Source: Kumtagia ephedrae
GTDB taxonomy: Bacteria; Pseudomonadota; Alphaproteobacteria; Rhizobiales; Rhizobiaceae
Reading direction: 5' to 3'
Assembly: GCF_003012745.1 (NCBI RefSeq)
Contig: NZ_PXYK01000033.1
Location: 1 to 61,475, forward strand
Length of the DNA: 61,475 nucleotides
Made by a program: the position numbers and the translations under genes
Shown: in pieces, positions 1 through 61,475 of the stretch
Numbering within the stretch: position 1 is the first letter of the stretch
How the letters are laid out: each line of letters begins with the position of its first letter
Notes under the pieces: generated by a model
What the model was told of the DNA's origin: nothing
What the model saw: only the letters and a program-made list of their open reading frames with translations
The model's database searches: none

Positions 1-529
1 CTCTCGAAGATCATTGGAAAGAGGTCGGGTCATCAGATGCTGGCCTCCAATCCAGCCAGCATCTTGAATCACAATTCCGACCGAACGGGAATCCGTTCCG
101 ATTCAGTCAGGCCGTGAACCGCTCTAGCGCCCACGGCGGGCGGGTGTTGCCGGTGGTCGTGGTGACGGCTGCGACAAGCGCTCTGGAAGGTCGGTTAGCG
201 CTCGGGAATGCGTAGTCCCGGTTATCAGCCGCAGGTTGGTTATCGAGTCGTGCAGTTTCGTGGCGTCATAGACGATCCGCTCACCTGATCCAGCCTGAGT
301 TCCTTCTGTTTCGGATGCCGTCTATTGCGCCCTCCAATCTTGGGAAACGCCCTACTAGGAAGAAGTGGCTTGCCAAGTGAACGAGACTGCTGCTCCGGCT
401 AGCGAAAGTGACCGCGGGAGATCCGTCCCTGCGCGCCGATCTGGAAGATATTGAAATTGCTTCGACAGAATACGCTTCACGTAGGATCCCGAGCAGCCTT
501 GTTCGTGACCTTGGCCAGGGGGCGCTATT
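1..529. other. Intergenic region, no gene recognised
   Basis: This 529-base stretch precedes the 3' end of the acyl-CoA synthetase gene. Short open frames exist on both strands, but none has a convincing start with a ribosome binding site or a recognisable protein. Around 66-104 there are short inverted and directly repeated elements: GAATC/GATTC arms outside, ATTCC/GGAAT arms inside, and TTCCGA twice. They could be a regulatory site for a gene to the left of the window, but nothing proves it. The rest is unremarkable. Confidence 0.5.
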
Positions 530-2068
530 TCACGTCGCTCCAACAACTTGGAAGCGCGAGCGCAGTTCGGTCTTGAGGACCTTCCCGTAGGCGCTCTTCG
601 GCAGGTCGTCGAGCCAGACATAGCCCTTCGGCCGCTTGAAGCGGGCGATCTGGGTCAGGCAGTGGGCGTCGAGCGCGGCGGCATCGGCGGTTGCGCCTGG
701 TTCCAGCACCACGCAGGCGACCACCACCTCGCCCCATTCCGCATCGGGCCGCCCGATGACCGAGACCTGCGCCACCGCCGGATGGGTCAGCAGCGCCTCC
801 TCGACCTCGCGCGGATAGATGTTGGTCCCGCCTGAGATGATGACGTCCTTGGACCGGTCATGCAGCGTCAGAAAGCCCGCATCGTCCAGCGCGCCTACGT
901 CGCCGGTATGCAGCCACCCGTCCCGGATCGTCGCGGCCGTGGCGGCCGGGTCGTTCCAGTAACCCTTCATCATCGAGGGTCCGCGCACCGCGACCTCGCC
1001 GATCTCGCCGGCCGGAAGGCGCTTTCTGTCCGGCCCGAGTACCGCCACCTCGCAGCCCGCCTGCGCCACTCCGACCGAGGCCAGCCGGTGCGACTGCAGC
1101 ACATCCTGCGCTCCTGCCGCCAAAGCCTCGGCGTGTGCCTGGCGCGTCAGGACGGTGATTGTCATGGGCGTCTCGCCCTGCCCGTAGATCTGGGCAAAGC
1201 GGGTGCCGAACTGGTCCATCGCGTCGCGGATGTCGGCCAGATACATCGGCCCGCCGCCATAGACGATGGTGCGGATGCCTTCTCCCCGATTGGCCCGCGC
1301 ACGCGCCGCGGCGATCAGACGGCGGATCATGGTGGGGGCTGCGAAAAAGCAGAGTCGGTCCAGCCGTACCGCGAGATCGAGGATCTCGTCGCTGTCGAAC
1401 CCGCCTGAGGCGGGGACGACATGACGCGCGCCGCAGATCAGGTACATGAACTGGTAAAGGCCGGCCCCATGCGACATCGGCGCGGCATAGACCTTGGCGT
1501 CCGCCGCCTCGGCCGCATCCACATCGGCAAGGTAGCTCATCACCATCGCCTGCAGGTTCGCCGGCGTCAGCATGACGCCCTTGGGCCGTCCGGTGGTCCC
1601 CGACGTGTAGAACAGCCAGGCCAGATCGTCCTGGGCCGTGCCATGCAGCGGCGGGAAGGGCCCATCCGGCAAAAGCGCGGTGAAATCCGGCCCGTCCATG
1701 TCGACGATCCGCGAATCCGCCAGCGCGGCTAGGTCAGCGGCGTGTCCGGCATCGGTGAAGGCCAGCTTCGCGCCGGAATGGCTCAGGATGAAGGCCGCCT
1801 CCTTCTCGTGCAGCTTTGCGTTGATGGGTACCGCGACCGCCCCGATCCGCCAGATCGCCTGCATCGCCACCAGATAATCCGTTCGATTGGCCAGGAACAG
1901 CGCCACCCGGTCCCCCGGCCCGATCCCCGCTGCAGTCAGTCCCGCCGCCAGCGACCCGGCACGGGCGTTGAATCCGGCGTAGTCGGCCACTGCTTCGGCG
2001 CCCCGAAACAGCGCCGGACGGTCCGGCCACAGCCGCGCCGCCCGTTCCAGCCAGAGTGCAGGGTTCAT
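530..2068 (-). CDS. AMP-dependent acyl-CoA synthetase/ligase
   Basis: 512 residues, the usual size for class I adenylate-forming enzymes. It would activate a carboxylic acid as acyl-AMP and transfer it to CoA in the cytoplasm. The phosphate-binding motif YTSGTTGRPKG lies near residues 154-164, a YGQGE motif near 295, the HTGD/DRSKD hinge region near 390-405, and the C-terminal PKSAYGKVLK segment carries the expected catalytic lysine. It is the last gene of the minus-strand hydantoinase operon, and its ATG overlaps the stop of a 39-codon ORF by four bases (ATGA). Its partner in the pathway is probably the acid made by the hydantoinase, aldolase or BKACE enzymes. The substrate is unknown; long-chain specificity is not indicated. 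Confidence 0.93.
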   Translation of the reverse strand: MNPALWLERAARLWPDRPALFRGAEAVADYAGFNARAGSLAAGLTAAGIGPGDRVALFLANRTDYLVAMQAIWRIGAVAVPINAKLHEKEAAFILSHSGAKLAFTDAGHAADLAALADSRIVDMDGPDFTALLPDGPFPPLHGTAQDDLAWLFYTSGTTGRPKGVMLTPANLQAMVMSYLADVDAAEAADAKVYAAPMSHGAGLYQFMYLICGARHVVPASGGFDSDEILDLAVRLDRLCFFAAPTMIRRLIAAARARANRGEGIRTIVYGGGPMYLADIRDAMDQFGTRFAQIYGQGETPMTITVLTRQAHAEALAAGAQDVLQSHRLASVGVAQAGCEVAVLGPDRKRLPAGEIGEVAVRGPSMMKGYWNDPAATAATIRDGWLHTGDVGALDDAGFLTLHDRSKDVIISGGTNIYPREVEEALLTHPAVAQVSVIGRPDAEWGEVVVACVVLEPGATADAAALDAHCLTQIARFKRPKGYVWLDDLPKSAYGKVLKTELRSRFQVVGAT

Positions 2069-2183
2069 TGCCCGACCTCGATGTGTGTGAAGGCCTTGCG
2101 CGTCTGGTCGCGCCGACCGGCCGCACCACCAGGCGTCCCGGTCATGCCGTCGCAGTCCCTGCCGATCATCAAGGCTTCAGCCA
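2065..2183 (-). CDS. 39-residue ORF upstream of the acyl-CoA synthetase
   Basis: This short frame begins with ATG at 2183 behind a good ribosome binding site (AGGAGA, about six bases upstream). It ends in TGA overlapping the ATG of the acyl-CoA synthetase (ATGA). The predicted protein is 39 residues, glycine-rich in the middle, with no membrane segment or known domain. It follows the BKACE gene by about 15 bases. It may be a leader peptide that couples translation to the ligase, the start of a gene shortened by deletion, or noise. The start signal and the exact overlap favour real translation. Confidence 0.45.
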
Positions 2184-2198
2184 TGGTCGTCTCCTGCG

Positions 2199-3086
2199 TC
2201 AGACCCTTGCAGGCAGGCCGAGGATCTGGCGGGCCTCGGCCGGCGTGGCGGCGCGGCCGCCGGCGTCCATGATCGCCTCGACCGCCGCCTTCAGCAATGC
2301 GGCGTTGGTGGTCGGCCGCCCGGCCGCATCGAGCAGCGTGTCCTCCAGCCCGGCACGGACATTGCCGCCGCGGCTCACCGCCTCGCGCATGACCCACAGA
2401 TTGTCCTCGCCGGCGGCAAAGGCTGCCCAGACCGCGCCCTCCGGGATGCGCTCGCGCATCGCCGACAGGGCTGCCGCGGTGGCCGGGGCGCCGCCATAGC
2501 CGGTGCCGAGGCAGATCTGCAGGAACGGGCGGGGGCCGAACGCGCCCTCGGCGGCGAGGCGGCGGGCGATTTCGAGGTTGCCGAAGTCGAAGCACTCGAC
2601 CTCGGCCCGGACGCCCGCCTCGGCGTAGAGCCGCGCCATCTCGCGCAGGTCGCCCAGGCGCGCGACATGGATCGCCTGGCCAAGGGCGAAGGTGCCACAG
2701 TCGATGGTGCCGATCTCGGGCCGCAGCGAAAGCACATGCTCGGCGCGGCCCGCCGCCGGCCGCAAGGTGGTGCCGGGCGCCGGGACGAAACCGGCTTCAT
2801 CGTCAAGCAGCAGCAGCCCGTCCATCGAGGCGCTGAGGTTCAGCAGGATATCGGTCCCAGCTTCGCGGATCAGGCAGACCGTCTCGGCCCACAGTGCCGC
2901 GTCGTTCGACGGCAGGCCGGTGGCCGGATCGCGAACGTGGATATGCGCCACCGCGGCACCCAGCGCCGCAGCCTCTGCCACCGCCGCCGCGATGGTTTCG
3001 GGACTGACCGGCAGGCCGGGATTGAGCGTCGCGGCGTCAGGGCGCCCGCCATTGACGCAGGCGGTCAGGATGACGGGGCGGGTCAC
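2199..3086 (-). CDS. Beta-keto acid cleavage enzyme (BKACE, DUF849 family)
   Basis: 295 residues from a GTG start at 3086, whose GTGA overlaps the stop of the aldolase gene. BKACE enzymes are zinc-dependent and convert a beta-keto acid plus acetyl-CoA to acetoacetate plus a new CoA thioester; 3-keto-5-aminohexanoate cleavage enzyme is the founder. The metal-binding HIHVR motif is at residues 48-52. The family signature GGNVRAGLEDT, with the conserved arginine and the third metal ligand glutamate, lies near residue 245. Its place between an aldolase and an acyl-CoA ligase suggests a beta-keto acid is formed in this pathway. The exact keto acid cannot be told from sequence. A much longer reading frame runs upstream but overlaps the aldolase gene and is not the protein. 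Confidence 0.92.
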   Translation of the reverse strand: MTRPVILTACVNGGRPDAATLNPGLPVSPETIAAAVAEAAALGAAVAHIHVRDPATGLPSNDAALWAETVCLIREAGTDILLNLSASMDGLLLLDDEAGFVPAPGTTLRPAAGRAEHVLSLRPEIGTIDCGTFALGQAIHVARLGDLREMARLYAEAGVRAEVECFDFGNLEIARRLAAEGAFGPRPFLQICLGTGYGGAPATAAALSAMRERIPEGAVWAAFAAGEDNLWVMREAVSRGGNVRAGLEDTLLDAAGRPTTNAALLKAAVEAIMDAGGRAATPAEARQILGLPARV

Positions 3087-3865
3087 GCGGCCTTCTCCCG
3101 TACCGCCGCGACCGCCCCATCCGCTGCCTGTTGCATGAACATGGCGTCCTGCATCAGCGCTATGAAGCTGTAGCCGCGGGTCGCGCAGTCGACGGCATAG
3201 GCCGGATTGATCGCGAAGATGCCCGCGATCTTGCCCGCCGTCCGCGCCCGGGCCGCGATATGGTCGAGCGCCGAGGCTACCTCGGCGCTGTCCAGGGTCG
3301 CTCCGCCCGACAGCGAGACGGACAGGTCGGACGGCCCCACGAAGACGCCATCTACCCCCGGCACCGCCAGGATGGCGTCCAAATTGTCCAGCGCCTGCCG
3401 CGTCTCGATCATGGCGATGGCCAGCGTCAGTTCGTTGGCCCTGGCCAGGTATCCCGGCGCGCTGAGCCCCGACAGCGGGATGGCGCGACGCGGGCCCCAA
3501 CTGCGGGCGCCGATGGGCGGGAACTTGATGTAGGACACCAGCCGCTCGGCATCCGCCACCGTATTGACCATCGGGCAGACCACCCCCGCCGCGCCGAAAT
3601 CCAGCACCCGCGAGGCCAACCCACCAGCGTCGACCGGCAGCCGGACGAACGCCGGTTTGCCTTCCAGCGAGGCGGCGGCGACGCCGGCCAGCACGGCGGC
3701 TTCGTCGAACATGCCGTGCTGCATGTCGAAGATAAAGGAATCGAGCTTCGTCTTGGCCAGCGCCTCGATGGCATTGGGGTCGGGCAACTGGCAGAAGGTC
3801 GACAAGTGCAGCCCGCCCCGGCGCAGCGTCGGGGCGAAATCGGCGAGGACGGCAGGAAAGGCCAT
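3083..3865 (-). CDS. HpcH/HpaI family aldolase
   Basis: 260 residues, the standard length for class II (metal-dependent) pyruvate aldolases of the HpcH/HpaI/citrate lyase fold, which cleave or form C-C bonds of 4-hydroxy-2-oxo acids. The catalytic segment FDMQHG is at residues 46-51; family members usually read FDxEHG, so the Q is a small variation. The active-site arginine sits in VRLP near 75, the metal glutamate in MIETRQA near 152, and VGPSDLS supplies the metal aspartate near 176. It starts one base after the cupin stop codon and overlaps the BKACE start, so it belongs to the same transcript. Substrate unknown. Confidence 0.9.
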   Translation of the reverse strand: MAFPAVLADFAPTLRRGGLHLSTFCQLPDPNAIEALAKTKLDSFIFDMQHGMFDEAAVLAGVAAASLEGKPAFVRLPVDAGGLASRVLDFGAAGVVCPMVNTVADAERLVSYIKFPPIGARSWGPRRAIPLSGLSAPGYLARANELTLAIAMIETRQALDNLDAILAVPGVDGVFVGPSDLSVSLSGGATLDSAEVASALDHIAARARTAGKIAGIFAINPAYAVDCATRGYSFIALMQDAMFMQQAADGAVAAVREKAA

Positions 3866-3866
3866 G

Positions 3867-4259
3867 TCAGCCCTCCACGGGCGGGAAGTCGGCTGCCTGG
3901 TGCTCGACGATCTCCAGATAGTCCTTCCGGATCGGACAGAAGATGTCGAGGTTCATGACCACCTCGTCCGAGATCGGAATGCCGCCATGCATCACGTCCG
4001 GCGGCACGCGCAGCACCTCTCCCGCGCCGACCTCGAAGGTCTCGTCGCCCACGGTCCAGCGCATCCGCCCGGTCAGCACGACGGCGATTTGCTCGAAGGG
4101 GTGCTTGTGCATGCCGAGGGTCATCCCCGGTTCCAGCCAGTTCATGACCAGAAGCACGTCCTCGCCCCGAAACCCGGCCCTGCTGACGTGCTCGCGCACC
4201 GAGAAACGCGGCAGGTCCTCCCATTTGACCGGCATGCGAAAGGGTTGAAGCTCGCTCAT
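3867..4259 (-). CDS. Single-domain cupin protein
   Basis: 130 residues forming one cupin barrel. The metal-binding first motif reads HKHPFEQ (H51, H53, Q57 or E56) and the second-motif histidine is H91 in PDVMHGG. Small cupins of this kind often act as isomerases, dioxygenases or metal-dependent accessory enzymes of catabolic pathways. It lies 24 bases after hyuB and one base before the aldolase gene, so it is probably a pathway enzyme and not a sensor. No DNA-binding domain is present. The reaction is unknown. Confidence 0.85.
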   Translation of the reverse strand: MSELQPFRMPVKWEDLPRFSVREHVSRAGFRGEDVLLVMNWLEPGMTLGMHKHPFEQIAVVLTGRMRWTVGDETFEVGAGEVLRVPPDVMHGGIPISDEVVMNLDIFCPIRKDYLEIVEHQAADFPPVEG

Positions 4260-4283
4260 CTCGTCCTCCTTCTGTGGATATCC

Positions 4284-5849
4284 TCAGGCGACCTTTGCCG
4301 CCTTCAACGCGCCGAACCCGCCGCCGCCGGGCGTGATCATCATCACCTCGTCGCCCGCCTTCATGTCCGTCTTGCCGGACAGGACGACGGGCTTGCCGTT
4401 CACGAGAAACTGTCCCGGCCGGCCCGGCCCGCCGCCGGCGAGGCCCTGGGGCGCCTCGTTCAGCCGGCTGGGCACCGTGTTGAGCAGCCAGGGCTGCGTC
4501 GTGCGCATCCTGAAGCCGATCCGCTGACCGTCTCCGCCCGGCTGCGCACCCGCCCCGCCCGATCCGCGTTCCAGCTCCTTGCAGGTGAAGACGATGGGAT
4601 AGGCCGCCTCAAGCACCTCGACCGGGACGGCGGACACGCCGGTGGGATAGCAGACGGCCGAGATGCCGGGTTTTCCCGCTCGTGCCCCCATCCCGCCCGA
4701 GTAGTTGAACATGGAGGAAGTGAAGGCTCGTCCGTCGGCATCCCGCCCCTGGATCTGCACGGTCCAGACGGCGCCCGAGCCTTCGGCCACCACCTTGTCC
4801 GGCACGACCTGCGACAAGGCGTTGAGAATCGGGAAGGGCACGTACATGCCCACGACGTGCCGGGCATTCACCGGCGAAGGGTAGGTGGCGTTGACGACGC
4901 AGTTCTCCGGCAACGTCAGCTTGATAGGCGCCAGCGAGCCGGCATTGTTCGGCAGGTCCGGATTGAGCGTCGAGCGGATAGCAAACGTCGCATAGGCCTG
5001 CGTATAGGCGGGCACCACGTTGATACCGCGCGGGCTGCGGCCCGACGATCCGGCGAAGTCGACCGTGATCTCTCCCGCCTTGTCGTCGATAGTCACGGCG
5101 GTCTTCAGGGTGATCCGGTCGCCGCCGGGCACGTCGAAGGTGGTTTCGCCGTGGAACGTCCCGCCGGGTAGCGCCCGGATCGACTCGCGCGTGGCAGTTT
5201 CGGAGCGGTCGATGATCTCGTCGGCGAGCGACTCGATGTCGTCCAACCCGTATCGGTCGCACAACGCATTCAGTCGCTGCGCGGCGATCATGCCGGAAGA
5301 CACCTGCGCGCCCAGGTCGCCCAGCAGCGCGTCGGGCGTGCGCACGTTGCGCGTGATCATGGCGAACAGCGTCTCGTTGCGCACGCCGGCCTCGTAGAGC
5401 TTCAGCACCGGGATCCACAGCCCTTCCTCGTGGATGTCCCGCGCGCCTGACCCGATGCCGTAGCCGCCGATGTCGGTGTGGTGGATCGTCGACCCGGCAT
5501 AGCCGATCAGTTTCTCGCCGCGGAAGATCGGTGACAGGACGGTGATGTCGAAGAAGTGGCCTGCCGACATCCAGGGATCGTTGGTGATCAGCACGTCGCC
5601 CGGTCTCAGGGTATCGGCATCGACATGCCGCAGCAGGTTCGCGGCGGCCGCCGCCAGCGAGTTGATGTGCCCCGGCGTTCCCGTCACCGCCTGCGCCACC
5701 ATGCGGGCGCGGGCGTCGAAGAGGCCGTTTGCCAGGTCCCCGGCCTCCCGCACGATGGGGGAAAACGCGATGCGCTGCAGCGCACGGGCCTGTTCCGAGA
5801 CGATCCCGATCATGTTCGACCAGAGGATCTGAAGTTCAACGCCGTCCAT
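4284..5849 (-). CDS. hyuB: Hydantoinase B/oxoprolinase family protein
   Basis: 521 residues, normal for the B subunit of ATP-dependent N-methylhydantoinase/5-oxoprolinase-type amidohydrolases, and also related to acetone or acetophenone carboxylase subunits. The N-terminal pattern (unsure-start region followed by SPIVREAGD), the ITNDPWMSAGH motif near residues 109-119 and the C-terminal glycine-rich ITPGGGGFG segment are family hallmarks. It starts three bases after the hyuA stop, as expected for two subunits of one enzyme. HyuB is thought to act on the phosphorylated intermediate made by HyuA. The substrate could be a hydantoin, an oxoproline-like lactam or another cyclic amide; the neighbouring genes do not settle it. 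Confidence 0.93.
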   Translation of the reverse strand: MDGVELQILWSNMIGIVSEQARALQRIAFSPIVREAGDLANGLFDARARMVAQAVTGTPGHINSLAAAAANLLRHVDADTLRPGDVLITNDPWMSAGHFFDITVLSPIFRGEKLIGYAGSTIHHTDIGGYGIGSGARDIHEEGLWIPVLKLYEAGVRNETLFAMITRNVRTPDALLGDLGAQVSSGMIAAQRLNALCDRYGLDDIESLADEIIDRSETATRESIRALPGGTFHGETTFDVPGGDRITLKTAVTIDDKAGEITVDFAGSSGRSPRGINVVPAYTQAYATFAIRSTLNPDLPNNAGSLAPIKLTLPENCVVNATYPSPVNARHVVGMYVPFPILNALSQVVPDKVVAEGSGAVWTVQIQGRDADGRAFTSSMFNYSGGMGARAGKPGISAVCYPTGVSAVPVEVLEAAYPIVFTCKELERGSGGAGAQPGGDGQRIGFRMRTTQPWLLNTVPSRLNEAPQGLAGGGPGRPGQFLVNGKPVVLSGKTDMKAGDEVMMITPGGGGFGALKAAKVA

Positions 5850-5852
5850 GGT

Positions 5853-7928
5853 TCAGTGCTCCGTCATCTTGTCGGCAACGAGGCTGCCGTTCGGGTGCAG
5901 GCGTACCGTCCAGCCGGGCAGCACGAAGATGGTGGTCTCGCGCTCCTCCACGATCAGCGGGCCGGGAATGACGTCGTCCTCCATCAGCTCGGCACGGGAA
6001 TAGACAGTCGTCTCGACCGGCTTGCCGCGGAAGTGGACGATGCGGCTGCGCGGTGCGGGGCGGCTTCCGCCTTTGCTGACATGCGCGGTGGCGCGCTCGG
6101 GCAGACGGCCTCGCGCGGTGACATGCCAGTTGACCAGTTCGATCGGCATGTCGTCGAGCTTCAGCCCGTATTGGGCGATATATTCCCTGTCGAAGATCGC
6201 CCGCATCGCCGCGGTATCGAGGCCCTGGCGCGGGTCGAACGGCAGTTCGATCCGCAGTTCCGACTGCTGACCGAGGTAGCGCAGGTCGGCACCGAAGACG
6301 AAGCCGATATCGGCGGTCGCGAGCCCCGCCTCGGTCAGCGCGGCGGTGCCTTCCTCGGTCATCTGGCCGACCAGGGCGCGCGCGGCCGCCGGGTCCAGGC
6401 TTTCGATCGGGCCCAATTGGCTGCGGACAAGGTCGATCTGCGCCGGCGTCACGAGCGTTCCGAAGGCCGACAGGACCGAGGCGAGCGGCGGGTAGATCAC
6501 CTGCTTCGACTCGATCAGGTCGGCGACCAGGCAGGCATGCACCGGACCTGCCCCGCCGAAGGCGAGCATGGGCAGGCCACGATAGTCCACGCCGCGGTCG
6601 GTGGCATGGGTGCGCGCGGCCGCGGCCATCTGCTCGCAGACGACCTCGTATATGCCCCATGCCGTCTGCTCCGGCGTCAGGCCTATCCTGGCGCCCAGCC
6701 TGCCGATGGCTGCCCGCGCGCCTGCCGCATCCAGCTTCATGTCGCCACCCAGGAAGCGGTCGGGATCCAGAATGCCCAGCACGACGTCCGCGTCTGTCAC
6801 GCACGGCTCGATGCCGCCGCGGGAGTAGCAGACCGGTCCGGGGATCGAGCCGGCGCTCTCCGGCCCGGTGCGAAGCAGCCCCAGTTCGTCCACCCATGCG
6901 ATGGAACCGCCGCCTGCGCCGATCTCGATCATGTCGATGGACGGAACGGTGATCGGCATCCCCGAGCCGGGCTTGAACCGGTAGCGCCGGTCCACTTCGA
7001 AGGTCCCCGTCACCAGCGGCACGTGATTCTGGATCATGCAGGCCTTGGCCGTGGTGCCGCCCATGTCGAAGGAGATCAGGTCCGGCAGGCCGAACATGCG
7101 CGAGAAATAGCAGGCGACCAGCGCCCCGGCGGCCGGACCGCTCTCGATCATCCTGACAGGCAGCGTGCCGGCACGGCCCGCACCGATCACGCCGCCGTTC
7201 GACAGCATGATCAGCGGCTGCTGCGAGAAACCCTGACGATCCAGCTCGGCGATCAGCGCGTTCAGGTAGGGCCGCGTGATCGGCACCGTGTAGGCATTGA
7301 TTGCGACGGTGGAGGTGCGCAGATACTCCCGCATCTGCGGTGCGATCTCGGAGGACAGCGAGACGAAGATCTCCGGCGCCTCGCGCGCAAAGACCTCGGC
7401 GACCAGCGCCTCGTTCGCGCCGTTGCGGTAGGCGTTGATCAGGCTGACGGCGACCGACTGGATGCCACGTGCTTCGCATTCCCGCGCAATGGCCGCGATC
7501 TCGGCCTCCCGCGCTGCCTTCTCGACCGTGCCGTCCGCCAGCACCCGCTCGTCCAGCGCCCAGGTCCGCTCACGCGGGATCAGCGGTTCCGCGAACTCGA
7601 TCTGCGGGTCGTACATGTCGTAGCGGTGCTCGTCGCGGATGTAGAGGATGTCCGTGAAGCCCTTGGTGAGGATAAGCCCGACCGGTGGTCCCTTCCGCTC
7701 AATCAAGGCGTTGGTGACGACGGTGGTGGCGTGGACCACCACGTCGTTGACGTCCCCCGGTTCGATCCCCGCGTGCCCCAGCACCAGCCCCACGCCGCGG
7801 AAGAAGCCTTCCAGCAGGTTGCCATGCGTCGTCAGCGTCTTGTCCACGAAGGTGCGGCCGTCGTCGGCCAGGAGGACGGCATCTGTGAAGGTGCCGCCGA
7901 TGTCCACCGCAAGCGAGTATTTTTTCAT
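5853..7928 (-). CDS. hyuA: Hydantoinase A/oxoprolinase family protein
   Basis: 691 residues from ATG at 7928, which overlaps the IclR stop (ATGA). A longer reading frame continues upstream but lies inside the iclR gene. HyuA is the ATP-using subunit: VDIGGTFTD at residues 8-16 and FDMGGTTAK near 300 are the two phosphate-binding signatures of the ASKHA fold. The order of N-terminal Hydant_A_N, central hydantoinase A and C-terminal segments is normal. Together with hyuB it should hydrolyse a cyclic amide with ATP cleavage. The TRAP transporter encoded upstream in the same operon probably brings in the substrate or a precursor. Confidence 0.94.
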   Translation of the reverse strand: MKKYSLAVDIGGTFTDAVLLADDGRTFVDKTLTTHGNLLEGFFRGVGLVLGHAGIEPGDVNDVVVHATTVVTNALIERKGPPVGLILTKGFTDILYIRDEHRYDMYDPQIEFAEPLIPRERTWALDERVLADGTVEKAAREAEIAAIARECEARGIQSVAVSLINAYRNGANEALVAEVFAREAPEIFVSLSSEIAPQMREYLRTSTVAINAYTVPITRPYLNALIAELDRQGFSQQPLIMLSNGGVIGAGRAGTLPVRMIESGPAAGALVACYFSRMFGLPDLISFDMGGTTAKACMIQNHVPLVTGTFEVDRRYRFKPGSGMPITVPSIDMIEIGAGGGSIAWVDELGLLRTGPESAGSIPGPVCYSRGGIEPCVTDADVVLGILDPDRFLGGDMKLDAAGARAAIGRLGARIGLTPEQTAWGIYEVVCEQMAAAARTHATDRGVDYRGLPMLAFGGAGPVHACLVADLIESKQVIYPPLASVLSAFGTLVTPAQIDLVRSQLGPIESLDPAAARALVGQMTEEGTAALTEAGLATADIGFVFGADLRYLGQQSELRIELPFDPRQGLDTAAMRAIFDREYIAQYGLKLDDMPIELVNWHVTARGRLPERATAHVSKGGSRPAPRSRIVHFRGKPVETTVYSRAELMEDDVIPGPLIVEERETTIFVLPGWTVRLHPNGSLVADKMTEH

Positions 7929-8695
7929 GAACGTTGGTCCGTATTGCCGAGATTGGTGGAGACTTTGCGGGCGGCCCCCTTCAGCGCCTCGATGAAGCGC
8001 GGAGCGGGAGGCGAGCCGATGGTGTTGGTGGGGCCCGCGATCGTCAGCGTGGCGATGAAGGCGCCGTTCATATCGAAGACCGGCGCCGAGACGGCGGTGA
8101 CGCCCTGCAGGGTCTGGTTCGGCGCTTCGGCCCAGCCCTGCGCTCGCACCGCCTGCACTTCGGCGGCGATGGCGGCGGGATCCGTCGGCGTCTCGCTGGT
8201 CCACTGCCGGAGCGGCTCCTCGGGCAGCCGAGCGTCGCCGAAGGCCAGCGCGATCTTGCCCTGTGCGGAGGCGTGGAAATCCAGCAGCGCGCCCGGGCGG
8301 GTCACGATGGCGACCGGCTGTTCGGTGCGCACCATGTCCAGGATACGCATCCCGGTCGGCTCCATCTGGGAGAAGGAGACGGTGAAGCCCGTTGCGTCCC
8401 GCAACTCGACCATCACCGGTCTGGCCTCGCGCAGGATGTCGGTCGAATCCGCCAGCGCCTGGCCGAGGTGGTACAGCTTGTATGACAGCCGGTATTTCTC
8501 CGTGTCCGGGTCCTGCAGCACGTAGCCCAGCGACAGCAGCGTCCGCAGGAACCGGAAGACCCTTACCTTCGGCGCGCCTATGCGGCGGGCGAGATCGGAC
8601 AGCGCCACGGGTTTCCCGATCTCGGCCATCACCTCGATGATCAGGAAGGCCATCTGCGTGGACTGATTGACCGATTTATCCAGTTCGACGCTCAT
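7925..8695 (-). CDS. IclR family transcriptional regulator
   Basis: 256 residues from ATG at 8695. An N-terminal winged helix-turn-helix (about residues 15-75, with the ALSDLARRIGAPKVRVFRFL recognition region) is followed by a GAF-like effector domain (about 90-250). IclR proteins usually control the catabolic operon in which they sit and sense a pathway intermediate. This one is inside the operon, seven bases after dctM and overlapping the hyuA start, so it is co-transcribed with the genes it probably controls and may autoregulate. A perfect 10-bp palindrome upstream of dctP is a candidate operator. Confidence 0.92.
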   Translation of the reverse strand: MSVELDKSVNQSTQMAFLIIEVMAEIGKPVALSDLARRIGAPKVRVFRFLRTLLSLGYVLQDPDTEKYRLSYKLYHLGQALADSTDILREARPVMVELRDATGFTVSFSQMEPTGMRILDMVRTEQPVAIVTRPGALLDFHASAQGKIALAFGDARLPEEPLRQWTSETPTDPAAIAAEVQAVRAQGWAEAPNQTLQGVTAVSAPVFDMNGAFIATLTIAGPTNTIGSPPAPRFIEALKGAARKVSTNLGNTDQRS

Positions 8696-8702
8696 GTGTC
8701 CC

Positions 8703-9977
8703 TCACTTGAACAGGCCGGGAATCCAGAGTGAGATGCCCGGAACCGCGGCCACCAGCGCCAGGACCAGCAGGCACAGCCCAAGCATCGGGAGCGAGGCCC
8801 GCGTCACCGCCTGCAGCGGGCTGCGTGCGATCGAGCTGACGATGAACAGCACCAGGCCGACCGGCGGCGTGCACATTCCGATCATCAGGTTCAGCACGAC
8901 CATCACGCCCATCTGGACAGGGTCCATCCCGATTGTCGGCGCGAGCGCGTTCAGCACCGGCATGATCAGGACCATCGCCGCCAGCGGCTCCAGGAACAGT
9001 CCGAGGACGAGCAGGACGATGTTGAGCAGGATCACCAGCAGTACCGGGTTTTCCGTCATCCCCAGGATCGACGCCGCGATCTTCTGCGGCAGGCTCTCGA
9101 TGCCGAGGACGAAGCCTGTCATGCTGGCCATCGCCACGACCAGCATGACGCCGGACGACATGGTCGCGGTGTCGTAGAAGGACCGCTTCAGCTTCTTCCA
9201 GGGCAGCGAGCGATAGACGAAGAGGCCGGTCACCAGCGCATAGATGCAGGCGACGCCGGCGGCCTCGGTCGGCGTGAATATCCCGGTGCGGATGCCGACC
9301 ACGATGAAGACCGGCAGCACTATTGCCGGAATCGCCGCGTGCAGGATGCTCCAGCGTTCCCCCCTGGGGACCGGCGGAGCAACCGGGTGGTTCTCGCGGT
9401 GGCCCTTCCACAGCGCATAGACCAGCAGGAGGGCGCCCAGGATCAGGCCCGGCACGATCCCGGCCAGGAACAGGTCGCCGATCGACGTGCCGGTCAGCAC
9501 GCCGAACAGGATCAGCGGCAGCGACGGCGGGATCAGTGGTCCCAGCAGCGAACCCGTGGCGGTCAGCGCCGCGGCATAGGCCGGGTCGTACCCGTCCCGC
9601 TTCATCGGCGGGATCATGATGCCGCCCACGGCCGCCGCTTCCGACGTCGCCGCGCCGCTGGGGCCGGAGAGCATGAAGTTGGCCAGCACGTTGACGATCG
9701 CCAGGCCGCCCTTGATCCGCCCCACCAGGAACTGCGCCGCACGCACGATGTGGCCGGTCAGGTTGGCGGCGTTCATCAGGTTGCCGGCCAGTATGAAGAA
9801 CGGGATGGTCAGCAGCAGGAAACTATCGATCCCGGCGATCATCCGCTGCGGAAAGGCCACCAGCAGATGCCCGTGCCCCTCGATCAGGAGATAGACCAGG
9901 GAGGCCATGCCAAGCCCCAATGCCACCGGCATGCCGATGATCAGGGCGGCGAAGAAGATGGCGAGGTAGAGGATCAT
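8703..9977 (-). CDS. dctM: TRAP transporter large permease (DctM type)
   Basis: 424 residues, highly hydrophobic with about 11-12 predicted membrane helices, matching the large membrane subunit of tripartite ATP-independent periplasmic transporters. The segment around GPSGAATSEAAAVGGIMIPPM and the SLPLILFGVLTG stretch are family features. It overlaps the end of dctQ by four bases (ATGA). It works with the small subunit DctQ and the binding protein DctP to import an organic acid or similar anion with a sodium gradient. Confidence 0.95.
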   Translation of the reverse strand: MILYLAIFFAALIIGMPVALGLGMASLVYLLIEGHGHLLVAFPQRMIAGIDSFLLLTIPFFILAGNLMNAANLTGHIVRAAQFLVGRIKGGLAIVNVLANFMLSGPSGAATSEAAAVGGIMIPPMKRDGYDPAYAAALTATGSLLGPLIPPSLPLILFGVLTGTSIGDLFLAGIVPGLILGALLLVYALWKGHRENHPVAPPVPRGERWSILHAAIPAIVLPVFIVVGIRTGIFTPTEAAGVACIYALVTGLFVYRSLPWKKLKRSFYDTATMSSGVMLVVAMASMTGFVLGIESLPQKIAASILGMTENPVLLVILLNIVLLVLGLFLEPLAAMVLIMPVLNALAPTIGMDPVQMGVMVVLNLMIGMCTPPVGLVLFIVSSIARSPLQAVTRASLPMLGLCLLVLALVAAVPGISLWIPGLFK

Positions 9978-10534
9978 CCGTGCACCTCGAGCTCACCCGC
10001 GTCGCGCAGGTCGGCTGCGTGGCCGCCGGTGGTCATCATGCCGGCGTAGAGGACGATGTCGGTCGCCAGGCGGAACGCAAACAGCGACAGCCCGACGGGC
10101 AGGGCGATGTAGACCCAGTACATCGAGGGGACCGGAAAATCGGGCCCGAACACATCGCCCAGCAGGAATTTCATTGCCGGGATCGGCGCTGATCCCAGCC
10201 GGCCGGCATAGACGAAGCCATACCAGACCAGCACCGTCAGGAGGACGATGCCGCAGGCATTGGCCAGGATCGCCAGCGCCAATCCCGCCTTGCGCGGCAG
10301 CGCGTCACGCAGCATTGGCACGCTCGCGATCTCGCCACGCTCGTAGGCGAGCATCGCCGCGAGGAACGAGACCCAGACCAGCAGGTAGCGGCACACTTCC
10401 TCCGCCCAGATCAAGGAGGAGGAGAAGCCGTAGCGCAGCACGATCTGGACCGTCATCACCGCGAGAAGCACGATCAGCATCCAGATCAGGATCGTGGACA
10501 CCACGGCATCGAAGAGGCGTCGCAAGGCAAGCAT
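9974..10534 (-). CDS. dctQ: TRAP transporter small permease (DctQ type)
   Basis: 186 residues with four predicted membrane helices, the normal DctQ topology. Residues such as WAEEVCRYLLVWVSFLAAML in the second helix region are typical. It lies between dctP (119 bases upstream) and dctM (overlapping). It forms the membrane complex with DctM in the inner membrane. Confidence 0.93.
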   Translation of the reverse strand: MLALRRLFDAVVSTILIWMLIVLLAVMTVQIVLRYGFSSSLIWAEEVCRYLLVWVSFLAAMLAYERGEIASVPMLRDALPRKAGLALAILANACGIVLLTVLVWYGFVYAGRLGSAPIPAMKFLLGDVFGPDFPVPSMYWVYIALPVGLSLFAFRLATDIVLYAGMMTTGGHAADLRDAGELEVHG

Positions 10535-10653
10535 GGATCAGTCCCGTCGTCGAACATGCCTTTCCTGCCGCGGCACGGCGGCCGCCGGAAAGCTGGTCGT
10601 CAGTTGTTTCGGAACGGGGGCGGTGTCCTCGGCAGCGCGCCGCCCCGCTTCGG

Positions 10654-11637
10654 TCAGTCGGTCTTGCGCACGGTGTCGACGAAAGCCTGGATCAGCGGAT
10701 CCTTTGCCAGCCAGGACTCGAACACCGGGCGAACCCGCGCCTGCATCTCGGTGAGGTCGGACAACTGCGAGATGGTGACGCCCTTTTCCTTCAGCTTGTC
10801 GGCGATCTCGGCTTCCTGGTCGCGCGCCAGCGCATATTGCTCGGCGATGACCTCGTGCCCCGCCTCCGCGAGGGCAGTTTTGACGTCGTCAGGCAAGCTC
10901 TCGAACTTGGCGCCGCCCGTCATCAGCACGCCCGGCCAGAAATAGTGGCCGGTCAGCGTCACGTTCTTGGCCGCCTCGTAGTAACTCTCGGCATAGGCCG
11001 ACGACAGATTGATCTCCACCGCGTCGATAGTGCCGGTTTCCAGCGCCGAGAAGACTTCGCCAAAAGCCATGCCGATCGGACTGACGCCGACCGCCTCCCA
11101 GATCGCCTTGTGCAGCGGGGTGGGAACGATGCGGGTCTTGAGCCCCGAAAAATCGCCCACGGTCTGCACCGCCTTGGTGCGCGAGAGGAAGTGGCGCTGG
11201 CCGGCCTCGATGTAGCCCAGGCCCTTGATGCCGCTGGGCGCCAGCGAGTCGAGGAGCTGCTGCCCTACCTCGGATGACAGGACCGCGGCCATCTTATCGT
11301 AGCTGGGTACAAGGAACGGCAATTGAAGCGCGTCGAAGGCGGGCGCATTCAGCGTGAGCGGGATCGTCGGAACCGAGACCAGCGCGCCGTCGATCGTGCC
11401 GAGCTGCACACCCTCCAAAAGCTGCTTGTCGTCGCCCAACTGGCGGTCGCCATAGACTTCGATCTTGACCTTGCCGCTCGTCTTCTCGGTGACCTTGTCG
11501 GCAAACATGACCAGCCCATCCTGGAACAGATGGGTCGACGTCGCCGCATGCCCGAATTTCAGCGTGTATTCCTGCGCCAGGGCACTGCCCGGAAAAAGCA
11601 GAACAATGGCGGCGAAAATGCCGCTTCGGATGTTCAT
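10654..11637 (-). CDS. dctP: TRAP transporter periplasmic substrate-binding protein (DctP type)
   Basis: 327 residues. A cleavable signal peptide ends near GSALA (residues 17-21), so the mature protein is periplasmic. The TRAP-family block with conserved arginine (GLKTRIVPTPLHKAIWE, near residue 165) and the later GMAFGEVFSALETGTIDAVE block are clear. That arginine normally binds the substrate carboxylate, so an organic acid ligand is likely. Strong ribosome binding site (GGGAGG). It is the first gene of the operon, and the promoter probably lies in the AT-rich bases just upstream. Confidence 0.95.
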   Translation of the reverse strand: MNIRSGIFAAIVLLFPGSALAQEYTLKFGHAATSTHLFQDGLVMFADKVTEKTSGKVKIEVYGDRQLGDDKQLLEGVQLGTIDGALVSVPTIPLTLNAPAFDALQLPFLVPSYDKMAAVLSSEVGQQLLDSLAPSGIKGLGYIEAGQRHFLSRTKAVQTVGDFSGLKTRIVPTPLHKAIWEAVGVSPIGMAFGEVFSALETGTIDAVEINLSSAYAESYYEAAKNVTLTGHYFWPGVLMTGGAKFESLPDDVKTALAEAGHEVIAEQYALARDQEAEIADKLKEKGVTISQLSDLTEMQARVRPVFESWLAKDPLIQAFVDTVRKTD

Positions 11638-11679
11638 GTCTCAACTCCCTCCCAGTCGTCGTTTCTTATATCAAAACAC

Positions 11680-11689
11680 TATTGCAATA
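11680..11689. promoter_or_regulatory. Palindrome TATTGCAATA upstream of dctP
   Basis: A perfect 10-bp palindrome lies 43-52 bases upstream of the dctP start in an AT-rich pocket. A TATAAG-like minus-strand -10 hexamer lies between it and the gene (about 11665-11670). Its position fits an operator or activator site for the IclR regulator of this operon. This is inference from position and symmetry only. Confidence 0.35.
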
Positions 11690-11860
11690 TACGATACAGC
11701 CTTATCCACGTCAACCCGATAGGCTCCAGGTGCACGCTGAACCGCGCGTCAATGCCGGATCGAGCACGGATCGGTATTTTGCTGCCCATTCGGTTACGAC
11801 GAAGCGCGAGGGGACAATCCAGCACCTCCCGGCCAAGCCGCGTGATAGAGAAAGGAATGA

Positions 11861-12055
11861 CACGATGAAGCTGATGCGCGGGTCGATGCCTTTCTCTTCG
11901 GACGGTGGACTTGTGAGATCTTCGTCGGCTCCTGGGGCGCCCTGAACGATGTCTCGGCCGACAATCCGGTCGCCATCGCGTTAAGCAGGGGTCCGAAATA
12001 CGTGGCGTCACGGACACTCACAGACCCAAAGTGGTCCCAGACCACCGTCCTATCG
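11861..12055 (+). pseudogene. Fragment of a RibD-C/dihydrofolate-reductase-like protein
   Basis: An open frame without a start codon (preceded by TGA at 11858) encodes the stretch DAFLFGRWTCEIFVGSWG, then SRGPKYVASRTLTDPKW and TTVLS. These correspond to the middle of the YyaP/RibD C-terminal domain family, where the usual text is LLGRxTYExFAGxW and PKYVxSxTLxxPxWxxTT. The N-terminal part of the domain is missing, and the C-terminal part is replaced in frame by an IS110-type transposase tail. It is therefore a dead remnant. Confidence 0.7.
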
Positions 12056-12235
12056 GCGGCCATCGCCGTTCCCGCATCGATCTTGGAACCGGCCTACCAC
12101 ATGCTCAAGGACGGAACATGCTACCAGGACCTCGGCGTGGACCACTTCGCCCGCGGCAACCGGCAACGCCAGGTCGAGAGGCTCGCCAGTCGCATCCGCT
12201 TCCTCGGCTTCGCCGTCGGCCTCCGCCCCGCCGCG
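12056..12235 (+). mobile_element. C-terminal remnant of an IS110-family transposase
   Basis: The frame continuing from the reductase-like fragment to a stop at 12263-12265 reads ILEPAYHMLKDGTCYQDLG, then VDHFARG and a basic helix ending RFLGFAVGLRPAA. This matches the last 55-60 residues of IS110-type transposases (AYHxLxDGxxYxDLGxDHF, then RxxRRLxxLGYxVxLxP). The N-terminal RuvC-like half and any ends of the element are absent. It marks an old insertion and deletion event. Confidence 0.7.
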
Positions 12236-12265
12236 CGACACCCTCGGAGCCAGATCAGTTTCTGA

Positions 12266-12577
12266 AGAGGAACGGCAGTGAATCGCACTGGCACGGTTGA
12301 CTTTGTCCCCCTAAAGAAGCCGTGATCCGTGAGTACTCACCTTTTCTGAGCCGCCAGGGTTCGTCGAGAATTGTGTGAACAGCACGTGCTGTGATTAGCC
12401 GACAGCTAGTCGCCGTCTCCTGAGGCAAGCCGCTATCCTGCGCCTGGGCACCGACAGGGTGTGTCCGAGGACGACCTCGCCTGCAGGACCATCGGCAAAC
12501 AGTTTTGCCGGAACGTTCCATCTTCGTTTCGTAGCTCGGCGCCCCTATGCCGCAAACTATCTGATCAAACTGGACGC
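12266..12577. other. Intergenic region downstream of the IS110 remnant
   Basis: No gene is recognisable in these 312 bases. A 14-bp perfect palindrome, ACAGCACGTGCTGT, lies at 12379-12392. It could be a regulator site left from a lost gene or a chance sequence. The GNAT gene ends at 12578 on the minus strand, so this area is downstream of both flanking units. Confidence 0.4.
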
Positions 12578-13162
12578 TCAACGAGGTCGCCGCAGCATCG
12601 GGGTGAGCGTCGGCGACGAACCGACCTGGATCGCGCCGAGCGGTTCGAAGCCGTGCCGCTGGTAGAACGATATGTTGCGCGGGTTAGAGGATTCCAGATA
12701 GGCCGGCGCGTGATCGCGGTCGCACTGTTCGAGTGCGTACGCCATCAAGGCATCGCCGTGACCTTCGCCTTGATGCGCCGGGTCGACGCCGATCAGGGGC
12801 AGGTACCAATGCGGTTCGGTCGGGTGGTAGGTGGCCATCTGCTCGAATATGGCAGCGGTTTCAGGGGCGAGCGCGGGTTCAACCGTGCTCTCGAGCACGG
12901 CGCCAAGCTCTTCCTCGTCGGGATGCACGCCGGGCGGCAGCCACAGCGCCGTCCCGGCGTAGCCGTCGGTGCAAAAGGCGCTTTCGTTGGAGAATGCCCT
13001 GCGCCCGAACGCGCGGGCCATTCGCGGCATGGCGCCAAGATACGTGTGTGCATGCGGCCACGTCCATCGCGCCATAGGGTCCGCTGCAAATGCCAGCACG
13101 ATGATCTCGACCGCCGAATCTTCATCGGCTGCGGCCATAACTCTCACCGTCGGCGATTTCAC
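12578..13162 (-). CDS. GNAT family N-acetyltransferase
   Basis: 194 residues from a GTG at 13162, chosen because a strong AGGAGG site lies just upstream; a longer in-frame extension to 13426 has no such signal. The acetyl-CoA-binding motif A reads VDPAHQGEGHG near residues 122-132, preceded by a beta strand (WYLPLIG) and followed by SSNPRNISFYQRHGF, which is motif B. Such proteins acetylate small molecules or protein amines in the cytoplasm; the target is unknown. It ends the minus-strand AbgT/M20/SLC13 gene run, about 260 bases beyond the AI-2E-type gene. Confidence 0.85.
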   Translation of the reverse strand: MKSPTVRVMAAADEDSAVEIIVLAFAADPMARWTWPHAHTYLGAMPRMARAFGRRAFSNESAFCTDGYAGTALWLPPGVHPDEEELGAVLESTVEPALAPETAAIFEQMATYHPTEPHWYLPLIGVDPAHQGEGHGDALMAYALEQCDRDHAPAYLESSNPRNISFYQRHGFEPLGAIQVGSSPTLTPMLRRPR

Positions 13163-13422
13163 GCTGCCCTCCTGTCGTAGGCGGTTCGACGAGCCGCCCG
13201 CGCCCGTTCCCAGCCACGCATCGTAACCCGGATGGAGTGGGAACGATACCGTTTGCTGCCGGCTCAGCGGTTCTGGAAAAGCTGAAGTCGTCAGCGACGT
13301 CCGCTTCTGGAGGACGGCAGGAGCGGGCGGAATGACCTTGATGAGGCGCATTGCTGCTCGACAACATCGGGGCCGAGGCCGGTAGGTTCGCTTGTGGTGC
13401 GGGGAAAAGGGACAGCGGACGT

Positions 13423-14469
13423 TCACCTAAGATTCTGAGCGCTGTGCACGTCGTCGCCGGGGGCCCCCGACAATTGGGCGAGCCATCTGGTCGATGGAGC
13501 CTGAGCGCAGAAGGTCAGCACGGCGATTGCTATCGGAACTCCGATGAAAGCGCCGAACATGCCCCAGAGGAACATCCACAGGAAGACAGAAAACAAGACG
13601 AGAAAGGGCGACATCGCCAACGCCTTTCCCGCCAAGCGCGGCTCGACATAGCTGCCGATCGCGAACTGGATGAGATTGAGGCAGGCAAACACGAACAGCG
13701 CGGAATACAGGGATTCGAACTGCGCCAGTGCGTAGAAAGTCGGCAGCAGCGTTGCGATGAACGGGCCGACAAAGGGGATGAAATTCAAAGTGAAGGCGAT
13801 GACGCCCCACTCCGTCGCAAGCTGCAGGCCGAGTGCCAGGGCAAACACGTAGACCATTCCGCCCGTTGCGATGCTCATGATCGTCCTGATCCACAGATAG
13901 CGGCGCAGCTTGGCGGCAGTGTGTTCGCCGCCCACGATCAGGATGCGGGCCGCCTCGCTGCCGACGATAGCGGGAATCTTGCGCGCCAGCGGGCCGACCT
14001 CGAGCAGGCCGAGCAGCACGTAGATCAGCACCACGATCCAGAACGAGATCATCGTATTCAGCCGTGCTGAAGCACCCTGCATCGCCCCCACGACCCAGCG
14101 CATGTTGAAGTGTTCGGCCCACAGGCCGGCAACCGCGATCCCATGCGTCTCCAGCCAGGCGGTCGCCTGTTCGTAGAGTCCTTGAAGCCGAGGCGCCTCC
14201 GCGATCAGTGATCGGCCGATCCGACCGAAGGCCCAGGCCACAACAGACCCGAATACGATGAACACCAGAACGACCATCGTTACGACGATGGCGAGCGCCA
14301 CAAGCTGCGGCAGGCCGGTCTGAAGCCGGTCCTGAAGCGGCCAGACGATCGCGATGATGAAGAGGGCGCAGGCAACGGGCGCAAAGATCGCGTCCGCGAA
14401 ATAGAGGGCAGCCAGCAGCAGAATTGCGCAGATGATGCCCAGCAGTATCGGAACCGGCCGAGCGGTCAT
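13423..14469 (-). CDS. AI-2E family transporter (UPF0118)
   Basis: 348 residues from ATG at 14469; a TTG two codons earlier is possible. About eight hydrophobic segments with the family pattern: N-terminal helix pair, a central soluble amphipathic part (about 90-145), then GLQLATEWGVIAFTLNFIPF and the NFIPFVGPFIATLLPT block, and a C-terminal VEPRLAGKALAMSPFLVLFS motif. Family members export autoinducer-2 or act as ion/proton antiporters; the name alone should not be taken as function. It starts seven bases after the SLC13-type gene. Confidence 0.88.
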   Translation of the reverse strand: MTARPVPILLGIICAILLLAALYFADAIFAPVACALFIIAIVWPLQDRLQTGLPQLVALAIVVTMVVLVFIVFGSVVAWAFGRIGRSLIAEAPRLQGLYEQATAWLETHGIAVAGLWAEHFNMRWVVGAMQGASARLNTMISFWIVVLIYVLLGLLEVGPLARKIPAIVGSEAARILIVGGEHTAAKLRRYLWIRTIMSIATGGMVYVFALALGLQLATEWGVIAFTLNFIPFVGPFIATLLPTFYALAQFESLYSALFVFACLNLIQFAIGSYVEPRLAGKALAMSPFLVLFSVFLWMFLWGMFGAFIGVPIAIAVLTFCAQAPSTRWLAQLSGAPGDDVHSAQNLR

Positions 14470-14476
14470 TGGCAAC

Positions 14477-16312
14477 TTAGAATCTCCAGATCATCGGCAC
14501 TATGAACACAGCCACGACAAAGAACCAGAGCAGCAGCGGCAGGCCGAGCTTCCAGTAGTCGCTGAAAGCGTAGCCGCCCGGACCCATAACCATCAGGTTC
14601 GTTGGGGTTGCGATCGGCGTCAGGAACGCTGCCGCCGCTGCGACGGCGGTGCTCATCAGCACCGGGCGGGGCGAAATACCCATGGTCGCCGCGGCCGCCA
14701 CCCCGATCGGGATGACGATGAGAGCGGTGGCGGTGTTGCTGATGAGCTGCCCCATTATGGCAGTCAGCACGAACAGGCCGGCGAGCAGCGCAATGGGGCC
14801 GGCGCCGCCGACGAGCGACACCAGATACTCCGCCATTAGTTTCGCCGCGCCTGTCTCTATCATGGCGGTAGACAACGGCATCATAGCGCCGACAAGGATC
14901 ACCGTCGTCCAATCGATGGCGCGGTAGGACTGCTCGACGCTCATAATCCCCGACAGGACGATCGCTCCGGCGGCGAGCAGGCCGGCTATCGCCGGCGGGG
15001 TGATGCCGGTGGCGAGGAGCACGACCATTGCGACCAGAATGGCGACGGCCTGGCGAGCGCCTGGTCCCATCGGCACGGCCTGTCGACGCACCAGTTCGGG
15101 CGAATTGACGACCAGGACATCCGGATCCGTGAGCCGGTGGTCAAGCGCTTTCCATGTTCCCTGCAGCAGCATCGTGTCGCCGGCCTGCAACACGATGCCT
15201 CCAGCGTCTCGTGTTGCGTTGGTGGCGGCGAGCTCCGCTCCGGCCCGCTGCACCGCAAGGACGATCAGATCGCCGCTTTCGGTCACCATGCCCGGGAAAA
15301 CGTTCTGGCCGATAAGGCCAGAGCGCGGCGGGATCACCACCTCGGCGAGGCCCGAACTGCGATTGAACAGCGTCTCTTCACCCTGCCCGGGCGCCGCCGA
15401 CTCGCTGAATGCGAGGTGTTTGTCGGCAGCGAATGCGGCAGCCGACTGGGCCTCGCCCCGCAGCAGCAGGTGATCGCCCTCGGCGATTGCAGGTCTGCGC
15501 AGCGGGCTGGCCGTTTCACCATCCTGGACGGCGACGAGGTGCAGTTCGGGATAAGTGGCCAACTCGATCGCAGCGGCAGGCTTGCCGATAAACGGCGAAC
15601 TTGCGCGCACGCGCATCTGGTACACGCCGCTGGCAAGGCCGTATTGCTCGACGAGCGTCTTCGCATGGCGGCTGAAGTCGACAGGCATGGTCGCGCCGTT
15701 GCGTTCGGGCAGGAGCCGTTTTCCGAACAGTATGATGATCGCCATCGTTCCCGCCAGCAGCGGCAAGCCGACAAGCGCGAATTCGAAGAAGCCGAAGCCG
15801 CCCACGCCGGCGTCGCTACCCGCGTTCGAAGCCAGGACGTTTACTGGCGAACCCGTCAGGGCGAGCTTCGAACCGGCATGCGCGGAGAAAACCAGCGGCA
15901 GGAGCAACTGCGCCGAATTTCGCTTCAGCCGGACGGCGATCACGACCACCACCGGCAGGAGCGCGGCAACGGCGCCATTGACGCTGATCAGCGCCGTAAG
16001 GAGCGCGACCATACTCATCGTCAGCAGTAACAGGCGAGCGCGGCTCTCTTCGCCCGCGCCACGGATCAGAAGCTGCCCGGCCCAGGCGGTAACGCCGGTC
16101 ACGTCGAGTCCCGCGCTGACAATGAAGAGGGAGGCTATGAAGATCACCGCGGGATCACCGAAGCCGCCGAGGGCCTGATCAATCGTCAGGACGCCGGTAG
16201 CCCACAGCGCCATCGCCGTCGCCATCGCGACAACGACAACAGGCAGCTTGTTCCAGACGAACAGGACGACAACGACCGCGATGATGGTGGCAGTGTATGC
16301 TATTGGGCTCAA
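14477..16312 (-). CDS. SLC13 (DASS)-family permease with TrkA-C domains
   Basis: 611 residues from a TTG at 16312 with a GAGGA site upstream. N-terminal helices (about 1-190) carry the ALTGSPVNVLAS signature of sodium-coupled dicarboxylate/sulfate carriers. The soluble middle (about 205-390) holds two RCK_C/TrkA-C-like domains, and the C-terminal helices repeat the transport fold with TAIMGQLISNTATALIVIPI and ATPTNLMVMGPGGY. The protein would carry an anion such as sulfate or a di/tricarboxylate across the inner membrane. It lies 46 bases after the M20 peptidase gene, on the same strand. Confidence 0.88.
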   Translation of the reverse strand: MSPIAYTATIIAVVVVLFVWNKLPVVVVAMATAMALWATGVLTIDQALGGFGDPAVIFIASLFIVSAGLDVTGVTAWAGQLLIRGAGEESRARLLLLTMSMVALLTALISVNGAVAALLPVVVVIAVRLKRNSAQLLLPLVFSAHAGSKLALTGSPVNVLASNAGSDAGVGGFGFFEFALVGLPLLAGTMAIIILFGKRLLPERNGATMPVDFSRHAKTLVEQYGLASGVYQMRVRASSPFIGKPAAAIELATYPELHLVAVQDGETASPLRRPAIAEGDHLLLRGEAQSAAAFAADKHLAFSESAAPGQGEETLFNRSSGLAEVVIPPRSGLIGQNVFPGMVTESGDLIVLAVQRAGAELAATNATRDAGGIVLQAGDTMLLQGTWKALDHRLTDPDVLVVNSPELVRRQAVPMGPGARQAVAILVAMVVLLATGITPPAIAGLLAAGAIVLSGIMSVEQSYRAIDWTTVILVGAMMPLSTAMIETGAAKLMAEYLVSLVGGAGPIALLAGLFVLTAIMGQLISNTATALIVIPIGVAAAATMGISPRPVLMSTAVAAAAAFLTPIATPTNLMVMGPGGYAFSDYWKLGLPLLLWFFVVAVFIVPMIWRF

Positions 16313-16358
16313 TCGCTTCGTTCCTCACCGGTCATGCCGCCGGACCGCGGCATGACTG

Positions 16359-17561
16359 CTACTCTTCCATCGTAGCCATAAGTATGCCGAGGCGGCAGCC
16401 CTTCTCGTATTCGGCAAGATTGACGTATTCCTTGACGGTATGAATCTCCGCCTGGCCCGCACCTATCGTAATGGTGGGGATTCCATGTTTGTCGAGCCAA
16501 TTGGCGTCGAGACCACCGTTGGAGAAGAGACAGTTGGCCTCGATGCCCAACATCTCCAACGCCTTGGTGGCGCGCTTCACGACCGGGCTGTTCTCCGCGA
16601 GTTTGAAAGGAGGGTAGGAGGTCTGGTGGCTGAACGCGACTTCCGCCGTTTGGCCCTCATGATCCTTGACCTCGCCTTGCGCTTTCGCGAACGCTTCTTT
16701 GTAGCCCTTGGCAATCTTCGTTGCAAAGGCTGCCTCGGGGCTGCGAGCCTCGCCCTTGATGAAGGCATAGTCGGTCACGACATTGGTCGCATCGCCTGCG
16801 GGCTTTCCATCCTTGCCGCCGAAAATACCGACATTGCTCGTCCCGCGGCCGTCGGGCTTGACGACCTTGCCGAACCAGCCGGCCTGCCGTGCCTCTGTCA
16901 AAGCAATGGCTCCAACCAGGGTCGCCGATATGCCCTTCTCGGGCGCCACGCCGGCGTGGGATGCACGGCCCTTGATCTCGACCTCCCAGTTTTCCTGTCC
17001 GACCGCGCCGATGATCAGGTCCTTGGCGAGCATGCCGTCGACATTGATGCACATCACGGCGCCGCCGAGATCGGCAGGGTTCAGCTCGCGAGCGCCGTGC
17101 AGGCCGCTTTCTTCGCGGACGGTAAACAGCAGGGTTATTGGAGGGTGCGGAAGCCTGTGCTTCATAAGCGTCTCGGCAAGCACGACCAAAAGAGCAACCC
17201 CAGTTCGGGCGTCGCCCCCAAGTGCGGTCGTGCCGTCCGAGACGATGCGATCTCCTTCGCGCCGCGGCTTCGCGCCGGCGCAGAGCGGCACGGTGTCGAG
17301 ATGGGTGGAGAACAAAAGACGCGGGCCGGGCCTCGTCCCCGGCAAGTCGACGATGAGGTTGCCGATCTCGGTCGGCAGCGGGATGCGCTTGTTCGCGTCG
17401 TCGAGGCGGATGGCCGACGCCGGCACGCCGATCATTTTCAGCGCGTCGCTGACGGCGGCGGCAATGTTGGCCTCCTGCCCGGTGACGCCTTCGACCGCGA
17501 GGAAGCGCATCAGATGCTCTTCAGCGGCGGCGACATCGAGAGGAATAGAGGGGTTGCTCAT
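16359..17561 (-). CDS. M20 family metallopeptidase (PepT-like)
   Basis: 400 residues from ATG at 17561, preceded by GGAGG. Di-zinc ligands are visible: HLD (H87, D89), the bridging aspartate in GGDARTG (about D117), and the catalytic base/ligand pair in FTVREESG (E150, E151). A dimerisation insert occupies about residues 185-300. The resemblance is to tripeptide aminopeptidase T-type enzymes. It sits 63 bases after an AbgT-type transporter, so like AbgAB in enterobacteria it may hydrolyse the imported aminobenzoyl-glutamate or another small peptide. The exact substrate is an inference. Confidence 0.88.
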   Translation of the reverse strand: MSNPSIPLDVAAAEEHLMRFLAVEGVTGQEANIAAAVSDALKMIGVPASAIRLDDANKRIPLPTEIGNLIVDLPGTRPGPRLLFSTHLDTVPLCAGAKPRREGDRIVSDGTTALGGDARTGVALLVVLAETLMKHRLPHPPITLLFTVREESGLHGARELNPADLGGAVMCINVDGMLAKDLIIGAVGQENWEVEIKGRASHAGVAPEKGISATLVGAIALTEARQAGWFGKVVKPDGRGTSNVGIFGGKDGKPAGDATNVVTDYAFIKGEARSPEAAFATKIAKGYKEAFAKAQGEVKDHEGQTAEVAFSHQTSYPPFKLAENSPVVKRATKALEMLGIEANCLFSNGGLDANWLDKHGIPTITIGAGQAEIHTVKEYVNLAEYEKGCRLGILMATMEE

Positions 17562-17624
17562 GGGGTCCTCCGATCGTTCAAGTCTTTTCATTCCGGGGCG
17601 AGTTCGCCATCACAGTCCACGCCC

Positions 17625-19175
17625 TCACAGCCCCCATGGCAGGCCGAGCATTTTCCAGACCGCGAAAAGCGCCGTCCACAGCACGTATATCCACACGACA
17701 AAGGGGAGCATCAGAGACACGATCGTACCGACACCTGCCGACTTGTCGTACTTCTGGGCAAAGCCGACGACGAGCGCGAAATAGGCGTTGAGCGGCGTGA
17801 TCGCGTTCATCGGGGAATCGCCAACGCGGTAGGCGGCCAGCACCGCCTCAGGTTCGACGCCAAGCTGCATCAAAAGCGGCACGAAGACCGGTGCAAAAAT
17901 CGCCCACTTGGCGATTGCCCCGGTGAGCAGCAGATCGATGATCGCGACCACTATGATGAAGCCGATCAGCAGAGGCAGCGCACCGATATTGGCCGCTTGC
18001 AGGACGCCCGAGAGGCTGAGCGCCATGACTGTGCCGATATTGGTGTAGGTGAAATAGGCGACGAACTGACTGAGCACGAAGAACAGGAAGATCGTGCCGC
18101 CCATGTTCTTGATCGACTTCTCGATCGCGCCGATGACCTCGGTCAGCGTACGCAGGGTTCCGGCGCCGATGCCATAGGCCCAGCCGGTCACCAGAAACAT
18201 GAGGACGATGAGGGTTATGAGGCCGCTCATGAATGGCGAGTTGCCGATCAGTTCGCCCGTGTCCGGATTGCGCAGCGGTCCCCATGACGGGATCGTCAGC
18301 AGGCCGAAGACCACGATCAGGCCGAGCAGTCCGAAACCGGCGAAACGCAGGCCACGCGACTCCTGTTCGCCAAGCATAGCGCTCTGGTCCGTCGTGGTGC
18401 CTTCGGAGGCGCTCTTAGGATTATAGGTTCCAAGGCGTGGTTCGATGATGCGATCGGATATGAATGCTATGATGACTGTCAGAAACAGCACCGATGCGAT
18501 GGAGAACCAGAGGTTCGAGGCCAGGCCGATCGATCTGGTGGGGTCGACAAGGGCGGCGGCGTCATTGGTGAACTCGACGAGCACCGTGTCGAGCGGCTTT
18601 ATCAGCATGTTGACGGTGAAAGCGGCTGCGACAGCGGCAAAACCCAGCGCCAGGCCGGCCAAGGGATGCCGCCCGACTGCAAGATAGGCGATGCCGGCGA
18701 GAGGGATCAGGACAAGATAGCCCGCATCGGCGGCAATGCTGGCAAGTATGCCGACAAAGGCCAAGATGTAAGTGAGCGCCCAGTGCGGCGACACGATGAC
18801 GAGCTTGTGGATCAGCGCGGTGACCAGCCCGGATTCCTCTGCCACGCCGGCGCCGATCATCGCCGCAATCATCAAACCCACGGCGGTAAAGGCCATGAAG
18901 TTGGGAACCAGCGATTCGTACATGAAGCGAATGCCGTCCGTATTGAGCAGGCTGCGTATTTCCGTGCTCGCAATCTCGATTTGGTGCGTGTCCGGATTGA
19001 TGCGGTCGAAAGTGACCGCCGCGTCGAACATGCCCAGAACCGCCGACAGAACGATGACGATGGCAATCAGGATCAGGAAGATGACGACCGGATGGGGAAC
19101 CATGTTCCCGACTTTCTCGACGCCATCAAGAAATCTTTGCATCGCGGTTTTCGGAGCCGCATCGGCGGTGGGCAT
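17625..19175 (-). CDS. AbgT family transporter
   Basis: 516 residues with about 11-13 membrane helices. Family-typical text includes VEKVGNMVPHPVVIFLILI at the N-terminus, GVAEESGLVTALI near 110, and AAYRVGDSPMNAITPLNAYF near 455. AbgT proteins take up p-aminobenzoyl-glutamate, and some homologues export sulfonamides. It is the first gene of the run AbgT, M20 peptidase, SLC13, AI-2E-type and perhaps GNAT. Uptake coupled to hydrolysis by the adjacent M20 peptidase is the simplest reading. Confidence 0.92.
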   Translation of the reverse strand: MPTADAAPKTAMQRFLDGVEKVGNMVPHPVVIFLILIAIVIVLSAVLGMFDAAVTFDRINPDTHQIEIASTEIRSLLNTDGIRFMYESLVPNFMAFTAVGLMIAAMIGAGVAEESGLVTALIHKLVIVSPHWALTYILAFVGILASIAADAGYLVLIPLAGIAYLAVGRHPLAGLALGFAAVAAAFTVNMLIKPLDTVLVEFTNDAAALVDPTRSIGLASNLWFSIASVLFLTVIIAFISDRIIEPRLGTYNPKSASEGTTTDQSAMLGEQESRGLRFAGFGLLGLIVVFGLLTIPSWGPLRNPDTGELIGNSPFMSGLITLIVLMFLVTGWAYGIGAGTLRTLTEVIGAIEKSIKNMGGTIFLFFVLSQFVAYFTYTNIGTVMALSLSGVLQAANIGALPLLIGFIIVVAIIDLLLTGAIAKWAIFAPVFVPLLMQLGVEPEAVLAAYRVGDSPMNAITPLNAYFALVVGFAQKYDKSAGVGTIVSLMLPFVVWIYVLWTALFAVWKMLGLPWGL

Positions 19176-19270
19176 TTCTTCTTCCCCTCTGCTGGACCTC
19201 TTGGTGCGGTCGACCAGGAGATATGCTCAGATCAAATGGATTCTGAGATTAGTCCTCCGTGCAAGGAATC

Positions 19271-19489
19271 ATGAGCGCAGAACCCAAAGCCTTGGCTGTA
19301 TCGGACGAAGCGCATGGTTCCCTTCAAGCTTTGTGGAAAAAAACATTATCTTCTAAGTCGGCGGAAATCGACGACGCGGGCATTGTGCGAGTTAATAGCT
19401 ATTTCGAACAGGAATGCCCCCACGCCGCGCGTGAGTTTCGTGCGCTGATCCGACATTATGAATGCCCTCATGTTGCCCAACGTCCTTAG
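19271..19489 (+). CDS. Small ORF, unknown
   Basis: A 72-codon frame starts with ATG at 19271 after AAGGA and runs divergently from the AbgT gene. The predicted protein is hydrophilic, with acidic and basic residues mixed and no membrane segment or known motif. It fills most of the otherwise empty 370-base gap 19176-19545. Codon use is less GC-rich at third positions than in the neighbours, so it could be acquired DNA or a spurious frame. No function is proposed. Confidence 0.3.
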   Translation: MSAEPKALAVSDEAHGSLQALWKKTLSSKSAEIDDAGIVRVNSYFEQECPHAAREFRALIRHYECPHVAQRP

Positions 19490-19545
19490 GCGGCTGCTGG
19501 GTCTTGCCCGGAAAGTTGCTGTGGCTCCGCAATCAAACCGGGTGT

Positions 19546-19827
19546 CTAGCAGCGTGCGGTATAAATTGTACCGTCAGGGCGTTGGAATCGACAGTAGCCG
19601 GTGCCGCGAGGCGTTGATGCGGTGCCGACTACGGCGCCCAGAAGCGCACCAGCACCCGCGCCAACGACCGTGCTGCGAGTGTTTCGGCCGAGTGCCTGTC
19701 CAGCCACCGCACCTGTGCCGGCGCCAATCAGCGCCCCGGTACCGGCTCGTTGTTCTTGTGTGGCCTCGCAACCCGTTAGTGAAAAAGGAACAATTATCGA
19801 TGTGAAGATAAAAAGAGCGAATCTCAT
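19546..19827 (-). CDS. Glycine-zipper lipoprotein (17 kDa surface antigen-like)
   Basis: 93 residues from ATG at 19827 with GAGGA upstream. A lipoprotein signal peptide ends with the lipobox LTGC, putting the acylated cysteine at residue 20. The mature part has glycine-zipper repeats (GTGALIGAGTGAVAGQALG and GAGAGALLGAVVG) that typically form membrane-inserted helical hairpins, and a short C-terminal tail with two cysteines. Family members reside in the outer membrane or its inner leaflet. It stands alone between the small ORF and a broken hydrolase gene. Confidence 0.82.
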   Translation of the reverse strand: MRFALFIFTSIIVPFSLTGCEATQEQRAGTGALIGAGTGAVAGQALGRNTRSTVVGAGAGALLGAVVGTASTPRGTGYCRFQRPDGTIYTARC

Positions 19828-19895
19828 TGATCCAGGTTCCTCACCCGCAAAGTTCAAATGAATTCTAGGATTGCATGAGTGAACCCAGAGAACAA

Positions 19896-20129
19896 TCACC
19901 GATGGGCAAATAGGAAGCTCATCTCGGCAGCCGCCCTTTGACATGCTAAACCCAGAACCCGTTCGACGCTTGCTGACGTGGGCCTACCAGCGAAGTCGTT
20001 GTTGTTGGGGGCGTCCCAGTCGTCGGAGCTGAGCGGCCAGCCATGGTGAAAAACGATGGGCTGGGCATCCTTGGGACCCCAATCCTTAAAGAAAATCCGT
20101 ACGTCGTCGTCGGTCGTGACAAAGCCCAC
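19896..20129 (-). pseudogene. Truncated alpha/beta hydrolase (chloroperoxidase-like), N-terminal fragment
   Basis: A GTG at 20129 with AAGGAG upstream begins a protein whose first 38 or so residues match the start of esterase/chloroperoxidase-type alpha/beta hydrolases: GFVTTDDDVRIFFKDWG, then PIVFHHGWPLSSDDWD with the oxyanion-hole HG. After that the homology ends abruptly. The nucleophile elbow, acid and histidine are all missing before a stop at 19896. The gene diverges from the intact LysR gene at 20251, the usual layout for a regulator and its target. It is a deletion remnant. Confidence 0.7.
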
Positions 20130-20183
20130 GGTGTGTTCTCCTTCTGGAGGGTCGTGCTTGGACGTTGCCCGGCCGCAATTTGT

Positions 20184-20412
20184 CGTTCCCCATCGCAATG
20201 CGGTAGTGCCATAGTCAGGCACGCTGTGTCGCGTAGCAAGGAACGCCAAATTGGACATCGAAGATCTACAGACATTCGTCGCAGTAGCCGATGCCGGAGG
20301 CGTATCGGCCGCCGCGCGCCGGCTTGGCGTCTCCAAGTCAATCGTCAGCCGGAGGCTCTTCCGGGTTGAAGCGGAGCTTGGGGTCCAGCTTCTTGCACGA
20401 ACGACCCGCGGC
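20184..20412 (+). repeat. Inverted partial duplication, copy 1 (control region and 5' end of lysR)
   Basis: This 229-base segment, covering the control region and the first 54 codons of the LysR gene, is closely matched by the reverse complement of 24673-24900. By eye about nine bases in ten agree from the GCGGTAGTGCC block through the CGACCCGCGG block, after which similarity stops sharply. The mate carries only the 5' part of the gene. Confidence 0.8.
20206..20222. promoter_or_regulatory. Candidate LysR operator GTGCC-N7-GGCAC
   Basis: The inverted repeat GTGCC-N7-GGCAC lies 29 bases before the TTG start of the LysR gene, in the divergent control region shared with the broken hydrolase. The arms contain the T-N-A pairing expected of LysR-type sites. 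The same 17-bp element is kept at 24863-24879 beside another hydrolase gene, with changes only in the spacer. Conservation in both copies supports a binding role. Confidence 0.45.
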
Positions 20413-21144
20413 GCCGCGCTCACCGAAGCGGGGATCACGTTCAGGGACCATGCGGCCCGCGCCAGCGCCGAGATCGATACGGCCAGGGAAACGATCCTCC
20501 CCACCGGTGAGTTGCGTGGCCGCCTGAGGGTTGCCATGCCGCTTACTTTCGGCCCGACCCACTTCGCTCCGGTACTGGCGGAAATGGCGCACCGGCACCC
20601 GCAGCTTCACATCCATACCTCCTACAGCGATCGCTTCGTCGATCTCATCGCAGATGGTTTCGATTGCGCGATCCGGGCTGGCTACCTTCAGGACTCCAAC
20701 CTGATCGCGAAGCGCGTCGGGCCGTTCCATGGCAAGCTTGTCGCAAGCCCGGACTATATCGAAGCGCACGGCTCACCCGAGACTCCGGACCAACTCGTCA
20801 CCCATCAGGCCCTCATGCAGGGAACCGAAACCTGGCAGTTCATGGATGGTGGCAAGGTTGTCACGGTCCAGCCGCAGGGCAGGTTCAAGGCCGATAGCGC
20901 CACGGCGCTCGCCGCCGCGGCGGCGGCAGGTCTCGGCATCGCCTGGCTCGCCGACTGCATCACACATGACTATGTGGCCTCCGGCGCGCTGGTCCCGATC
21001 ATGACACGCTATCCGGTACCTCCGGCGGCCGTATATGTCGTCCGCCCGCCGGGTCAGCATCCCACGCGGAAAGTACGGGTGCTCACCGAGATGCTGATCG
21101 AGTATTTCAAACGGAACCCGGATCTTTGGGGGCTCGATCGGTAG
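20251..21144 (+). CDS. LysR family transcriptional regulator
   Basis: 297 residues from TTG at 20251 with AAGGA upstream. N-terminal winged helix-turn-helix (about 1-60; SAAARRLGVSKSIVSRRLF is the recognition region) and a C-terminal periplasmic-binding-protein-like effector domain (about 90-295). It lies divergent to a broken alpha/beta hydrolase and upstream of a pirin gene. A partial copy of its 5' end and operator lies at 24673-24900 next to an isochorismatase-like gene, so this regulator may also act there. Confidence 0.92.
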   Translation: MDIEDLQTFVAVADAGGVSAAARRLGVSKSIVSRRLFRVEAELGVQLLARTTRGAALTEAGITFRDHAARASAEIDTARETILPTGELRGRLRVAMPLTFGPTHFAPVLAEMAHRHPQLHIHTSYSDRFVDLIADGFDCAIRAGYLQDSNLIAKRVGPFHGKLVASPDYIEAHGSPETPDQLVTHQALMQGTETWQFMDGGKVVTVQPQGRFKADSATALAAAAAAGLGIAWLADCITHDYVASGALVPIMTRYPVPPAAVYVVRPPGQHPTRKVRVLTEMLIEYFKRNPDLWGLDR

Positions 21145-21320
21145 GACACGAACGCTTCGAAGTCTTGTCGGGCAATTGCGACCCATACTTCGGCGGCATG
21201 TGCCGTTCCACTTGCTGCGACACAGCTTGACGTATCGCGGGCCTAGTTCGGTAGATGGTCCCGCGCCAATTTAGACATTCCGGAAACCCAGGGTCGGAAG
21301 CCCAAGAGAGGATAGCGCGC

Positions 21321-22256
21321 ATGAGTTGGAACCCGGCAATCGAACCGGGCTGTCCCGATGAGGTTGGCCTCGACGCGATCGAAACGCTCATCGTCCCGCG
21401 CGCCCGAGACCTGGGCGGCTTCGAGGTTCGGCGCGCCCTGCCGGCGCCGAAGCGGCAGATGGTCGGACCATTCATCTTCTTCGATCAGGCCGGCCCGGCC
21501 GAACTCCTGACCGGACAGGGCGTCGACGTTCGGCCGCATCCGCATATCGGGCTCGGCACCGTCACGTACCTTTATCGCGGCGACTTTCATCACCGCGACA
21601 GCACCGGCGCCGATCAGATAATACGTCCTGGCGCGCTGAACTGGATGGTCGCCGGGCGCGGCGTGACCCATTCGGAGCGCACATCAGCGGCCGCCCGAAG
21701 CGGTCCGAACAGCCTGTTCGGGATACAGACATGGCTTGCCCTGCCCGATACGCATGAGGATATGGCGCCTACCTTCGAACATCACGGCAAGGAGGCGCTG
21801 CCGGTGATCGAGGATCGCGGCGTTTCGATCCGGCTCATCCTCGGGGAGGCCTATGGCCGGAAGGCACCCGCGACGATGTTCTCCGAGGCGTTCTACGCCG
21901 ATGTGAAACTCGAGCCTGGAAGCCGGCTGCCCATGCCGGACGATCATGAGGACAGAGCCATCTACATCGTCGAAGGCTCGATCTCGATCGCCGGCCAGGC
22001 TTTCGAGGCACCGCAGATGATGGTCTTCCGCCCCGGCGACAGGATCACGGTCGCGGCCCGCGACCAGGGCGCGCGGTTGATGATCCTCGGCGGCGCCACG
22101 CTCGGCGGACCGCGCTACATCTGGTGGAATTTCGTCGCCTCGTCCCGGGAGCGCATCGAAGAAGCCAAGGCCGAATGGCGCGTGCAGAACTGGGGCAAGG
22201 GGCGCTTCGATCTACCCGTCGATGACCGGGAAGAGCACATTCCTCTTCCGGACTGA
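21321..22256 (+). CDS. Pirin family protein
   Basis: 311 residues from ATG at 21321, preceded by GAGAGGA; an upstream in-frame start at 21255 has no better signal. Pirins are bicupins. The N-terminal cupin carries the iron-binding set seen in human pirin: H73 and H75 in RPHPHIG, and H117 and E119 in GVTHSER. The C-terminal cupin (about 185-290) lacks a full metal set, as usual. Bacterial pirins can act as quercetinases or redox-responsive co-regulators. It may be controlled by the LysR gene 176 bases upstream. Confidence 0.9.
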   Translation: MSWNPAIEPGCPDEVGLDAIETLIVPRARDLGGFEVRRALPAPKRQMVGPFIFFDQAGPAELLTGQGVDVRPHPHIGLGTVTYLYRGDFHHRDSTGADQIIRPGALNWMVAGRGVTHSERTSAAARSGPNSLFGIQTWLALPDTHEDMAPTFEHHGKEALPVIEDRGVSIRLILGEAYGRKAPATMFSEAFYADVKLEPGSRLPMPDDHEDRAIYIVEGSISIAGQAFEAPQMMVFRPGDRITVAARDQGARLMILGGATLGGPRYIWWNFVASSRERIEEAKAEWRVQNWGKGRFDLPVDDREEHIPLPD

Positions 22257-22355
22257 CCGGCGCCGATGACATGATCGCCGGACACGGCTCGGGTGGGCCT
22301 AGGACGGCATGACCGACGTCGCGTGCCGGTTGAATGCTGGATGGAGACTGGGAAG

Positions 22356-23606
22356 ATGAGCAACAAATGGCCCCATCTCGACTACGTCGGTTGGCGCGAG
22401 ACGTGTTCAGCGCTGCATCTCTACCTGCAGGTCGCCGGCAAGTATCGACTGGCTCATGCTCCGTGGCTCAACCATTCCTGGAACGCGACCTTCTATGTCA
22501 CGCCTACCGGCCTGGCATCTTCGCCGATCCCCGACGGCCCTGGCATCGAGATCCTGTTCGACCTTCGAGACCACATGGTGATGGGCACGAGCGGCGACGG
22601 CCGCAAGGCGTCCTTTGCGCTCGGGCCGACTACGGTCGCGGCGTTCCACGCCAGCTTCGTGGAGTTGATTTCGGAACTCGGCGGCACGCCGACTTTCAAC
22701 GGACAACCGAACGAAGTGCCCAACCCGGTACCTTTCGCCGAAGATCATCGCGACAGGCCCTATGACCGCGACGCCGTTCGACGTTTCCATCACGCGTTGG
22801 TGGCGGTCGACAGGGTATTCAATCGGTTCCGGACCTCCTTTCTCGGCAAATCCAGTCCCGTTCACCTGTTCTGGGGCGCTCTCGATCTCGCCGTCACCCG
22901 CTTCTCAGGGAGACGCGCTCCTCTCCATCCGGGCGGCATTCCGGCATTGCCGGACGACGTCACGCAAGAGGCCTATGACCGCGAGGTCTCATCGACGGGC
23001 TTCTGGCCGGGCGGCGGCGGCATCGATTATCCCGCCTTCTACGCCTACGCCTACCCGACGCCGAACGGCTACCGCAGCGCGCCGGTCCGGCCCGATGCCG
23101 CGTTCTGGCATGACGGCCTGTCAGAGTTCATTCTGCCCTACGATGCCGTACAGTCGGCGCCCGACCCTGATGAGGCCCTGATGACGTTTCTAGTCTCGAC
23201 CTACGAGGCTGCTGCCGATCTGGGCAGATGGGACCGCGATCTGCTGGAATGCGCGCAAGGGCGACCGCGTCAGGTCCGCCGCCCGGACGCGGCGCTGGCG
23301 AAGGCTGCGCATTCAGCCGGCGACGAAAAGGTCGAGCGCGAGGATGGGGTATCAAAAGGGCGTTATCGGCTGATCATTGATGGTGTCGAAGCGGAGATGA
23401 CCTACAGCCGGGCCGGCAAGGGGTTGATCATCATCGACCATACCGAAGTTCCGGCGGCCATGCGTGGCCGCAAGGTCGGCGAACGACTGGTGAGACAGGC
23501 GGTCGAGGATGCCCGGCGAGACGGGGTCGCCATCATGCCGCTCTGTCCATTCGCAAAAGCGCAGATCGCTCGTCATCCGGAATGGCAGGACGTGCTGCGT
23601 CGATGA
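22356..23606 (+). CDS. DUF5996 protein fused to a YjdJ-type N-acetyltransferase domain
   Basis: 416 residues from ATG at 22356. Residues about 1-305 match the DUF5996 family in full, with WPHLDYVGWRETCSALHLYL at the start, SPVHLFWGALDLAVTRFSG in the middle, FWPGGGG, and a LPYDAVQ...STYEAAADLGRWDR end. After a charged linker (about 306-335), residues 336-416 form a short GNAT domain of the YjdJ/Acetyltransf_CG kind, with HTEVPAAMRGRKVGERLV as acetyl-CoA-binding motif and CPFAKAQIARHPEW near the end. Both halves are normally separate small proteins. No frameshift is seen at the joint, so this is a real fusion. Function unknown; a linked acetylation role for DUF5996 is only a guess. Confidence 0.85.
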   Translation: MSNKWPHLDYVGWRETCSALHLYLQVAGKYRLAHAPWLNHSWNATFYVTPTGLASSPIPDGPGIEILFDLRDHMVMGTSGDGRKASFALGPTTVAAFHASFVELISELGGTPTFNGQPNEVPNPVPFAEDHRDRPYDRDAVRRFHHALVAVDRVFNRFRTSFLGKSSPVHLFWGALDLAVTRFSGRRAPLHPGGIPALPDDVTQEAYDREVSSTGFWPGGGGIDYPAFYAYAYPTPNGYRSAPVRPDAAFWHDGLSEFILPYDAVQSAPDPDEALMTFLVSTYEAAADLGRWDRDLLECAQGRPRQVRRPDAALAKAAHSAGDEKVEREDGVSKGRYRLIIDGVEAEMTYSRAGKGLIIIDHTEVPAAMRGRKVGERLVRQAVEDARRDGVAIMPLCPFAKAQIARHPEWQDVLRR

Positions 23607-23855
23607 CAGGGGGCGTGGCCGTCAGCAGGAACACCAGCACCAAGGCGACCAGGTTGCCCGCCGGAAGGTGGTCGCCTTGCCCGGCTTGAGAAGCCATCGG
23701 CCAGCGTTCCCCTCTTAGCAACACAGCTGAGCATTTCTCGACACTGAAAGCGACAGATCCCGAACGCCAAATTCGTGGATCAGGCCTTTGCCGCGTGCCG
23801 CGTCTCACGCGATTGCCGGGCACTTGAACCAACAATGGTAGAAATGGACAAACAT

Positions 23856-24596
23856 ATGATCGACCTGAATGGGAAGCGTGCATTGGTTACAGGAGGTTCG
23901 CGGGGCATCGGAGCCGCGATCGCCTTGGCGCTGGCGGAATACGGTGCTGACGTCGCGTTCACGTACCAGCGCGCGGCCAAAAAAGCTGAAGCGGTGGCCA
24001 AATCCATCGAGAGTGCGGGGCGCCGCGCCATCGCTATCCAGGCCGATAGCGGCGATCCGGAGGCCATCATGCGCTCCGTGAGCGAAGCCGTCTCCGCGCT
24101 CGGTGGACTCGATATCCTCGTCAACAGCGCGGCCATCGGCCACACGGGAACGATCGCCGACATCGACGTGAATGACTATCAGGCCGTGATGGACGTCAAC
24201 GTGCGAGCGCCAGTGCTGTTTGCGAAGGCAGTTATCCCGCATCTCACCGAAGGGGGACGCATCATCACGATCGGTTCGGCCCTGGGTGAGAGGGTCCCGT
24301 TCCCAGGCATTACCGCATATGCGATGTCCAAGGCGGCACTTACCTCCTTCACCCGCGGTCTTTCGCGCGAACTCGGCCCGAACGGCATCACCGTCAATCT
24401 TGTGCAGCCCGGGGCGACGAACACGGATGCAAATCCGGCGGATGGCGAGGCTGCCGATTTCCAGCGAAGCCTGACGTCTTTGGGACGCTACGCCGAGCCG
24501 CGCGAAGTCGCGAACGCCGTGGTCTTTCTGGCAAGTCCCGCCGCGAGCGTGATTACGGGCGCCATCTTGACCGCCGACGGGGGCGCAATCGCCTGA
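23856..24596 (+). CDS. SDR family oxidoreductase
   Basis: 246 residues from ATG at 23856; in-frame ATGs at 23835 and 23844 add a few residues. A classical short-chain dehydrogenase: TGGSRGIG nucleotide motif at 12-19, NSA (in place of NNA) near 90-92, and catalytic S141, Y155 and K159 (YAMSK). The C-terminus ends DGG as in FabG-like members. It would use NAD(P)H on an alcohol or ketone. The gene is alone on its transcript and ends just before the LysR remnant, which points toward it. Confidence 0.92.
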   Translation: MIDLNGKRALVTGGSRGIGAAIALALAEYGADVAFTYQRAAKKAEAVAKSIESAGRRAIAIQADSGDPEAIMRSVSEAVSALGGLDILVNSAAIGHTGTIADIDVNDYQAVMDVNVRAPVLFAKAVIPHLTEGGRIITIGSALGERVPFPGITAYAMSKAALTSFTRGLSRELGPNGITVNLVQPGATNTDANPADGEAADFQRSLTSLGRYAEPREVANAVVFLASPAASVITGAILTADGGAIA

Positions 24597-24672
24597 GCCA
24601 ACTTGGCATTCGCCAGCAGGCCAACCGCCTGCCGCAAGGTGCATCGGGCACGGCGCCGCCGAGGACTGCCTG

Positions 24673-24835
24673 TGCCGCGGGTCTTTCGTGCAAGAAGCTG
24701 GACGCCAAGCTCCGCTTCAACCCGAAAGAGCCTCCGGCTGACGATTGACTTGGAGACGCCGAGCCGGCGCGCGGCGGCCGATATGCCCCCTGCATCGGCC
24801 ACCGCGACGAATGTCTCCAAATCTTCGATGTCCAA
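24673..24835 (-). pseudogene. LysR regulator, 5' fragment
   Basis: From a TTG at 24835 the minus strand encodes about 54 residues nearly identical to the N-terminus of the intact LysR at 20251 (LDIEDLETFVAVADAGGISA, then the same helix-turn-helix through LLARKTRG). It then runs into unrelated sequence at about 24673. The effector domain is gone. The fragment diverges from the isochorismatase-like gene at 24990, so it was once that gene's divergent regulator or arose by copying of the 20184-20412 segment. Confidence 0.8.
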
Positions 24836-24862
24836 TCGGCGTTCCTCGCTACGCGACACAGC

Positions 24863-24879
24863 GTGCCTGACCATGGCAC
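24863..24879. promoter_or_regulatory. Second copy of the candidate LysR operator
   Basis: GTGCC-N7-GGCAC lies 111-127 bases upstream of the isochorismatase-like gene. It matches the element at 20206-20222 apart from the spacer. Since the adjacent regulator gene is broken, the intact LysR protein at 20251 could bind here in trans. Confidence 0.4.
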
Positions 24880-24989
24880 TACCGCATCGCCAAAAGGAAC
24901 AGCAAATTGCGTCCCAGGCAACGTCGTCCGCTGGCGCATGTCTCCCGTGACCCCATTGCCGTCCATGGCGGCAGAGAAAGGAAGTCTTG

Positions 24990-25640
24990 ATGACCCCTCG
25001 TAACGGCCTCGATTCGCTGCTTCGTCCCGAAGACTCGGTGCTCGTTCTGATCGATCACCAGCCTTACCAGCTCGCGAACCTGAACAGTCACGATCCGCAC
25101 ATGGTGGTCAACAATGCAACGGCGCTGGCGAAGGCCGCCAAGGCCTTCGGGGTGCCGACGATCCTGACGAGCGTGATCGCCGATCGCGGCGGCCTCATCT
25201 TCCCCCAGATCACAGATGTCTTCCCCGGCCAGGAGGTGATTGACCGTACGTTCATCAACACCTGGCAGGATCGGAAGGTCGTCGACGCAGTCAGAGCGAC
25301 GGGCCGTAAGCAGCTTATCATCGCGGGCCTGTGGACCGAAATCTGCGTTGCGATGCCGACGATTCAGGCACTCGGCGAAGGCTGGGATGTGACGGTCGTT
25401 ACCGATGCTTCGGGTGGCACTTCGGTCGAGGCCCACGAGGTCGGGATTCAACGCATGATCGCGGCCGGCGCGAACATGATGACCTGGCTGTCGGTGGCAT
25501 CCGAATGGCAGCGCGACTGGGCCCGCACCGAGCATGCCGCCGAGCTTGCGGAAGTGCTTGTACGGCATGCCGCCGGCAGCGGCATCGCGTTCCTGTGGGA
25601 GCAGCAGCTGCTCAACACGCCGGTGCCAAGCAAAGGCTGA
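24990..25640 (+). CDS. Isochorismatase-family hydrolase (YcaC-like)
   Basis: 216 residues from ATG at 24990 with AAAGGAAG upstream. Cysteine hydrolase fold: VLIDHQPYQ gives the catalytic aspartate D22, and AGLWTEICVAMPT gives the nucleophile C119. The text VVTDASGGTSVEAHE after it is typical of YcaC-like hydrolases. These cleave small amides or related compounds; the natural substrate is unknown. It lies divergent to a broken lysR fragment and keeps that regulator's candidate operator. Confidence 0.9.
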   Translation: MTPRNGLDSLLRPEDSVLVLIDHQPYQLANLNSHDPHMVVNNATALAKAAKAFGVPTILTSVIADRGGLIFPQITDVFPGQEVIDRTFINTWQDRKVVDAVRATGRKQLIIAGLWTEICVAMPTIQALGEGWDVTVVTDASGGTSVEAHEVGIQRMIAAGANMMTWLSVASEWQRDWARTEHAAELAEVLVRHAAGSGIAFLWEQQLLNTPVPSKG

Positions 25641-25860
25641 TCCGGGCTCGGGGGCCCGCGGTTGGACTCGACGCTTGAAAGGTATGCGTGCGTCGGTGGG
25701 GCACAAGAAATCCATCTCGCACTACAGAAGCGTTGCGCTCATCGCGGTCTCACAGCGCGAATGCCAGCCAGTCCCATTGCCGAGGCCGAAACCGGACGGC
25801 CAGCAGACGGCCCCGCATCGGTCGTTTGATGCCATCGGCCTCGGCGCCGGAGCAGACCGC

Positions 25861-26769
25861 CTACAGCGAGCGCGGCGCGATTTTGGCGCGCGCCGTCAGA
25901 GCAAGGGCAAGAAGCGTCATGGCATAGGGCAGGATGGAGAAGAGTTCCGTCGGAACAAAGCTCATTCCGCTCTGCGCGCGAAGGCCGAGGCTTTCGAAGA
26001 ACGAGAAGAGGAGCGCTCCCGCAAAGGCTCCCGGCACGGACCAGCGACCGATGATGACGACCGCGAGCGCGACGTAGCCGCGGCCATTGGTGAGCCCGTC
26101 ATTGAAGGCGCCGAGCACGCCGAGCGTGATGGCCGCGCCCGCGAGCCCCATCAGCGCGCCACCGAGCGTCAGCGCCACGTAGCGCACCAGCGCCGTATCG
26201 ACGCCTCGCATCTCCGCCCCTGCCGGATCGTCGCCCACCGCCTTCAGAACTATGCCGATACGGGTCTTGGCCAGCACGAAAATTCCCACGACCAGCGCGA
26301 CGAACGTCGCGTAGGTCATCAGGTTCTGTCGGAACAGTATGGGGCCGACGAACGGGATATCGCTCAGGAACGGCACCTTCCATGTCGGCGTCAGCGGCAC
26401 GAAGATCGCCATCTGGCCGGAAGGCTGCCAGAGCTGGAAGAGATAGGACGTAAGCCCGGCGCCTATAAGTGAGATAGCGATGCCGATGACGATCTGGTTG
26501 GCGCCGAGCCGGATGACGGAGACGGCCAGAAGGGCTCCGTAGCAGGCGCCGACCGCGGCGGCGCCGAGAAGCCCCGCCTGCCATCCGGCCATGTGAGCGA
26601 AGACGACCGCGGCAAAGGCCCCCGCTGTCATGATTCCGTCGATACCGAGATTGAGCGTTCCCGCCCGCTCGGTGATCATCTCACCGAGCGCAGCCAAGAA
26701 GATCGGCGCCGCGAGCCGCAGCATGCCGCCAAGCACGATCTGCCAGAAAACGATGTCGGTCCACGTCAC
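25861..26769 (-). CDS. ABC transporter permease, BMP/nucleoside type (module 1, second permease)
   Basis: 302 residues from GTG at 26769, four bases after the upstream permease gene. About nine hydrophobic segments with the branched-chain/nucleoside permease pattern: LGGMLRLAAPIFLAALGEMI followed by TERAGTLNLGIDGIM, the conserved N-terminal block, and GANQIVIGIAISLIGAGLTS. Members such as YufQ/NupQ work with an ATPase, another permease and a BMP lipoprotein to import purine nucleosides. It is the last gene of purine module 1. Confidence 0.92.
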   Translation of the reverse strand: MTWTDIVFWQIVLGGMLRLAAPIFLAALGEMITERAGTLNLGIDGIMTAGAFAAVVFAHMAGWQAGLLGAAAVGACYGALLAVSVIRLGANQIVIGIAISLIGAGLTSYLFQLWQPSGQMAIFVPLTPTWKVPFLSDIPFVGPILFRQNLMTYATFVALVVGIFVLAKTRIGIVLKAVGDDPAGAEMRGVDTALVRYVALTLGGALMGLAGAAITLGVLGAFNDGLTNGRGYVALAVVIIGRWSVPGAFAGALLFSFFESLGLRAQSGMSFVPTELFSILPYAMTLLALALTARAKIAPRSL

Positions 26770-26773
26770 GGGA

Positions 26774-27805
26774 TCATGCCGTCCTTTTTTTTCGCTGCAG
26801 ACCGATCGCGACGATCAGCAGCACCAGCCCCTGCGTCACGACTGCGATCGCTGCCGGTACGGAGGTTCCCATCTGCATCCCCTGGGCACCGGTGGTGAGG
26901 GCCGCAAACATCAGGGAAGCAAGCACGATGCCGAGCGGTCTAAGCCCACCCAGCACTGCGACCAGGATGCCGCCGAAGCCGAGACCGCCGTCGACGCTGG
27001 GGTAGAGCGTGTGGGCGACGCCGGCGACCTGCAGCCAGCCGGCGAGACCGGCAGTGGCCCCGGCGAAAAGAAAGCTTGTCACTACCGCCCGTGGCCGCGA
27101 CAAACCGAGCCGCGCGGCGAGCCCCTCGTTGCTGGCGAAAACCCTGTAGAGGAGGCCCGACCGCGTGCGCATCCACACCATCAGTCCAGCGGCGAGCAGA
27201 ACCACGAAGGCCGCGCCCCAGTGAAGACGCGTGCCCTCGAGCAGGCTCGGCACGAGGGAGGTCTCCGGCAAAGGGGCGCTGCGCGGGGTGGCCGTTTGCG
27301 CGGCCGCGGCAAGCGGCCCCTTGAGAAGCCAGATCAGCGCGAACCCGGCTATGTAATTCAGGAGCAACGTGGAGAGTATCTCGTTGACCTGGACGTAGGC
27401 GCGCAGCAGGCCGGGCAGCAACGCATAGAGCATGCCGCCGAGCACGCCGCCCATGAAGCCGACCGTCAGCAGAACCACGGGCTCGTCGGCCGGTACGGAA
27501 AAGACGAACGCCGTCGAGAGCGCCGCGCCTGCAATCAGTTGCCCCTGGCTGCCAATGGTGAACACGCCGGTCCGAAGTGCCGGCATGACGCCGAGCCCTA
27601 CGATCGCGAGCGGCACGGCGGTGACAAGCGTTTCGGCAAGCAGGTAGCGTTCGCCGAACGCGCCGTGCACCAGCGCCCGCAGCGCGGCGAGAGGATTGGC
27701 GCCAGCCAACCACACCAGCGCCGCTACGACCGCCGCCAACACAGCTGCACCGAGCAGTATTCGCGCAAGCTCGGTCGCCACCCCGTCCGTCGTGCGCCCC
27801 GTCAC
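26774..27805 (-). CDS. ABC transporter permease, BMP/nucleoside type (module 1, first permease)
   Basis: 343 residues from GTG at 27805, overlapping the stop of the flavoprotein gene by GTGA. About ten hydrophobic segments. LRTGVFTIGSQGQLIAGAAL near residues 80-100 is the permease signature, and VNEILSTLLLNYIAGFALIW follows. It resembles YufP/NupP permeases. It pairs with the downstream permease to form the membrane channel of module 1. Confidence 0.92.
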   Translation of the reverse strand: MTGRTTDGVATELARILLGAAVLAAVVAALVWLAGANPLAALRALVHGAFGERYLLAETLVTAVPLAIVGLGVMPALRTGVFTIGSQGQLIAGAALSTAFVFSVPADEPVVLLTVGFMGGVLGGMLYALLPGLLRAYVQVNEILSTLLLNYIAGFALIWLLKGPLAAAAQTATPRSAPLPETSLVPSLLEGTRLHWGAAFVVLLAAGLMVWMRTRSGLLYRVFASNEGLAARLGLSRPRAVVTSFLFAGATAGLAGWLQVAGVAHTLYPSVDGGLGFGGILVAVLGGLRPLGIVLASLMFAALTTGAQGMQMGTSVPAAIAVVTQGLVLLIVAIGLQRKKRTA

Positions 27806-29067
27806 TGATAGAGGCCCGGTTCCGGCTGCCAGCCCGTGAGGACGTGACGGCCGATCTCCGCCTGCTTCCAGTTGACCGGATCGTGCAGGGCGAGGACGCG
27901 GATATTGCGCCAGTAGCGGTCGAAGCCGTTGGCCCGCGCGACCGAGCGCGTTCCCATCAAAGTGTAGATTTCCGAGGCAGCGGCAAGCGATGCCTTGTGG
28001 GCGGCGACTTTGGCGGCATAGACCGGGATGGCGAGCCCCGTGCGATCGATGTCGCCGCGCTCATAGGCATCGAGGAGATCGGCCGCGCTCAGCATCAGGG
28101 TATAGGCGGCAACGAGATCCGCCACGAGCTCGCCGGTCGACCTCTGCGTCAGCGGGTCGTCGGCGGCATTTGCCACCTTGGCCGATGGCCACGGGCGGCT
28201 CTTCGACGGAACGAAGTCGGCCGCCTGGCGCAGGGCGCCGATCGCCGTACCTATCATGATGGCACAGAAGCCGACCTGATAGCGCAAGGAGGCGTGCGGC
28301 GGCGAAAACTGTCCGGGGATCGTCGCGTTCCACAGCGGATCGGTCTGCACCTGGTCGAAGGTGATCGTTCCGGAATCCGTCGCCCTCTGCCCGATCGCGT
28401 CCCAGTCGCGGTGCACGGTAACGCCTTCGGTCGCCGGCGGGATGAGATTGAGCTGCATCCCGGCAAGCGCGTTCTCCGATGCGCCGGGCGCCTGGGGATT
28501 GAAGGCCCAGGTGGCGATGTAGTCGGCTTCGGCTGCCGCAGTCGTGTAGATCTTGCGGCCGTTGACGACGAAACCGCCATCCGGCCGGGCAAGCGCCGTG
28601 GTGGTCATGGGAGCGTCGACCGTGCGGCCGGACTCAGCGACGGCAAGGCCGATGATGGCTCCTTCGTCGACGATTGCACGCGCCAGACGCGGCTTGAGGC
28701 CCTCCGGGCAATAGGTCAGGATCTCACGCACGATCTCGTCATGCACCTTGTAGATCTGGGCAACCGAGCTGTCCGCGATGGCGAGCCGCAGTTGCGCCTC
28801 CATGGACAGGCGGTGGGAGATGCCCAGTCCACCCAGCGATTTCGGCAATATGGCGCGCAGAAATCCGCTTCGCTTCAGGGCCGCGATCGACTCCGTGGGG
28901 TACCGTCCTGTCGCGTCGTTTTCGACGGCGCGTGGCGCAATCTCGCCGCCGATCGCCTTCTGCAGGTCCAGCATGAGCGGAGCGACCTCCGCCGGCAGCG
29001 CAAGCGGCGGAAAGGCTGCGCCGAGGAGCGGAGAAAGTGTGGTCTTTGTCATTCCCTCATCCAGCAT
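27802..29067 (-). CDS. Acyl-CoA dehydrogenase-like flavoprotein (SfnB/DszC type)
   Basis: 421 residues from ATG at 29067, overlapping the adenine deaminase stop (TGATG); an ATG at 29052 is an alternative. The three-part acyl-CoA dehydrogenase fold is present: helical N-terminal domain (about 20-130), beta domain with GLAVAESGRTV and GGFVVNGRKIYTTAAAEADY (about 130-250), and C-terminal helices with YTLMGTRSVARANGFDRYWR (about 385-405). The catalytic base of true acyl-CoA dehydrogenases is not evident. The closest look is to flavin monooxygenases of the SfnB/DszC group, which oxidise S- or N-containing compounds with FMNH2. Its place between adenine deaminase and nucleoside permeases is unusual and suggests oxidation of an imported purine derivative. 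Confidence 0.82.
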   Translation of the reverse strand: MLDEGMTKTTLSPLLGAAFPPLALPAEVAPLMLDLQKAIGGEIAPRAVENDATGRYPTESIAALKRSGFLRAILPKSLGGLGISHRLSMEAQLRLAIADSSVAQIYKVHDEIVREILTYCPEGLKPRLARAIVDEGAIIGLAVAESGRTVDAPMTTTALARPDGGFVVNGRKIYTTAAAEADYIATWAFNPQAPGASENALAGMQLNLIPPATEGVTVHRDWDAIGQRATDSGTITFDQVQTDPLWNATIPGQFSPPHASLRYQVGFCAIMIGTAIGALRQAADFVPSKSRPWPSAKVANAADDPLTQRSTGELVADLVAAYTLMLSAADLLDAYERGDIDRTGLAIPVYAAKVAAHKASLAAASEIYTLMGTRSVARANGFDRYWRNIRVLALHDPVNWKQAEIGRHVLTGWQPEPGLYQ

Positions 29068-30941
29068 CAGACGGCGACGGCCTCGAAACGGGCCGGATCC
29101 ATCGCCCGGTGAATATCGTGCGTATGGCTGGGGCAGCGGCAGCAGACGAGGCCGCCTTTCCTGCCGAGCACGAGGTCGGTGAAGCTTTGCGTCTTGGTTT
29201 CGACAAGCCCGCGTTCGGTAAGGCCGAGATCCGGCACGCCCACCAGCCCGATGAAAGACATGATCAGGAAGGGCGCATGCATCGTGCAGCCGATGGTCCG
29301 GGTGGCGGCGTCGCAAGCGAGCGACTGGTCGCGCACCGTCTCCCATGGCTGGTCGCTCATGCAGCCCGCGACCGGCAGAGGAACGGTCGACAGCACTTCG
29401 CCGTCGGCGACCGTGACGTAGCCGCCGCCGAGAGCCTCGATCGCCCGGGCGGCAAAGGCCAGGTCTGCGTCCAAAGTGCCGACGATCACCAGGTTCTGGT
29501 TCTCGCAATTGGTGGTCGCGGCAATGGCGCCGCGCTTCAGGCCGAAACCCTTGACGAAGCCTATGCCGACATTGAGCGTCGCATGGTGCCGGTCGACGAT
29601 GGCGACCTTGAGCACATCCCTGTCGGTATCACAGGCGACCAGGCCGTCGCGAACGTCGAGTTCGGTGTGGAAGGCGCGCTTGAAGTAGCCGTCATACATC
29701 TCCATCGCCTGCACCCAGGCCTTGTCGCCCTGCGCATTCACCGAGAAGAAGGTTTCGTCGATATCGGGATGAAGATGCATCGTGTTGCGCGTGAATGCCG
29801 GCACTTCGTCGGTGTTCGCGAAAAGCGCCACGCCGTCGCGGGCGACGACCTTGCCGTCGACCAGCACGAGATGCGGCCGCGCTTCGGCGAGATCCTCGAC
29901 CAGCTGCAGATCGGCGATCTTGTTGGGTGTGACCGAGCCTATCAGATGGTCGACCCGGTAGTACGAGGCGGCGTTGAGCGTCGCCATGCGCCAGGCCTTG
30001 AGCGGCTCGACGCCGCACTCGATCGCCTTGCGCACCTGATGATCGATGTGACCCTGGCGGTCGAGGTCCTCCACCAGCTTGTCGTCCGCGCAAAAGGCGA
30101 TGTGGCCGAGCCCATCCTTCAGCGCGGGAATGTCGGCGAAGACCTCGGGAGTGTTGTCGTTCATGCTGCCGGCCATGACCGTCAGCATGGCCCCGAGGCG
30201 CAGCCGCTCGACGACATCCCTTGTCTTGTGGGCGTTGTGGTCGTCCGAGATGCCGCCGGCGAGATAGCTCCATAACGGCTCGTTCTCGAGCAGCGCGGTG
30301 TGGCCGGTGATGCGCTTGCCGGCCGAGATCGCCGCGACCTGCTTGCGAGCGGAGGACTCGTCCAGGTTGAAGGGGTTGGATTCGCCCAGCGTGGCGGCAT
30401 CCGGACGCTGCACGCGTGCGGCGATCTGCTCGGTGGTCAGGTGCGCGCCGCCGAGTTCAAGCTCGGGAGCCTGCGGCACCTTGTGGGAGACCTGGCGCAG
30501 GATGCGCAGCGGCGTCGTCGTCGAGCCCATGAAATCGAGCCCGGCCTCACCCAGCACGTTGGCGATGCAATTGGCGTCGGCGAGCACGGTGGTCGTGCCC
30601 TTCGGCACCGACAGGCGCGCCAGTTCGCCGGGCACGAGCTTGGTATATTCGATATGCAGGTGGACGTCGATGAAGGTCGGGGCGACGAAGTATCCGGTCG
30701 CGTCTATGACATTGTCGCATTCGAAGTGCCCGACCGGCGTGATTGCCGCGATATGGCGCCCGCTGATGACGACGTCGCGCTCGAGAATTTCGCCGATATG
30801 CAGCGCCAGCACCTTGCCGCCGCGAAGGATCAGATCCGGTTTTTCCTTGCCCGCCGCGACGAAGCGCATGCGCATCAGCTCGGCGACAGACGGCGCCCAG
30901 GCGGCCCCGGTCGCGGGATAGGTGAGCGGTTCGTCGCTCAT
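29067..30941 (-). CDS. ade: Adenine deaminase
   Basis: 624 residues, typical for bacterial adenine deaminases of the amidohydrolase superfamily (COG1001). It should convert adenine to hypoxanthine and ammonia. The metal-binding motif VHLHIEYT (H94, H96, E98) follows the beta-sandwich N-terminus. ITGHTALLENEPL, GISDDHNAH and the C-terminal CRCPSHTHDIHR segment are family features. Some relatives prefer N6-methyladenine or other modified adenines, so the substrate may be a variant. It overlaps the ATPase gene upstream (ATGA) and the flavoprotein gene downstream. Confidence 0.9.
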   Translation of the reverse strand: MSDEPLTYPATGAAWAPSVAELMRMRFVAAGKEKPDLILRGGKVLALHIGEILERDVVISGRHIAAITPVGHFECDNVIDATGYFVAPTFIDVHLHIEYTKLVPGELARLSVPKGTTTVLADANCIANVLGEAGLDFMGSTTTPLRILRQVSHKVPQAPELELGGAHLTTEQIAARVQRPDAATLGESNPFNLDESSARKQVAAISAGKRITGHTALLENEPLWSYLAGGISDDHNAHKTRDVVERLRLGAMLTVMAGSMNDNTPEVFADIPALKDGLGHIAFCADDKLVEDLDRQGHIDHQVRKAIECGVEPLKAWRMATLNAASYYRVDHLIGSVTPNKIADLQLVEDLAEARPHLVLVDGKVVARDGVALFANTDEVPAFTRNTMHLHPDIDETFFSVNAQGDKAWVQAMEMYDGYFKRAFHTELDVRDGLVACDTDRDVLKVAIVDRHHATLNVGIGFVKGFGLKRGAIAATTNCENQNLVIVGTLDADLAFAARAIEALGGGYVTVADGEVLSTVPLPVAGCMSDQPWETVRDQSLACDAATRTIGCTMHAPFLIMSFIGLVGVPDLGLTERGLVETKTQSFTDLVLGRKGGLVCCRCPSHTHDIHRAMDPARFEAVAV

Positions 30942-32452
30942 GGTGCTATCTCCATTCCATTGAGGCCCGTCATTGCCTGTCCGAGCAGGGTCATGTCGAC
31001 AGGTCGGGCAAGATCGAACTCCGCCACGATGCGGCCGTTGGTGATGACGATCATGCGATGTCCGAGTTCCAGGAGTTCATCGAGGTCCGCCGAGATGACC
31101 ACGACCGCCGCTCCAGCGGCGGCAGCCTTCGCCAGCGCGGCGCGGATGGTGGCGGCCGCGGCAAGATCGAGCCCCTGCGTGGGGCCGTGCGCCACGACCA
31201 CACCGGGAGCACGGGCGAGTTCGCGGCCGACGAGAAGCTTCTGCTGGTTGCCGCCGGAAAGACCCCCGGCGATCGCATCGGGATCGGGCGGCCGAACGTC
31301 GAAATCCGCGATGATGCGCTTGCCGTGGTCATGTTCGGCCGATCGATCGCGCATGCCCGGAAACCGCCGGAACGCCTTGCCTCCCATCTCGAAGAGGCTG
31401 GCATTCTCGAAGATCGTCAGATCGGCGACGATCCCGTCGGCCCGGTTTTCCGGAATGAACGCCAGGCCCAGGCACGTGGAGCCGTCCGGGTCACCGGTGA
31501 CGTCGATCGCATCGATCTCTACGCGTCCGCCATTCACGGCCCGCAGCCCGGCCAGCGCTTCCGCCAGCGCCGGCTGGCTGACACCCGCCACCCCTGCGAC
31601 CGCCAAGATTTCGCCCTGCCGTACCTCCAGAGAGATGCCGTCGAGTATCAACTGATCCTCGTCCCGGAGCATCAGGCCGGAGACCTTCAGGCGCCGCCAC
31701 TCGCTGGTCGCGGCCGCGCGTGTCGCCCTGCCCCGATCGCGGTCGCCAACCATAAGGCGCGCCACCTCGTTGGTGTCGAGCCCCGCTGTCGTGCCGTCCA
31801 AAATGACCTTGCCGCCGCGCAGAACGGTGAGGCTGTCGGCACCCTCCATGACCTCGGCAATGCGGTGGGTGACCAGCGCCACCGAGGTTCCGGCGGCCGC
31901 CAGGCGGCGAATAGTCCTGACGAGACGGTCGATCTCGACCGGCCCAAGCGCCGAGGTAGGCTCGTCGAGCAGCAGGATGCGCGCGCCGGCGGTGACCGCC
32001 GAGACGATCTCGCCGAGCTGGCGGCCGGCCAGGCTGAGGCGCTCGACCGGAGACGTCAGGTCGAGCGAGACGTCCATGTCCGCGGCCGCCTCCTGGAGCC
32101 GCGAAAGCGCGCCGGCGCGATCGAGCCTCAGGCCGCGTCCGGCCAGCAGGTGGTTGTCGACGATGGACAGCGTCGAAACAAAGGAAAGCGCCTGCGGCAC
32201 GAAGCCTATTCCGGCCGCGATGGCCTGGCGCCTCGACCATGGCCCTACAGCCGCCCCGTCGAGGACGAACTCTCCGGTATCGCGCGGAACAATGCCGGCG
32301 ATGATTTTCGCCAGCGTGGACTTGCCCGCTCCGTTCTCGCCGACGATCGCGCGGATGCGCCCGCGCTCCAGATCGATCGCGGCACCGGAAAGGGCCGATA
32401 TCGATCCGAAGCGCTTGTCCACGTCCTTGAGACTGACGAGCATATCCGACAC
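30938..32452 (-). CDS. ABC transporter ATP-binding protein, two NBDs (module 1)
   Basis: 504 residues from GTG at 32452 (or ATG at 32443). The first nucleotide-binding domain (about 1-245) has Walker A GENGAGKST and a signature reading LSLAGRQ in place of LSGGQ. The second (about 255-500) has a degenerate Walker A (GVAGVSQ) and an intact LSGGNQQK. This asymmetry is normal for the RbsA/NupO-type double ATPases of nucleoside importers. It lies 12 bases after the BMP gene and overlaps ade by ATGA. Confidence 0.93.
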   Translation of the reverse strand: MSDMLVSLKDVDKRFGSISALSGAAIDLERGRIRAIVGENGAGKSTLAKIIAGIVPRDTGEFVLDGAAVGPWSRRQAIAAGIGFVPQALSFVSTLSIVDNHLLAGRGLRLDRAGALSRLQEAAADMDVSLDLTSPVERLSLAGRQLGEIVSAVTAGARILLLDEPTSALGPVEIDRLVRTIRRLAAAGTSVALVTHRIAEVMEGADSLTVLRGGKVILDGTTAGLDTNEVARLMVGDRDRGRATRAAATSEWRRLKVSGLMLRDEDQLILDGISLEVRQGEILAVAGVAGVSQPALAEALAGLRAVNGGRVEIDAIDVTGDPDGSTCLGLAFIPENRADGIVADLTIFENASLFEMGGKAFRRFPGMRDRSAEHDHGKRIIADFDVRPPDPDAIAGGLSGGNQQKLLVGRELARAPGVVVAHGPTQGLDLAAAATIRAALAKAAAAGAAVVVISADLDELLELGHRMIVITNGRIVAEFDLARPVDMTLLGQAMTGLNGMEIAP

Positions 32453-32464
32453 GTCGCCGTTCTC

Positions 32465-33454
32465 TTATTCGAAGAAATTGGGCAGCGTCTTCTTGCCGCT
32501 TTCGAGATCGGCGATCAGCGCCTCGACCTGGTTCTTCAGATCGGCAGGCAGGCTTTCGCCGACCTCACGAACTTCGGTCATCACGAGGCCCTTGTTGGCG
32601 ATGCCGGAAACGAAGAACTTGTTGCCGAAGCTGCCGGCCTTGATGTCGTCCACATAGGCCTTGTAGGTCGGGTACATGTCGAGCACGACGGATGCGATGT
32701 TGACCTTCTCGGCAAAACCGCCGGCCTCGCCCGTCACGCCGATCGTCAGCGCGCCTTCCTGTCCGGCCGCGGCGGCGACGCCGTTGCCGATGCCGTCCCC
32801 TGACGTCCAGATGAGGCCGGCGCCCTGCGCGATCATGCCCCTGGTCACCTCGGCGGCCTTCTGGGCGTCGTCGAAGGAACCGGTATAGGTTTCGACGAAG
32901 GCGGCCGACGCGTTGCCTTCCTTCAGGCCGGCCTTGAAGCCGTTATGGGAAGCCTTGACGAAGGGAAGGTCCGGACCGCCGACCATGCCGAACGTGGTGA
33001 CGCCGGCAAGCTTGCCGGCAATGAAGCCCCCGAGATAGCCCTGCTGTCCGAAATCATAGGTCCAGCCGTCGACATTGGCGATCAGACGGTCGGCGAGATC
33101 CGGTCCGCCGGACGCGGCGAAATGCACCTTGGGAAAGTCGGGCGCGATTTTCAGGATCGGGTCGGAAAGCTCGATGCCGTGACCGATGACGAGGTCATAG
33201 CCCTGCGACGCATACTGGCGGATGACGGGCTCGGACTTTGACGGGTCGGCCATTTCCTCGCGGAGTTCGAACGTGATGTCACCGTCCTTGGCAAGCTTCT
33301 CGGCAGCCTCGCGGGCGACCTGGTTGAACGACCCGTCATTGGCATGGCCGGGCACGAGGAGAGCGACCTTGAGGGGATCGGCGAATGCGGCGCCAGCGGA
33401 AAGGCTGGCGAACACGACGGTGGCGGCAAGACTGATCTGACGCAGTGTTTTCAT
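32465..33454 (-). CDS. BMP family substrate-binding protein (module 1)
   Basis: 329 residues from ATG at 33454 with AAGGAA upstream. A signal peptide ends near GAAFA (residues 22-26). The mature part begins PLKVALLVPGHANDGSFNQV, the usual BMP/Med domain start, and continues with VIGHGIELSDPI and GYLGGFIAGKLAG. BMP proteins such as PnrA and NupN bind purine nucleosides in the periplasm. There is no lipobox, so it is free in the periplasm. Its ATG overlaps the stop of the secreted unknown protein (ATGA). Confidence 0.92.
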   Translation of the reverse strand: MKTLRQISLAATVVFASLSAGAAFADPLKVALLVPGHANDGSFNQVAREAAEKLAKDGDITFELREEMADPSKSEPVIRQYASQGYDLVIGHGIELSDPILKIAPDFPKVHFAASGGPDLADRLIANVDGWTYDFGQQGYLGGFIAGKLAGVTTFGMVGGPDLPFVKASHNGFKAGLKEGNASAAFVETYTGSFDDAQKAAEVTRGMIAQGAGLIWTSGDGIGNGVAAAAGQEGALTIGVTGEAGGFAEKVNIASVVLDMYPTYKAYVDDIKAGSFGNKFFVSGIANKGLVMTEVREVGESLPADLKNQVEALIADLESGKKTLPNFFE

Positions 33455-34047
33455 GGAGCCTGTTCCTTCGGAGCCGTGGTTGCGTTGTCGGTTGCGAATG
33501 TGAGCGACGCCGGATCGAGGCTGGGGCCGTCGAAGCGGTTGCTGAATCTGTTCTTCTGGGCGATCGCCGCCCCGGTCGTGATCTCGAAGCACGGGTCGAG
33601 GATCGGCCGCGAAATTCCGAGCATTTCCGCAGGCACGCACAGAACCGAGAAGCGGCCGTAGGGCTCGGCCTCGATGGAAGCGTCCAGCGCGCCGGCGCGG
33701 CTTTTCGAGATCAGCGCGGCCGTCGACAGAAAACCGGCGGGCGAGGGCGTGCCGTCGCAGGCCATCCCGCCCGGGCAGACAAGGTGCCGCATCGTCCCGT
33801 CGGCATCGACCGCGACCGCTTCGCGCGACCGCTCCGCCCAGGCCGGAGCACCACCGAGGATGGACACCACGTCACCGTCGCGGCTGATGTCGATCGCCGC
33901 CATGTAGGTCGGCTCCACCTTGGAGCCGGATACCGCGAAACGTTCCGGGAGGCTCCTTGCCCATTGCAAGAGGTCGGTGCCAGCCGCCGCGGCGGGCGCT
34001 TCCGCGAACGCGAGAGCGACGATTGCAAGGGCGAGGTGTCTCACCAT
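33451..34047 (-). CDS. Secreted four-cysteine protein of unknown function
   Basis: 198 residues from ATG at 34047, overlapping the end of the adenosine deaminase gene by seven bases. A signal peptide (residues about 1-22, ending AAAAG) is clear. The mature protein has no recognised domain and contains four cysteines in two pairs, CPGGMAC and VLCVP...PC, compatible with two disulfides in the periplasm. It is translated between add and the BMP gene, with overlaps on both sides, so it is part of the importer operon. A role in processing or presenting the substrate outside the inner membrane is only a hypothesis. Confidence 0.78.
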   Translation of the reverse strand: MVRHLALAIVALAFAEAPAAAAGTDLLQWARSLPERFAVSGSKVEPTYMAAIDISRDGDVVSILGGAPAWAERSREAVAVDADGTMRHLVCPGGMACDGTPSPAGFLSTAALISKSRAGALDASIEAEPYGRFSVLCVPAEMLGISRPILDPCFEITTGAAIAQKNRFSNRFDGPSLDPASLTFATDNATTAPKEQAP

Positions 34048-35030
34048 CTTGCGAGGGCCTCCAGCAGGGAGGTCTTCAGCGCGTCCGGGGCGAAGGAGGC
34101 GCGAATAGAGGTTTCCGCGACACCTCTGCACGTTTCCTTGTCCCAGGCGAAGGCGTCGGCCGTGCGGGCATACTCCGCGGCAAGGTCGGTGCGCAGCAGG
34201 GCGGGATCGTCGGTATTGACCGAAACCGGCACGCCGGCGCGACGCAGAAGCTCGATCGGATGCTCGCCCAGCGTCCTGTAGAGGCCGAGCACGAGGTTGG
34301 AACTCGGACAGACCCCGAGCGCGATCTGGCGATCGGCCAGGATCTCCACAAGCGCGGGATCCTCGATGGCGCGAACGCCGTGGTCGATGCGGTCCGCGCC
34401 GAGCAGGAAGATCGCGTCGCGAACCCCTTCTGGTCCGCTGGATTCGCCGGCATGAGCGGTGCGCCCGAGACCGCCGCGTCCGGCGATCTGGAAAGCCTCC
34501 GCGAATTTCTCGCCGGTGCGGCCGGATGCAGCTTCGTTGCCGTCGACCGAAAGCGCGACGACCCGCGGATGCTTCAACCGGAGCAGTTCCTCGACCAGCG
34601 CGACGGCTTCCACGCAGGATTGCTGCCGCAGAAGCGACACGCACAGGCCGACCGGCGGGAGGCCATCCGCTTCGGCTGCGCGAAAACCCTCGTCGAGCCC
34701 TTCCACCAGTCCGGACAAATTACCCCGCCAGCCCGACCAGTGCGTCGGATTGACGATCACATCGGCGTAGCCGACGCCGGAATCCGCCATCCGCCGGGAA
34801 AAGGCATAGGCCGACCTGGCGAGCTGATCCTTGCTGCGCGACAGGCCGCAGATGAAATCGAGGAACCGGAGAAAATCCGCGAGGCCCTGAAATTCCAGCA
34901 ACCGCTCTTCCGGCCGGGGCAGAGGTGTACCGTTCTCGCGCGCGAGCTCCACGATCGTCTCGGTGGAGAAGCAGCCTTCGAGATGGATATGGATTTCCGC
35001 TTTCGGCAGCGATTTGAAGTCCGTCGACAC
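34041..35030 (-). CDS. add: Adenosine deaminase
   Basis: 329 residues from GTG at 35030, chosen because it gives the normal adenosine deaminase N-terminus (STDFKSLPKAEIHIHLEG). Upstream in-frame GTG 35096 and TTG 35135 cannot be ruled out. Zinc ligands HIH (H14, H16), the catalytic block TAHAGE near residue 200, RIDHGV near 225 and NTDDPA near 280 are all present. It should convert adenosine (or an N6-substituted adenosine) to inosine. It opens the module 1 operon, followed by the secreted protein and the transporter. Confidence 0.93.
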   Translation of the reverse strand: MSTDFKSLPKAEIHIHLEGCFSTETIVELARENGTPLPRPEERLLEFQGLADFLRFLDFICGLSRSKDQLARSAYAFSRRMADSGVGYADVIVNPTHWSGWRGNLSGLVEGLDEGFRAAEADGLPPVGLCVSLLRQQSCVEAVALVEELLRLKHPRVVALSVDGNEAASGRTGEKFAEAFQIAGRGGLGRTAHAGESSGPEGVRDAIFLLGADRIDHGVRAIEDPALVEILADRQIALGVCPSSNLVLGLYRTLGEHPIELLRRAGVPVSVNTDDPALLRTDLAAEYARTADAFAWDKETCRGVAETSIRASFAPDALKTSLLEALARW

Positions 35031-35137
35031 GTGTGCTGAAGCCCCGGATTTTCCTTGGTTCCGGCTGAGGAGCTTCCAGCTTTTTCGCAGGTGCACAAGA
35101 GCAATTTCACGTTCGAACCGTGCGACGGAATGCAACG

Positions 35138-36070
35138 CTAGCTAACGTTTTCGGTCATGGATTGCGTCGACGCGATATCGGTGAGTGCGCCGCGCAGCAG
35201 CGCGATGGCAGCCTGTGCGGCCGGTGACGGACGGCGGTTCGACGGCACCGCGATGACGAGTTCCTCCCTCTCGAGTTTGCTGTCCTCGATCTTGAGGAAG
35301 GCGAGTTCGCCATGCGCGAGTTCGGTTTGCACGTCAAAGATCGACAGAATCGCCATCAGTTCGGCGTTGCGGAGCATCGACTTCAACATCGCGATCGAGT
35401 TGGATTTGAGGGGCGAGACGACTTCGATATGCGCCTCGCGAAAAGCGCTCTCGATGAACTCGTGAATGCGCACCGAACTGTCCGGAAGGACGAAACCATG
35501 ACGAAGACAGTTGGCCAGTCTCAAGTTGCGGGAACCGGCCAGAGGATGGTTCGCCGCCATCACCAGGCCGGGGCGCAGTTTGAGCCGGAAGACGATATCG
35601 GCGGCGAAGCGCGCCGGAGGATTGAACACCAGCGCCAGGTCCAGTTCCTTGGCGACAAGCCTGCGCACGAGTTCTTCGGTCGAGGCGATCTGGACCGACG
35701 CCTCGACCCCCGAATGGTACTGCCACAGCGCCCTGATGATATCCGGCAGCACGGCCGTGCTGAAGCACTCGGTGGCGCCGATCGAGACCGCTCCGCGTCT
35801 CTGTCCGGTGAGTTCGCGCAACTGCCCTTCGGCGAGGGCCTGCTCGCGCCGCCACCGTCTGATGTCGGCCAGCAGCCGCTCCCCTATCGGGGTCGGACGG
35901 ACCCCCCGGGGAAGACGCTCGAGCAGCGGCAGGCCGATGTCCGCCTCCATGTTGAGTATCTGCCGGTTGATCGCCGAGGCGGACATGTTGAGCGCTTCCG
36001 CCGCGCGACGGAACGAACCTGCCCGTGCCACGGCATCCAGCAGGATCGCGGAGGAAGAAAGCAGCTGCAT
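35138..36070 (-). CDS. LysR family regulator (module 1)
   Basis: 310 residues from ATG at 36070. N-terminal helix-turn-helix with GSFRRAAEALNMSASAINRQ, then LERLPRGVRPTPIG, then an effector domain (about 90-300). It is clearly paralogous to the LysR at 44003, which has the same SxRRAAExLNMxxSAINRxI and LERLPRGVRxTPxG text. It lies directly upstream of add and divergent to the nucleoside deaminase gene at 36189, so it probably controls both. Confidence 0.92.
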   Translation of the reverse strand: MQLLSSSAILLDAVARAGSFRRAAEALNMSASAINRQILNMEADIGLPLLERLPRGVRPTPIGERLLADIRRWRREQALAEGQLRELTGQRRGAVSIGATECFSTAVLPDIIRALWQYHSGVEASVQIASTEELVRRLVAKELDLALVFNPPARFAADIVFRLKLRPGLVMAANHPLAGSRNLRLANCLRHGFVLPDSSVRIHEFIESAFREAHIEVVSPLKSNSIAMLKSMLRNAELMAILSIFDVQTELAHGELAFLKIEDSKLEREELVIAVPSNRRPSPAAQAAIALLRGALTDIASTQSMTENVS

Positions 36071-36188
36071 GGTTTCCTGATCGCGGCAGAGCGTTGCATC
36101 TTCTCGTACGGTAGCGCCGCGAATTGTTGCTTGTCACTGATTTTCCCATTCGGCACCCTGCTGCAATGCACATAAGGGAGCGCATGCG

Positions 36189-36689
36189 ATGAAGGACAAC
36201 CGCAGCTCGGTCGATCACGAGTATTTTCTGCGCAAGACGTTCGAGGTGGCCGAGCGCGCGCAGGCGGCGGGCAACCACCCGTTCGGCGCCATTCTCGTGG
36301 GAGCGGATGGCGAGGTGTTGATGGAACAGGAGAACGCCTTCCAGCCGCTGCAGGACATGACCGGCCACGCCGAACGCGTGCTGATGACACGCGCGTCGCA
36401 GGCCTACCGCCCGCGGTTCCTCGCGGAATGCACCATGTATACCTCCGCCGAGCCCTGCGCCATGTGCTCCGGGGCCGTCTATTGGGCAGGCGTCGGCAGG
36501 GTCGTCTACGGTCTCGGCGAAAGCCGGCTGAAGCTGATCACAGGCAATCACGACGAAAACCCGACGCTCGACCTGCCCTGCCGAACGGTATTCGAGGCGG
36601 GTCAGCGCGACATCGAGGTTATCGGCCCGCTGCTAGCGGACGAGGCCGCCGCGCTGCACGAAGCGTTCTGGCGGAAAACCCAGGATTGA
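36189..36689 (+). CDS. Nucleoside deaminase (CDA fold; guanine deaminase-like)
   Basis: 166 residues from ATG at 36189 with AAGGGAG upstream. Cytidine-deaminase-fold zinc site: H60-A-E62 and P89-C90-A-M-C93. The length and the text CTMYTSAEPCAMCSGAVYWA fit the GuaD/TadA-like group, and context favours a free purine base or nucleoside as substrate. The C-terminal segment ends EAFWRK, as in guanine deaminases that close the site with the tail. Divergent from the module 1 lysR gene. Confidence 0.9.
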   Translation: MKDNRSSVDHEYFLRKTFEVAERAQAAGNHPFGAILVGADGEVLMEQENAFQPLQDMTGHAERVLMTRASQAYRPRFLAECTMYTSAEPCAMCSGAVYWAGVGRVVYGLGESRLKLITGNHDENPTLDLPCRTVFEAGQRDIEVIGPLLADEAAALHEAFWRKTQD

Positions 36690-36752
36690 TCGCGAGCAGA
36701 TACGAGCCATTCTTGTCCGCCGCCACCGGAAGCTGGCTACTCTTTACGACCA

Positions 36753-37715
36753 TCAGCGCGCTTCGATGAGCGTCGAACGATAAAGGTCAAGCAAGCCGTC
36801 GGAATCGACGGAGGTGCAGACCCTGTGCGACGGCCGGCCATCCCATGCGCCGGGCGGATAGGACAATGTGTCCGGCTTCTGGACCGTCATGCCGCGGGTG
36901 ATGCCGTCGGTCGAGACGCGGATGGCTCCGCTGCGCGTGGTGAAAAGCTCGGGCTTCAGAAAATACGCCACGGCGGAGGAGTCGTGGACATAGATCGACG
37001 AAACCCCGCCGGCCTGGTGGAAGGCTTCGTAAAAACGCGAGATGTCCCATACAAAATGGCCGCTTTCGCCACTTTTTTCGGCAAGATCGGCCAGAAAATC
37101 GGTGGACATTCTGGTTTTCTGGGTCACGTCGAGACCGACGAAGGTGATCGGCCAGTCGGCGGCGGCAATCTCGTCGGCGGCTTCCGGATCGCCGATAATG
37201 TTGGCCTCGGCAGCGGGGGTGACGTTGCCCTGCACGCCGGCGATGCCGAAGGCGCCGCCCATGACGACGATCTCCTTGACCAGGGAGGCGATGCCCGGCT
37301 CCTCCCGCAGCGTCAAGGCCAGATTGGTCATACGGCCGACGGCGACGATGGAGATCTCGTGAGGGGCGGCACGCACGGCGTCGATGATGAAACGATATGC
37401 CGGGCGCGGGTCGGCCCTGGCCCGGAGTTGCGCCGGCAGCGCCACGTCGCCCAGGGCGTTGCGGCCGTGGACGAAATCGGGCGGCGCCATCGCCGCGCCG
37501 ACCAGCGGCGCGCCCGCCCCGCGCGCGACCGGCGCGGCGATGCCGAAGCGCTCGGCGATATAAAGAGCGTTGAACGTGGTCTGGTCGATGGTGCCGTTGC
37601 CGAACGTCGTGGTGATGCCCGCAAGCTCCACCTCCGGTGCGTGATGCAGGAAGAGCAGCGCCATCGCGTCGTCTACGCCCGGATCGGTGTCGAAGATCAC
37701 TTTGCGGAGGGTCAT
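36753..37715 (-). CDS. Nucleoside hydrolase (purine/pyrimidine ribohydrolase)
   Basis: 320 residues. The calcium-binding signature DTDPGVDDA lies at residues 9-17, GGAFGIAGVQGNVTPAAEAN near 150-170 is the second family block, and NIIGDPEAADEI follows. The enzyme splits nucleosides into ribose and base in the cytoplasm, so it links the nucleoside importer to the base deaminases. It is the last gene of module 2, 26 bases after the permease gene. Confidence 0.94.
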   Translation of the reverse strand: MTLRKVIFDTDPGVDDAMALLFLHHAPEVELAGITTTFGNGTIDQTTFNALYIAERFGIAAPVARGAGAPLVGAAMAPPDFVHGRNALGDVALPAQLRARADPRPAYRFIIDAVRAAPHEISIVAVGRMTNLALTLREEPGIASLVKEIVVMGGAFGIAGVQGNVTPAAEANIIGDPEAADEIAAADWPITFVGLDVTQKTRMSTDFLADLAEKSGESGHFVWDISRFYEAFHQAGGVSSIYVHDSSAVAYFLKPELFTTRSGAIRVSTDGITRGMTVQKPDTLSYPPGAWDGRPSHRVCTSVDSDGLLDLYRSTLIEAR

Positions 37716-37741
37716 GAGCCGGTCCTCGTTCGATGCGGGGT

Positions 37742-38659
37742 TCAGATGCGCACGAAGCGCTTGCGGCGGGCGCGGGCATGGATGACCAGCGCCACGATCG
37801 GCACGATGTAGGGCAGGGACTGCAGCAGTTCGCTCGGGATGCCCTTGCCCTGCAGCGAAATGACGAACGCGTCGGCGGCACCGAGCAGCAGCGACGCCGC
37901 CATGGTGCCCCAGGCGCTGCCATAGCCCATCAGGTCGGCGGCAAGGGCGACGAAGCCGCGGCCTCCGCTCATGTTCTGCGAGAACCAGCTCACATAGCCC
38001 ATCGAAAGGAAGGCCCCCGCCGCGCCGGCGAGAAGACCCGAAAGCACGAGCGCGGCGATCTGCATGCGTGCCACGTCGATGCCAGCGGTCGCCGCCGCTT
38101 CCGCGCTCTCGCCGACGGCACGCAGGCGTATGCCGAAGGGCGTGCGCATCATCAGGACGGCGACCACCGGCACCATGGCGAAGGCGAGATAGGTCAGCAC
38201 GTGATGGCCCGACAGCAGCCTGCCGAGCACGGGAATGTCGGCGATCAGCGGGATCGCAAGCGAAGGAAGGACGCCACTCGACAACGAGCCGGACATGCCC
38301 TTGTCGCCGGTGAGCATGTAGAGGACCAGCGTCGTGCCTGCCGCGGCAAGCATGTTCAACGCGATGCCGGACAGGATGAGGTCCGCCTTCAGCACATGGA
38401 TGGCGAAGGACAGGAGGAAGCCCAGCACGGCCCCCGTCGCCAGCGCGCCGGCAAGTCCGACCCAGGCACTGCCACTCGCCGCGCTGGCCAGCACGCCGGC
38501 AAGCGCTGCGGCCAGCATCATGCCTTCGACGCCGAGATTGAGCACGCCCGCCTTCTGGGAGATGTGCACGCCGAGCGCCGCCAGCAGGATCGGCGTCGTC
38601 ACGCGCAGCAGCACCGGAACGAGGTCGACGATATGGGCGATGGTCTCCAGGAAGGTCAC
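37742..38659 (-). CDS. ABC transporter permease, BMP/nucleoside type (module 2, second permease)
   Basis: 305 residues from GTG at 38659, overlapping the first permease gene (GTGA). Multiple hydrophobic segments. HISQKAGVLNLGVEGMM near residues 32-48 is the same conserved block as in the module 1 permease (TERAGTLNLGIDGIM). It forms the channel with the adjacent permease. Confidence 0.92.
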   Translation of the reverse strand: MTFLETIAHIVDLVPVLLRVTTPILLAALGVHISQKAGVLNLGVEGMMLAAALAGVLASAASGSAWVGLAGALATGAVLGFLLSFAIHVLKADLILSGIALNMLAAAGTTLVLYMLTGDKGMSGSLSSGVLPSLAIPLIADIPVLGRLLSGHHVLTYLAFAMVPVVAVLMMRTPFGIRLRAVGESAEAAATAGIDVARMQIAALVLSGLLAGAAGAFLSMGYVSWFSQNMSGGRGFVALAADLMGYGSAWGTMAASLLLGAADAFVISLQGKGIPSELLQSLPYIVPIVALVIHARARRKRFVRI

Positions 38660-39707
38660 GCGTGGCCCTCCTTGCGCTTGCCGGAGAGCAGGGCCAGCAG
38701 GCGCGGGCTGCGCGTGATCGCCGACGCCGTGACCAGAATCAGGATCAGCGCCTGGATCAGCCCCACCACCTCGTTGGGCACGTCGTGATTGCGGGCGACG
38801 AGATCGCCGCCGACCTGCAGATAGGAGAGGAACAGCGCGGAGGGGATCAGCAGCAGCGGCCGGTCGCGGGCGAGGATCGCCACCACGACGCCGGTCCAGC
38901 CATTGCCGGGCAGGCCTTGCCAGGAGAAGCGCTGATAGAGGCCGAGAAGCTCGATGCCGCCGGCCAGCGCGGCGATCGTTCCGCCCAGGACCTGGGCGCG
39001 CAGCATGACCGAGCGGATCGGCAGTCCGAGATGCGCGGCAAAGCCGGGATTGGCGCCGACGATGCGCGATTCGTATCCCGCCTTGGTGCGGAACAGGTAG
39101 ATGCTGCCGGCAATGCAGGCGAGGAAGGCGAAGATAGTACCCAGATGAATGCGGGTACCCTCAACGATGCGCGGCAGGCGGGCGTCGGCGGGAATCCTGT
39201 AGCTCACCATCGCGCCCGCCGAAGGGTCGCGCAGGACGGAGTTCACGACGTAGAGGCCGATGAACATCACCGCGAAGTTCAGCATCAGCGAGGAGACCAG
39301 TTCGGAGACCTCGAAGCGATTGCGCAGCACGCCCGGCACCACGCAGGCCGACGAGCCGACGATCATTCCGCCGGCGAGCGCCACCGGCGCCATCGCCCAG
39401 CCCGGCAGGGGCACGAGGATGACGATGGCGGCGGTCGCAAGCGCCCCGAGGAAGAAAGCGCCCTCCACGCCGAGATTGAACATGCCGGCGCGGAACATCA
39501 GCGCGACAGCCAGGCCGCACAGCATCGCGGGCGTCGCCATCTCGACGATGTTGCCCGTGTGGCGGAAGGTGCGGAAAGGACCGAACAGGAACGTGTCGAT
39601 CATGCCGATCGGATCCGGCGTCGCCAAGGCGACCGGAATCAGCACGGCTGCGACCGCCACGATCAGCACCAGCACCGTCAGGGCGAAGGGGGCCAGCGTC
39701 CGGCGGA

Positions 39708-39711
<4 letters not shown>
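38656..39711 (-). CDS. ABC transporter permease, BMP/nucleoside type (module 2, first permease)
   Basis: 351 residues, about ten hydrophobic segments. FRAGMFNLGVEGAFFLGAL near 73-91 and FEVSELVSSLMLNFAVMF near 131-148 are the family blocks. It overlaps the ATPase gene by ATGA. It is equivalent to the 26774-27805 permease of module 1. Confidence 0.92.
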
Positions 39712-41234
<1,523 letters not shown>

Positions 41235-41261
41235 TGGCCGCCTGTCCTGTTCCGCTTCGGA

Positions 41262-42380
41262 TCAGGGGCGAACCGCGGTCCGCATCTTGTCGAGCGCCGC
41301 CTGATCGATGGCGAAGCCGGAAGAGACCTTGATGGCACCGGAGATGATGCCGACCTTCGCTTCGTCGAGCTTCTGCTTCAGCGCCGGCGGGGCGAGCGTC
41401 GCCATGTTGCCGGTTTCGGCCAGTCCGACAGCCTCCTCCTTGAGGCCGATGGCCTCGACGGTGCCGATGGGCAGCTTGCCCTCCAGGAACAGATCATAGG
41501 TGCGGGCGAGCGTGACATCGACCTTCTTCAGCATCGACGTGGCGACCTTGGCGGCCATCGCCGGATCGCTGTCCTTGAAGATCAGCTCCTGGTCGGAGTT
41601 CACGCCGAGCGCCCATTTGTCCGCCTCCTTGGCCGCCGCCAACTGGCCGACGCCCGTCAGGCCGGCGACGTTGAAGCCGATGGCCGTGCCCGCGCGGTAC
41701 TGGGCGAGCGCCAGCTCCTTGCCCTTGGCCGCGTCGTTGAAGGTGCCGGCATAGGAGATCGCGATCTTGATGTCCGGCGTGACCGACTGCGCCCCTTCGA
41801 CGTAGCCGACGAGAAAGTCGTTGATGATCGGAATGTCCATGCCGCCGAGAAAGCCGAGGGATGTCCCCTGGGAGCCTGGAACGACGCCGTCCTTCAGCAG
41901 GCTCGCCGCAAAGATACCCGCGAGGTAGGAGCCTTCGTTCTGCTTGTAGACGACCGAATACACATTGCCGTAGTCGCCCTTGTCGTAGGGCATCACGCCG
42001 TCGATCAGGACATAGGTCTTGTCCGGATATTCCGGCGCGACTTCCGCCATGATGTCGGAGATTTCGAACGTGCAGGCGATGATCAGATCGTAGTCCTGCT
42101 CGGAGACGTCCTGGAAGGTCGGCAGCCATTTGGTCTGGTCGGTGCCCATCTCGATCACCTTGGTCTCGACCTGGTCGCCGTATTTCTGCTTCACCAGATC
42201 CATGCCCTTGGCACCGAGATCGAAATAGGACTTGTCGCCCAGATTGCCGTTGACGAGGAAGACGATCTTTTTGGCATCGGCGCCCTGGGCGCCCGTGGCG
42301 GCCACGGCGAGCACGGAGGTCGAAGCCGCAAGCATCATGGCGCGGAGGGCGCTGCGGCGGGTCATGGCGGTGATCATCAT
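41262..42380 (-). CDS. BMP family substrate-binding protein (module 2)
   Basis: 372 residues from ATG at 42380 with GGGGAA upstream. The N-terminus has a signal peptide containing a TRRSALRAMM stretch that could be read by the Tat pathway, with cleavage near GAQGA. The mature part begins KKIVFLVNGNLGDKSYFDLG and continues with the BMP fold (GSYLAGIFAASLLKDG near 200). It is only distantly like the module 1 BMP protein, so the two importers probably carry different ligands. Confidence 0.9.
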   Translation of the reverse strand: MMITAMTRRSALRAMMLAASTSVLAVAATGAQGADAKKIVFLVNGNLGDKSYFDLGAKGMDLVKQKYGDQVETKVIEMGTDQTKWLPTFQDVSEQDYDLIIACTFEISDIMAEVAPEYPDKTYVLIDGVMPYDKGDYGNVYSVVYKQNEGSYLAGIFAASLLKDGVVPGSQGTSLGFLGGMDIPIINDFLVGYVEGAQSVTPDIKIAISYAGTFNDAAKGKELALAQYRAGTAIGFNVAGLTGVGQLAAAKEADKWALGVNSDQELIFKDSDPAMAAKVATSMLKKVDVTLARTYDLFLEGKLPIGTVEAIGLKEEAVGLAETGNMATLAPPALKQKLDEAKVGIISGAIKVSSGFAIDQAALDKMRTAVRP

Positions 42381-42426
42381 TATGGTTCCCCTTTTTTTTA
42401 AGTCTTGAGTAGTAATCGGGTCGCCG

Positions 42427-43800
42427 TCAGGCCGAGGAAATCGGACTGACCGCGCCCGCGGCATTCTCGGCAAGCCAGGCGCCGCGCCGGGCAAAAAGGC
42501 CGGGCACGACCGCCTGCACATCGGCGATCAGGTCGCCGATGTTGGCCGTCTTCAGATGTCCGTCCTCGACCAGCGTGCGGCCGTCGACCATCGTGAGATC
42601 GACGTCGCCGCCGCGCACGGCATGGACGAGATTGTGGTGCAGGTTTCCGCCCTTGCCGCCGAACAGCGGCGTCATGCGCGGCGTATCGGTGCGGACGGCG
42701 ATGATGTCGGCCCTCTTGCCGGTTTCGAGCGAACCGATCTCGTGCTCCTTGCCGATGGCGCGCGCCCCCTCGATGGTCGCCATGCGCATCACGTCCCAGG
42801 CGTCGAGAGCGGCGGCATCGTGCGTGGCGAACTTGCTCAGCAGCGAAGCGAACTTCATTTCCTCGAACATGTCGAGGTTGTTGTTCTCCTTCTCGCCGTC
42901 CGTGCCGATGCCGACGGCGACGCCCGCCGCCCGCAGCTTGCCGATCGGGGCATAACCGCTGGCGAGCTTCATGTTGCTGGCGGGATTGTGGGCGACCGCC
43001 ACTCCGCGCCGGGCCATCACTTCGATCTCGCTGTCGTCGAGCCAGACGCAGTGGGCAAGCAGCGTCTTGCCGGCATCGAGAAGGCCGAGCTTCTCCAGCG
43101 CCTGGATCGACCGGGTGCCGTAGCGGCGGTGCATCTCCCTGAGCTCGACGTCGGCCTCGTTGCTGTGGGTGTGGAAGCCAGTGCGGAACTTCCTGGCGAG
43201 CTCGATGGCGCGGCGATGGCCGTCCTCGGTCGAATAGAAGGCATGTTCGAGCCCCACCCAGACCTCGACGCGGCCATCGGCCTTGCCGTGCCAGGTTTCG
43301 AGCAGGCGCTCGGTGTCGTCGAGGCGGTCGAAGTAGTCGTAGTCCGGATGCTCTCCGACATAGGGCACCATGACGGTGCGGTTGCCGATGGCGCTGGCGG
43401 CACGGGCGGCGCCTTCCATGTGACGCCACATGTCCACGACCGTCGTCGTCCCCGACAGCACGGCTTCCGCGTAGCAGAGCCAGGAGGCCGCCTCGGCCTC
43501 GCGCGGCCGCAGTACCCGATGCATCGGATCGATGTACATGCGAAGCCAGTCCCACACCGGAAGGCCTTCGGCCGTTCCGCGCAGCAGGCCGGAATGAAGA
43601 TGGGCGTTGACGAGGCCCGGCATCAGCAGGCGGTCGCGCAACAGGCGAACGGGGCTGTCCGGAAAGCTTGCCCGGAGCTCCGCCAGCGCGCCGACCGATA
43701 CGATACGGGCACCGTCGATGGCGACCGCGCCGTTTTCGACGACCCGGTTTTCCGGATCCATGGTGATGACGTGGTCGGCTGCGAGAATTCGAACGGTCAT
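42427..43800 (-). CDS. Amidohydrolase, MtaD/TRZ-ATZ type deaminase
   Basis: 457 residues from ATG at 43800 with GGAG just upstream; a longer frame to 43905 has no better start. Metal site: NAHLH (H67, H69) after the N-terminal beta-sandwich, FHTHSNE near 210, LAHCVWL near 245, and GTDGEKENNNLDMFEEM near 300, which is typical of 5'-methylthioadenosine/S-adenosylhomocysteine deaminases and related chlorohydrolases. It is the first gene of module 2, 46 bases before the BMP gene. A deaminase for an imported modified purine nucleoside is the likely role. Confidence 0.88.
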   Translation of the reverse strand: MTVRILAADHVITMDPENRVVENGAVAIDGARIVSVGALAELRASFPDSPVRLLRDRLLMPGLVNAHLHSGLLRGTAEGLPVWDWLRMYIDPMHRVLRPREAEAASWLCYAEAVLSGTTTVVDMWRHMEGAARAASAIGNRTVMVPYVGEHPDYDYFDRLDDTERLLETWHGKADGRVEVWVGLEHAFYSTEDGHRRAIELARKFRTGFHTHSNEADVELREMHRRYGTRSIQALEKLGLLDAGKTLLAHCVWLDDSEIEVMARRGVAVAHNPASNMKLASGYAPIGKLRAAGVAVGIGTDGEKENNNLDMFEEMKFASLLSKFATHDAAALDAWDVMRMATIEGARAIGKEHEIGSLETGKRADIIAVRTDTPRMTPLFGGKGGNLHHNLVHAVRGGDVDLTMVDGRTLVEDGHLKTANIGDLIADVQAVVPGLFARRGAWLAENAAGAVSPISSA

Positions 43801-43924
43801 GGACTCCGGCTCGGCTTGCGCATGCGTCCACGCGCCGGAAGGCTTGCGGCTCCCGATCGGGCTATCAGCTTGCGCGGAATGGTTGATTTCGGGGCGGCTC
43901 GCCATCCGCCGGTTGACATTTCAA

Positions 43925-43978
43925 AGCTTATGAAGGCGGATGAACGTACACAAGAAAAGTTTATCGCACGGCCCGTGC
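43925..43978 (-). promoter_or_regulatory. Candidate module 2 promoter with adjacent palindrome
   Basis: On the minus strand TTGTGT (43953-43948), a 17-base spacer and TAAGCT (43930-43925) make a plausible sigma-70-type promoter for the amidohydrolase operon. Just behind the -35 lies the palindrome GCACGG-C-CCGTGC (43966-43978), 24 bases before the divergent LysR start. This is a good position for the regulator to bind and activate. Confidence 0.4.
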
Positions 43979-44002
43979 TCAAAGTGAGAGCAGTCGACAT
44001 CG

Positions 44003-44908
44003 ATGCCCATTTTTACGACGGCGACCCGTTGTCTTGTGGAGGTGATCGAGGCCGGGTCGATCCGGCGCGCGGCGGAAATCCTCAACATGGCGCCGTCTGC
44101 GATCAACCGGCACATCCTGAACCTCGAAACCGAATACAAGATGATCTTCCTCGAACGCCTGCCGCGCGGCGTGCGTGCGACGCCGGCCGGCAGGCTCATG
44201 GCCGAGCAGATCCGCCGCTGGCATGCGGACATGGAAGGGGTGACTAACGAGCTGGCGAAGCTGCGTGGCAAGGAGAGCCAGCGCATCACGATCGGCATGA
44301 TGGAGTGTTTCGCCGGCGGCTTCTTCACCGAAATCCTCGCTACGGTGCGCCAGAGCTATCCGGAAGTGTCGGCCGTCGTCCGCGTCGGCGGGACGCGCGA
44401 GCTGGTCAGCCTGCTGGAGGACGGCGAGATCGACCTGGTCGTCGCCTTCAACATGCCGCCGAGCTCCAACTACTGGGCGGTGGAGACCATGCCCATCAAC
44501 ATGGCGGTGGCGGTGGCGGCCGGTCATCCCTTCGCGTCGCGCCGCTCGATTTCCCCGAGCGAATGCGAGAGCGAGCCGCTGCTTCTGGTCGACGGCAGCC
44601 TGAGCCTGCGGCCGCTGATCGACACCATCTTCGCAAGCGGCTCGCCATGGACGACCGCGCCGCTGACCTCGAATTCGATCCTCATGATCAAGAGCGCCGT
44701 ACGCGCCGGAGCCGGCATCAGCATCCTGACGCGGTTCGACGTGCGCGACGAACTGGCGAGCGGTCAGATCGTGCTGGTCCCGCTGGACGCGCCGAACACG
44801 CGGGAAACCCTGTCGATCTGCGTGCGCGACCAGTCGACGGTGCCGGCCCTCAGCACCGCCTTCACCCAGGCGATCATCGCGGCGGTCCGCCGCGAGCTGT
44901 CCCGTTGA
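44003..44908 (+). CDS. LysR family regulator (module 2)
   Basis: 301 residues from ATG at 44003. Helix-turn-helix AGSIRRAAEILNMAPSAINR at about 16-35, then LERLPRGVRATPAG, then an effector-binding domain (about 90-295). It is a paralogue of the module 1 regulator and lies divergent to the module 2 amidohydrolase-BMP operon, which it probably controls. Confidence 0.93.
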   Translation: MPIFTTATRCLVEVIEAGSIRRAAEILNMAPSAINRHILNLETEYKMIFLERLPRGVRATPAGRLMAEQIRRWHADMEGVTNELAKLRGKESQRITIGMMECFAGGFFTEILATVRQSYPEVSAVVRVGGTRELVSLLEDGEIDLVVAFNMPPSSNYWAVETMPINMAVAVAAGHPFASRRSISPSECESEPLLLVDGSLSLRPLIDTIFASGSPWTTAPLTSNSILMIKSAVRAGAGISILTRFDVRDELASGQIVLVPLDAPNTRETLSICVRDQSTVPALSTAFTQAIIAAVRRELSR

Positions 44909-44922
44909 CCTCGAGCAGGTCA
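44906..44922. terminator. Hairpin between convergent lysR and oxygenase genes
   Basis: TGACCT-CGAGC-AGGTCA forms a six-base-pair stem with a five-base loop between the convergent genes ending at 44908 and 44936. A T-rich stretch follows on the plus strand. It could end transcription in that direction. The stem is short, so the call is tentative. Confidence 0.3.
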
Positions 44923-44935
44923 GCGATTTCGTTCT

Positions 44936-45808
44936 TTACTTGACGCCGAGCTCGCGCAGCCGCTCCTCGAGATAGGACCCTGCCGTATAGCGCTCGGAAA
45001 GAACGACGTCCGAACGCGGCTGGAGGAATACGGGCAGGGACACGCGCGATCGACGGGCGCTTTCACCGACCGGATTGGCGACACGATGCGTCGTCGACTT
45101 GTAGTAGCCGCCGGTCGCCTCCTGCAGCATGTCGCCGATATTGATGACCAGCGAGCCGTGGTCGGACGGCACGTAGCCCCACTCGCCGTTCTCCGTCAGG
45201 AGCTGCAGGCCGCGTTCGTTCGATGCGGGCAGCACTGTCAACAGGTTGATGTCTTCATGGGCGGCGGCGCGCAGTGCGCCGTCCTCCTCGTTTCCCGTAA
45301 GCGGCGGGTAGTGGAGGATCCTCAGCAGCGTCTGCGGGCTGTCCTTGATCATATCGGGCAATGGCATCGAAAGCCTTGCCCGGATGTCGGACGGCGTATG
45401 CATCTCCACCCAGGAGAGAAGCTCGGCTGCGAGCGCGCTGGCTGCTGCGTAGTAGCGTTTTGCGGCATCGGAGACCTCGGCGGGATAGCGGCCCGCCGGG
45501 AAACAGTGGAAGAATTCCTTGGTATCCTTCTTGGTGCTGCCCTTGGCCGTCTCGGACACCGCGGTCGAGAAGAAGCCATCCTGCTTCTCCTTGTCGTAGG
45601 CATAGGCGTGCTTGGCATCGCTTTTGAAGAAATCCAGCCATTCCCCATGGATGGTCTCGATGAGCTCCTGCGGGATCGGGTGGTCCCTGAGGACGCCAAA
45701 ACCGGTCCTGCGCAGCGATTCCGCGAAGAGCCGCGGCGCTTCGGGATCCTTGTAGGAAACGGCGGCTACTCCAGTGTCCACTTCGTCCCGCGGCGAGGTG
45801 CTGGTCAT
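44936..45808 (-). CDS. 2OG-Fe(II) oxygenase (isopenicillin N synthase family)
   Basis: 290 residues from ATG at 45808 (AGGGG nine bases upstream); an ATG two codons earlier is also possible. The iron triad is H184-x-D186 and H241, and R255-x-S257 is the 2-oxoglutarate-binding pair, so the active site is complete. The N-terminal DIOX_N-like part has GFGVLRDHPIP. Such enzymes hydroxylate or demethylate small molecules. It lies beside the purine island, convergent with the module 2 regulator. Oxidation of a purine side group is an attractive guess, but co-regulation is not shown. Confidence 0.9.
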   Translation of the reverse strand: MTSTSPRDEVDTGVAAVSYKDPEAPRLFAESLRRTGFGVLRDHPIPQELIETIHGEWLDFFKSDAKHAYAYDKEKQDGFFSTAVSETAKGSTKKDTKEFFHCFPAGRYPAEVSDAAKRYYAAASALAAELLSWVEMHTPSDIRARLSMPLPDMIKDSPQTLLRILHYPPLTGNEEDGALRAAAHEDINLLTVLPASNERGLQLLTENGEWGYVPSDHGSLVINIGDMLQEATGGYYKSTTHRVANPVGESARRSRVSLPVFLQPRSDVVLSERYTAGSYLEERLRELGVK

Positions 45809-45971
45809 GATCATCTTCCCCTTAAAACCTGTTCGCAGGGAAGCTATGAAACGCGACCAGCCACAAGGCACCAATTCGCATACGGCCTGTCCACGAAAAC
45901 GGGGCATTCGACATGGCGCTCTGCCATGTCGTCGGAGAGGTTCTTCCCGCATCGCCACTCGGGTTCGCTGA

Positions 45972-46175
45972 TCACGCGGTGACCGCCCGGTTGCGGGCGA
46001 CGATTTCGTCGTGGCCGAGCTTGCCGCCGGCTGCCATGAATTCTCTGATCAGAGCGTCACGATTGCCGGGAGCGCGAGACCGGTCGGCCGACTGCAGCGC
46101 CGATTTCAGGTCGTTCGTTGTCATCTCCGTGCAATAGACCGGGATACCGGGCTGCCGACGCATCCCGATCTTCAT
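45972..46175 (-). CDS. 67-residue protein of unknown function
   Basis: A strong GGGAGGA site eight bases before ATG 46175 supports translation. The product is soluble and mildly basic with no known domain. Text such as DLKSALQSADRSRAPGNRDALIREF suggests two short helices. The gene starts 41 bases after the stop of the KAS-II-like gene on the same strand, so they are probably co-transcribed. It might be a small partner of that synthase; it lacks the DSL serine motif of an acyl carrier protein. Confidence 0.6.
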   Translation of the reverse strand: MKIGMRRQPGIPVYCTEMTTNDLKSALQSADRSRAPGNRDALIREFMAAGGKLGHDEIVARNRAVTA

Positions 46176-46216
46176 CGAAATGTCCTCCCGTCAGACCGGA
46201 GCGCGAGCGGCGGCGA

Positions 46217-47521
46217 TCACGAGCCACCTCCAGTGCTTGCGCCGGACAGATCGTCCGTCCAGCGCCGGAACAGCGCGCTGGCGTTCACGCCGCCGAAGCC
46301 GAAGCCGTTGGCGATCGCGTATTCCATCGCCATAGGCCGGGCCTCGTTTGCAACGAAGTCGATTCCGTCGCCGGCCGGATCGGGCATGCTCAGATTGAGG
46401 GTCGGCGGCGCCACCTGATCCCTCAGCGCCAGGATCGCGAAGATGGCGCCGAGCCCGCCGGCGGCCCCGAGCAGGTGCCCGGTCGCCGATTTCGTTGCGC
46501 TGACGGCAATCGCGAAATCGCGGCCGAACACGCTCTTTATCGCCTCGATCTCGCCCATGTCGCCGACCGGCGTGGAGGTCGCATGCGCATTAAGATGACG
46601 GACCTCGCGCGGCGAAATCCCCGCCTGGGCGATCGCAATCTCCATGGCCCGGCGCGCCCCGTCGCCGTCCTCCGGGCCTGAGGTGACGTGGTGAGCATCC
46701 GCGGTCGTGCCGTAGCCGACGAGCTCGGCGAGCGGTTTTGCGCCGCGCGCCAGCGCGTGGCTCAGTTCCTCGATGACCAGGATGCCGGCGCCTTCGCCCA
46801 TGACGAAGCCGTCCCGCGACCTGTCGAAAGGCCGGGAGGCCTGGGCCGGCGCCCAATTGAAACCGGTCGAAAGAGAGCGCGCCGCGGCAAACCCACCAAG
46901 GCTGACGAGATTCATGCAGGCTTCCGTGCCGCCGCACAGGGCGATGTCGGCCTCACCTGCGCGGATCAGCCGTGCCGCGTCGCCGATCGCCTGGATGCCG
47001 GCCGCGCATGCGGTCACCGGCGCGCCGAGCGGCCCCTTGAAGCCGTGGCGGATCGAGACATGCCCGGCGGCGAGGTTCACCAGGAAAGAGGGTATCGTGA
47101 ACGGCGACAGGCGGCGCGCACCGCGTGAGTCCACCGTGCGCACCGCCTCGGTGATGGCCGGGAAACCGCCGATGCCGGACGCGATGATCGTGGCCGTGCG
47201 CAGGCGCTCGGTTTCGGAGCCGGGTTTCCAGTCCGCCTGCGCCAGCGCCTCGTCCGCCGCCGCCAGCGCGAAGAGAATGAAGCGGTCGACCTTGCGCTGA
47301 TCCTTCGGCGCAAAGACAGCATTCGGATCGAAGCCGGCTTCGGGGTCTTCTTCCAAAGAGGGAACCACACCGCCGACCTTCGCGGGCAGGTCTCCCACGA
47401 CATCGTCCGGAAGCCTGCGAACGCCCGAGCGGCCGGCCAGCAGGCGCGACCAGGACGTTTCGACGCCCGCGGCGAGCGGCGTGACCGCTCCGAGACCAGT
47501 GACAACAATTCGTCGCATCAT
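46217..47521 (-). CDS. fabF: Beta-ketoacyl-ACP synthase II-like (KAS II)
   Basis: 434 residues from ATG at 47521 (AGGAAG upstream). Thiolase fold with nucleophile C172 in VTACAAG, H313 in NAHATSTPVGD and H349 with K344 in SATKSATGHLLGAAG, so the Cys-His-His set is complete. FGFGGVNAS near the end is normal. The enzyme would condense malonyl-ACP with an acyl group. There is no acyl carrier protein, malonyl transferase or other fatty-acid gene beside it, so this is a stand-alone paralogue and not the housekeeping fab cluster. A NodE-like or secondary-lipid role is possible. Confidence 0.88.
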   Translation of the reverse strand: MMRRIVVTGLGAVTPLAAGVETSWSRLLAGRSGVRRLPDDVVGDLPAKVGGVVPSLEEDPEAGFDPNAVFAPKDQRKVDRFILFALAAADEALAQADWKPGSETERLRTATIIASGIGGFPAITEAVRTVDSRGARRLSPFTIPSFLVNLAAGHVSIRHGFKGPLGAPVTACAAGIQAIGDAARLIRAGEADIALCGGTEACMNLVSLGGFAAARSLSTGFNWAPAQASRPFDRSRDGFVMGEGAGILVIEELSHALARGAKPLAELVGYGTTADAHHVTSGPEDGDGARRAMEIAIAQAGISPREVRHLNAHATSTPVGDMGEIEAIKSVFGRDFAIAVSATKSATGHLLGAAGGLGAIFAILALRDQVAPPTLNLSMPDPAGDGIDFVANEARPMAMEYAIANGFGFGGVNASALFRRWTDDLSGASTGGGS

Positions 47522-47695
47522 CTTCCTGTCGATCTGCCGAACCGCTTGGGCTGGCACAGTGCAAGCACGTTCGCATGCCCGGCTGCCGGAGGCCGCCGCA
47601 ACGGCACTCGGTTTGAACTTCGATGGCGAGCTTACTCGGTCTGGCCGGTGCGCATCCATCCTGCAAGGCCCGGCATCGTTCCCGCCACGCGGGAC

Positions 47696-48499
47696 TTAAG
47701 CCGCCATTATTCTTCTCATCGTGGCCCTTTGCATCGATCGCGGCGTCACGCGGTTTGAAAAGGCTGCCATCTTGTTCGACAGGCCCGCGACCACCATGGC
47801 CTTTCCTTGCAAGAGCGCCCGCATGCCGCTCGCGGCAACCGGGCGTGGCTTCATGGTGAGGAGGCGCAACAAGGCCGAGTCAGTGGCGCCAGCCGCCGCA
47901 TCGAACCCGGTCGCAGTGTGCCCCGGGCAGAGGCTGGTCACGACCACGCCGTGGGGGCGGAGCTCGTCATGCAGGGCCTCGCCAAGCGCGAGCACATAAG
48001 CCTTGGTCGCCGCATAGGCCGCGTAGCTGGGAACGGCCTGGAAGGCCAGAAGGCTGGCGACGAGAAGGACGTGTCCGGATCCCCGCGTGGCCATATCGCG
48101 GCCGAAGAGATAGGTCAGCTCGGTGAGCGTTGTGATGTTAAGCTGGATCATATCCGTGGTGCGCTCGATCGGGGTTTCCAGAAAATCGCCGTGCAGGCCG
48201 TATCCGGCATTATTCACCAGGATGTCGACCGCTATCGCCTTCGCGTCGAGACTGCTCTTCAGGCGACTGGCCGCGCCGGGCGAGGCCAGATCGACCGCTT
48301 CGACCAGCACGTCCACCCCGTATTTGCGGCGAAGATCGGAGGCGAGCTTTTCCATCGGCTCCTGCCGTCGGGCCACCAATACGAGATCGATCTTCTGCGC
48401 CGCCAGGATATCTGCGAATTCAAGACCGAGGCCACTCGATGCCCCTGTGACCAGAGCCCGTTTTCCGGCAAGGCTGCTGCTTGTTGTTTCTTTCGACAT
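47696..48499 (-). CDS. SDR family oxidoreductase
   Basis: 267 residues from ATG at 48499 with GGAGAG upstream. Classical SDR with VTGASSGLG near 17-25, NNAGYG near 95, and the catalytic triad S (ASLLAFQ) with Y-x3-K in YAAYAATKAY. The text after the active site (LCPGHTATGFD) is like the DltE/YqjQ group. It is 174 bases after the KAS-II-like gene start and 63 bases after the thioredoxin-reductase-like gene, on the same strand, so it may share the tetR transcript. Confidence 0.9.
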   Translation of the reverse strand: MSKETTSSSLAGKRALVTGASSGLGLEFADILAAQKIDLVLVARRQEPMEKLASDLRRKYGVDVLVEAVDLASPGAASRLKSSLDAKAIAVDILVNNAGYGLHGDFLETPIERTTDMIQLNITTLTELTYLFGRDMATRGSGHVLLVASLLAFQAVPSYAAYAATKAYVLALGEALHDELRPHGVVVTSLCPGHTATGFDAAAGATDSALLRLLTMKPRPVAASGMRALLQGKAMVVAGLSNKMAAFSNRVTPRSMQRATMRRIMAA

Positions 48500-48562
48500 C
48501 GTTCTCTCCGTCATCCATTCGATCAGCGCAGGGAGCTCGCCACATCCCGCCAATCTGTGCTC

Positions 48563-49456
48563 TCAAACCAGCATCGACTGCTGGGCGAAGATACCCGCCA
48601 TCGCGCCTTGCCATGATGCCGTGGTGACCGAGGGAATGAGGGGGTTGGTGAGGTCGCCGGCGGCGTAGATGCCCGGCATGCTGGTTTCGCGGCGCTCGTC
48701 AACCTTGAGGACGATGCCGAGGGGCGTATTGACCGTGGTGAGGCCCAGTGATTCATGCAGGCTTGCGGACGGCTTGTTGCGCGGATGCGCGAACAGGATG
48801 TCGACCGCGACATCGGGGCCGCTATCGAGCTTGACGGTGGCGCCATGCCCCCCGTGATGGGCGATCTCGGTGATCCGGCCATCGACGACAGGTGTGTTGC
48901 GACGCTCCAGATCGGACCGGATATCGGGCGGAATGTCGTGACCATCGGCGAAGACCGTCAACCTGTCGGTCCAATCGTGGAACAGCCTGACCTGATTGTG
49001 CGACTGCGGGCCGGACCAGACGAGGCCCCAATGCTGGCCGGCGACTTCAAAGCCGTCGCAATAGGGACAGGACACGATGGACGTGCCCCAGCCTTCGGCA
49101 AAGCCCGGCACATCAGGCACCTGGTCGGTTATGCCATAGCTCAGGATCAGGCGGCGCGCCCCAAGGCTTTCGCCATCGCCGGTGAGGACGGAGAAATCGT
49201 CGATGGCGCCGGAGACGCTATCGGCCCGGGCATTGACGAGCCGGATCGTGGGATAGCGCGCTAACTGCCGCCGCGCCTCGGCCAGGATGTCCAGCGGTGG
49301 CTTGTGATCGTGGCCAAGCAGACCATGCGAATGGCCGGCGAAGCGGTTGCGCGGCAGGCCGGTATCGAGAACGGTAACCTTGCGGCGGGCACGGCCGAGC
49401 TGCAGGGCAGCGGCGAGGCCGGCAAAGCTGCCGCCGATGATGATGACGTCATCCAT
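48563..49456 (-). CDS. Thioredoxin reductase-like FAD/NAD(P) oxidoreductase
   Basis: 297 residues from ATG at 49456. FAD-binding GGSFAGLAAA at 8-17, redox motif C130-P-Y-C133 followed by DGFE, and C-terminal GIYAAGDLTNP for FAD. The NADPH-domain GxGxxA motif is replaced by WSGPQSHNQ, which is unusual, so cofactor use may differ from classical TrxB. Its start overlaps the tetR stop by eight bases, so it is in the tetR operon. Members near TetR regulators often belong to detoxification operons. Confidence 0.88.
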   Translation of the reverse strand: MDDVIIIGGSFAGLAAALQLGRARRKVTVLDTGLPRNRFAGHSHGLLGHDHKPPLDILAEARRQLARYPTIRLVNARADSVSGAIDDFSVLTGDGESLGARRLILSYGITDQVPDVPGFAEGWGTSIVSCPYCDGFEVAGQHWGLVWSGPQSHNQVRLFHDWTDRLTVFADGHDIPPDIRSDLERRNTPVVDGRITEIAHHGGHGATVKLDSGPDVAVDILFAHPRNKPSASLHESLGLTTVNTPLGIVLKVDERRETSMPGIYAAGDLTNPLIPSVTTASWQGAMAGIFAQQSMLV

Positions 49457-50066
49457 GGTGATAAGCTCCGTGCTGTGGATGGAGGGGGTTGGCCTGGGCC
49501 TGGCACGCAACGGCTTCGCGGGCCGCCTCCAAGAACTGCTTCGACAACTGCTCGTCGTTGACGGCGCGCGAGAGGACGATTGCGCCGACCATTGTCGAAA
49601 GAATCGCCATGGCCTTGCCGCCGGGCTCCTTGCCCTCCGCTTCGTCAACCCCAGAGCCGAGCATATCGAGGTATTCCCTGATCCCGGCTTCGAATGACGC
49701 CTTTACGTCGGCGCCCTGTCTGGCTGCATCCGAACCGAGTGCCGCGACCGGGCAGCCGTCCATCCGCTCTTCGCGATGTTCCGTGCTGAGGTAGAGAGCG
49801 ATTGCCGCGCTAAGGGGATCGTCGGGATTTTCCGCGGCTGCGGCTGAAAAGCGGCTGAAGGCGCGCTCCATCGCGCGCCTGGACGCCTGAGCGGCCAGGT
49901 CGTCCTTCGATGCGAACTGCTTGTAAAAGGCGCCCTGGGTGAGTCCGGCGCCCTTCATCAGGTCCTTGAGGCCGATGCCGTCGAAGCCGTGCTCCCGAAA
50001 AAGACGGCTTGCCACGTTGATCACGGTCTCGCGGTTTTCCGCGGCCTGCATGCGACTCACGCGCAT
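49449..50066 (-). CDS. TetR family transcriptional repressor
   Basis: 205 residues from ATG at 50066 with AAGGAG upstream. The helix-turn-helix covers about 10-55 (FDGIGLKDLMKGAGLTQGAF, then YKQFASKDDL), and the C-terminal ligand-binding helices have two cysteines (DGCPVAAL, AVACQA). It is divergent to the RND efflux genes and leads an operon with the thioredoxin-reductase-like and SDR genes. Two palindromes in the shared gap are its likely operators, so it probably represses both directions. Confidence 0.93.
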   Translation of the reverse strand: MRVSRMQAAENRETVINVASRLFREHGFDGIGLKDLMKGAGLTQGAFYKQFASKDDLAAQASRRAMERAFSRFSAAAAENPDDPLSAAIALYLSTEHREERMDGCPVAALGSDAARQGADVKASFEAGIREYLDMLGSGVDEAEGKEPGGKAMAILSTMVGAIVLSRAVNDEQLSKQFLEAAREAVACQAQANPLHPQHGAYHHG

Positions 50067-50083
50067 CGTCGATCTCCTTCTTT

Positions 50084-50134
50084 TTAGATTGCGCCCGTAA
50101 TCTATATCAGCTATAGAGTGCGAACGCAATCTAA
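50084..50134. promoter_or_regulatory. Twin TetR operators overlapping face-to-face divergent promoters
   Basis: Two 18-bp palindromes of consensus AGATTGCG-NN-CGCAATCT lie at 50086-50103 and 50115-50132, centres 29 bp apart. The whole 51-bp segment is itself dyad-symmetric about 50109, with outer arms TTAGATTGCG/CGCAATCTAA and inner arms TCTATA/TATAGA. Promoters are symmetric too. On the plus strand TTGCGC (50089-50094), 17 bases, TATAGA (50112-50117); on the minus strand TTGCGT (50129-50124), 17 bases, TATAGA (50106-50101). Binding of TetR at both sites would cover both promoters. Confidence 0.75.
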
Positions 50135-50149
50135 TTTTAGGACCAGGCG

Positions 50150-51265
50150 ATGGGCAGGAAAAAGAGGAATCTCGTGGTGCTGGCCGGCGTCCTGGTCGCA
50201 GCGTCGGGCGCGGCGGCATTTGCCACACTTGCCATCCCCACGCAGGAAGCCTCTGCCGTGAGCGACCCCAGGCAGGAAACGCCGGTCGTCAGATTGGTGA
50301 CGGCGGCACCTGTGACCGCATCAGAGCGCAGCTTTACCGGCACTATCGGAGCGAGGGTTGAGAGCAATCTCGGTTTCCGTGTTCCGGGCAAGATCGTGGA
50401 ACGGCTCGTCGACATTGGCCAGGAGGTCAAAGCCGGCCAGCCGCTGGTGCGGATCGACGATGCCGACCTTCACCTCGCACTGGCAGCGAAGCGCAACGCC
50501 ATTGCCGCGGCGCGCGCCATAGTCGTTCAGACGGAACCGGATGAACGGCGATATGCCAGTCTGCTCAAGGACGGATGGGTTCCCCGACAGCGCTACGAGC
50601 AGGCGAAGGCCGCGCTGGATACGGCCAGGGCGCAACTCGCTGCTGCCGAAGCCGAAGCACGGGTTGCCGAGAATGAAGCGACCTATACGGTCCTGGTGGC
50701 GGATGCGGATGGAACCGTGGTCGAAACGTTTGGCGAGCCGGGACAGGTGGTCTCCGCCGGCCAAACCGTGGTTCGGCTCGCCCAGGCCGGCCCTCGTGAA
50801 GCAGTGGTCGCACTGCCCGAAACGATCCGTCCGGCGATCGGCTCGGCAGCCGAGGCCAGCCTCTACGGGAGCGATGGACGTCGCCACACGGCGCATCTGC
50901 GGCAGCTGTCGGATTCCGCGGATGCCCAGACCCGCACCTATGAAGCCCGCTACGTGCTCGACGGCGAGGCTGCAGGGGCGCCGCTCGGCGCAACGGTAAC
51001 GATCCGCCTTCCAAGCCAGGCAGGTCAGCCGGAGGTCCAGGTGCCGCTGGGGGCCGTCCTCGATGACGGTGAGAGAACCGGCGTCTGGATTCTGGACAGC
51101 GCCACTTCAACGGTCAAATTCCAGCCGGTCAAGCTCGTGCGAATGACCAACGAAACCGCCGTGATCTCCGGACTGAACTCCGGCGATCAGGTTGTCGCGC
51201 TCGGCGCGCATCTCCTGCAGGAGGGCGCCCGCGTCAGGACTGGGCCCGGAAGCGCGAGCAACTGA
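50150..51265 (+). CDS. RND efflux periplasmic adaptor (membrane fusion protein)
   Basis: 371 residues from ATG at 50150 (AGGA upstream). An N-terminal membrane anchor or signal (about 8-27) is followed by a lipoyl half-motif GFRVPGKIVERLVDIGQEVKAG near 75-95, a coiled-coil hairpin (about 110-175), a second lipoyl half near 180-200, and beta-barrel and membrane-proximal domains to 365. It joins the inner-membrane pump to an outer-membrane channel, which is not encoded here. The RND gene follows after two bases. Confidence 0.94.
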   Translation: MGRKKRNLVVLAGVLVAASGAAAFATLAIPTQEASAVSDPRQETPVVRLVTAAPVTASERSFTGTIGARVESNLGFRVPGKIVERLVDIGQEVKAGQPLVRIDDADLHLALAAKRNAIAAARAIVVQTEPDERRYASLLKDGWVPRQRYEQAKAALDTARAQLAAAEAEARVAENEATYTVLVADADGTVVETFGEPGQVVSAGQTVVRLAQAGPREAVVALPETIRPAIGSAAEASLYGSDGRRHTAHLRQLSDSADAQTRTYEARYVLDGEAAGAPLGATVTIRLPSQAGQPEVQVPLGAVLDDGERTGVWILDSATSTVKFQPVKLVRMTNETAVISGLNSGDQVVALGAHLLQEGARVRTGPGSASN

Positions 51266-51267
51266 CG

Positions 51268-54200
51268 ATGAACCTCAATCTTTCCGCGATCGCCGTTCGC
51301 GAACGGGCCGTCACCCTGTTCTTCATCCTCCTGCTGGTTGCTGCCGGCGCTTACGCTTTCGTCATGCTCGGTCGGGCGGAGGACCCGAACTTCACCATCA
51401 AGACCCTGACGGTCACGAGCGTCTGGCCGGGCGCCACGGCGCGCGAGATGCAGGATCTCGTCGCCGAACCGCTGGAGAAACGGCTCCAGGAGCTGACCTG
51501 GTACGACCGCGTGGAGACGACCACGCGGCCTGGCTACGCATATATGACGGTCACGCTGAAGGACAGCACACCGCCATCCGTCGTGCAGGAGGAATTCTAC
51601 CAGGCCCGCAAGAAACTCGGGGACGAGGCCCGCAACCTGCCGGCCGGCGTCCACGGTCCTTTCGTCAACGACGAATATTCGGATGTGAGCTTCGCGCTTT
51701 ATGCGCTGAAGGCCAAGGGCATGCCGATGCGTGAGCTGGCGAGGCAGGCCGAAGTGATCCGCCAGGACCTGCTGCACGTGCCCGGCGTCAAGAAAATCAA
51801 CATCCTCGGGGAACGCCCGGAACAGATATTCGTCGAATTCTCCTACGCCAAGCTGGCGACCCTCGGCGTGTCGGCACAGGACATCGTCGCCGCCTTGCAG
51901 CGGCAGAACGCCGTCACGCCCGCAGGCTCGATCGACACGCGGGGGCCGCGCGTCTTCATCCGGGTCGACGGCGCCTATGACAGCGTTCAGGCGATTGCCG
52001 ATACCCCGATCGTCGCTGCGGGACGGACGCTGAAGCTCTCCGACATCGCCGAAATCCGCCGCGGCTATGAGGATCCTCCCACCTATCTCATCCGGCGCCA
52101 GGGCGAGCCCACCATCATGCTCGCGGCGGTCATGCAGGAGGGCTGGGATGGCCTCGCGCTCGGCAAGGCCTTGGAGGACAGGACGGCGGCCATCGCACGG
52201 ACACTGCCGCTCGGGATGACGCTCGACAAGGTGACCGACCAGGCCGTCAACATCACCTCGGCGGTCGACGAATTCATGATGAAGTTCGCGATGGCGCTCG
52301 GCGTTGTCCTGCTGATCGCCCTGATCAGCATGGGCTGGCGCGTCGGCATCGTCGTGGCGGCCGCCGTCCCGCTGACGCTCGCCGTCGTCTTCCTCATTAT
52401 GCTGGAGACCGGCCGGTTCTTCGACCGCATCACGCTCGGCGCCCTGATCCTGGCGCTCGGCCTTCTCGTCGACGATGCCATCATCGCCATCGAGGTGATG
52501 GTGGTGAAGATGGAAGAAGGCATGGACCGCATCAAGGCGGCCGCCCATGCGTGGAGCCACACCGCCGCGCCGATGCTGTCGGGAACGCTGGTGACGATCG
52601 CCGGCTTCCTGCCGGTGGGCTTCGCCCGCTCGACCGCCGGCGAATACGCCGGCAACATCTTCTGGGTCGTGGGGTTCGCCCTCATCGTCTCCTGGATCGT
52701 CGCGGTGATCTTCACGCCCTATCTCGGCGTGAAGATGCTGCCCGCGATCAAGCCGGTCGCAGGCGGCACCCACGCGATCTACGACACGCCGAACTACCGG
52801 CGCCTGCGGCGGCTCATCGCCCTTGCCGTGCGCTACAAGTTCGCGACCTGCGCCACAGTCGGCATCGCCTTCGCGCTGTCCGTCGTCGGCATGGGTGCCG
52901 TCAAAGAGCAGTTCTTCCCGACATCCGACCGTCCGGAGGTGCTGGTGGAGGTCCGCCTGCCGGAAGGCTCCAGCATCGAGACGACGACAGCTACGGTCGA
53001 GAAACTCGAACATTGGCTGGAAGACCAGCCCGAGGCCAGGATCGTCACGAGCTATGTCGGTCAGGGCGCGCCCCGCTTCTTCTTCGCGATGGCGCCGGAG
53101 CTGCCCGATCCCGCCTTCGCCAAGATCGTCACGCTGACCGCTGACGCCGAGGCGCGCGAGGTGTTGAAGCACCGGCTCCGGCAGGCGGTGGCACAGGGGC
53201 TCGCACCGGAAGCCTATGTCCGCGTCACGCAGCTCGTGTTCGGCCCCTACACGCCGTTCCCGGTCGAGTTCAGGGTGATGGGGCCTGATCCCGTGCAACT
53301 CTACCGTATTTCCGAGAAGGCCCTCGACATCATGCGGGGCGTCCGGGACGTGCGGCAGGCCAATCGCGACTGGGGCAGTCGCACGCCGGTGCTCCGCTTC
53401 GTCCCGGATCAGGATCGGCTGAACCTCATCGGCCTTTCGCCGGCGGAGGTGGGCCAGCAGCTCCAGTTCCTCCTCACCGGCATCCCGGTTACGCAGGTCC
53501 GCGAGGACATCCGCAACGTCCCCATCGTGGCACGTAGCGGCGGCGGCGAACGGCTGGATCCCGCGCGCCTGGCCGATTTCTCGCTGATGAGCCGCGACGG
53601 CCGACCGATTCCGCTCGACCAGATCGGCCATTCGGAAATCCGTCTGGAAGAGCCGATCCTGAAGCGCCGCGATCGCACGCCCGTCATCACGATCCGCTCG
53701 GACATCAACGAGGCGACCCAGCCTCCTGAGGTCTCCAAGCAGATCATGAAGGCCCTTCAGCCGCTGATCGCATCTCTCCCGGCCGGCTATCGCATCGAAT
53801 TGGGCGGATCGATCGAGGAGGCTGGCAAGGCCAACGCAGCCCTGGGCAAGGTCTTCCCGCTGATGATCGCCATCACGCTGATCGTCATCATGCTGCAGGT
53901 GCGATCGTTCTCGATGATGGCCATGGTGCTGCTGACGGCACCGCTCGGGCTTGTCGGCGCGGTGCCGACACTGCTCGCCTTCAACCAGCCCTTCGGTTTC
54001 AACGCCATCCTGGGGCTGATCGGGTTGGCCGGCATCCTGATGCGCAACACGCTGATCCTGACCGAGCAGATCAAGGAGAACCGCGCGGCCGGTCTCGACG
54101 ATTATCACGCCGTCGTCGAAGCCACTGTCCAGCGCACACGGCCCGTCATCCTGACGGCACTCGCCGCCGTGCTGGCCTTCATCCCGCTCACGCACTCCGT

Positions 54201-54378
54201 CTTCTGGGGATCGATGGCCTATACTCTGATCGGCGGCACCGCGGTCGGCACGGTGCTGATCCTGCTCTTCCTGCCCGCGCTCTACGCCGCGTGGTTCCGC
54301 ATCAAGCCGACTGCCGACGAGGTCCCCGAGGACACGGCGGAGGAACCGGAATTGCGCACGGCAATGGCTGCGGAGTAG
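51268..54378 (+). CDS. RND efflux pump, inner-membrane transporter (AcrB-like)
   Basis: 1036 residues, the normal length. First helix at about 13-33, two large periplasmic loops (about 34-330 and 555-860), and 12 helices in all. The proton-relay pair is present in helix 4 as GLLVDDAIIAIE near 403-414. The N-terminal text AEDPNFTIKTLTVTSVWPGA is like the broad HAE-1 and MexF-like clades. Drives drug or solvent export with the adaptor encoded just upstream. Substrates unknown. Expression is probably held down by the divergent TetR. Confidence 0.95.
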   Translation: MNLNLSAIAVRERAVTLFFILLLVAAGAYAFVMLGRAEDPNFTIKTLTVTSVWPGATAREMQDLVAEPLEKRLQELTWYDRVETTTRPGYAYMTVTLKDSTPPSVVQEEFYQARKKLGDEARNLPAGVHGPFVNDEYSDVSFALYALKAKGMPMRELARQAEVIRQDLLHVPGVKKINILGERPEQIFVEFSYAKLATLGVSAQDIVAALQRQNAVTPAGSIDTRGPRVFIRVDGAYDSVQAIADTPIVAAGRTLKLSDIAEIRRGYEDPPTYLIRRQGEPTIMLAAVMQEGWDGLALGKALEDRTAAIARTLPLGMTLDKVTDQAVNITSAVDEFMMKFAMALGVVLLIALISMGWRVGIVVAAAVPLTLAVVFLIMLETGRFFDRITLGALILALGLLVDDAIIAIEVMVVKMEEGMDRIKAAAHAWSHTAAPMLSGTLVTIAGFLPVGFARSTAGEYAGNIFWVVGFALIVSWIVAVIFTPYLGVKMLPAIKPVAGGTHAIYDTPNYRRLRRLIALAVRYKFATCATVGIAFALSVVGMGAVKEQFFPTSDRPEVLVEVRLPEGSSIETTTATVEKLEHWLEDQPEARIVTSYVGQGAPRFFFAMAPELPDPAFAKIVTLTADAEAREVLKHRLRQAVAQGLAPEAYVRVTQLVFGPYTPFPVEFRVMGPDPVQLYRISEKALDIMRGVRDVRQANRDWGSRTPVLRFVPDQDRLNLIGLSPAEVGQQLQFLLTGIPVTQVREDIRNVPIVARSGGGERLDPARLADFSLMSRDGRPIPLDQIGHSEIRLEEPILKRRDRTPVITIRSDINEATQPPEVSKQIMKALQPLIASLPAGYRIELGGSIEEAGKANAALGKVFPLMIAITLIVIMLQVRSFSMMAMVLLTAPLGLVGAVPTLLAFNQPFGFNAILGLIGLAGILMRNTLILTEQIKENRAAGLDDYHAVVEATVQRTRPVILTALAAVLAFIPLTHSVFWGSMAYTLIGGTAVGTVLILLFLPALYAAWFRIKPTADEVPEDTAEEPELRTAMAAE

Positions 54379-54446
54379 ACCTCTGCCTGGGTCGATGCCG
54401 GACATATCGGCGAGCGCCTCGCGCGGACATCGTCGAAGCGCGGCTA

Positions 54447-54475
54447 TTGATCGGCAATCCACAACCGAATATATG
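54447..54475 (+). promoter_or_regulatory. Candidate irr promoter
   Basis: TTGATC (54447-54452), a 17-base spacer and TATATG (54470-54475) lie 74 bases before the irr ATG. The surrounding bases are more AT-rich than the neighbourhood. No clear iron-control element could be picked out. Confidence 0.4.
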
Positions 54476-54548
54476 CTCGTAAAGGGAATTGTGACCAAGT
54501 TCGTGTATTCGCGGGCTTGCAGTCTCTCTCGGGGTTGTAGTTGGGACG

Positions 54549-54974
54549 ATGAAGTCACCGGACAACGCAGTCAGCATCGGTGAGCGCGTGCGCAAGGCGG
54601 GCCTGCGCCCGACACGCCAGCGCGTGGCGCTGGCCGACCTGCTGTTCGCCAAGGGCGACCGTCATCTCTCCGCCGAATTGCTGCACGAGGAGGCGCTTGC
54701 CGCCGGCGTGCCGGTGTCGCTGGCGACCGTCTACAACACGCTGCACCAGTTCACGGAAGCCGGCCTGCTGCGCATCCTCGCCGTCGAAGGCTCCAAGACC
54801 TATTTCGACACCAACACGTCCGACCACCATCATTTCTTCATCGAGGGCGAGAACACCGTCTTCGACATCATGTCCGGCCCGATCAAGGTCAGCGACCTGC
54901 CCGCGCCGCCGGAAGGGATGGAGATCGTCAACGTCGACGTGGTCGTGCGGCTGCGCCGCAAGGCCGGCGCCTGA
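54549..54974 (+). CDS. irr: Iron response regulator Irr (Fur superfamily)
   Basis: 141 residues. Winged helix (about 14-80, with RPTRQRVALADLLF and SLATVYNTLHQFTEAGLL) and a C-terminal dimerisation part. The HHH motif at 93-95 in SDHHHFFIEGEN and the tail VDVVVRLRRK are hallmarks of Irr, the haem-sensing regulator of iron and haem genes in rhizobia. There is no cysteine anywhere in the protein, so the N-terminal haem regulatory motif of Bradyrhizobium Irr is missing, as in Rhizobium-type Irr. It is probably monocistronic. Confidence 0.92.
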   Translation: MKSPDNAVSIGERVRKAGLRPTRQRVALADLLFAKGDRHLSAELLHEEALAAGVPVSLATVYNTLHQFTEAGLLRILAVEGSKTYFDTNTSDHHHFFIEGENTVFDIMSGPIKVSDLPAPPEGMEIVNVDVVVRLRRKAGA

Positions 54975-55097
54975 CACCACATCCGATCTTGCCGAACTGG
55001 CTGGGGGCGACGCTGCGCCTCGAATGGCTGCGTATTGCGCCGACCCGTCGGTGACGGCGCCCGCTCAAGCGCCGGCTGGGCGCGCGGCCCGCTGCGG

Positions 55098-55676
55098 TCA
55101 ATCCTTGATCGTCTCGCCGGGATAGGCGCCCCACACAAGCGTCTGGCTGATCCAGCCGGTATGGCCGGAAAAAATCATCTGGCACCACTCGCCGTTGCAT
55201 TCCTTGATGGTGCCGACCACCCCCGGCTCGATGACGGCGACCTTGCGTGCCTCGCGGCGCGGCTCCGCCACCAGGTCGATCGTGGCATCCTTGCCGCGCT
55301 GCCACGGAGCGGCGATCGCCGTGCGCTTGCCGGACAGCAGCGACTGGTTGATCCAGCCCTCCGCCCCGTCGGCATCGCGCACGCGCCGCCAGTTGTCGTA
55401 TTCCTGGATGATCTCCATCGGCAGTCCGGGCTTCAGATAGAGCCAGTCGACCGGATAGTTCACGCCGGGTCCGATGCGCGAATTGACCTTGCCGGACTTC
55501 AGGCTGACGAAGCGCGGCAGCGGCAGGCCGCTCGGGCCGACCGAGGCGCTCGGGCCGGCGGCGCCTTGCGCGGCGGCATGGCGATCGCCGACCGGGAACA
55601 GCGCCAGGCCGAGCAGCGCGCCCAGGACAACCGTGCGAATCGACACCAGACCAGACACCTTCGTTCCTCTGCGCAT
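55098..55676 (-). CDS. SH3 domain-containing secreted protein
   Basis: 192 residues from ATG at 55676. A signal peptide ends around HAAAQG (about residues 33-38). Two bacterial SH3-like repeats follow: about 55-115 (SLKSGKVNSRIGPGVNYPVD, then NWRRVRDADGAEGWI) and about 125-190 (VEPGVVGTIKECNGEWCQM-like, GHTGWI). Such domains often bind peptidoglycan or act in periplasmic signalling. It diverges from the dehydrogenase gene with a 144-base gap. Confidence 0.87.
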   Translation of the reverse strand: MRRGTKVSGLVSIRTVVLGALLGLALFPVGDRHAAAQGAAGPSASVGPSGLPLPRFVSLKSGKVNSRIGPGVNYPVDWLYLKPGLPMEIIQEYDNWRRVRDADGAEGWINQSLLSGKRTAIAAPWQRGKDATIDLVAEPRREARKVAVIEPGVVGTIKECNGEWCQMIFSGHTGWISQTLVWGAYPGETIKD

Positions 55677-55820
55677 GAGCCGGCATCCCCCGCGGGACGC
55701 CCCTTTTTCTTTGTCATAGGCCCGGCCGCTTGTTACACAGGCGGTCACGCCGGGGTCGGGTGCAAGTTTCGCGCGCCTTGGTTAAAGAGGTCTCAACAGG
55801 ATCCGGATTCGAGGAAACTC

Positions 55821-56822
55821 ATGGCGGGCAAGAAGAAGCCTCTCGTCGTCATCACCCGCAAGCTTCCGGACCAGGTCGAGACCCGCATGCGGGAACTGTT
55901 CGACGCGCGGCTGAACCTCGACGACCGCCCGCTCAGCCAGCCCGAGCTTGTCGCCGCCATGAAGGAGGCGGACGTGCTGGTGCCGACCGTCACCGACCGG
56001 ATCGACGCCGCGCTCATCGAGCAGGCCGGTGCGAATCTCAGGCTCATCGCCAATTTCGGCAACGGCGTCGACAAGATCGACGTCGAGGCGGCCGCCCGCA
56101 AGGGCATCACCGTCACCAACACGCCGGGCGTGCTCACCGAGGATACGGCCGACATGACCATGGCGCTCATGCTGGCCGTGCCGCGCCGGCTGACCGAGGG
56201 CGCCAACATCCTGGAGCACCCGTCGAAATGGGCCGGCTGGTCGCCGACGTGGATGCTCGGCCGACGCTTCACCGGCAAGCGGCTCGGCATCATCGGCATG
56301 GGCCGCATCGGCACCGCGGTGGCGCGGCGCGCAAAAGCCTTCGGCCTGTCGATCCACTACCACAACCGGCACCGCGTGCTGCAGAGCGTCGAGGACGAGC
56401 TGGAGGCTACCTATTGGGAAAGCCTCGACCAGATGCTGGCGCGCATGGACATCATCTCCATCAACTGCCCGTCGACGCCCGCCACCTTCCATCTGCTGTC
56501 GGCGCGCCGCCTCGCTTTGCTCCAGCCGACCGCCTACATCGTCAACACGGCGCGCGGCGACCTGATCGACGAGGAGACGCTGGTCAGGATGCTGCAGGAA
56601 GGCAAGATCGCCGGCGCCGGCCTCGACGTGTTCGAGCACGAGCCGGCGGTCAATCCGAAGCTGGTCAAGCTCGCCGCCAGGGGCAAGGTCGTCATCCTGC
56701 CGCATATGGGCTCGGCGACGATCGAAGGCCGCATCGACATGGGCGAGAAGGTGATCATCAACATCCGCACCTTCTTCGACGGCCACCGCCCGCCGGACCG
56801 CGTGCTGCCGAACCGGACTTGA
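55821..56822 (+). CDS. D-2-hydroxyacid dehydrogenase (glyoxylate/hydroxypyruvate reductase-like)
   Basis: 333 residues from ATG at 55821 with GAGGAAA upstream. Rossmann motif GMGRIG (159-164), and the catalytic arginine R245 (NTARGD), glutamate E274 (FEHEP) and histidine H295 (LPHMGSAT) are all present. The HNRHR segment at 181-185, where cofactor preference is set, favours NADPH. A reading frame extending far upstream to 55035 overlaps the SH3 gene and is not used. Likely reduces glyoxylate or hydroxypyruvate. Confidence 0.93.
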   Translation: MAGKKKPLVVITRKLPDQVETRMRELFDARLNLDDRPLSQPELVAAMKEADVLVPTVTDRIDAALIEQAGANLRLIANFGNGVDKIDVEAAARKGITVTNTPGVLTEDTADMTMALMLAVPRRLTEGANILEHPSKWAGWSPTWMLGRRFTGKRLGIIGMGRIGTAVARRAKAFGLSIHYHNRHRVLQSVEDELEATYWESLDQMLARMDIISINCPSTPATFHLLSARRLALLQPTAYIVNTARGDLIDEETLVRMLQEGKIAGAGLDVFEHEPAVNPKLVKLAARGKVVILPHMGSATIEGRIDMGEKVIINIRTFFDGHRPPDRVLPNRT

Positions 56823-56824
56823 GA

Positions 56825-57175
56825 ATGTCCGATCTTTGGGCACAGACGGTGAAGGAGATTCGTTCGATCCTGGAGGAAAGCACCGACGATCCTGTTTCAT
56901 CGTCGACGGCCGCGAATGCTTGGGACCTTGTGACCCAGATCCGCTCAGATCACATGCCTCCAACCGAAGTCGGTCGAGGTTATCGGCCGACCATTTGCAT
57001 GAGCTGGAACGAGGTTTCTCCCAAAGGTTTTCAGATTGAGGTCCATGAAGACAAGTATGAATTCTACCGATTCTTCGAAGGCCGTACAGAAATAGCGGAA
57101 CTGCATCACAGAGCGGGCGACGACTTCCCTCCGGAAACCTTGGAAAAACTACACATCATATCCATGATAGTTTAA
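56825..57175 (+). CDS. Hypothetical protein, 116 residues
   Basis: ATG at 56825, two bases after the dehydrogenase stop; only a weak ribosome binding site (GGA eight to ten bases away). Acidic, soluble, with aromatic-rich text (MSWNEVSPKGFQIEVHEDK, then YEFYRFFEGRTEIAEL). The DNA is noticeably richer in A and T than the neighbours, which suggests recent acquisition. The overall look recalls small immunity-type proteins, but no family is recognised. Confidence 0.6.
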   Translation: MSDLWAQTVKEIRSILEESTDDPVSSSTAANAWDLVTQIRSDHMPPTEVGRGYRPTICMSWNEVSPKGFQIEVHEDKYEFYRFFEGRTEIAELHHRAGDDFPPETLEKLHIISMIV

Positions 57176-57327
57176 TCTATTTTCTCGACCTCCGTCCCGG
57201 CGGTCATGCCCACTATCCCGCGGCCCGGCGCAAGGACACGAACTCGTCATATTTGTCGCGACACAGTCTCGGCTATAAGCAGGCTGGAGCCGGAAAAACC
57301 AAGGCCGGACGATCGCAGGACGATTGA

Positions 57328-58062
57328 ATGCCGAGAGTTCTGGTGGAAAGAATTTCAAACGCACGGACCGGCCTGCGGCGCGTCGCGATGATGGCGGTCC
57401 TGCTTCCGGCCTTCCTTGTTCCCACAGCGGCGACCAGCGCGGCGAACTGCAGGTCGATGCCGGGGCCGGGCGTCGACTGGAGCCAATGCGGCAAGAGCAA
57501 CCTGCTGCTGCCGGACAGCCAGCTGGACGGCGCCAATCTCACCGATGCCGACCTCAACGCCACCGACCTGCGCAATTCCAGCCTGATCGGCACCAATCTG
57601 GAGAAGGCGGCGCTGATCCGTTCCTCGCTGGCCGGCTCCAAGGCCGAGAAGGCGAATTTTGCCCGCGTCGAAGGCTACCGGACCATTTTCGCGGGGATGT
57701 CGGCCCATGGCGCCTCCTTCGCCAGCGCCGAGCTGCAGCGCGCCGACTTCAGCGGCGCCGATCTCTCCGGCGCGGATTTCCAGAAGGCGGAATTGGGTCG
57801 CGCGAATTTCACCGGCGCGACCATCACCGGCACCCGCTTCACCATGGCCAATCTGGCGCGGGTGCAGCTCGCCGGCGTCAAGTTCGAAGGCCCCCTCGAT
57901 TTCTCCGGAGCTTTCCTGTTCCTGACCCGCATCGAAGGGCTCGACCTCAGCGCCGCCACCGGCTTGAAGCAGTGGCAGATCGACGACGCCTGCGGCGACC
58001 AGGCGACCAAGCTGCCGGCCGGGCTGACCGCGCCCGCCGACTGGCCCTGCAAGCACGACTGA
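57328..58062 (+). CDS. Secreted pentapeptide-repeat protein
   Basis: 244 residues. A signal peptide ends at ATSAANC (about 35-41). Pentapeptide repeats A(D/N)LxX cover about 60-165 (for example GANLTDADLNATDLRNSSL, GADLSGADFQKAELGRANF), expected to form a right-handed beta-helix in the periplasm. The C-terminal part has cysteines in DDACGD and WPCKHD that could bond. Function unknown. Convergent with the large membrane-protein gene, 12 bases apart. Confidence 0.88.
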   Translation: MPRVLVERISNARTGLRRVAMMAVLLPAFLVPTAATSAANCRSMPGPGVDWSQCGKSNLLLPDSQLDGANLTDADLNATDLRNSSLIGTNLEKAALIRSSLAGSKAEKANFARVEGYRTIFAGMSAHGASFASAELQRADFSGADLSGADFQKAELGRANFTGATITGTRFTMANLARVQLAGVKFEGPLDFSGAFLFLTRIEGLDLSAATGLKQWQIDDACGDQATKLPAGLTAPADWPCKHD

Positions 58063-58074
58063 GCCTCGAAGGCG

Positions 58075-59766
58075 CTACGACGTCGCCCGTCCGATCAGGT
58101 GGCGACGCGCCTTTTCGAGGAAGGTTACCCAGAACACGGTCGAAACGATCGCCGCAACATAGAGATAGGCGGTATCGATCGGGTCGGCGGTGTTCCTGAC
58201 CTGTGCCGCCGCCAGGTGGTATTTTCCAATGAACTCCATTCCGATGACCAGCGCGCACAACACCGCCACCCCAAGCGCAGCCCGCATGCCGAGCCTGGCT
58301 TTGGCGGTGAACCTTTCCACGAGCACGAACGTGATCACGCAGGCGGCAACGCCGTAGCATAGCCTGAGCCAGTTCCGATCGAAGAAGGCCGTCAGCTTCT
58401 GCCAAAGGAAATCGGTGCAGGTGGCCACGAGTACGCCGCCTTCGCACTTGTTCGACGTGCCGATTATGGCAAGCGCATCGATCAGCAGCAGAAAGAGGCC
58501 GAGAACGACGAGGACAAGGATCGCAGCCCTGAGATAGCTTCTTCCAGCAACGACATCGGCCTGCCTGCCATCCCTGTCCCTGTACCAGTCGTCATCTTCC
58601 AGCCGGAATTTCCTGTACATGAAGAAGACGAATATCCCCAAGCCAACCCATATGTATCCGGCCACGACATTGAACAGGTTGCCGCCGATCGCCTCGATCC
58701 TGGGCCAGGTCCTGGCCCAATCCGGCCTCAGCTGAACGATCGAACCGTTCAGGAAAGACATCGAGACATAGAGAAAGGCGACTGCGCCAAGGCTGAAGAA
58801 GAAGGCAAAGAGGATTGCATCCGCCTGGAACTGCAGCCGGCTCGCGTTGCGGATGTCCGCTATCTGCTCCTGGGACAGGTTCAGGCGCAGGGCGTCGAGA
58901 ACCGTGGACATCTGAACTCTCTTGGCCCGGTTCACGACCGCGCAGCTTATGAAGCTGTAGACGTCGTCATAGTTCTTGTCGATCAACGGCTTCAGCTTTT
59001 CGGCGGCCTGTTCCAGCGACTTGTAGTCGGTGATCGCGCTCACGCCGAGCTGCATGCTTATACTGTCGTGCTCGTCCAGAATCCGGTCCCAGATCGTCTT
59101 GTATTTTTCGAAGAACGATCGACCGATCTTCGGTGATCTGTTGGCATCCCGCAGGACTTTTCGTGCCGATCGGACGATGAAGCTCGTCTTTATCCAGTTC
59201 TCCAGCTCGCTGGGCAGATCCCCCGACTCGAACTGCGCCTCCAACTCGGCAAAGCGGAACAGGTCCTTCCTGCCCTCGGGGGAGAGGGCCTGCAGATTTT
59301 GCGACGCCGCCGCCAGTTCGCTCTTCGTGTCCTCGACGGAGCGGATGATCATCGCCCTGTTGTGCATCATGCCGCGCAGCCACAGCTCCACCTGGGAAAA
59401 CCACGGCAGGTTCGGCAGCAGGCCGACCATCAGCAGCGCGCTCGTGGTCGGCCAGGCGATCAGTGTGACCTTGTCCACACGCTCGATGCCGAGCCCGCGC
59501 CCGAACAGGGTTATGGCGACAAACATGAAAAGCAGAATCGCCAGATAGATTATCAGGGACTCGGTAAAGGCCCGATGTACGGTCAAGTCCTTCATATAGA
59601 TCTGAGAAATAATCCGATCCTTGTTCGCCGATTTCAGGCTGGGGATCTCCTCATAGAATTTGTTCCACCCATAAAGTACGACGACAAGCAGGCCGAAACC
59701 CCAGCTGAAGATCACTTCCGGCGCAAGCAACTGGCCGACGTCAGATGGCGACCCAGGCGGCGACAT
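58075..59766 (-). CDS. Polytopic membrane protein of unknown function
   Basis: 563 residues with about nine predicted helices: near 17-35, 70-92, 100-120, then a long cytoplasm-like region of about 125-305 with charged helical text (SPEGRKDLFRFAELEAQFE), then helices near 310-332, 362-385, 415-437, 462-482, 490-510 and 535-553. A loop between helices has two cysteines (KCEGG and ATCTD) spaced ten apart. No known family is recognised. Its ribosome binding site (GAGG) lies on the stop codon of a 37-codon secreted peptide gene just upstream, so translation of the two is probably linked. Confidence 0.85.
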   Translation of the reverse strand: MSPPGSPSDVGQLLAPEVIFSWGFGLLVVVLYGWNKFYEEIPSLKSANKDRIISQIYMKDLTVHRAFTESLIIYLAILLFMFVAITLFGRGLGIERVDKVTLIAWPTTSALLMVGLLPNLPWFSQVELWLRGMMHNRAMIIRSVEDTKSELAAASQNLQALSPEGRKDLFRFAELEAQFESGDLPSELENWIKTSFIVRSARKVLRDANRSPKIGRSFFEKYKTIWDRILDEHDSISMQLGVSAITDYKSLEQAAEKLKPLIDKNYDDVYSFISCAVVNRAKRVQMSTVLDALRLNLSQEQIADIRNASRLQFQADAILFAFFFSLGAVAFLYVSMSFLNGSIVQLRPDWARTWPRIEAIGGNLFNVVAGYIWVGLGIFVFFMYRKFRLEDDDWYRDRDGRQADVVAGRSYLRAAILVLVVLGLFLLLIDALAIIGTSNKCEGGVLVATCTDFLWQKLTAFFDRNWLRLCYGVAACVITFVLVERFTAKARLGMRAALGVAVLCALVIGMEFIGKYHLAAAQVRNTADPIDTAYLYVAAIVSTVFWVTFLEKARRHLIGRATS

Positions 59767-59775
59767 ATCGGCACC

Positions 59776-59889
59776 TCACTTGCATTCGCCATTGACGCAA
59801 TTTTGCGCAAGCGCGGCATGGGGAGTTTGCACCACGGCAAGAAATCCGAAGAAGACGACGAGCGCCACTGCGCGGGATAAATCTCTCAT
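59776..59889 (-). CDS. 37-residue secreted two-cysteine peptide, coupled to the membrane protein
   Basis: ATG at 59889 with GGGG upstream encodes a peptide of 37 residues. The first 28 form a good signal sequence: short basic start, VALVVFFGFLAVV core, cleavage after HAALA. The predicted mature piece is only nine residues, QNCVNGECK, with cysteines four residues apart. The stop codon is nine bases before the ATG of the 563-residue membrane protein. A promoter-like sequence is upstream. It could be a signalling or ligand peptide for the membrane protein, a leader, or the stub of a larger secreted protein. Confidence 0.6.
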   Translation of the reverse strand: MRDLSRAVALVVFFGFLAVVQTPHAALAQNCVNGECK

Positions 59890-59921
59890 GATATTGAGCC
59901 CCAGCCATATTCGTTTTACAC

Positions 59922-59950
59922 AAAATACCAAACATCAATCATTAAGACAA
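59922..59950 (-). promoter_or_regulatory. Candidate promoter for the peptide-membrane protein operon
   Basis: On the minus strand TTGTCT (59950-59945), a 17-base spacer and TATTTT (59927-59922) lie 33 bases before the peptide ATG, in the most AT-rich patch of this region (about 59900-59975). Confidence 0.45.
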
Positions 59951-60244
59951 GAAATCTTGATAAGATATCTTCAATGTTCTTCTTCGTGAACCCGGATCAT
60001 CTTTCATCACCCAGGCATGCGCCGACGAGGCGGCAGCGCCCGGTCGAGCCGACGGCGCATGCCGACAAGCAATGGAAGGTTCTTTTCGGAACGCGCCGCA
60101 TCACACTCCTGCCGGTTCCTGTCAGCGGATCGCGCGATCCGCCGCCGGCGCATCTTCCGCAGACGTGCCTTCCATGGCTTATGGGCGGAGATTCGCGCCG
60201 CATCCGATCGTTCCCGCGGCAATGGATTGGGGGAGGCCGCAGCG
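59951..60244. other. Gap between divergent promoter patch and DNA-repair gene
   Basis: No gene is supported here. A long open frame from 59974 runs through this gap, but in a different phase from the DNA-alkylation-repair protein. It reads as arginine- and proline-rich out-of-frame text. With the promoter patch, the whole stretch 59890-60244 lacks a gene apart from control signals. Confidence 0.5.
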
Positions 60245-61351
60245 ATGGCGGACAATTCGGCACAGGCGGCGCCGGCGCTGAAGGAGATCTTCAACCGGGC
60301 GCGGCTCCGCCACATCGCGACCCAGGCCGCGGCGGTCTCGCCGGGTTTCGACGTCGAGCGGTTCATGCGGCTCGCCACCGACGATCTCGGCGCCCTCGGC
60401 ATCATGCAGCGTATGCGGCAAACGGCCGTGAGCCTGCACGCCACCCTGCCGGCGGATTTCCCGCAGGCGGCCGAAATCCTCTGCGCGCTCGCGCCGCGCA
60501 TCGAGCACAATTTCGCGTCGATCGCACTTTGCGAGCATGTGGCGCTTTACGGACAGGGCCATTTCGCCGTGTCGATGGACGCCTTGAAGTTCCTCACCCG
60601 GTTCGGCTCCGCGGAATTCGCCATTCGCCCTTTTCTCGCCCGCGATTTCGACGGGACGCTTGCCGTCATGCGCGGCTGGGCCGAGGACGGAGACGAGCAT
60701 GTGCGCCGGCTCGCCAGCGAAGGCTCGCGGCCGCGCCTGCCGTGGTCGTCCAACCTGAAAAACCTGATGGCCGATCCGTCGCCGACGGCGCCGATCCTCG
60801 AGACGCTGAAGCGCGATGCCAGCCTCTATGTGCGGAAATCGGTCGCCAACCACCTCAACGACATCAGCAAGGACAATCCCGACTGGGCTCTCGACCGGGT
60901 TTCGGGATGGGATCTGAGCGACCGGAACACCGCGTGGATCGTGAAGCATGCGCTCCGGAGCCTGATCAAGAGGGGCGAGCCGCGGGCGCTCGGGTTGGTC
61001 GGCGCGACCGGCAAGCCGGAACTGCGCGTCGAGGCATTTTCGGTCGAGCCCGCCAATGTGGCGCTCGGCGACCGGATCACGATCTCCGCGGCCATCGCTT
61101 CCACCGGGCTTGGGTCGCAGCATCTGGTGGCCGACTATGCCATCCACTACGTGAAGAAGAACGGCACCGCGTCGCGCAAGGTGTTCAAGCTCAGGGAGCT
61201 GACGCTGCAACCCGCCGGCAGGACGACGCTGGCGATCAGCCAGACCATCCGCGACTTCACCACCCGCAAGCACCATGCCGGGCGCCACCGCGTCGAGCTG
61301 ATCGTCAATGGCGAGACCTTGGCCGAGGACGCCTTCGATCTCGGCATCTAG
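60245..61351 (+). CDS. DNA alkylation repair protein (AlkD-like HEAT repeats)
   Basis: 368 residues from ATG at 60245 with GGGAGG upstream; longer in-frame starts back to 60017 have no better signal. Helical HEAT-like repeats run from about 1 to 250, with the characteristic SVANHLNDISKDNPDWALD near 205-223 and KHALRSLIKRGEPRAL near 243-258. The C-terminal 100 residues form a beta-rich domain (VEAFSVEPANVALGDRITIS). Family members flip out and remove N3/N7-alkylated purines. No partner genes are next to it. Confidence 0.88.
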   Translation: MADNSAQAAPALKEIFNRARLRHIATQAAAVSPGFDVERFMRLATDDLGALGIMQRMRQTAVSLHATLPADFPQAAEILCALAPRIEHNFASIALCEHVALYGQGHFAVSMDALKFLTRFGSAEFAIRPFLARDFDGTLAVMRGWAEDGDEHVRRLASEGSRPRLPWSSNLKNLMADPSPTAPILETLKRDASLYVRKSVANHLNDISKDNPDWALDRVSGWDLSDRNTAWIVKHALRSLIKRGEPRALGLVGATGKPELRVEAFSVEPANVALGDRITISAAIASTGLGSQHLVADYAIHYVKKNGTASRKVFKLRELTLQPAGRTTLAISQTIRDFTTRKHHAGRHRVELIVNGETLAEDAFDLGI

Positions 61352-61357
61352 ACTCTT

Positions 61358-61475
61358 TCATGATTTGACGGAAGCGTAGCCTGCGTTTGCGAAGTAGTTG
61401 TCGCATTCGCCGGGGTCGATGGTGGCGACGAGGTGGCCGATATGTCGCCATGTGTCCTCGATCGATCGTTTCTGG
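61358..61475 (-). mobile_element. IS630-type transposase, C-terminal end (cut by window edge)
   Basis: The minus-strand frame entering from the window end reads QKRSIEDTWRHIGHLVATID, then PGECDNYFANAGYASVKS and a stop at 61358-61360. This is the usual tail of IS630-type transposases (IExxWxxIGxLxxxxxPxECxNYFxxAGY). The rest lies outside the window, so whether the element is intact cannot be judged. Confidence 0.75.

Follow-up and report, generated by a model that had tools for sequence, protein, structure and literature searches.

The Kumtagia ephedrae genome contains a locus in which two complete BMP-type ABC importers, each with its own purine-related enzymes and its own LysR-type regulator, are encoded side by side. 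It lies in a stretch of 61,475 nt (assembly GCF_003012745.1, contig NZ_PXYK01000033.1, positions 1 to 61,475), referred to here as the window. The question raised by this arrangement is whether the two gene sets form a single pathway for modified purine nucleosides, as proposed in a preliminary description of the sequence, or are separate units that handle different ligands. The reading favored here, with about an even chance of being correct, is that module 1 represents a catabolic cassette that has spread horizontally and acts on a purine base, likely a substituted one, and that module 2 is a separate unit dedicated to nucleosides.

Organization of the locus

Module 1 spans positions 25861-36689 and module 2 spans positions 36753-44908, so the previously assigned span of 25861..44908 fits both. 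Each importer has, according to Pfam, one BMP protein, an ATPase with two domains, and a pair of permeases. In module 1, these are perm1b (25861..26769; PF02653, 121.6 bits), perm1a (26774..27805; PF02653, 98.4 bits), the ATPase (30938..32452; PF00005 in two stretches), and BMP1 (32465..33454; PF02608, 130 bits with a cut-off of 24.1), all on the minus strand. Module 2 encodes, also on the minus strand, a nucleoside hydrolase (36753..37715; PF01156, 290.3 bits), the permeases perm2b (37742..38659) and perm2a (38656..39711), both matching PF02653, the ATPase (39708..41234; PF00005, 167.1 bits, two stretches), the PnrA-like BMP2 (41262..42380; PF02608, 181.5 bits), and an MtaD-like amidohydrolase of the COG0402 type (42427..43800; PF01979, 215.6 bits); the LysR2 gene (44003..44908, plus strand; PF03466 and PF00126) is divergent from them. 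The nearest PDB entry to the MtaD-like protein is the methylthioadenosine/SAH deaminase 4f0r, and among the NCBIfam MtaD and 5'-deoxyadenosine deaminase models it falls below the equivalog cut-off (PRK07228, 345.5 bits versus 522). The only nucleosidase of the locus is the one in module 2, there being none in module 1. Every gene class named in the preliminary description was matched by Pfam, and both importers are complete. An Rfam search of the window gave no match, and a plasmid search with the whole span returned no record covering 80% of it.

Ligand-contact residues of the BMP proteins

BMP1 and BMP2 share 28% identity over 252 residues, in line with the earlier remark that they differ strongly. 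The ribose contacts of BmpA are Asp98, Asp225, and Lys242 (BmpA numbering), as given in PMC13325309. In the sequence alignment, BMP1 keeps the aromatic base clamp, and all 13 orthologous sequences lack the three ribose contacts, carrying Gly116, Thr241 (Ser in one protein), and Leu258 at the respective sites (13/13). BMP2 keeps the aromatic clamp (Tyr/Phe and Phe) together with the Asp and Lys ribose contacts, with Asn at the Asp225 position. Equivalents of Asp98 and Lys242 are found in BMP2 and all 11 of its relatives (12/12); the Asp225 equivalent is Asp in nine of these proteins and Asn in three, including the one from the window. Since BMP1 is devoid of the ribose contacts and BMP2 has two of them plus Asn, the predicted ligand is a base for the module 1 importer and a nucleoside for the module 2 importer, which supports the suggestion that the two take different ligands. 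The candidate assignment of module 1 as a nucleoside importer was rejected, as the BMP1 binding residues do not support it.

No single position carries this prediction: AtzT, a guanine binder, retains Asp at the Asp225 position, so an individual contact is not diagnostic, and of the nine BMP proteins encoded elsewhere in the K. ephedrae genome, seven have no Lys either, so its loss alone is not special. The closest PDB entry to BMP1 is 4p98 (E value of 3.7e-98); the PDB relatives of BMP2 include tmpC/PnrA (2fqw).

Module 1 as a conserved cassette

The core of module 1, comprising the genes for the ADA-like hydrolase, orfX, BMP1, the ATPase, the adenine deaminase-like Ade, a DszC/SfnB-like flavin monooxygenase, and two permeases, was found in genomes from Rhizobiaceae to MAGs labelled Actinomycetota. 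In a set of 14 module 1 loci that includes the window, orfX, BMP1, and the ATPase are each encoded in all 14, Ade, the monooxygenase, and the ADA-like protein in 13 each, and both permeases in 11; perm1b keeps its position in the cassette loci whose contigs are long enough to include it. Within the family, orfX, the monooxygenase, and Ade occur in an identical set of seven genomes (7/346 for the monooxygenase and 7/346 for Ade). A match to orfX in one more genome, G498 (E value of 4.9e-4, 52/195 positions), was set aside as a chance similarity. A keyword search of open-licence papers found no description of this cassette. Module 1 is a rare and tightly conserved gene set; given its oxygen-using enzyme, its remodelled deaminase, and a secreted protein that lacks a family assignment, it probably handles an unusual purine base.

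The gene for a CDA-fold deaminase of the guanine deaminase/TadA-like type (36189..36689, plus strand; PF00383, 79.5 bits) had been placed between the modules. It is divergent from the LysR1 gene, adjoins it in 10 of the 14 module 1 loci, the window included, and therefore belongs to module 1; at locus L019, both genes are absent nearby. In Rhizobium sp. ACO-34A, the cassette is split across plasmids and Ade was not found. At locus L058, BMP1 and LysR1 are each in two pieces and look interrupted.

The orfX gene (33451..34047, minus strand), located between the ADA-like and BMP1 genes, was missing from the earlier gene list. It encodes a 198-aa protein that has a start resembling a signal peptide (judged by eye), appears to be secreted, is tentatively predicted to form a LolA-like half barrel, and gave no Pfam match.

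Enzymes of module 1

The flavin monooxygenase (27802..29052, minus strand; assigned by Pfam to the acyl-CoA dehydrogenase fold and DszC/SfnB/MsuC-like, with a checked ATG start, MTKTTLS) has DszC and methanesulfinate monooxygenase as its best PDB relatives. It scores 248.5 bits with the SfnB model TIGR04022, below the cut-off of 430.9 (the counterparts at L020 and L019 score 247.0 and 232.1), and 191.2 bits with the DszC model NF043015, below the cut-off of 850. In ACO-34A, part of the cassette is flanked by genes for a second SfnB-like protein and a monooxygenase of the NtaA/DmoA family. The K. ephedrae genome has nine flavin-reductase matches.

Ade, a COG1001-type "adenine deaminase" with remodelled motifs (29067..30941, minus strand; PF13382 and PF01979), scores 376.7 bits with TIGR01178, below its cut-off of 472.5. 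The two-metal ligands HxH, E, H, H, and D, compared using the YerA ligand list in PMC12133300, are kept in 12 of the 12 cassette copies. Four other motif sites are altered in all 12 (11/11 for the C-terminal site) and in none of four paralogues.

The ADA-like adenosine/adenine deaminase-like amidohydrolase of cog1816 (34041..35030, minus strand; PF00962, 245.9 bits; checked GTG start) passes the adenosine deaminase model TIGR01430 (261.2 bits, cut-off of 216.55). Its nearest PDB entry, with which it shares the HLEG and RIDHG text, is 3rys, an adenine deaminase. The top PDB match of the CDA-fold protein is the guanine deaminase 1wkq, in a tie among guanine, tRNA, and CMP deaminases; its zinc motif HAE + PCAMC aligns with that of 1wkq, but the HAE/PCxxC pattern is common to all CDA-fold deaminases and thus is not specific for guanine deaminase.

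Both COG1001 and cog1816 include enzymes specific for N6-substituted adenines, as reported in PMC12133300 and PMC13296781, and the cassette enzymes depart from the canonical motifs; a modified purine is therefore a plausible substrate. A link to purine catabolism comes from two relatives (loci L018 and L011), in which urate-pathway genes adjoin the cassette. In the K. ephedrae genome, genes for OHCU decarboxylase and a molybdenum dehydrogenase lie 4 kb apart on contig C14. From the proposed pathway for modified purine nucleosides, purine catabolism and a plausibly modified substrate are retained; nucleoside import by module 1 and the unity of the pathway are not.

Regulators and the relation between the modules

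LysR1 (35138..36070, minus strand; PF03466 and PF00126) and LysR2 are 37% identical over 275 residues; among genome matches with E values of 1e-15 or better, no other pair is as close, the next being at 28%, which agrees with their earlier description as paralogs. Nine aligned intergenic regions reveal a partly conserved block between the LysR1 and CDA genes, approximately at 36090..36136, as a candidate operator/promoter. A scan for TN11A-like palindromes covered the LysR2 region, where it gave one match, and four CDA/LysR1 regions, where it gave no match.

Joint conservation of the modules was largely absent in the comparison of gene order across genomes, which speaks against the "twin" single pathway. 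None of the 13 other module 1 loci has a module 2 importer beside it (contigs of L021 to L023 are too short to tell), and of the 10 further genomes of the family in which BMP2 has a match, none has orfX. Rhizobium sp. ACO-34A carries both modules, on different plasmids. With 11 BMP matches in the K. ephedrae genome, 11 randomly chosen places would include two or more no farther than 9 kb apart with a probability of 0.15, so closeness of the modules is by itself weak evidence. Their juxtaposition in this genome may be a local event.

The single coordinated pathway for modified nucleosides is accordingly improbable in our view, for all the adjacency of the modules, the paralogy of the regulators, and the complementarity of the enzyme sets. 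Genome G490 (L056) does have a single stretch that joins MtaD-, nucleoside hydrolase-, BMP-, and Ade-like genes, but that Ade is of another type than the cassette one.

Proposed function and alternative readings

Under the favored reading, BMP1 and its ABC importer would bring in a purine base, with orfX as a putative extracytoplasmic partner; an FMNH2-type monooxygenase could oxidize the substituent or the ring of the base; and the exocyclic groups may be removed by as many as three hydrolases (the ADA-like protein, the remodelled Ade, and the CDA-fold protein), yielding hypoxanthine or xanthine, which would enter the ordinary xanthine-urate pathway. LysR1 might control module 1 through the CDA/LysR1 intergenic region. 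Module 2 would separately combine the PnrA-like BMP2 and its importer with the nucleoside hydrolase and the MtaD-like deaminase under LysR2. Points against this reading are that the ADA-like protein passes an ordinary adenosine deaminase model, that the ACO-34A cassette is spread over plasmids with Ade not found, and that the CDA and LysR1 genes are absent near the L019 cassette.

A simpler proposal, that module 1 serves ordinary salvage of plain adenine and guanine as nitrogen sources, with deaminases producing hypoxanthine and xanthine and the flavoprotein being an accessory, is somewhat unlikely. It draws on the similarity of the ADA-like protein to 3rys, on the guanine deaminase as top CDA match, and on the adjoining urate genes. 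However, that top match is tied, Ade is off the canonical motifs in every copy and below its model cut-off, and the monooxygenase follows the cassette just as closely as Ade does, which would not be required of an accessory gene. Degradation of a purine-like non-purine heterocycle (a triazine, a pterin, or a thiamine-type pyrimidine) has a slim chance: the BMP protein AtzT binds 2-hydroxyatrazine and ammeline, according to PMC6834077, and amidohydrolase families are promiscuous, but enzymes acting on adenine or adenosine typify two of the three families of hydrolases and the same urate genes point to purines. A further reading, in which module 1 is a route for sulfur-bearing hypermodified purine bases from tRNA (e.g., 2-methylthio-N6-isopentenyladenine), is a long shot, hinted at by the kinship of the flavoprotein to sulfur enzymes and by the SfnB-like and NtaA/DmoA-family neighbors in ACO-34A. 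The DszC/SfnB-type enzyme would then oxidize the methylthio group into a leaving group, and the remodelled Ade could displace either that group or the side chain at N6. The ADA-like protein might serve as a deaminase of the cytokinin type, and the predicted half barrel of orfX, with its greasy pocket, might carry the prenylated ligand outside the membrane.

If the favored reading holds, the cassette would let bacteria use purine bases beyond ordinary salvage and would provide functions for a COG1001 hydrolase subclass, a lineage within the group-D flavin monooxygenases, and a family of secreted proteins that lacks a Pfam entry. Some N6-substituted adenines are cytokinins, plant hormones; with such a substrate, cassette carriers could alter hormone levels near roots. 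Because the cassette is strictly co-inherited, a single operon would suffice to test the pathway as a whole.

Comparison with known systems

The PnrA/BmpD nucleoside ABC importers of Treponema and Borrelia share the BMP fold, the importer layout, and the aromatic clamp with both modules; BMP2 keeps most of their contact residues, whereas BMP1 lacks the three ribose contacts. AtzT and Brucella 3s99 are BMP-family binders of guanine or adenine bases, as stated in PMC6834077, yet BMP1 is distant from them (55 bits, versus 332 bits with 4p98).

A second purine cluster of the K. ephedrae genome (L060, contig C8) and one in Rhizobium sp. BG6 (L027) likewise combine purine-type amidohydrolases, LysR, an oxygenase, and a BMP importer, but they have a Rieske-type oxygenase and an Ade with ordinary motifs and lack orfX and the DszC-like gene. 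The Ade-like gene of L027 is in two pieces and looks interrupted.

DszC, SfnB, and MsuC are the closest PDB and NCBIfam families of the cassette monooxygenase, which scores below every equivalog cut-off and is encoded inside a purine importer operon. The COG1001 enzyme Atu4426 and the N6-methyladenine deaminase YerA/Bh0637 have the amidohydrolase and Adenine_deam_C domains and the two-metal ligands in common with the cassette Ade; their motifs DPHE, DHE, and HDSHN are replaced in the latter by D[AP]NC, DHN, and C(E/D/S)NQN. The adenosine, adenine, and cytokinin deaminases of cog1816, the last represented by the Patl2390 group (PMC13296781), share the A_deaminase fold and metal motifs with the cassette ADA-like protein, all 12 copies of which carry the distinctive sequences NPTHW and HLEGC.

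Gene organization of the two modules

All gene classes named in the preliminary description of the window (contig C33 of the 6.11-Mb Kumtagia ephedrae genome) were confirmed by Pfam. Module 1 (positions 25861 to 36689), read from right to left, comprises genes for CDA (divergent, + strand), LysR1, an ADA-like protein, orfX (33451 to 34047, − strand; a secreted protein without a Pfam match), BMP1, ATPase, Ade, a flavoprotein, and two permeases; the coordinates show short gaps or overlaps throughout the stretch from ADA to the last permease, an operon-like packing. Module 2 (36753 to 44908) comprises genes for LysR2 (divergent, + strand), an MtaD-like protein, BMP2, ATPase, two permeases, and a nucleoside hydrolase, the last being convergent with, and 63 bases from, the CDA gene.

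Module 1 is adjoined by an isochorismatase-family hydrolase gene (24987 to 25640, + strand), a distant relative of which (23% identity) lies beside CDA in L026, a plasmid locus of Rhizobium sp. ACO-34A. Next to LysR2 is a 2OG-Fe(II) oxygenase gene of the isopenicillin-N-synthase type (44936 to 45808, − strand), not found by tblastn in module-2 relatives. The window also carries an M20 peptidase and AbgT-type transporter pair (16359 to 19175, − strand), an arrangement known from p-aminobenzoyl-glutamate use, and a DUF5996 domain fused with a GCN5-related acetyltransferase domain (22293 to 23606, + strand).

Conservation and spread of the module 1 cassette

Searching 84,980 named genomes once with a BMP1 alignment yielded 10 loci, a lower bound because exact peptide patterns were used; together with the Rhizobium sp. 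ACO-34A plasmids, two further family genomes (L057 and L058), and the window, these make 14 module-1 loci. The orfX, BMP1, and ATPase genes are each present in all 14. Ade is found in 13 (not on either ACO-34A cassette stretch, L024 or L026), the flavoprotein in 13 (the contig of L023 stops short of its place), and ADA in 13 (absent from the short contig L022), although the position of ADA varies: it is on a separate plasmid in ACO-34A and at the far end of the cassette in L017 and L018. Both permeases are seen in 11 of 14 loci, the remaining three contigs ending, and LysR1 with CDA in 10 of 14; L021 to L023 are short contigs, and both genes are missing from L019 despite 4.8 kb of upstream sequence. 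Among 346 family genomes, the flavoprotein (E-value of 1e-75 or better) and the cassette-type Ade (1e-120 or better) were each detected in 7, the identical set that orfX marks. The cassette is a strict, co-inherited unit. In wider samples, orfX was found in 8 of 394 family genomes (one a weak chance match) and in 1 of 385 genomes across the class, that of K. ephedrae itself.

The cassette also occurs in Methylocapsa and other alphaproteobacteria and at two loci with Actinomycetota names (L019 and L023; BMP1 identity of 68% and 61%, both from MAGs, where mis-binning is possible), a spread that points to horizontal transfer. The orfX product of L019 starts, by eye, with lipobox-like text, given which it would sit outside the membrane. 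In ACO-34A, the cassette is divided over two plasmids, and the importer part has additional flavin monooxygenase genes as neighbors. In L058 (G720:C1:1070000-1089000, in a relative's genome), the matches to BMP1 and LysR1 are both broken in two, which would fit an interruption or a sequencing error, the cassette being otherwise 79 to 96% identical.

Relationship between the modules

The preliminary description had read the two modules as twins forming one purine import and deamination pathway with paralogous regulators. The paralogy is borne out: LysR1 and LysR2 share 37% identity and are mutually nearest in the genome at an E-value of 1e-15 or better. The next LysR (28% identity) is on contig C8, with another BMP gene at a distance of ∼5 kb; an association of this LysR branch with BMP modules is therefore possible. 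The closeness of the importers is unremarkable on that ground alone, since for the 11 BMP matches in the genome, random placement gives a probability of 0.15 for at least one pair within 9 kb. None of the 13 other module-1 loci has a module-2 importer beside the cassette, and BMP2 (1e-70 or better), found in 11 of the 394 sampled family genomes, shares with the orfX list only the window's genome; ACO-34A holds both modules, on separate plasmids. The observation of the genes is sound, but the evolutionary reading as twins is not.

The ligands are also predicted to differ. According to PMC13325309, BmpA contacts ribose through Asp98, Asp225, and Lys242 and holds the base between Phe27 and Phe176. 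In the HMMER alignment, the BMP1 counterparts are Gly116, Thr241, Leu258, Phe43, and Phe194, constant across all 13 orthologues save one Thr-to-Ser change, whereas BMP2 and its 11 relatives all have Asp at the first ribose position and Lys at the third, with Asp (9 of 12) or Asn (3 of 12, including the window's BMP2) at the second. Because the ribose contacts differ and a nucleoside hydrolase is encoded in module 2 and not in module 1, module 1 is predicted to import bases and module 2 nucleosides, with the caveats that the residues are matched by sequence alignment, that AtzT retains Asp at the second position though a guanine binder and that Lys is also absent from the third in 7 of 9 other BMP proteins of this genome.

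At 55 to 58% identity, the BMP2 importer is also present in ACO-34A and nine family genomes; in all 9 cases examined, a nucleoside hydrolase comes after it (56% identity in the pair L047/L049, 33 to 36% in the others). No close MtaD was seen among the BMP2-type loci examined; a tenth genome (L056) has a run of MtaD-like, nucleoside hydrolase, BMP, and Ade-like genes, most at 29 to 45% identity. Given these differing neighbors, module 2 is predicted to be a nucleoside importer with variable enzyme partners. An ADP-ribosylglycohydrolase-family gene adjoins the nucleoside hydrolase or importer in both BMP2-type loci scanned for it (L048 and L025).

Enzymes of the cassette and purine context

The cassette Ade scores below the TIGR01178 cutoff (376.7 versus 472.5). 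Compared with Atu4426 and four paralogues (two in L015 and one each in L056 and L060), it keeps the metal-binding text (HxH, E, GH, DH, and DD), but HIES is changed to HIEY, xSHE/DPHE to D[AP]NC, and DHE to DHN in 12 of 12 copies, and HD(S/K)HN to C(E/D/S)NQN in 11 of 11, L023 being cut there. Judged by these motifs, the cassette “adenine deaminase” is nonstandard. Atu4426 has a third metal site and YerA lacks it (PMC12133300). Enzymes for N6-methyladenine occur among the COG1001 subgroups, and one member of cog1816 is a cytokinin deaminase inactive on adenine and adenosine (PMC13296781). The cassette ADA has a text of its own, NPTHW, in 12 of 12 copies; that it passes the general adenosine deaminase model counts against a special role.

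The closest PDB relatives of the flavoprotein are DszC and a methanesulfinate monooxygenase, and its closest NCBIfam family is SfnB, below cutoff for all three copies tried. A genome search found no flavin reductase on the window contig and nine elsewhere. In ACO-34A, a further SfnB-like gene lies on one side of the cassette part and an NtaA/DmoA-family monooxygenase gene on the other, a hint of sulfur chemistry confined to that genome.

Urate-pathway neighbors occur in 2 of 14 module-1 loci: behind CDA, L018 encodes a protein with the polysaccharide deacetylase fold (resembling PuuE by eye), OHCU decarboxylase, and allantoicase, a run extended in L011 by ureidoglycolate lyase and HIUase, with an XdhC protein encoded ∼24 kb away in L013. 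By eye, urate genes are absent from the flanks of L014, L016, L019, L020, and L057; L015 has a further pair of Ade-like genes in its flank, along with an amidohydrolase gene. With OHCU decarboxylase and a molybdenum dehydrogenase encoded ∼4 kb apart on contig C14 of K. ephedrae, hypoxanthine or xanthine could be degraded further.

A third purine-type cluster of this genome (L060, C8:65000-84000) encodes a BMP importer, ADA-like, Rieske, GST-like, Ade-like, LysR, GMC oxidoreductase, and MtaD-like proteins, the last 67% identical to the window's MtaD; L027 of Rhizobium sp. BG6 has largely the same gene set.

Regulation and comparison with known clusters

A block ∼22 to 65 bases before LysR1 (36090 to 36136 in the window), partly conserved in nine CDA/LysR1 intergenic regions, is a candidate LysR1 site. 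Module 1 is the part of interest: it is rare, mobile, and strictly co-inherited, and plain purine salvage has no need of its oxygenase or its remodelled hydrolase. Clusters for purine-base import and catabolism are already known, and we would describe module 1 as a new form of such a cluster.
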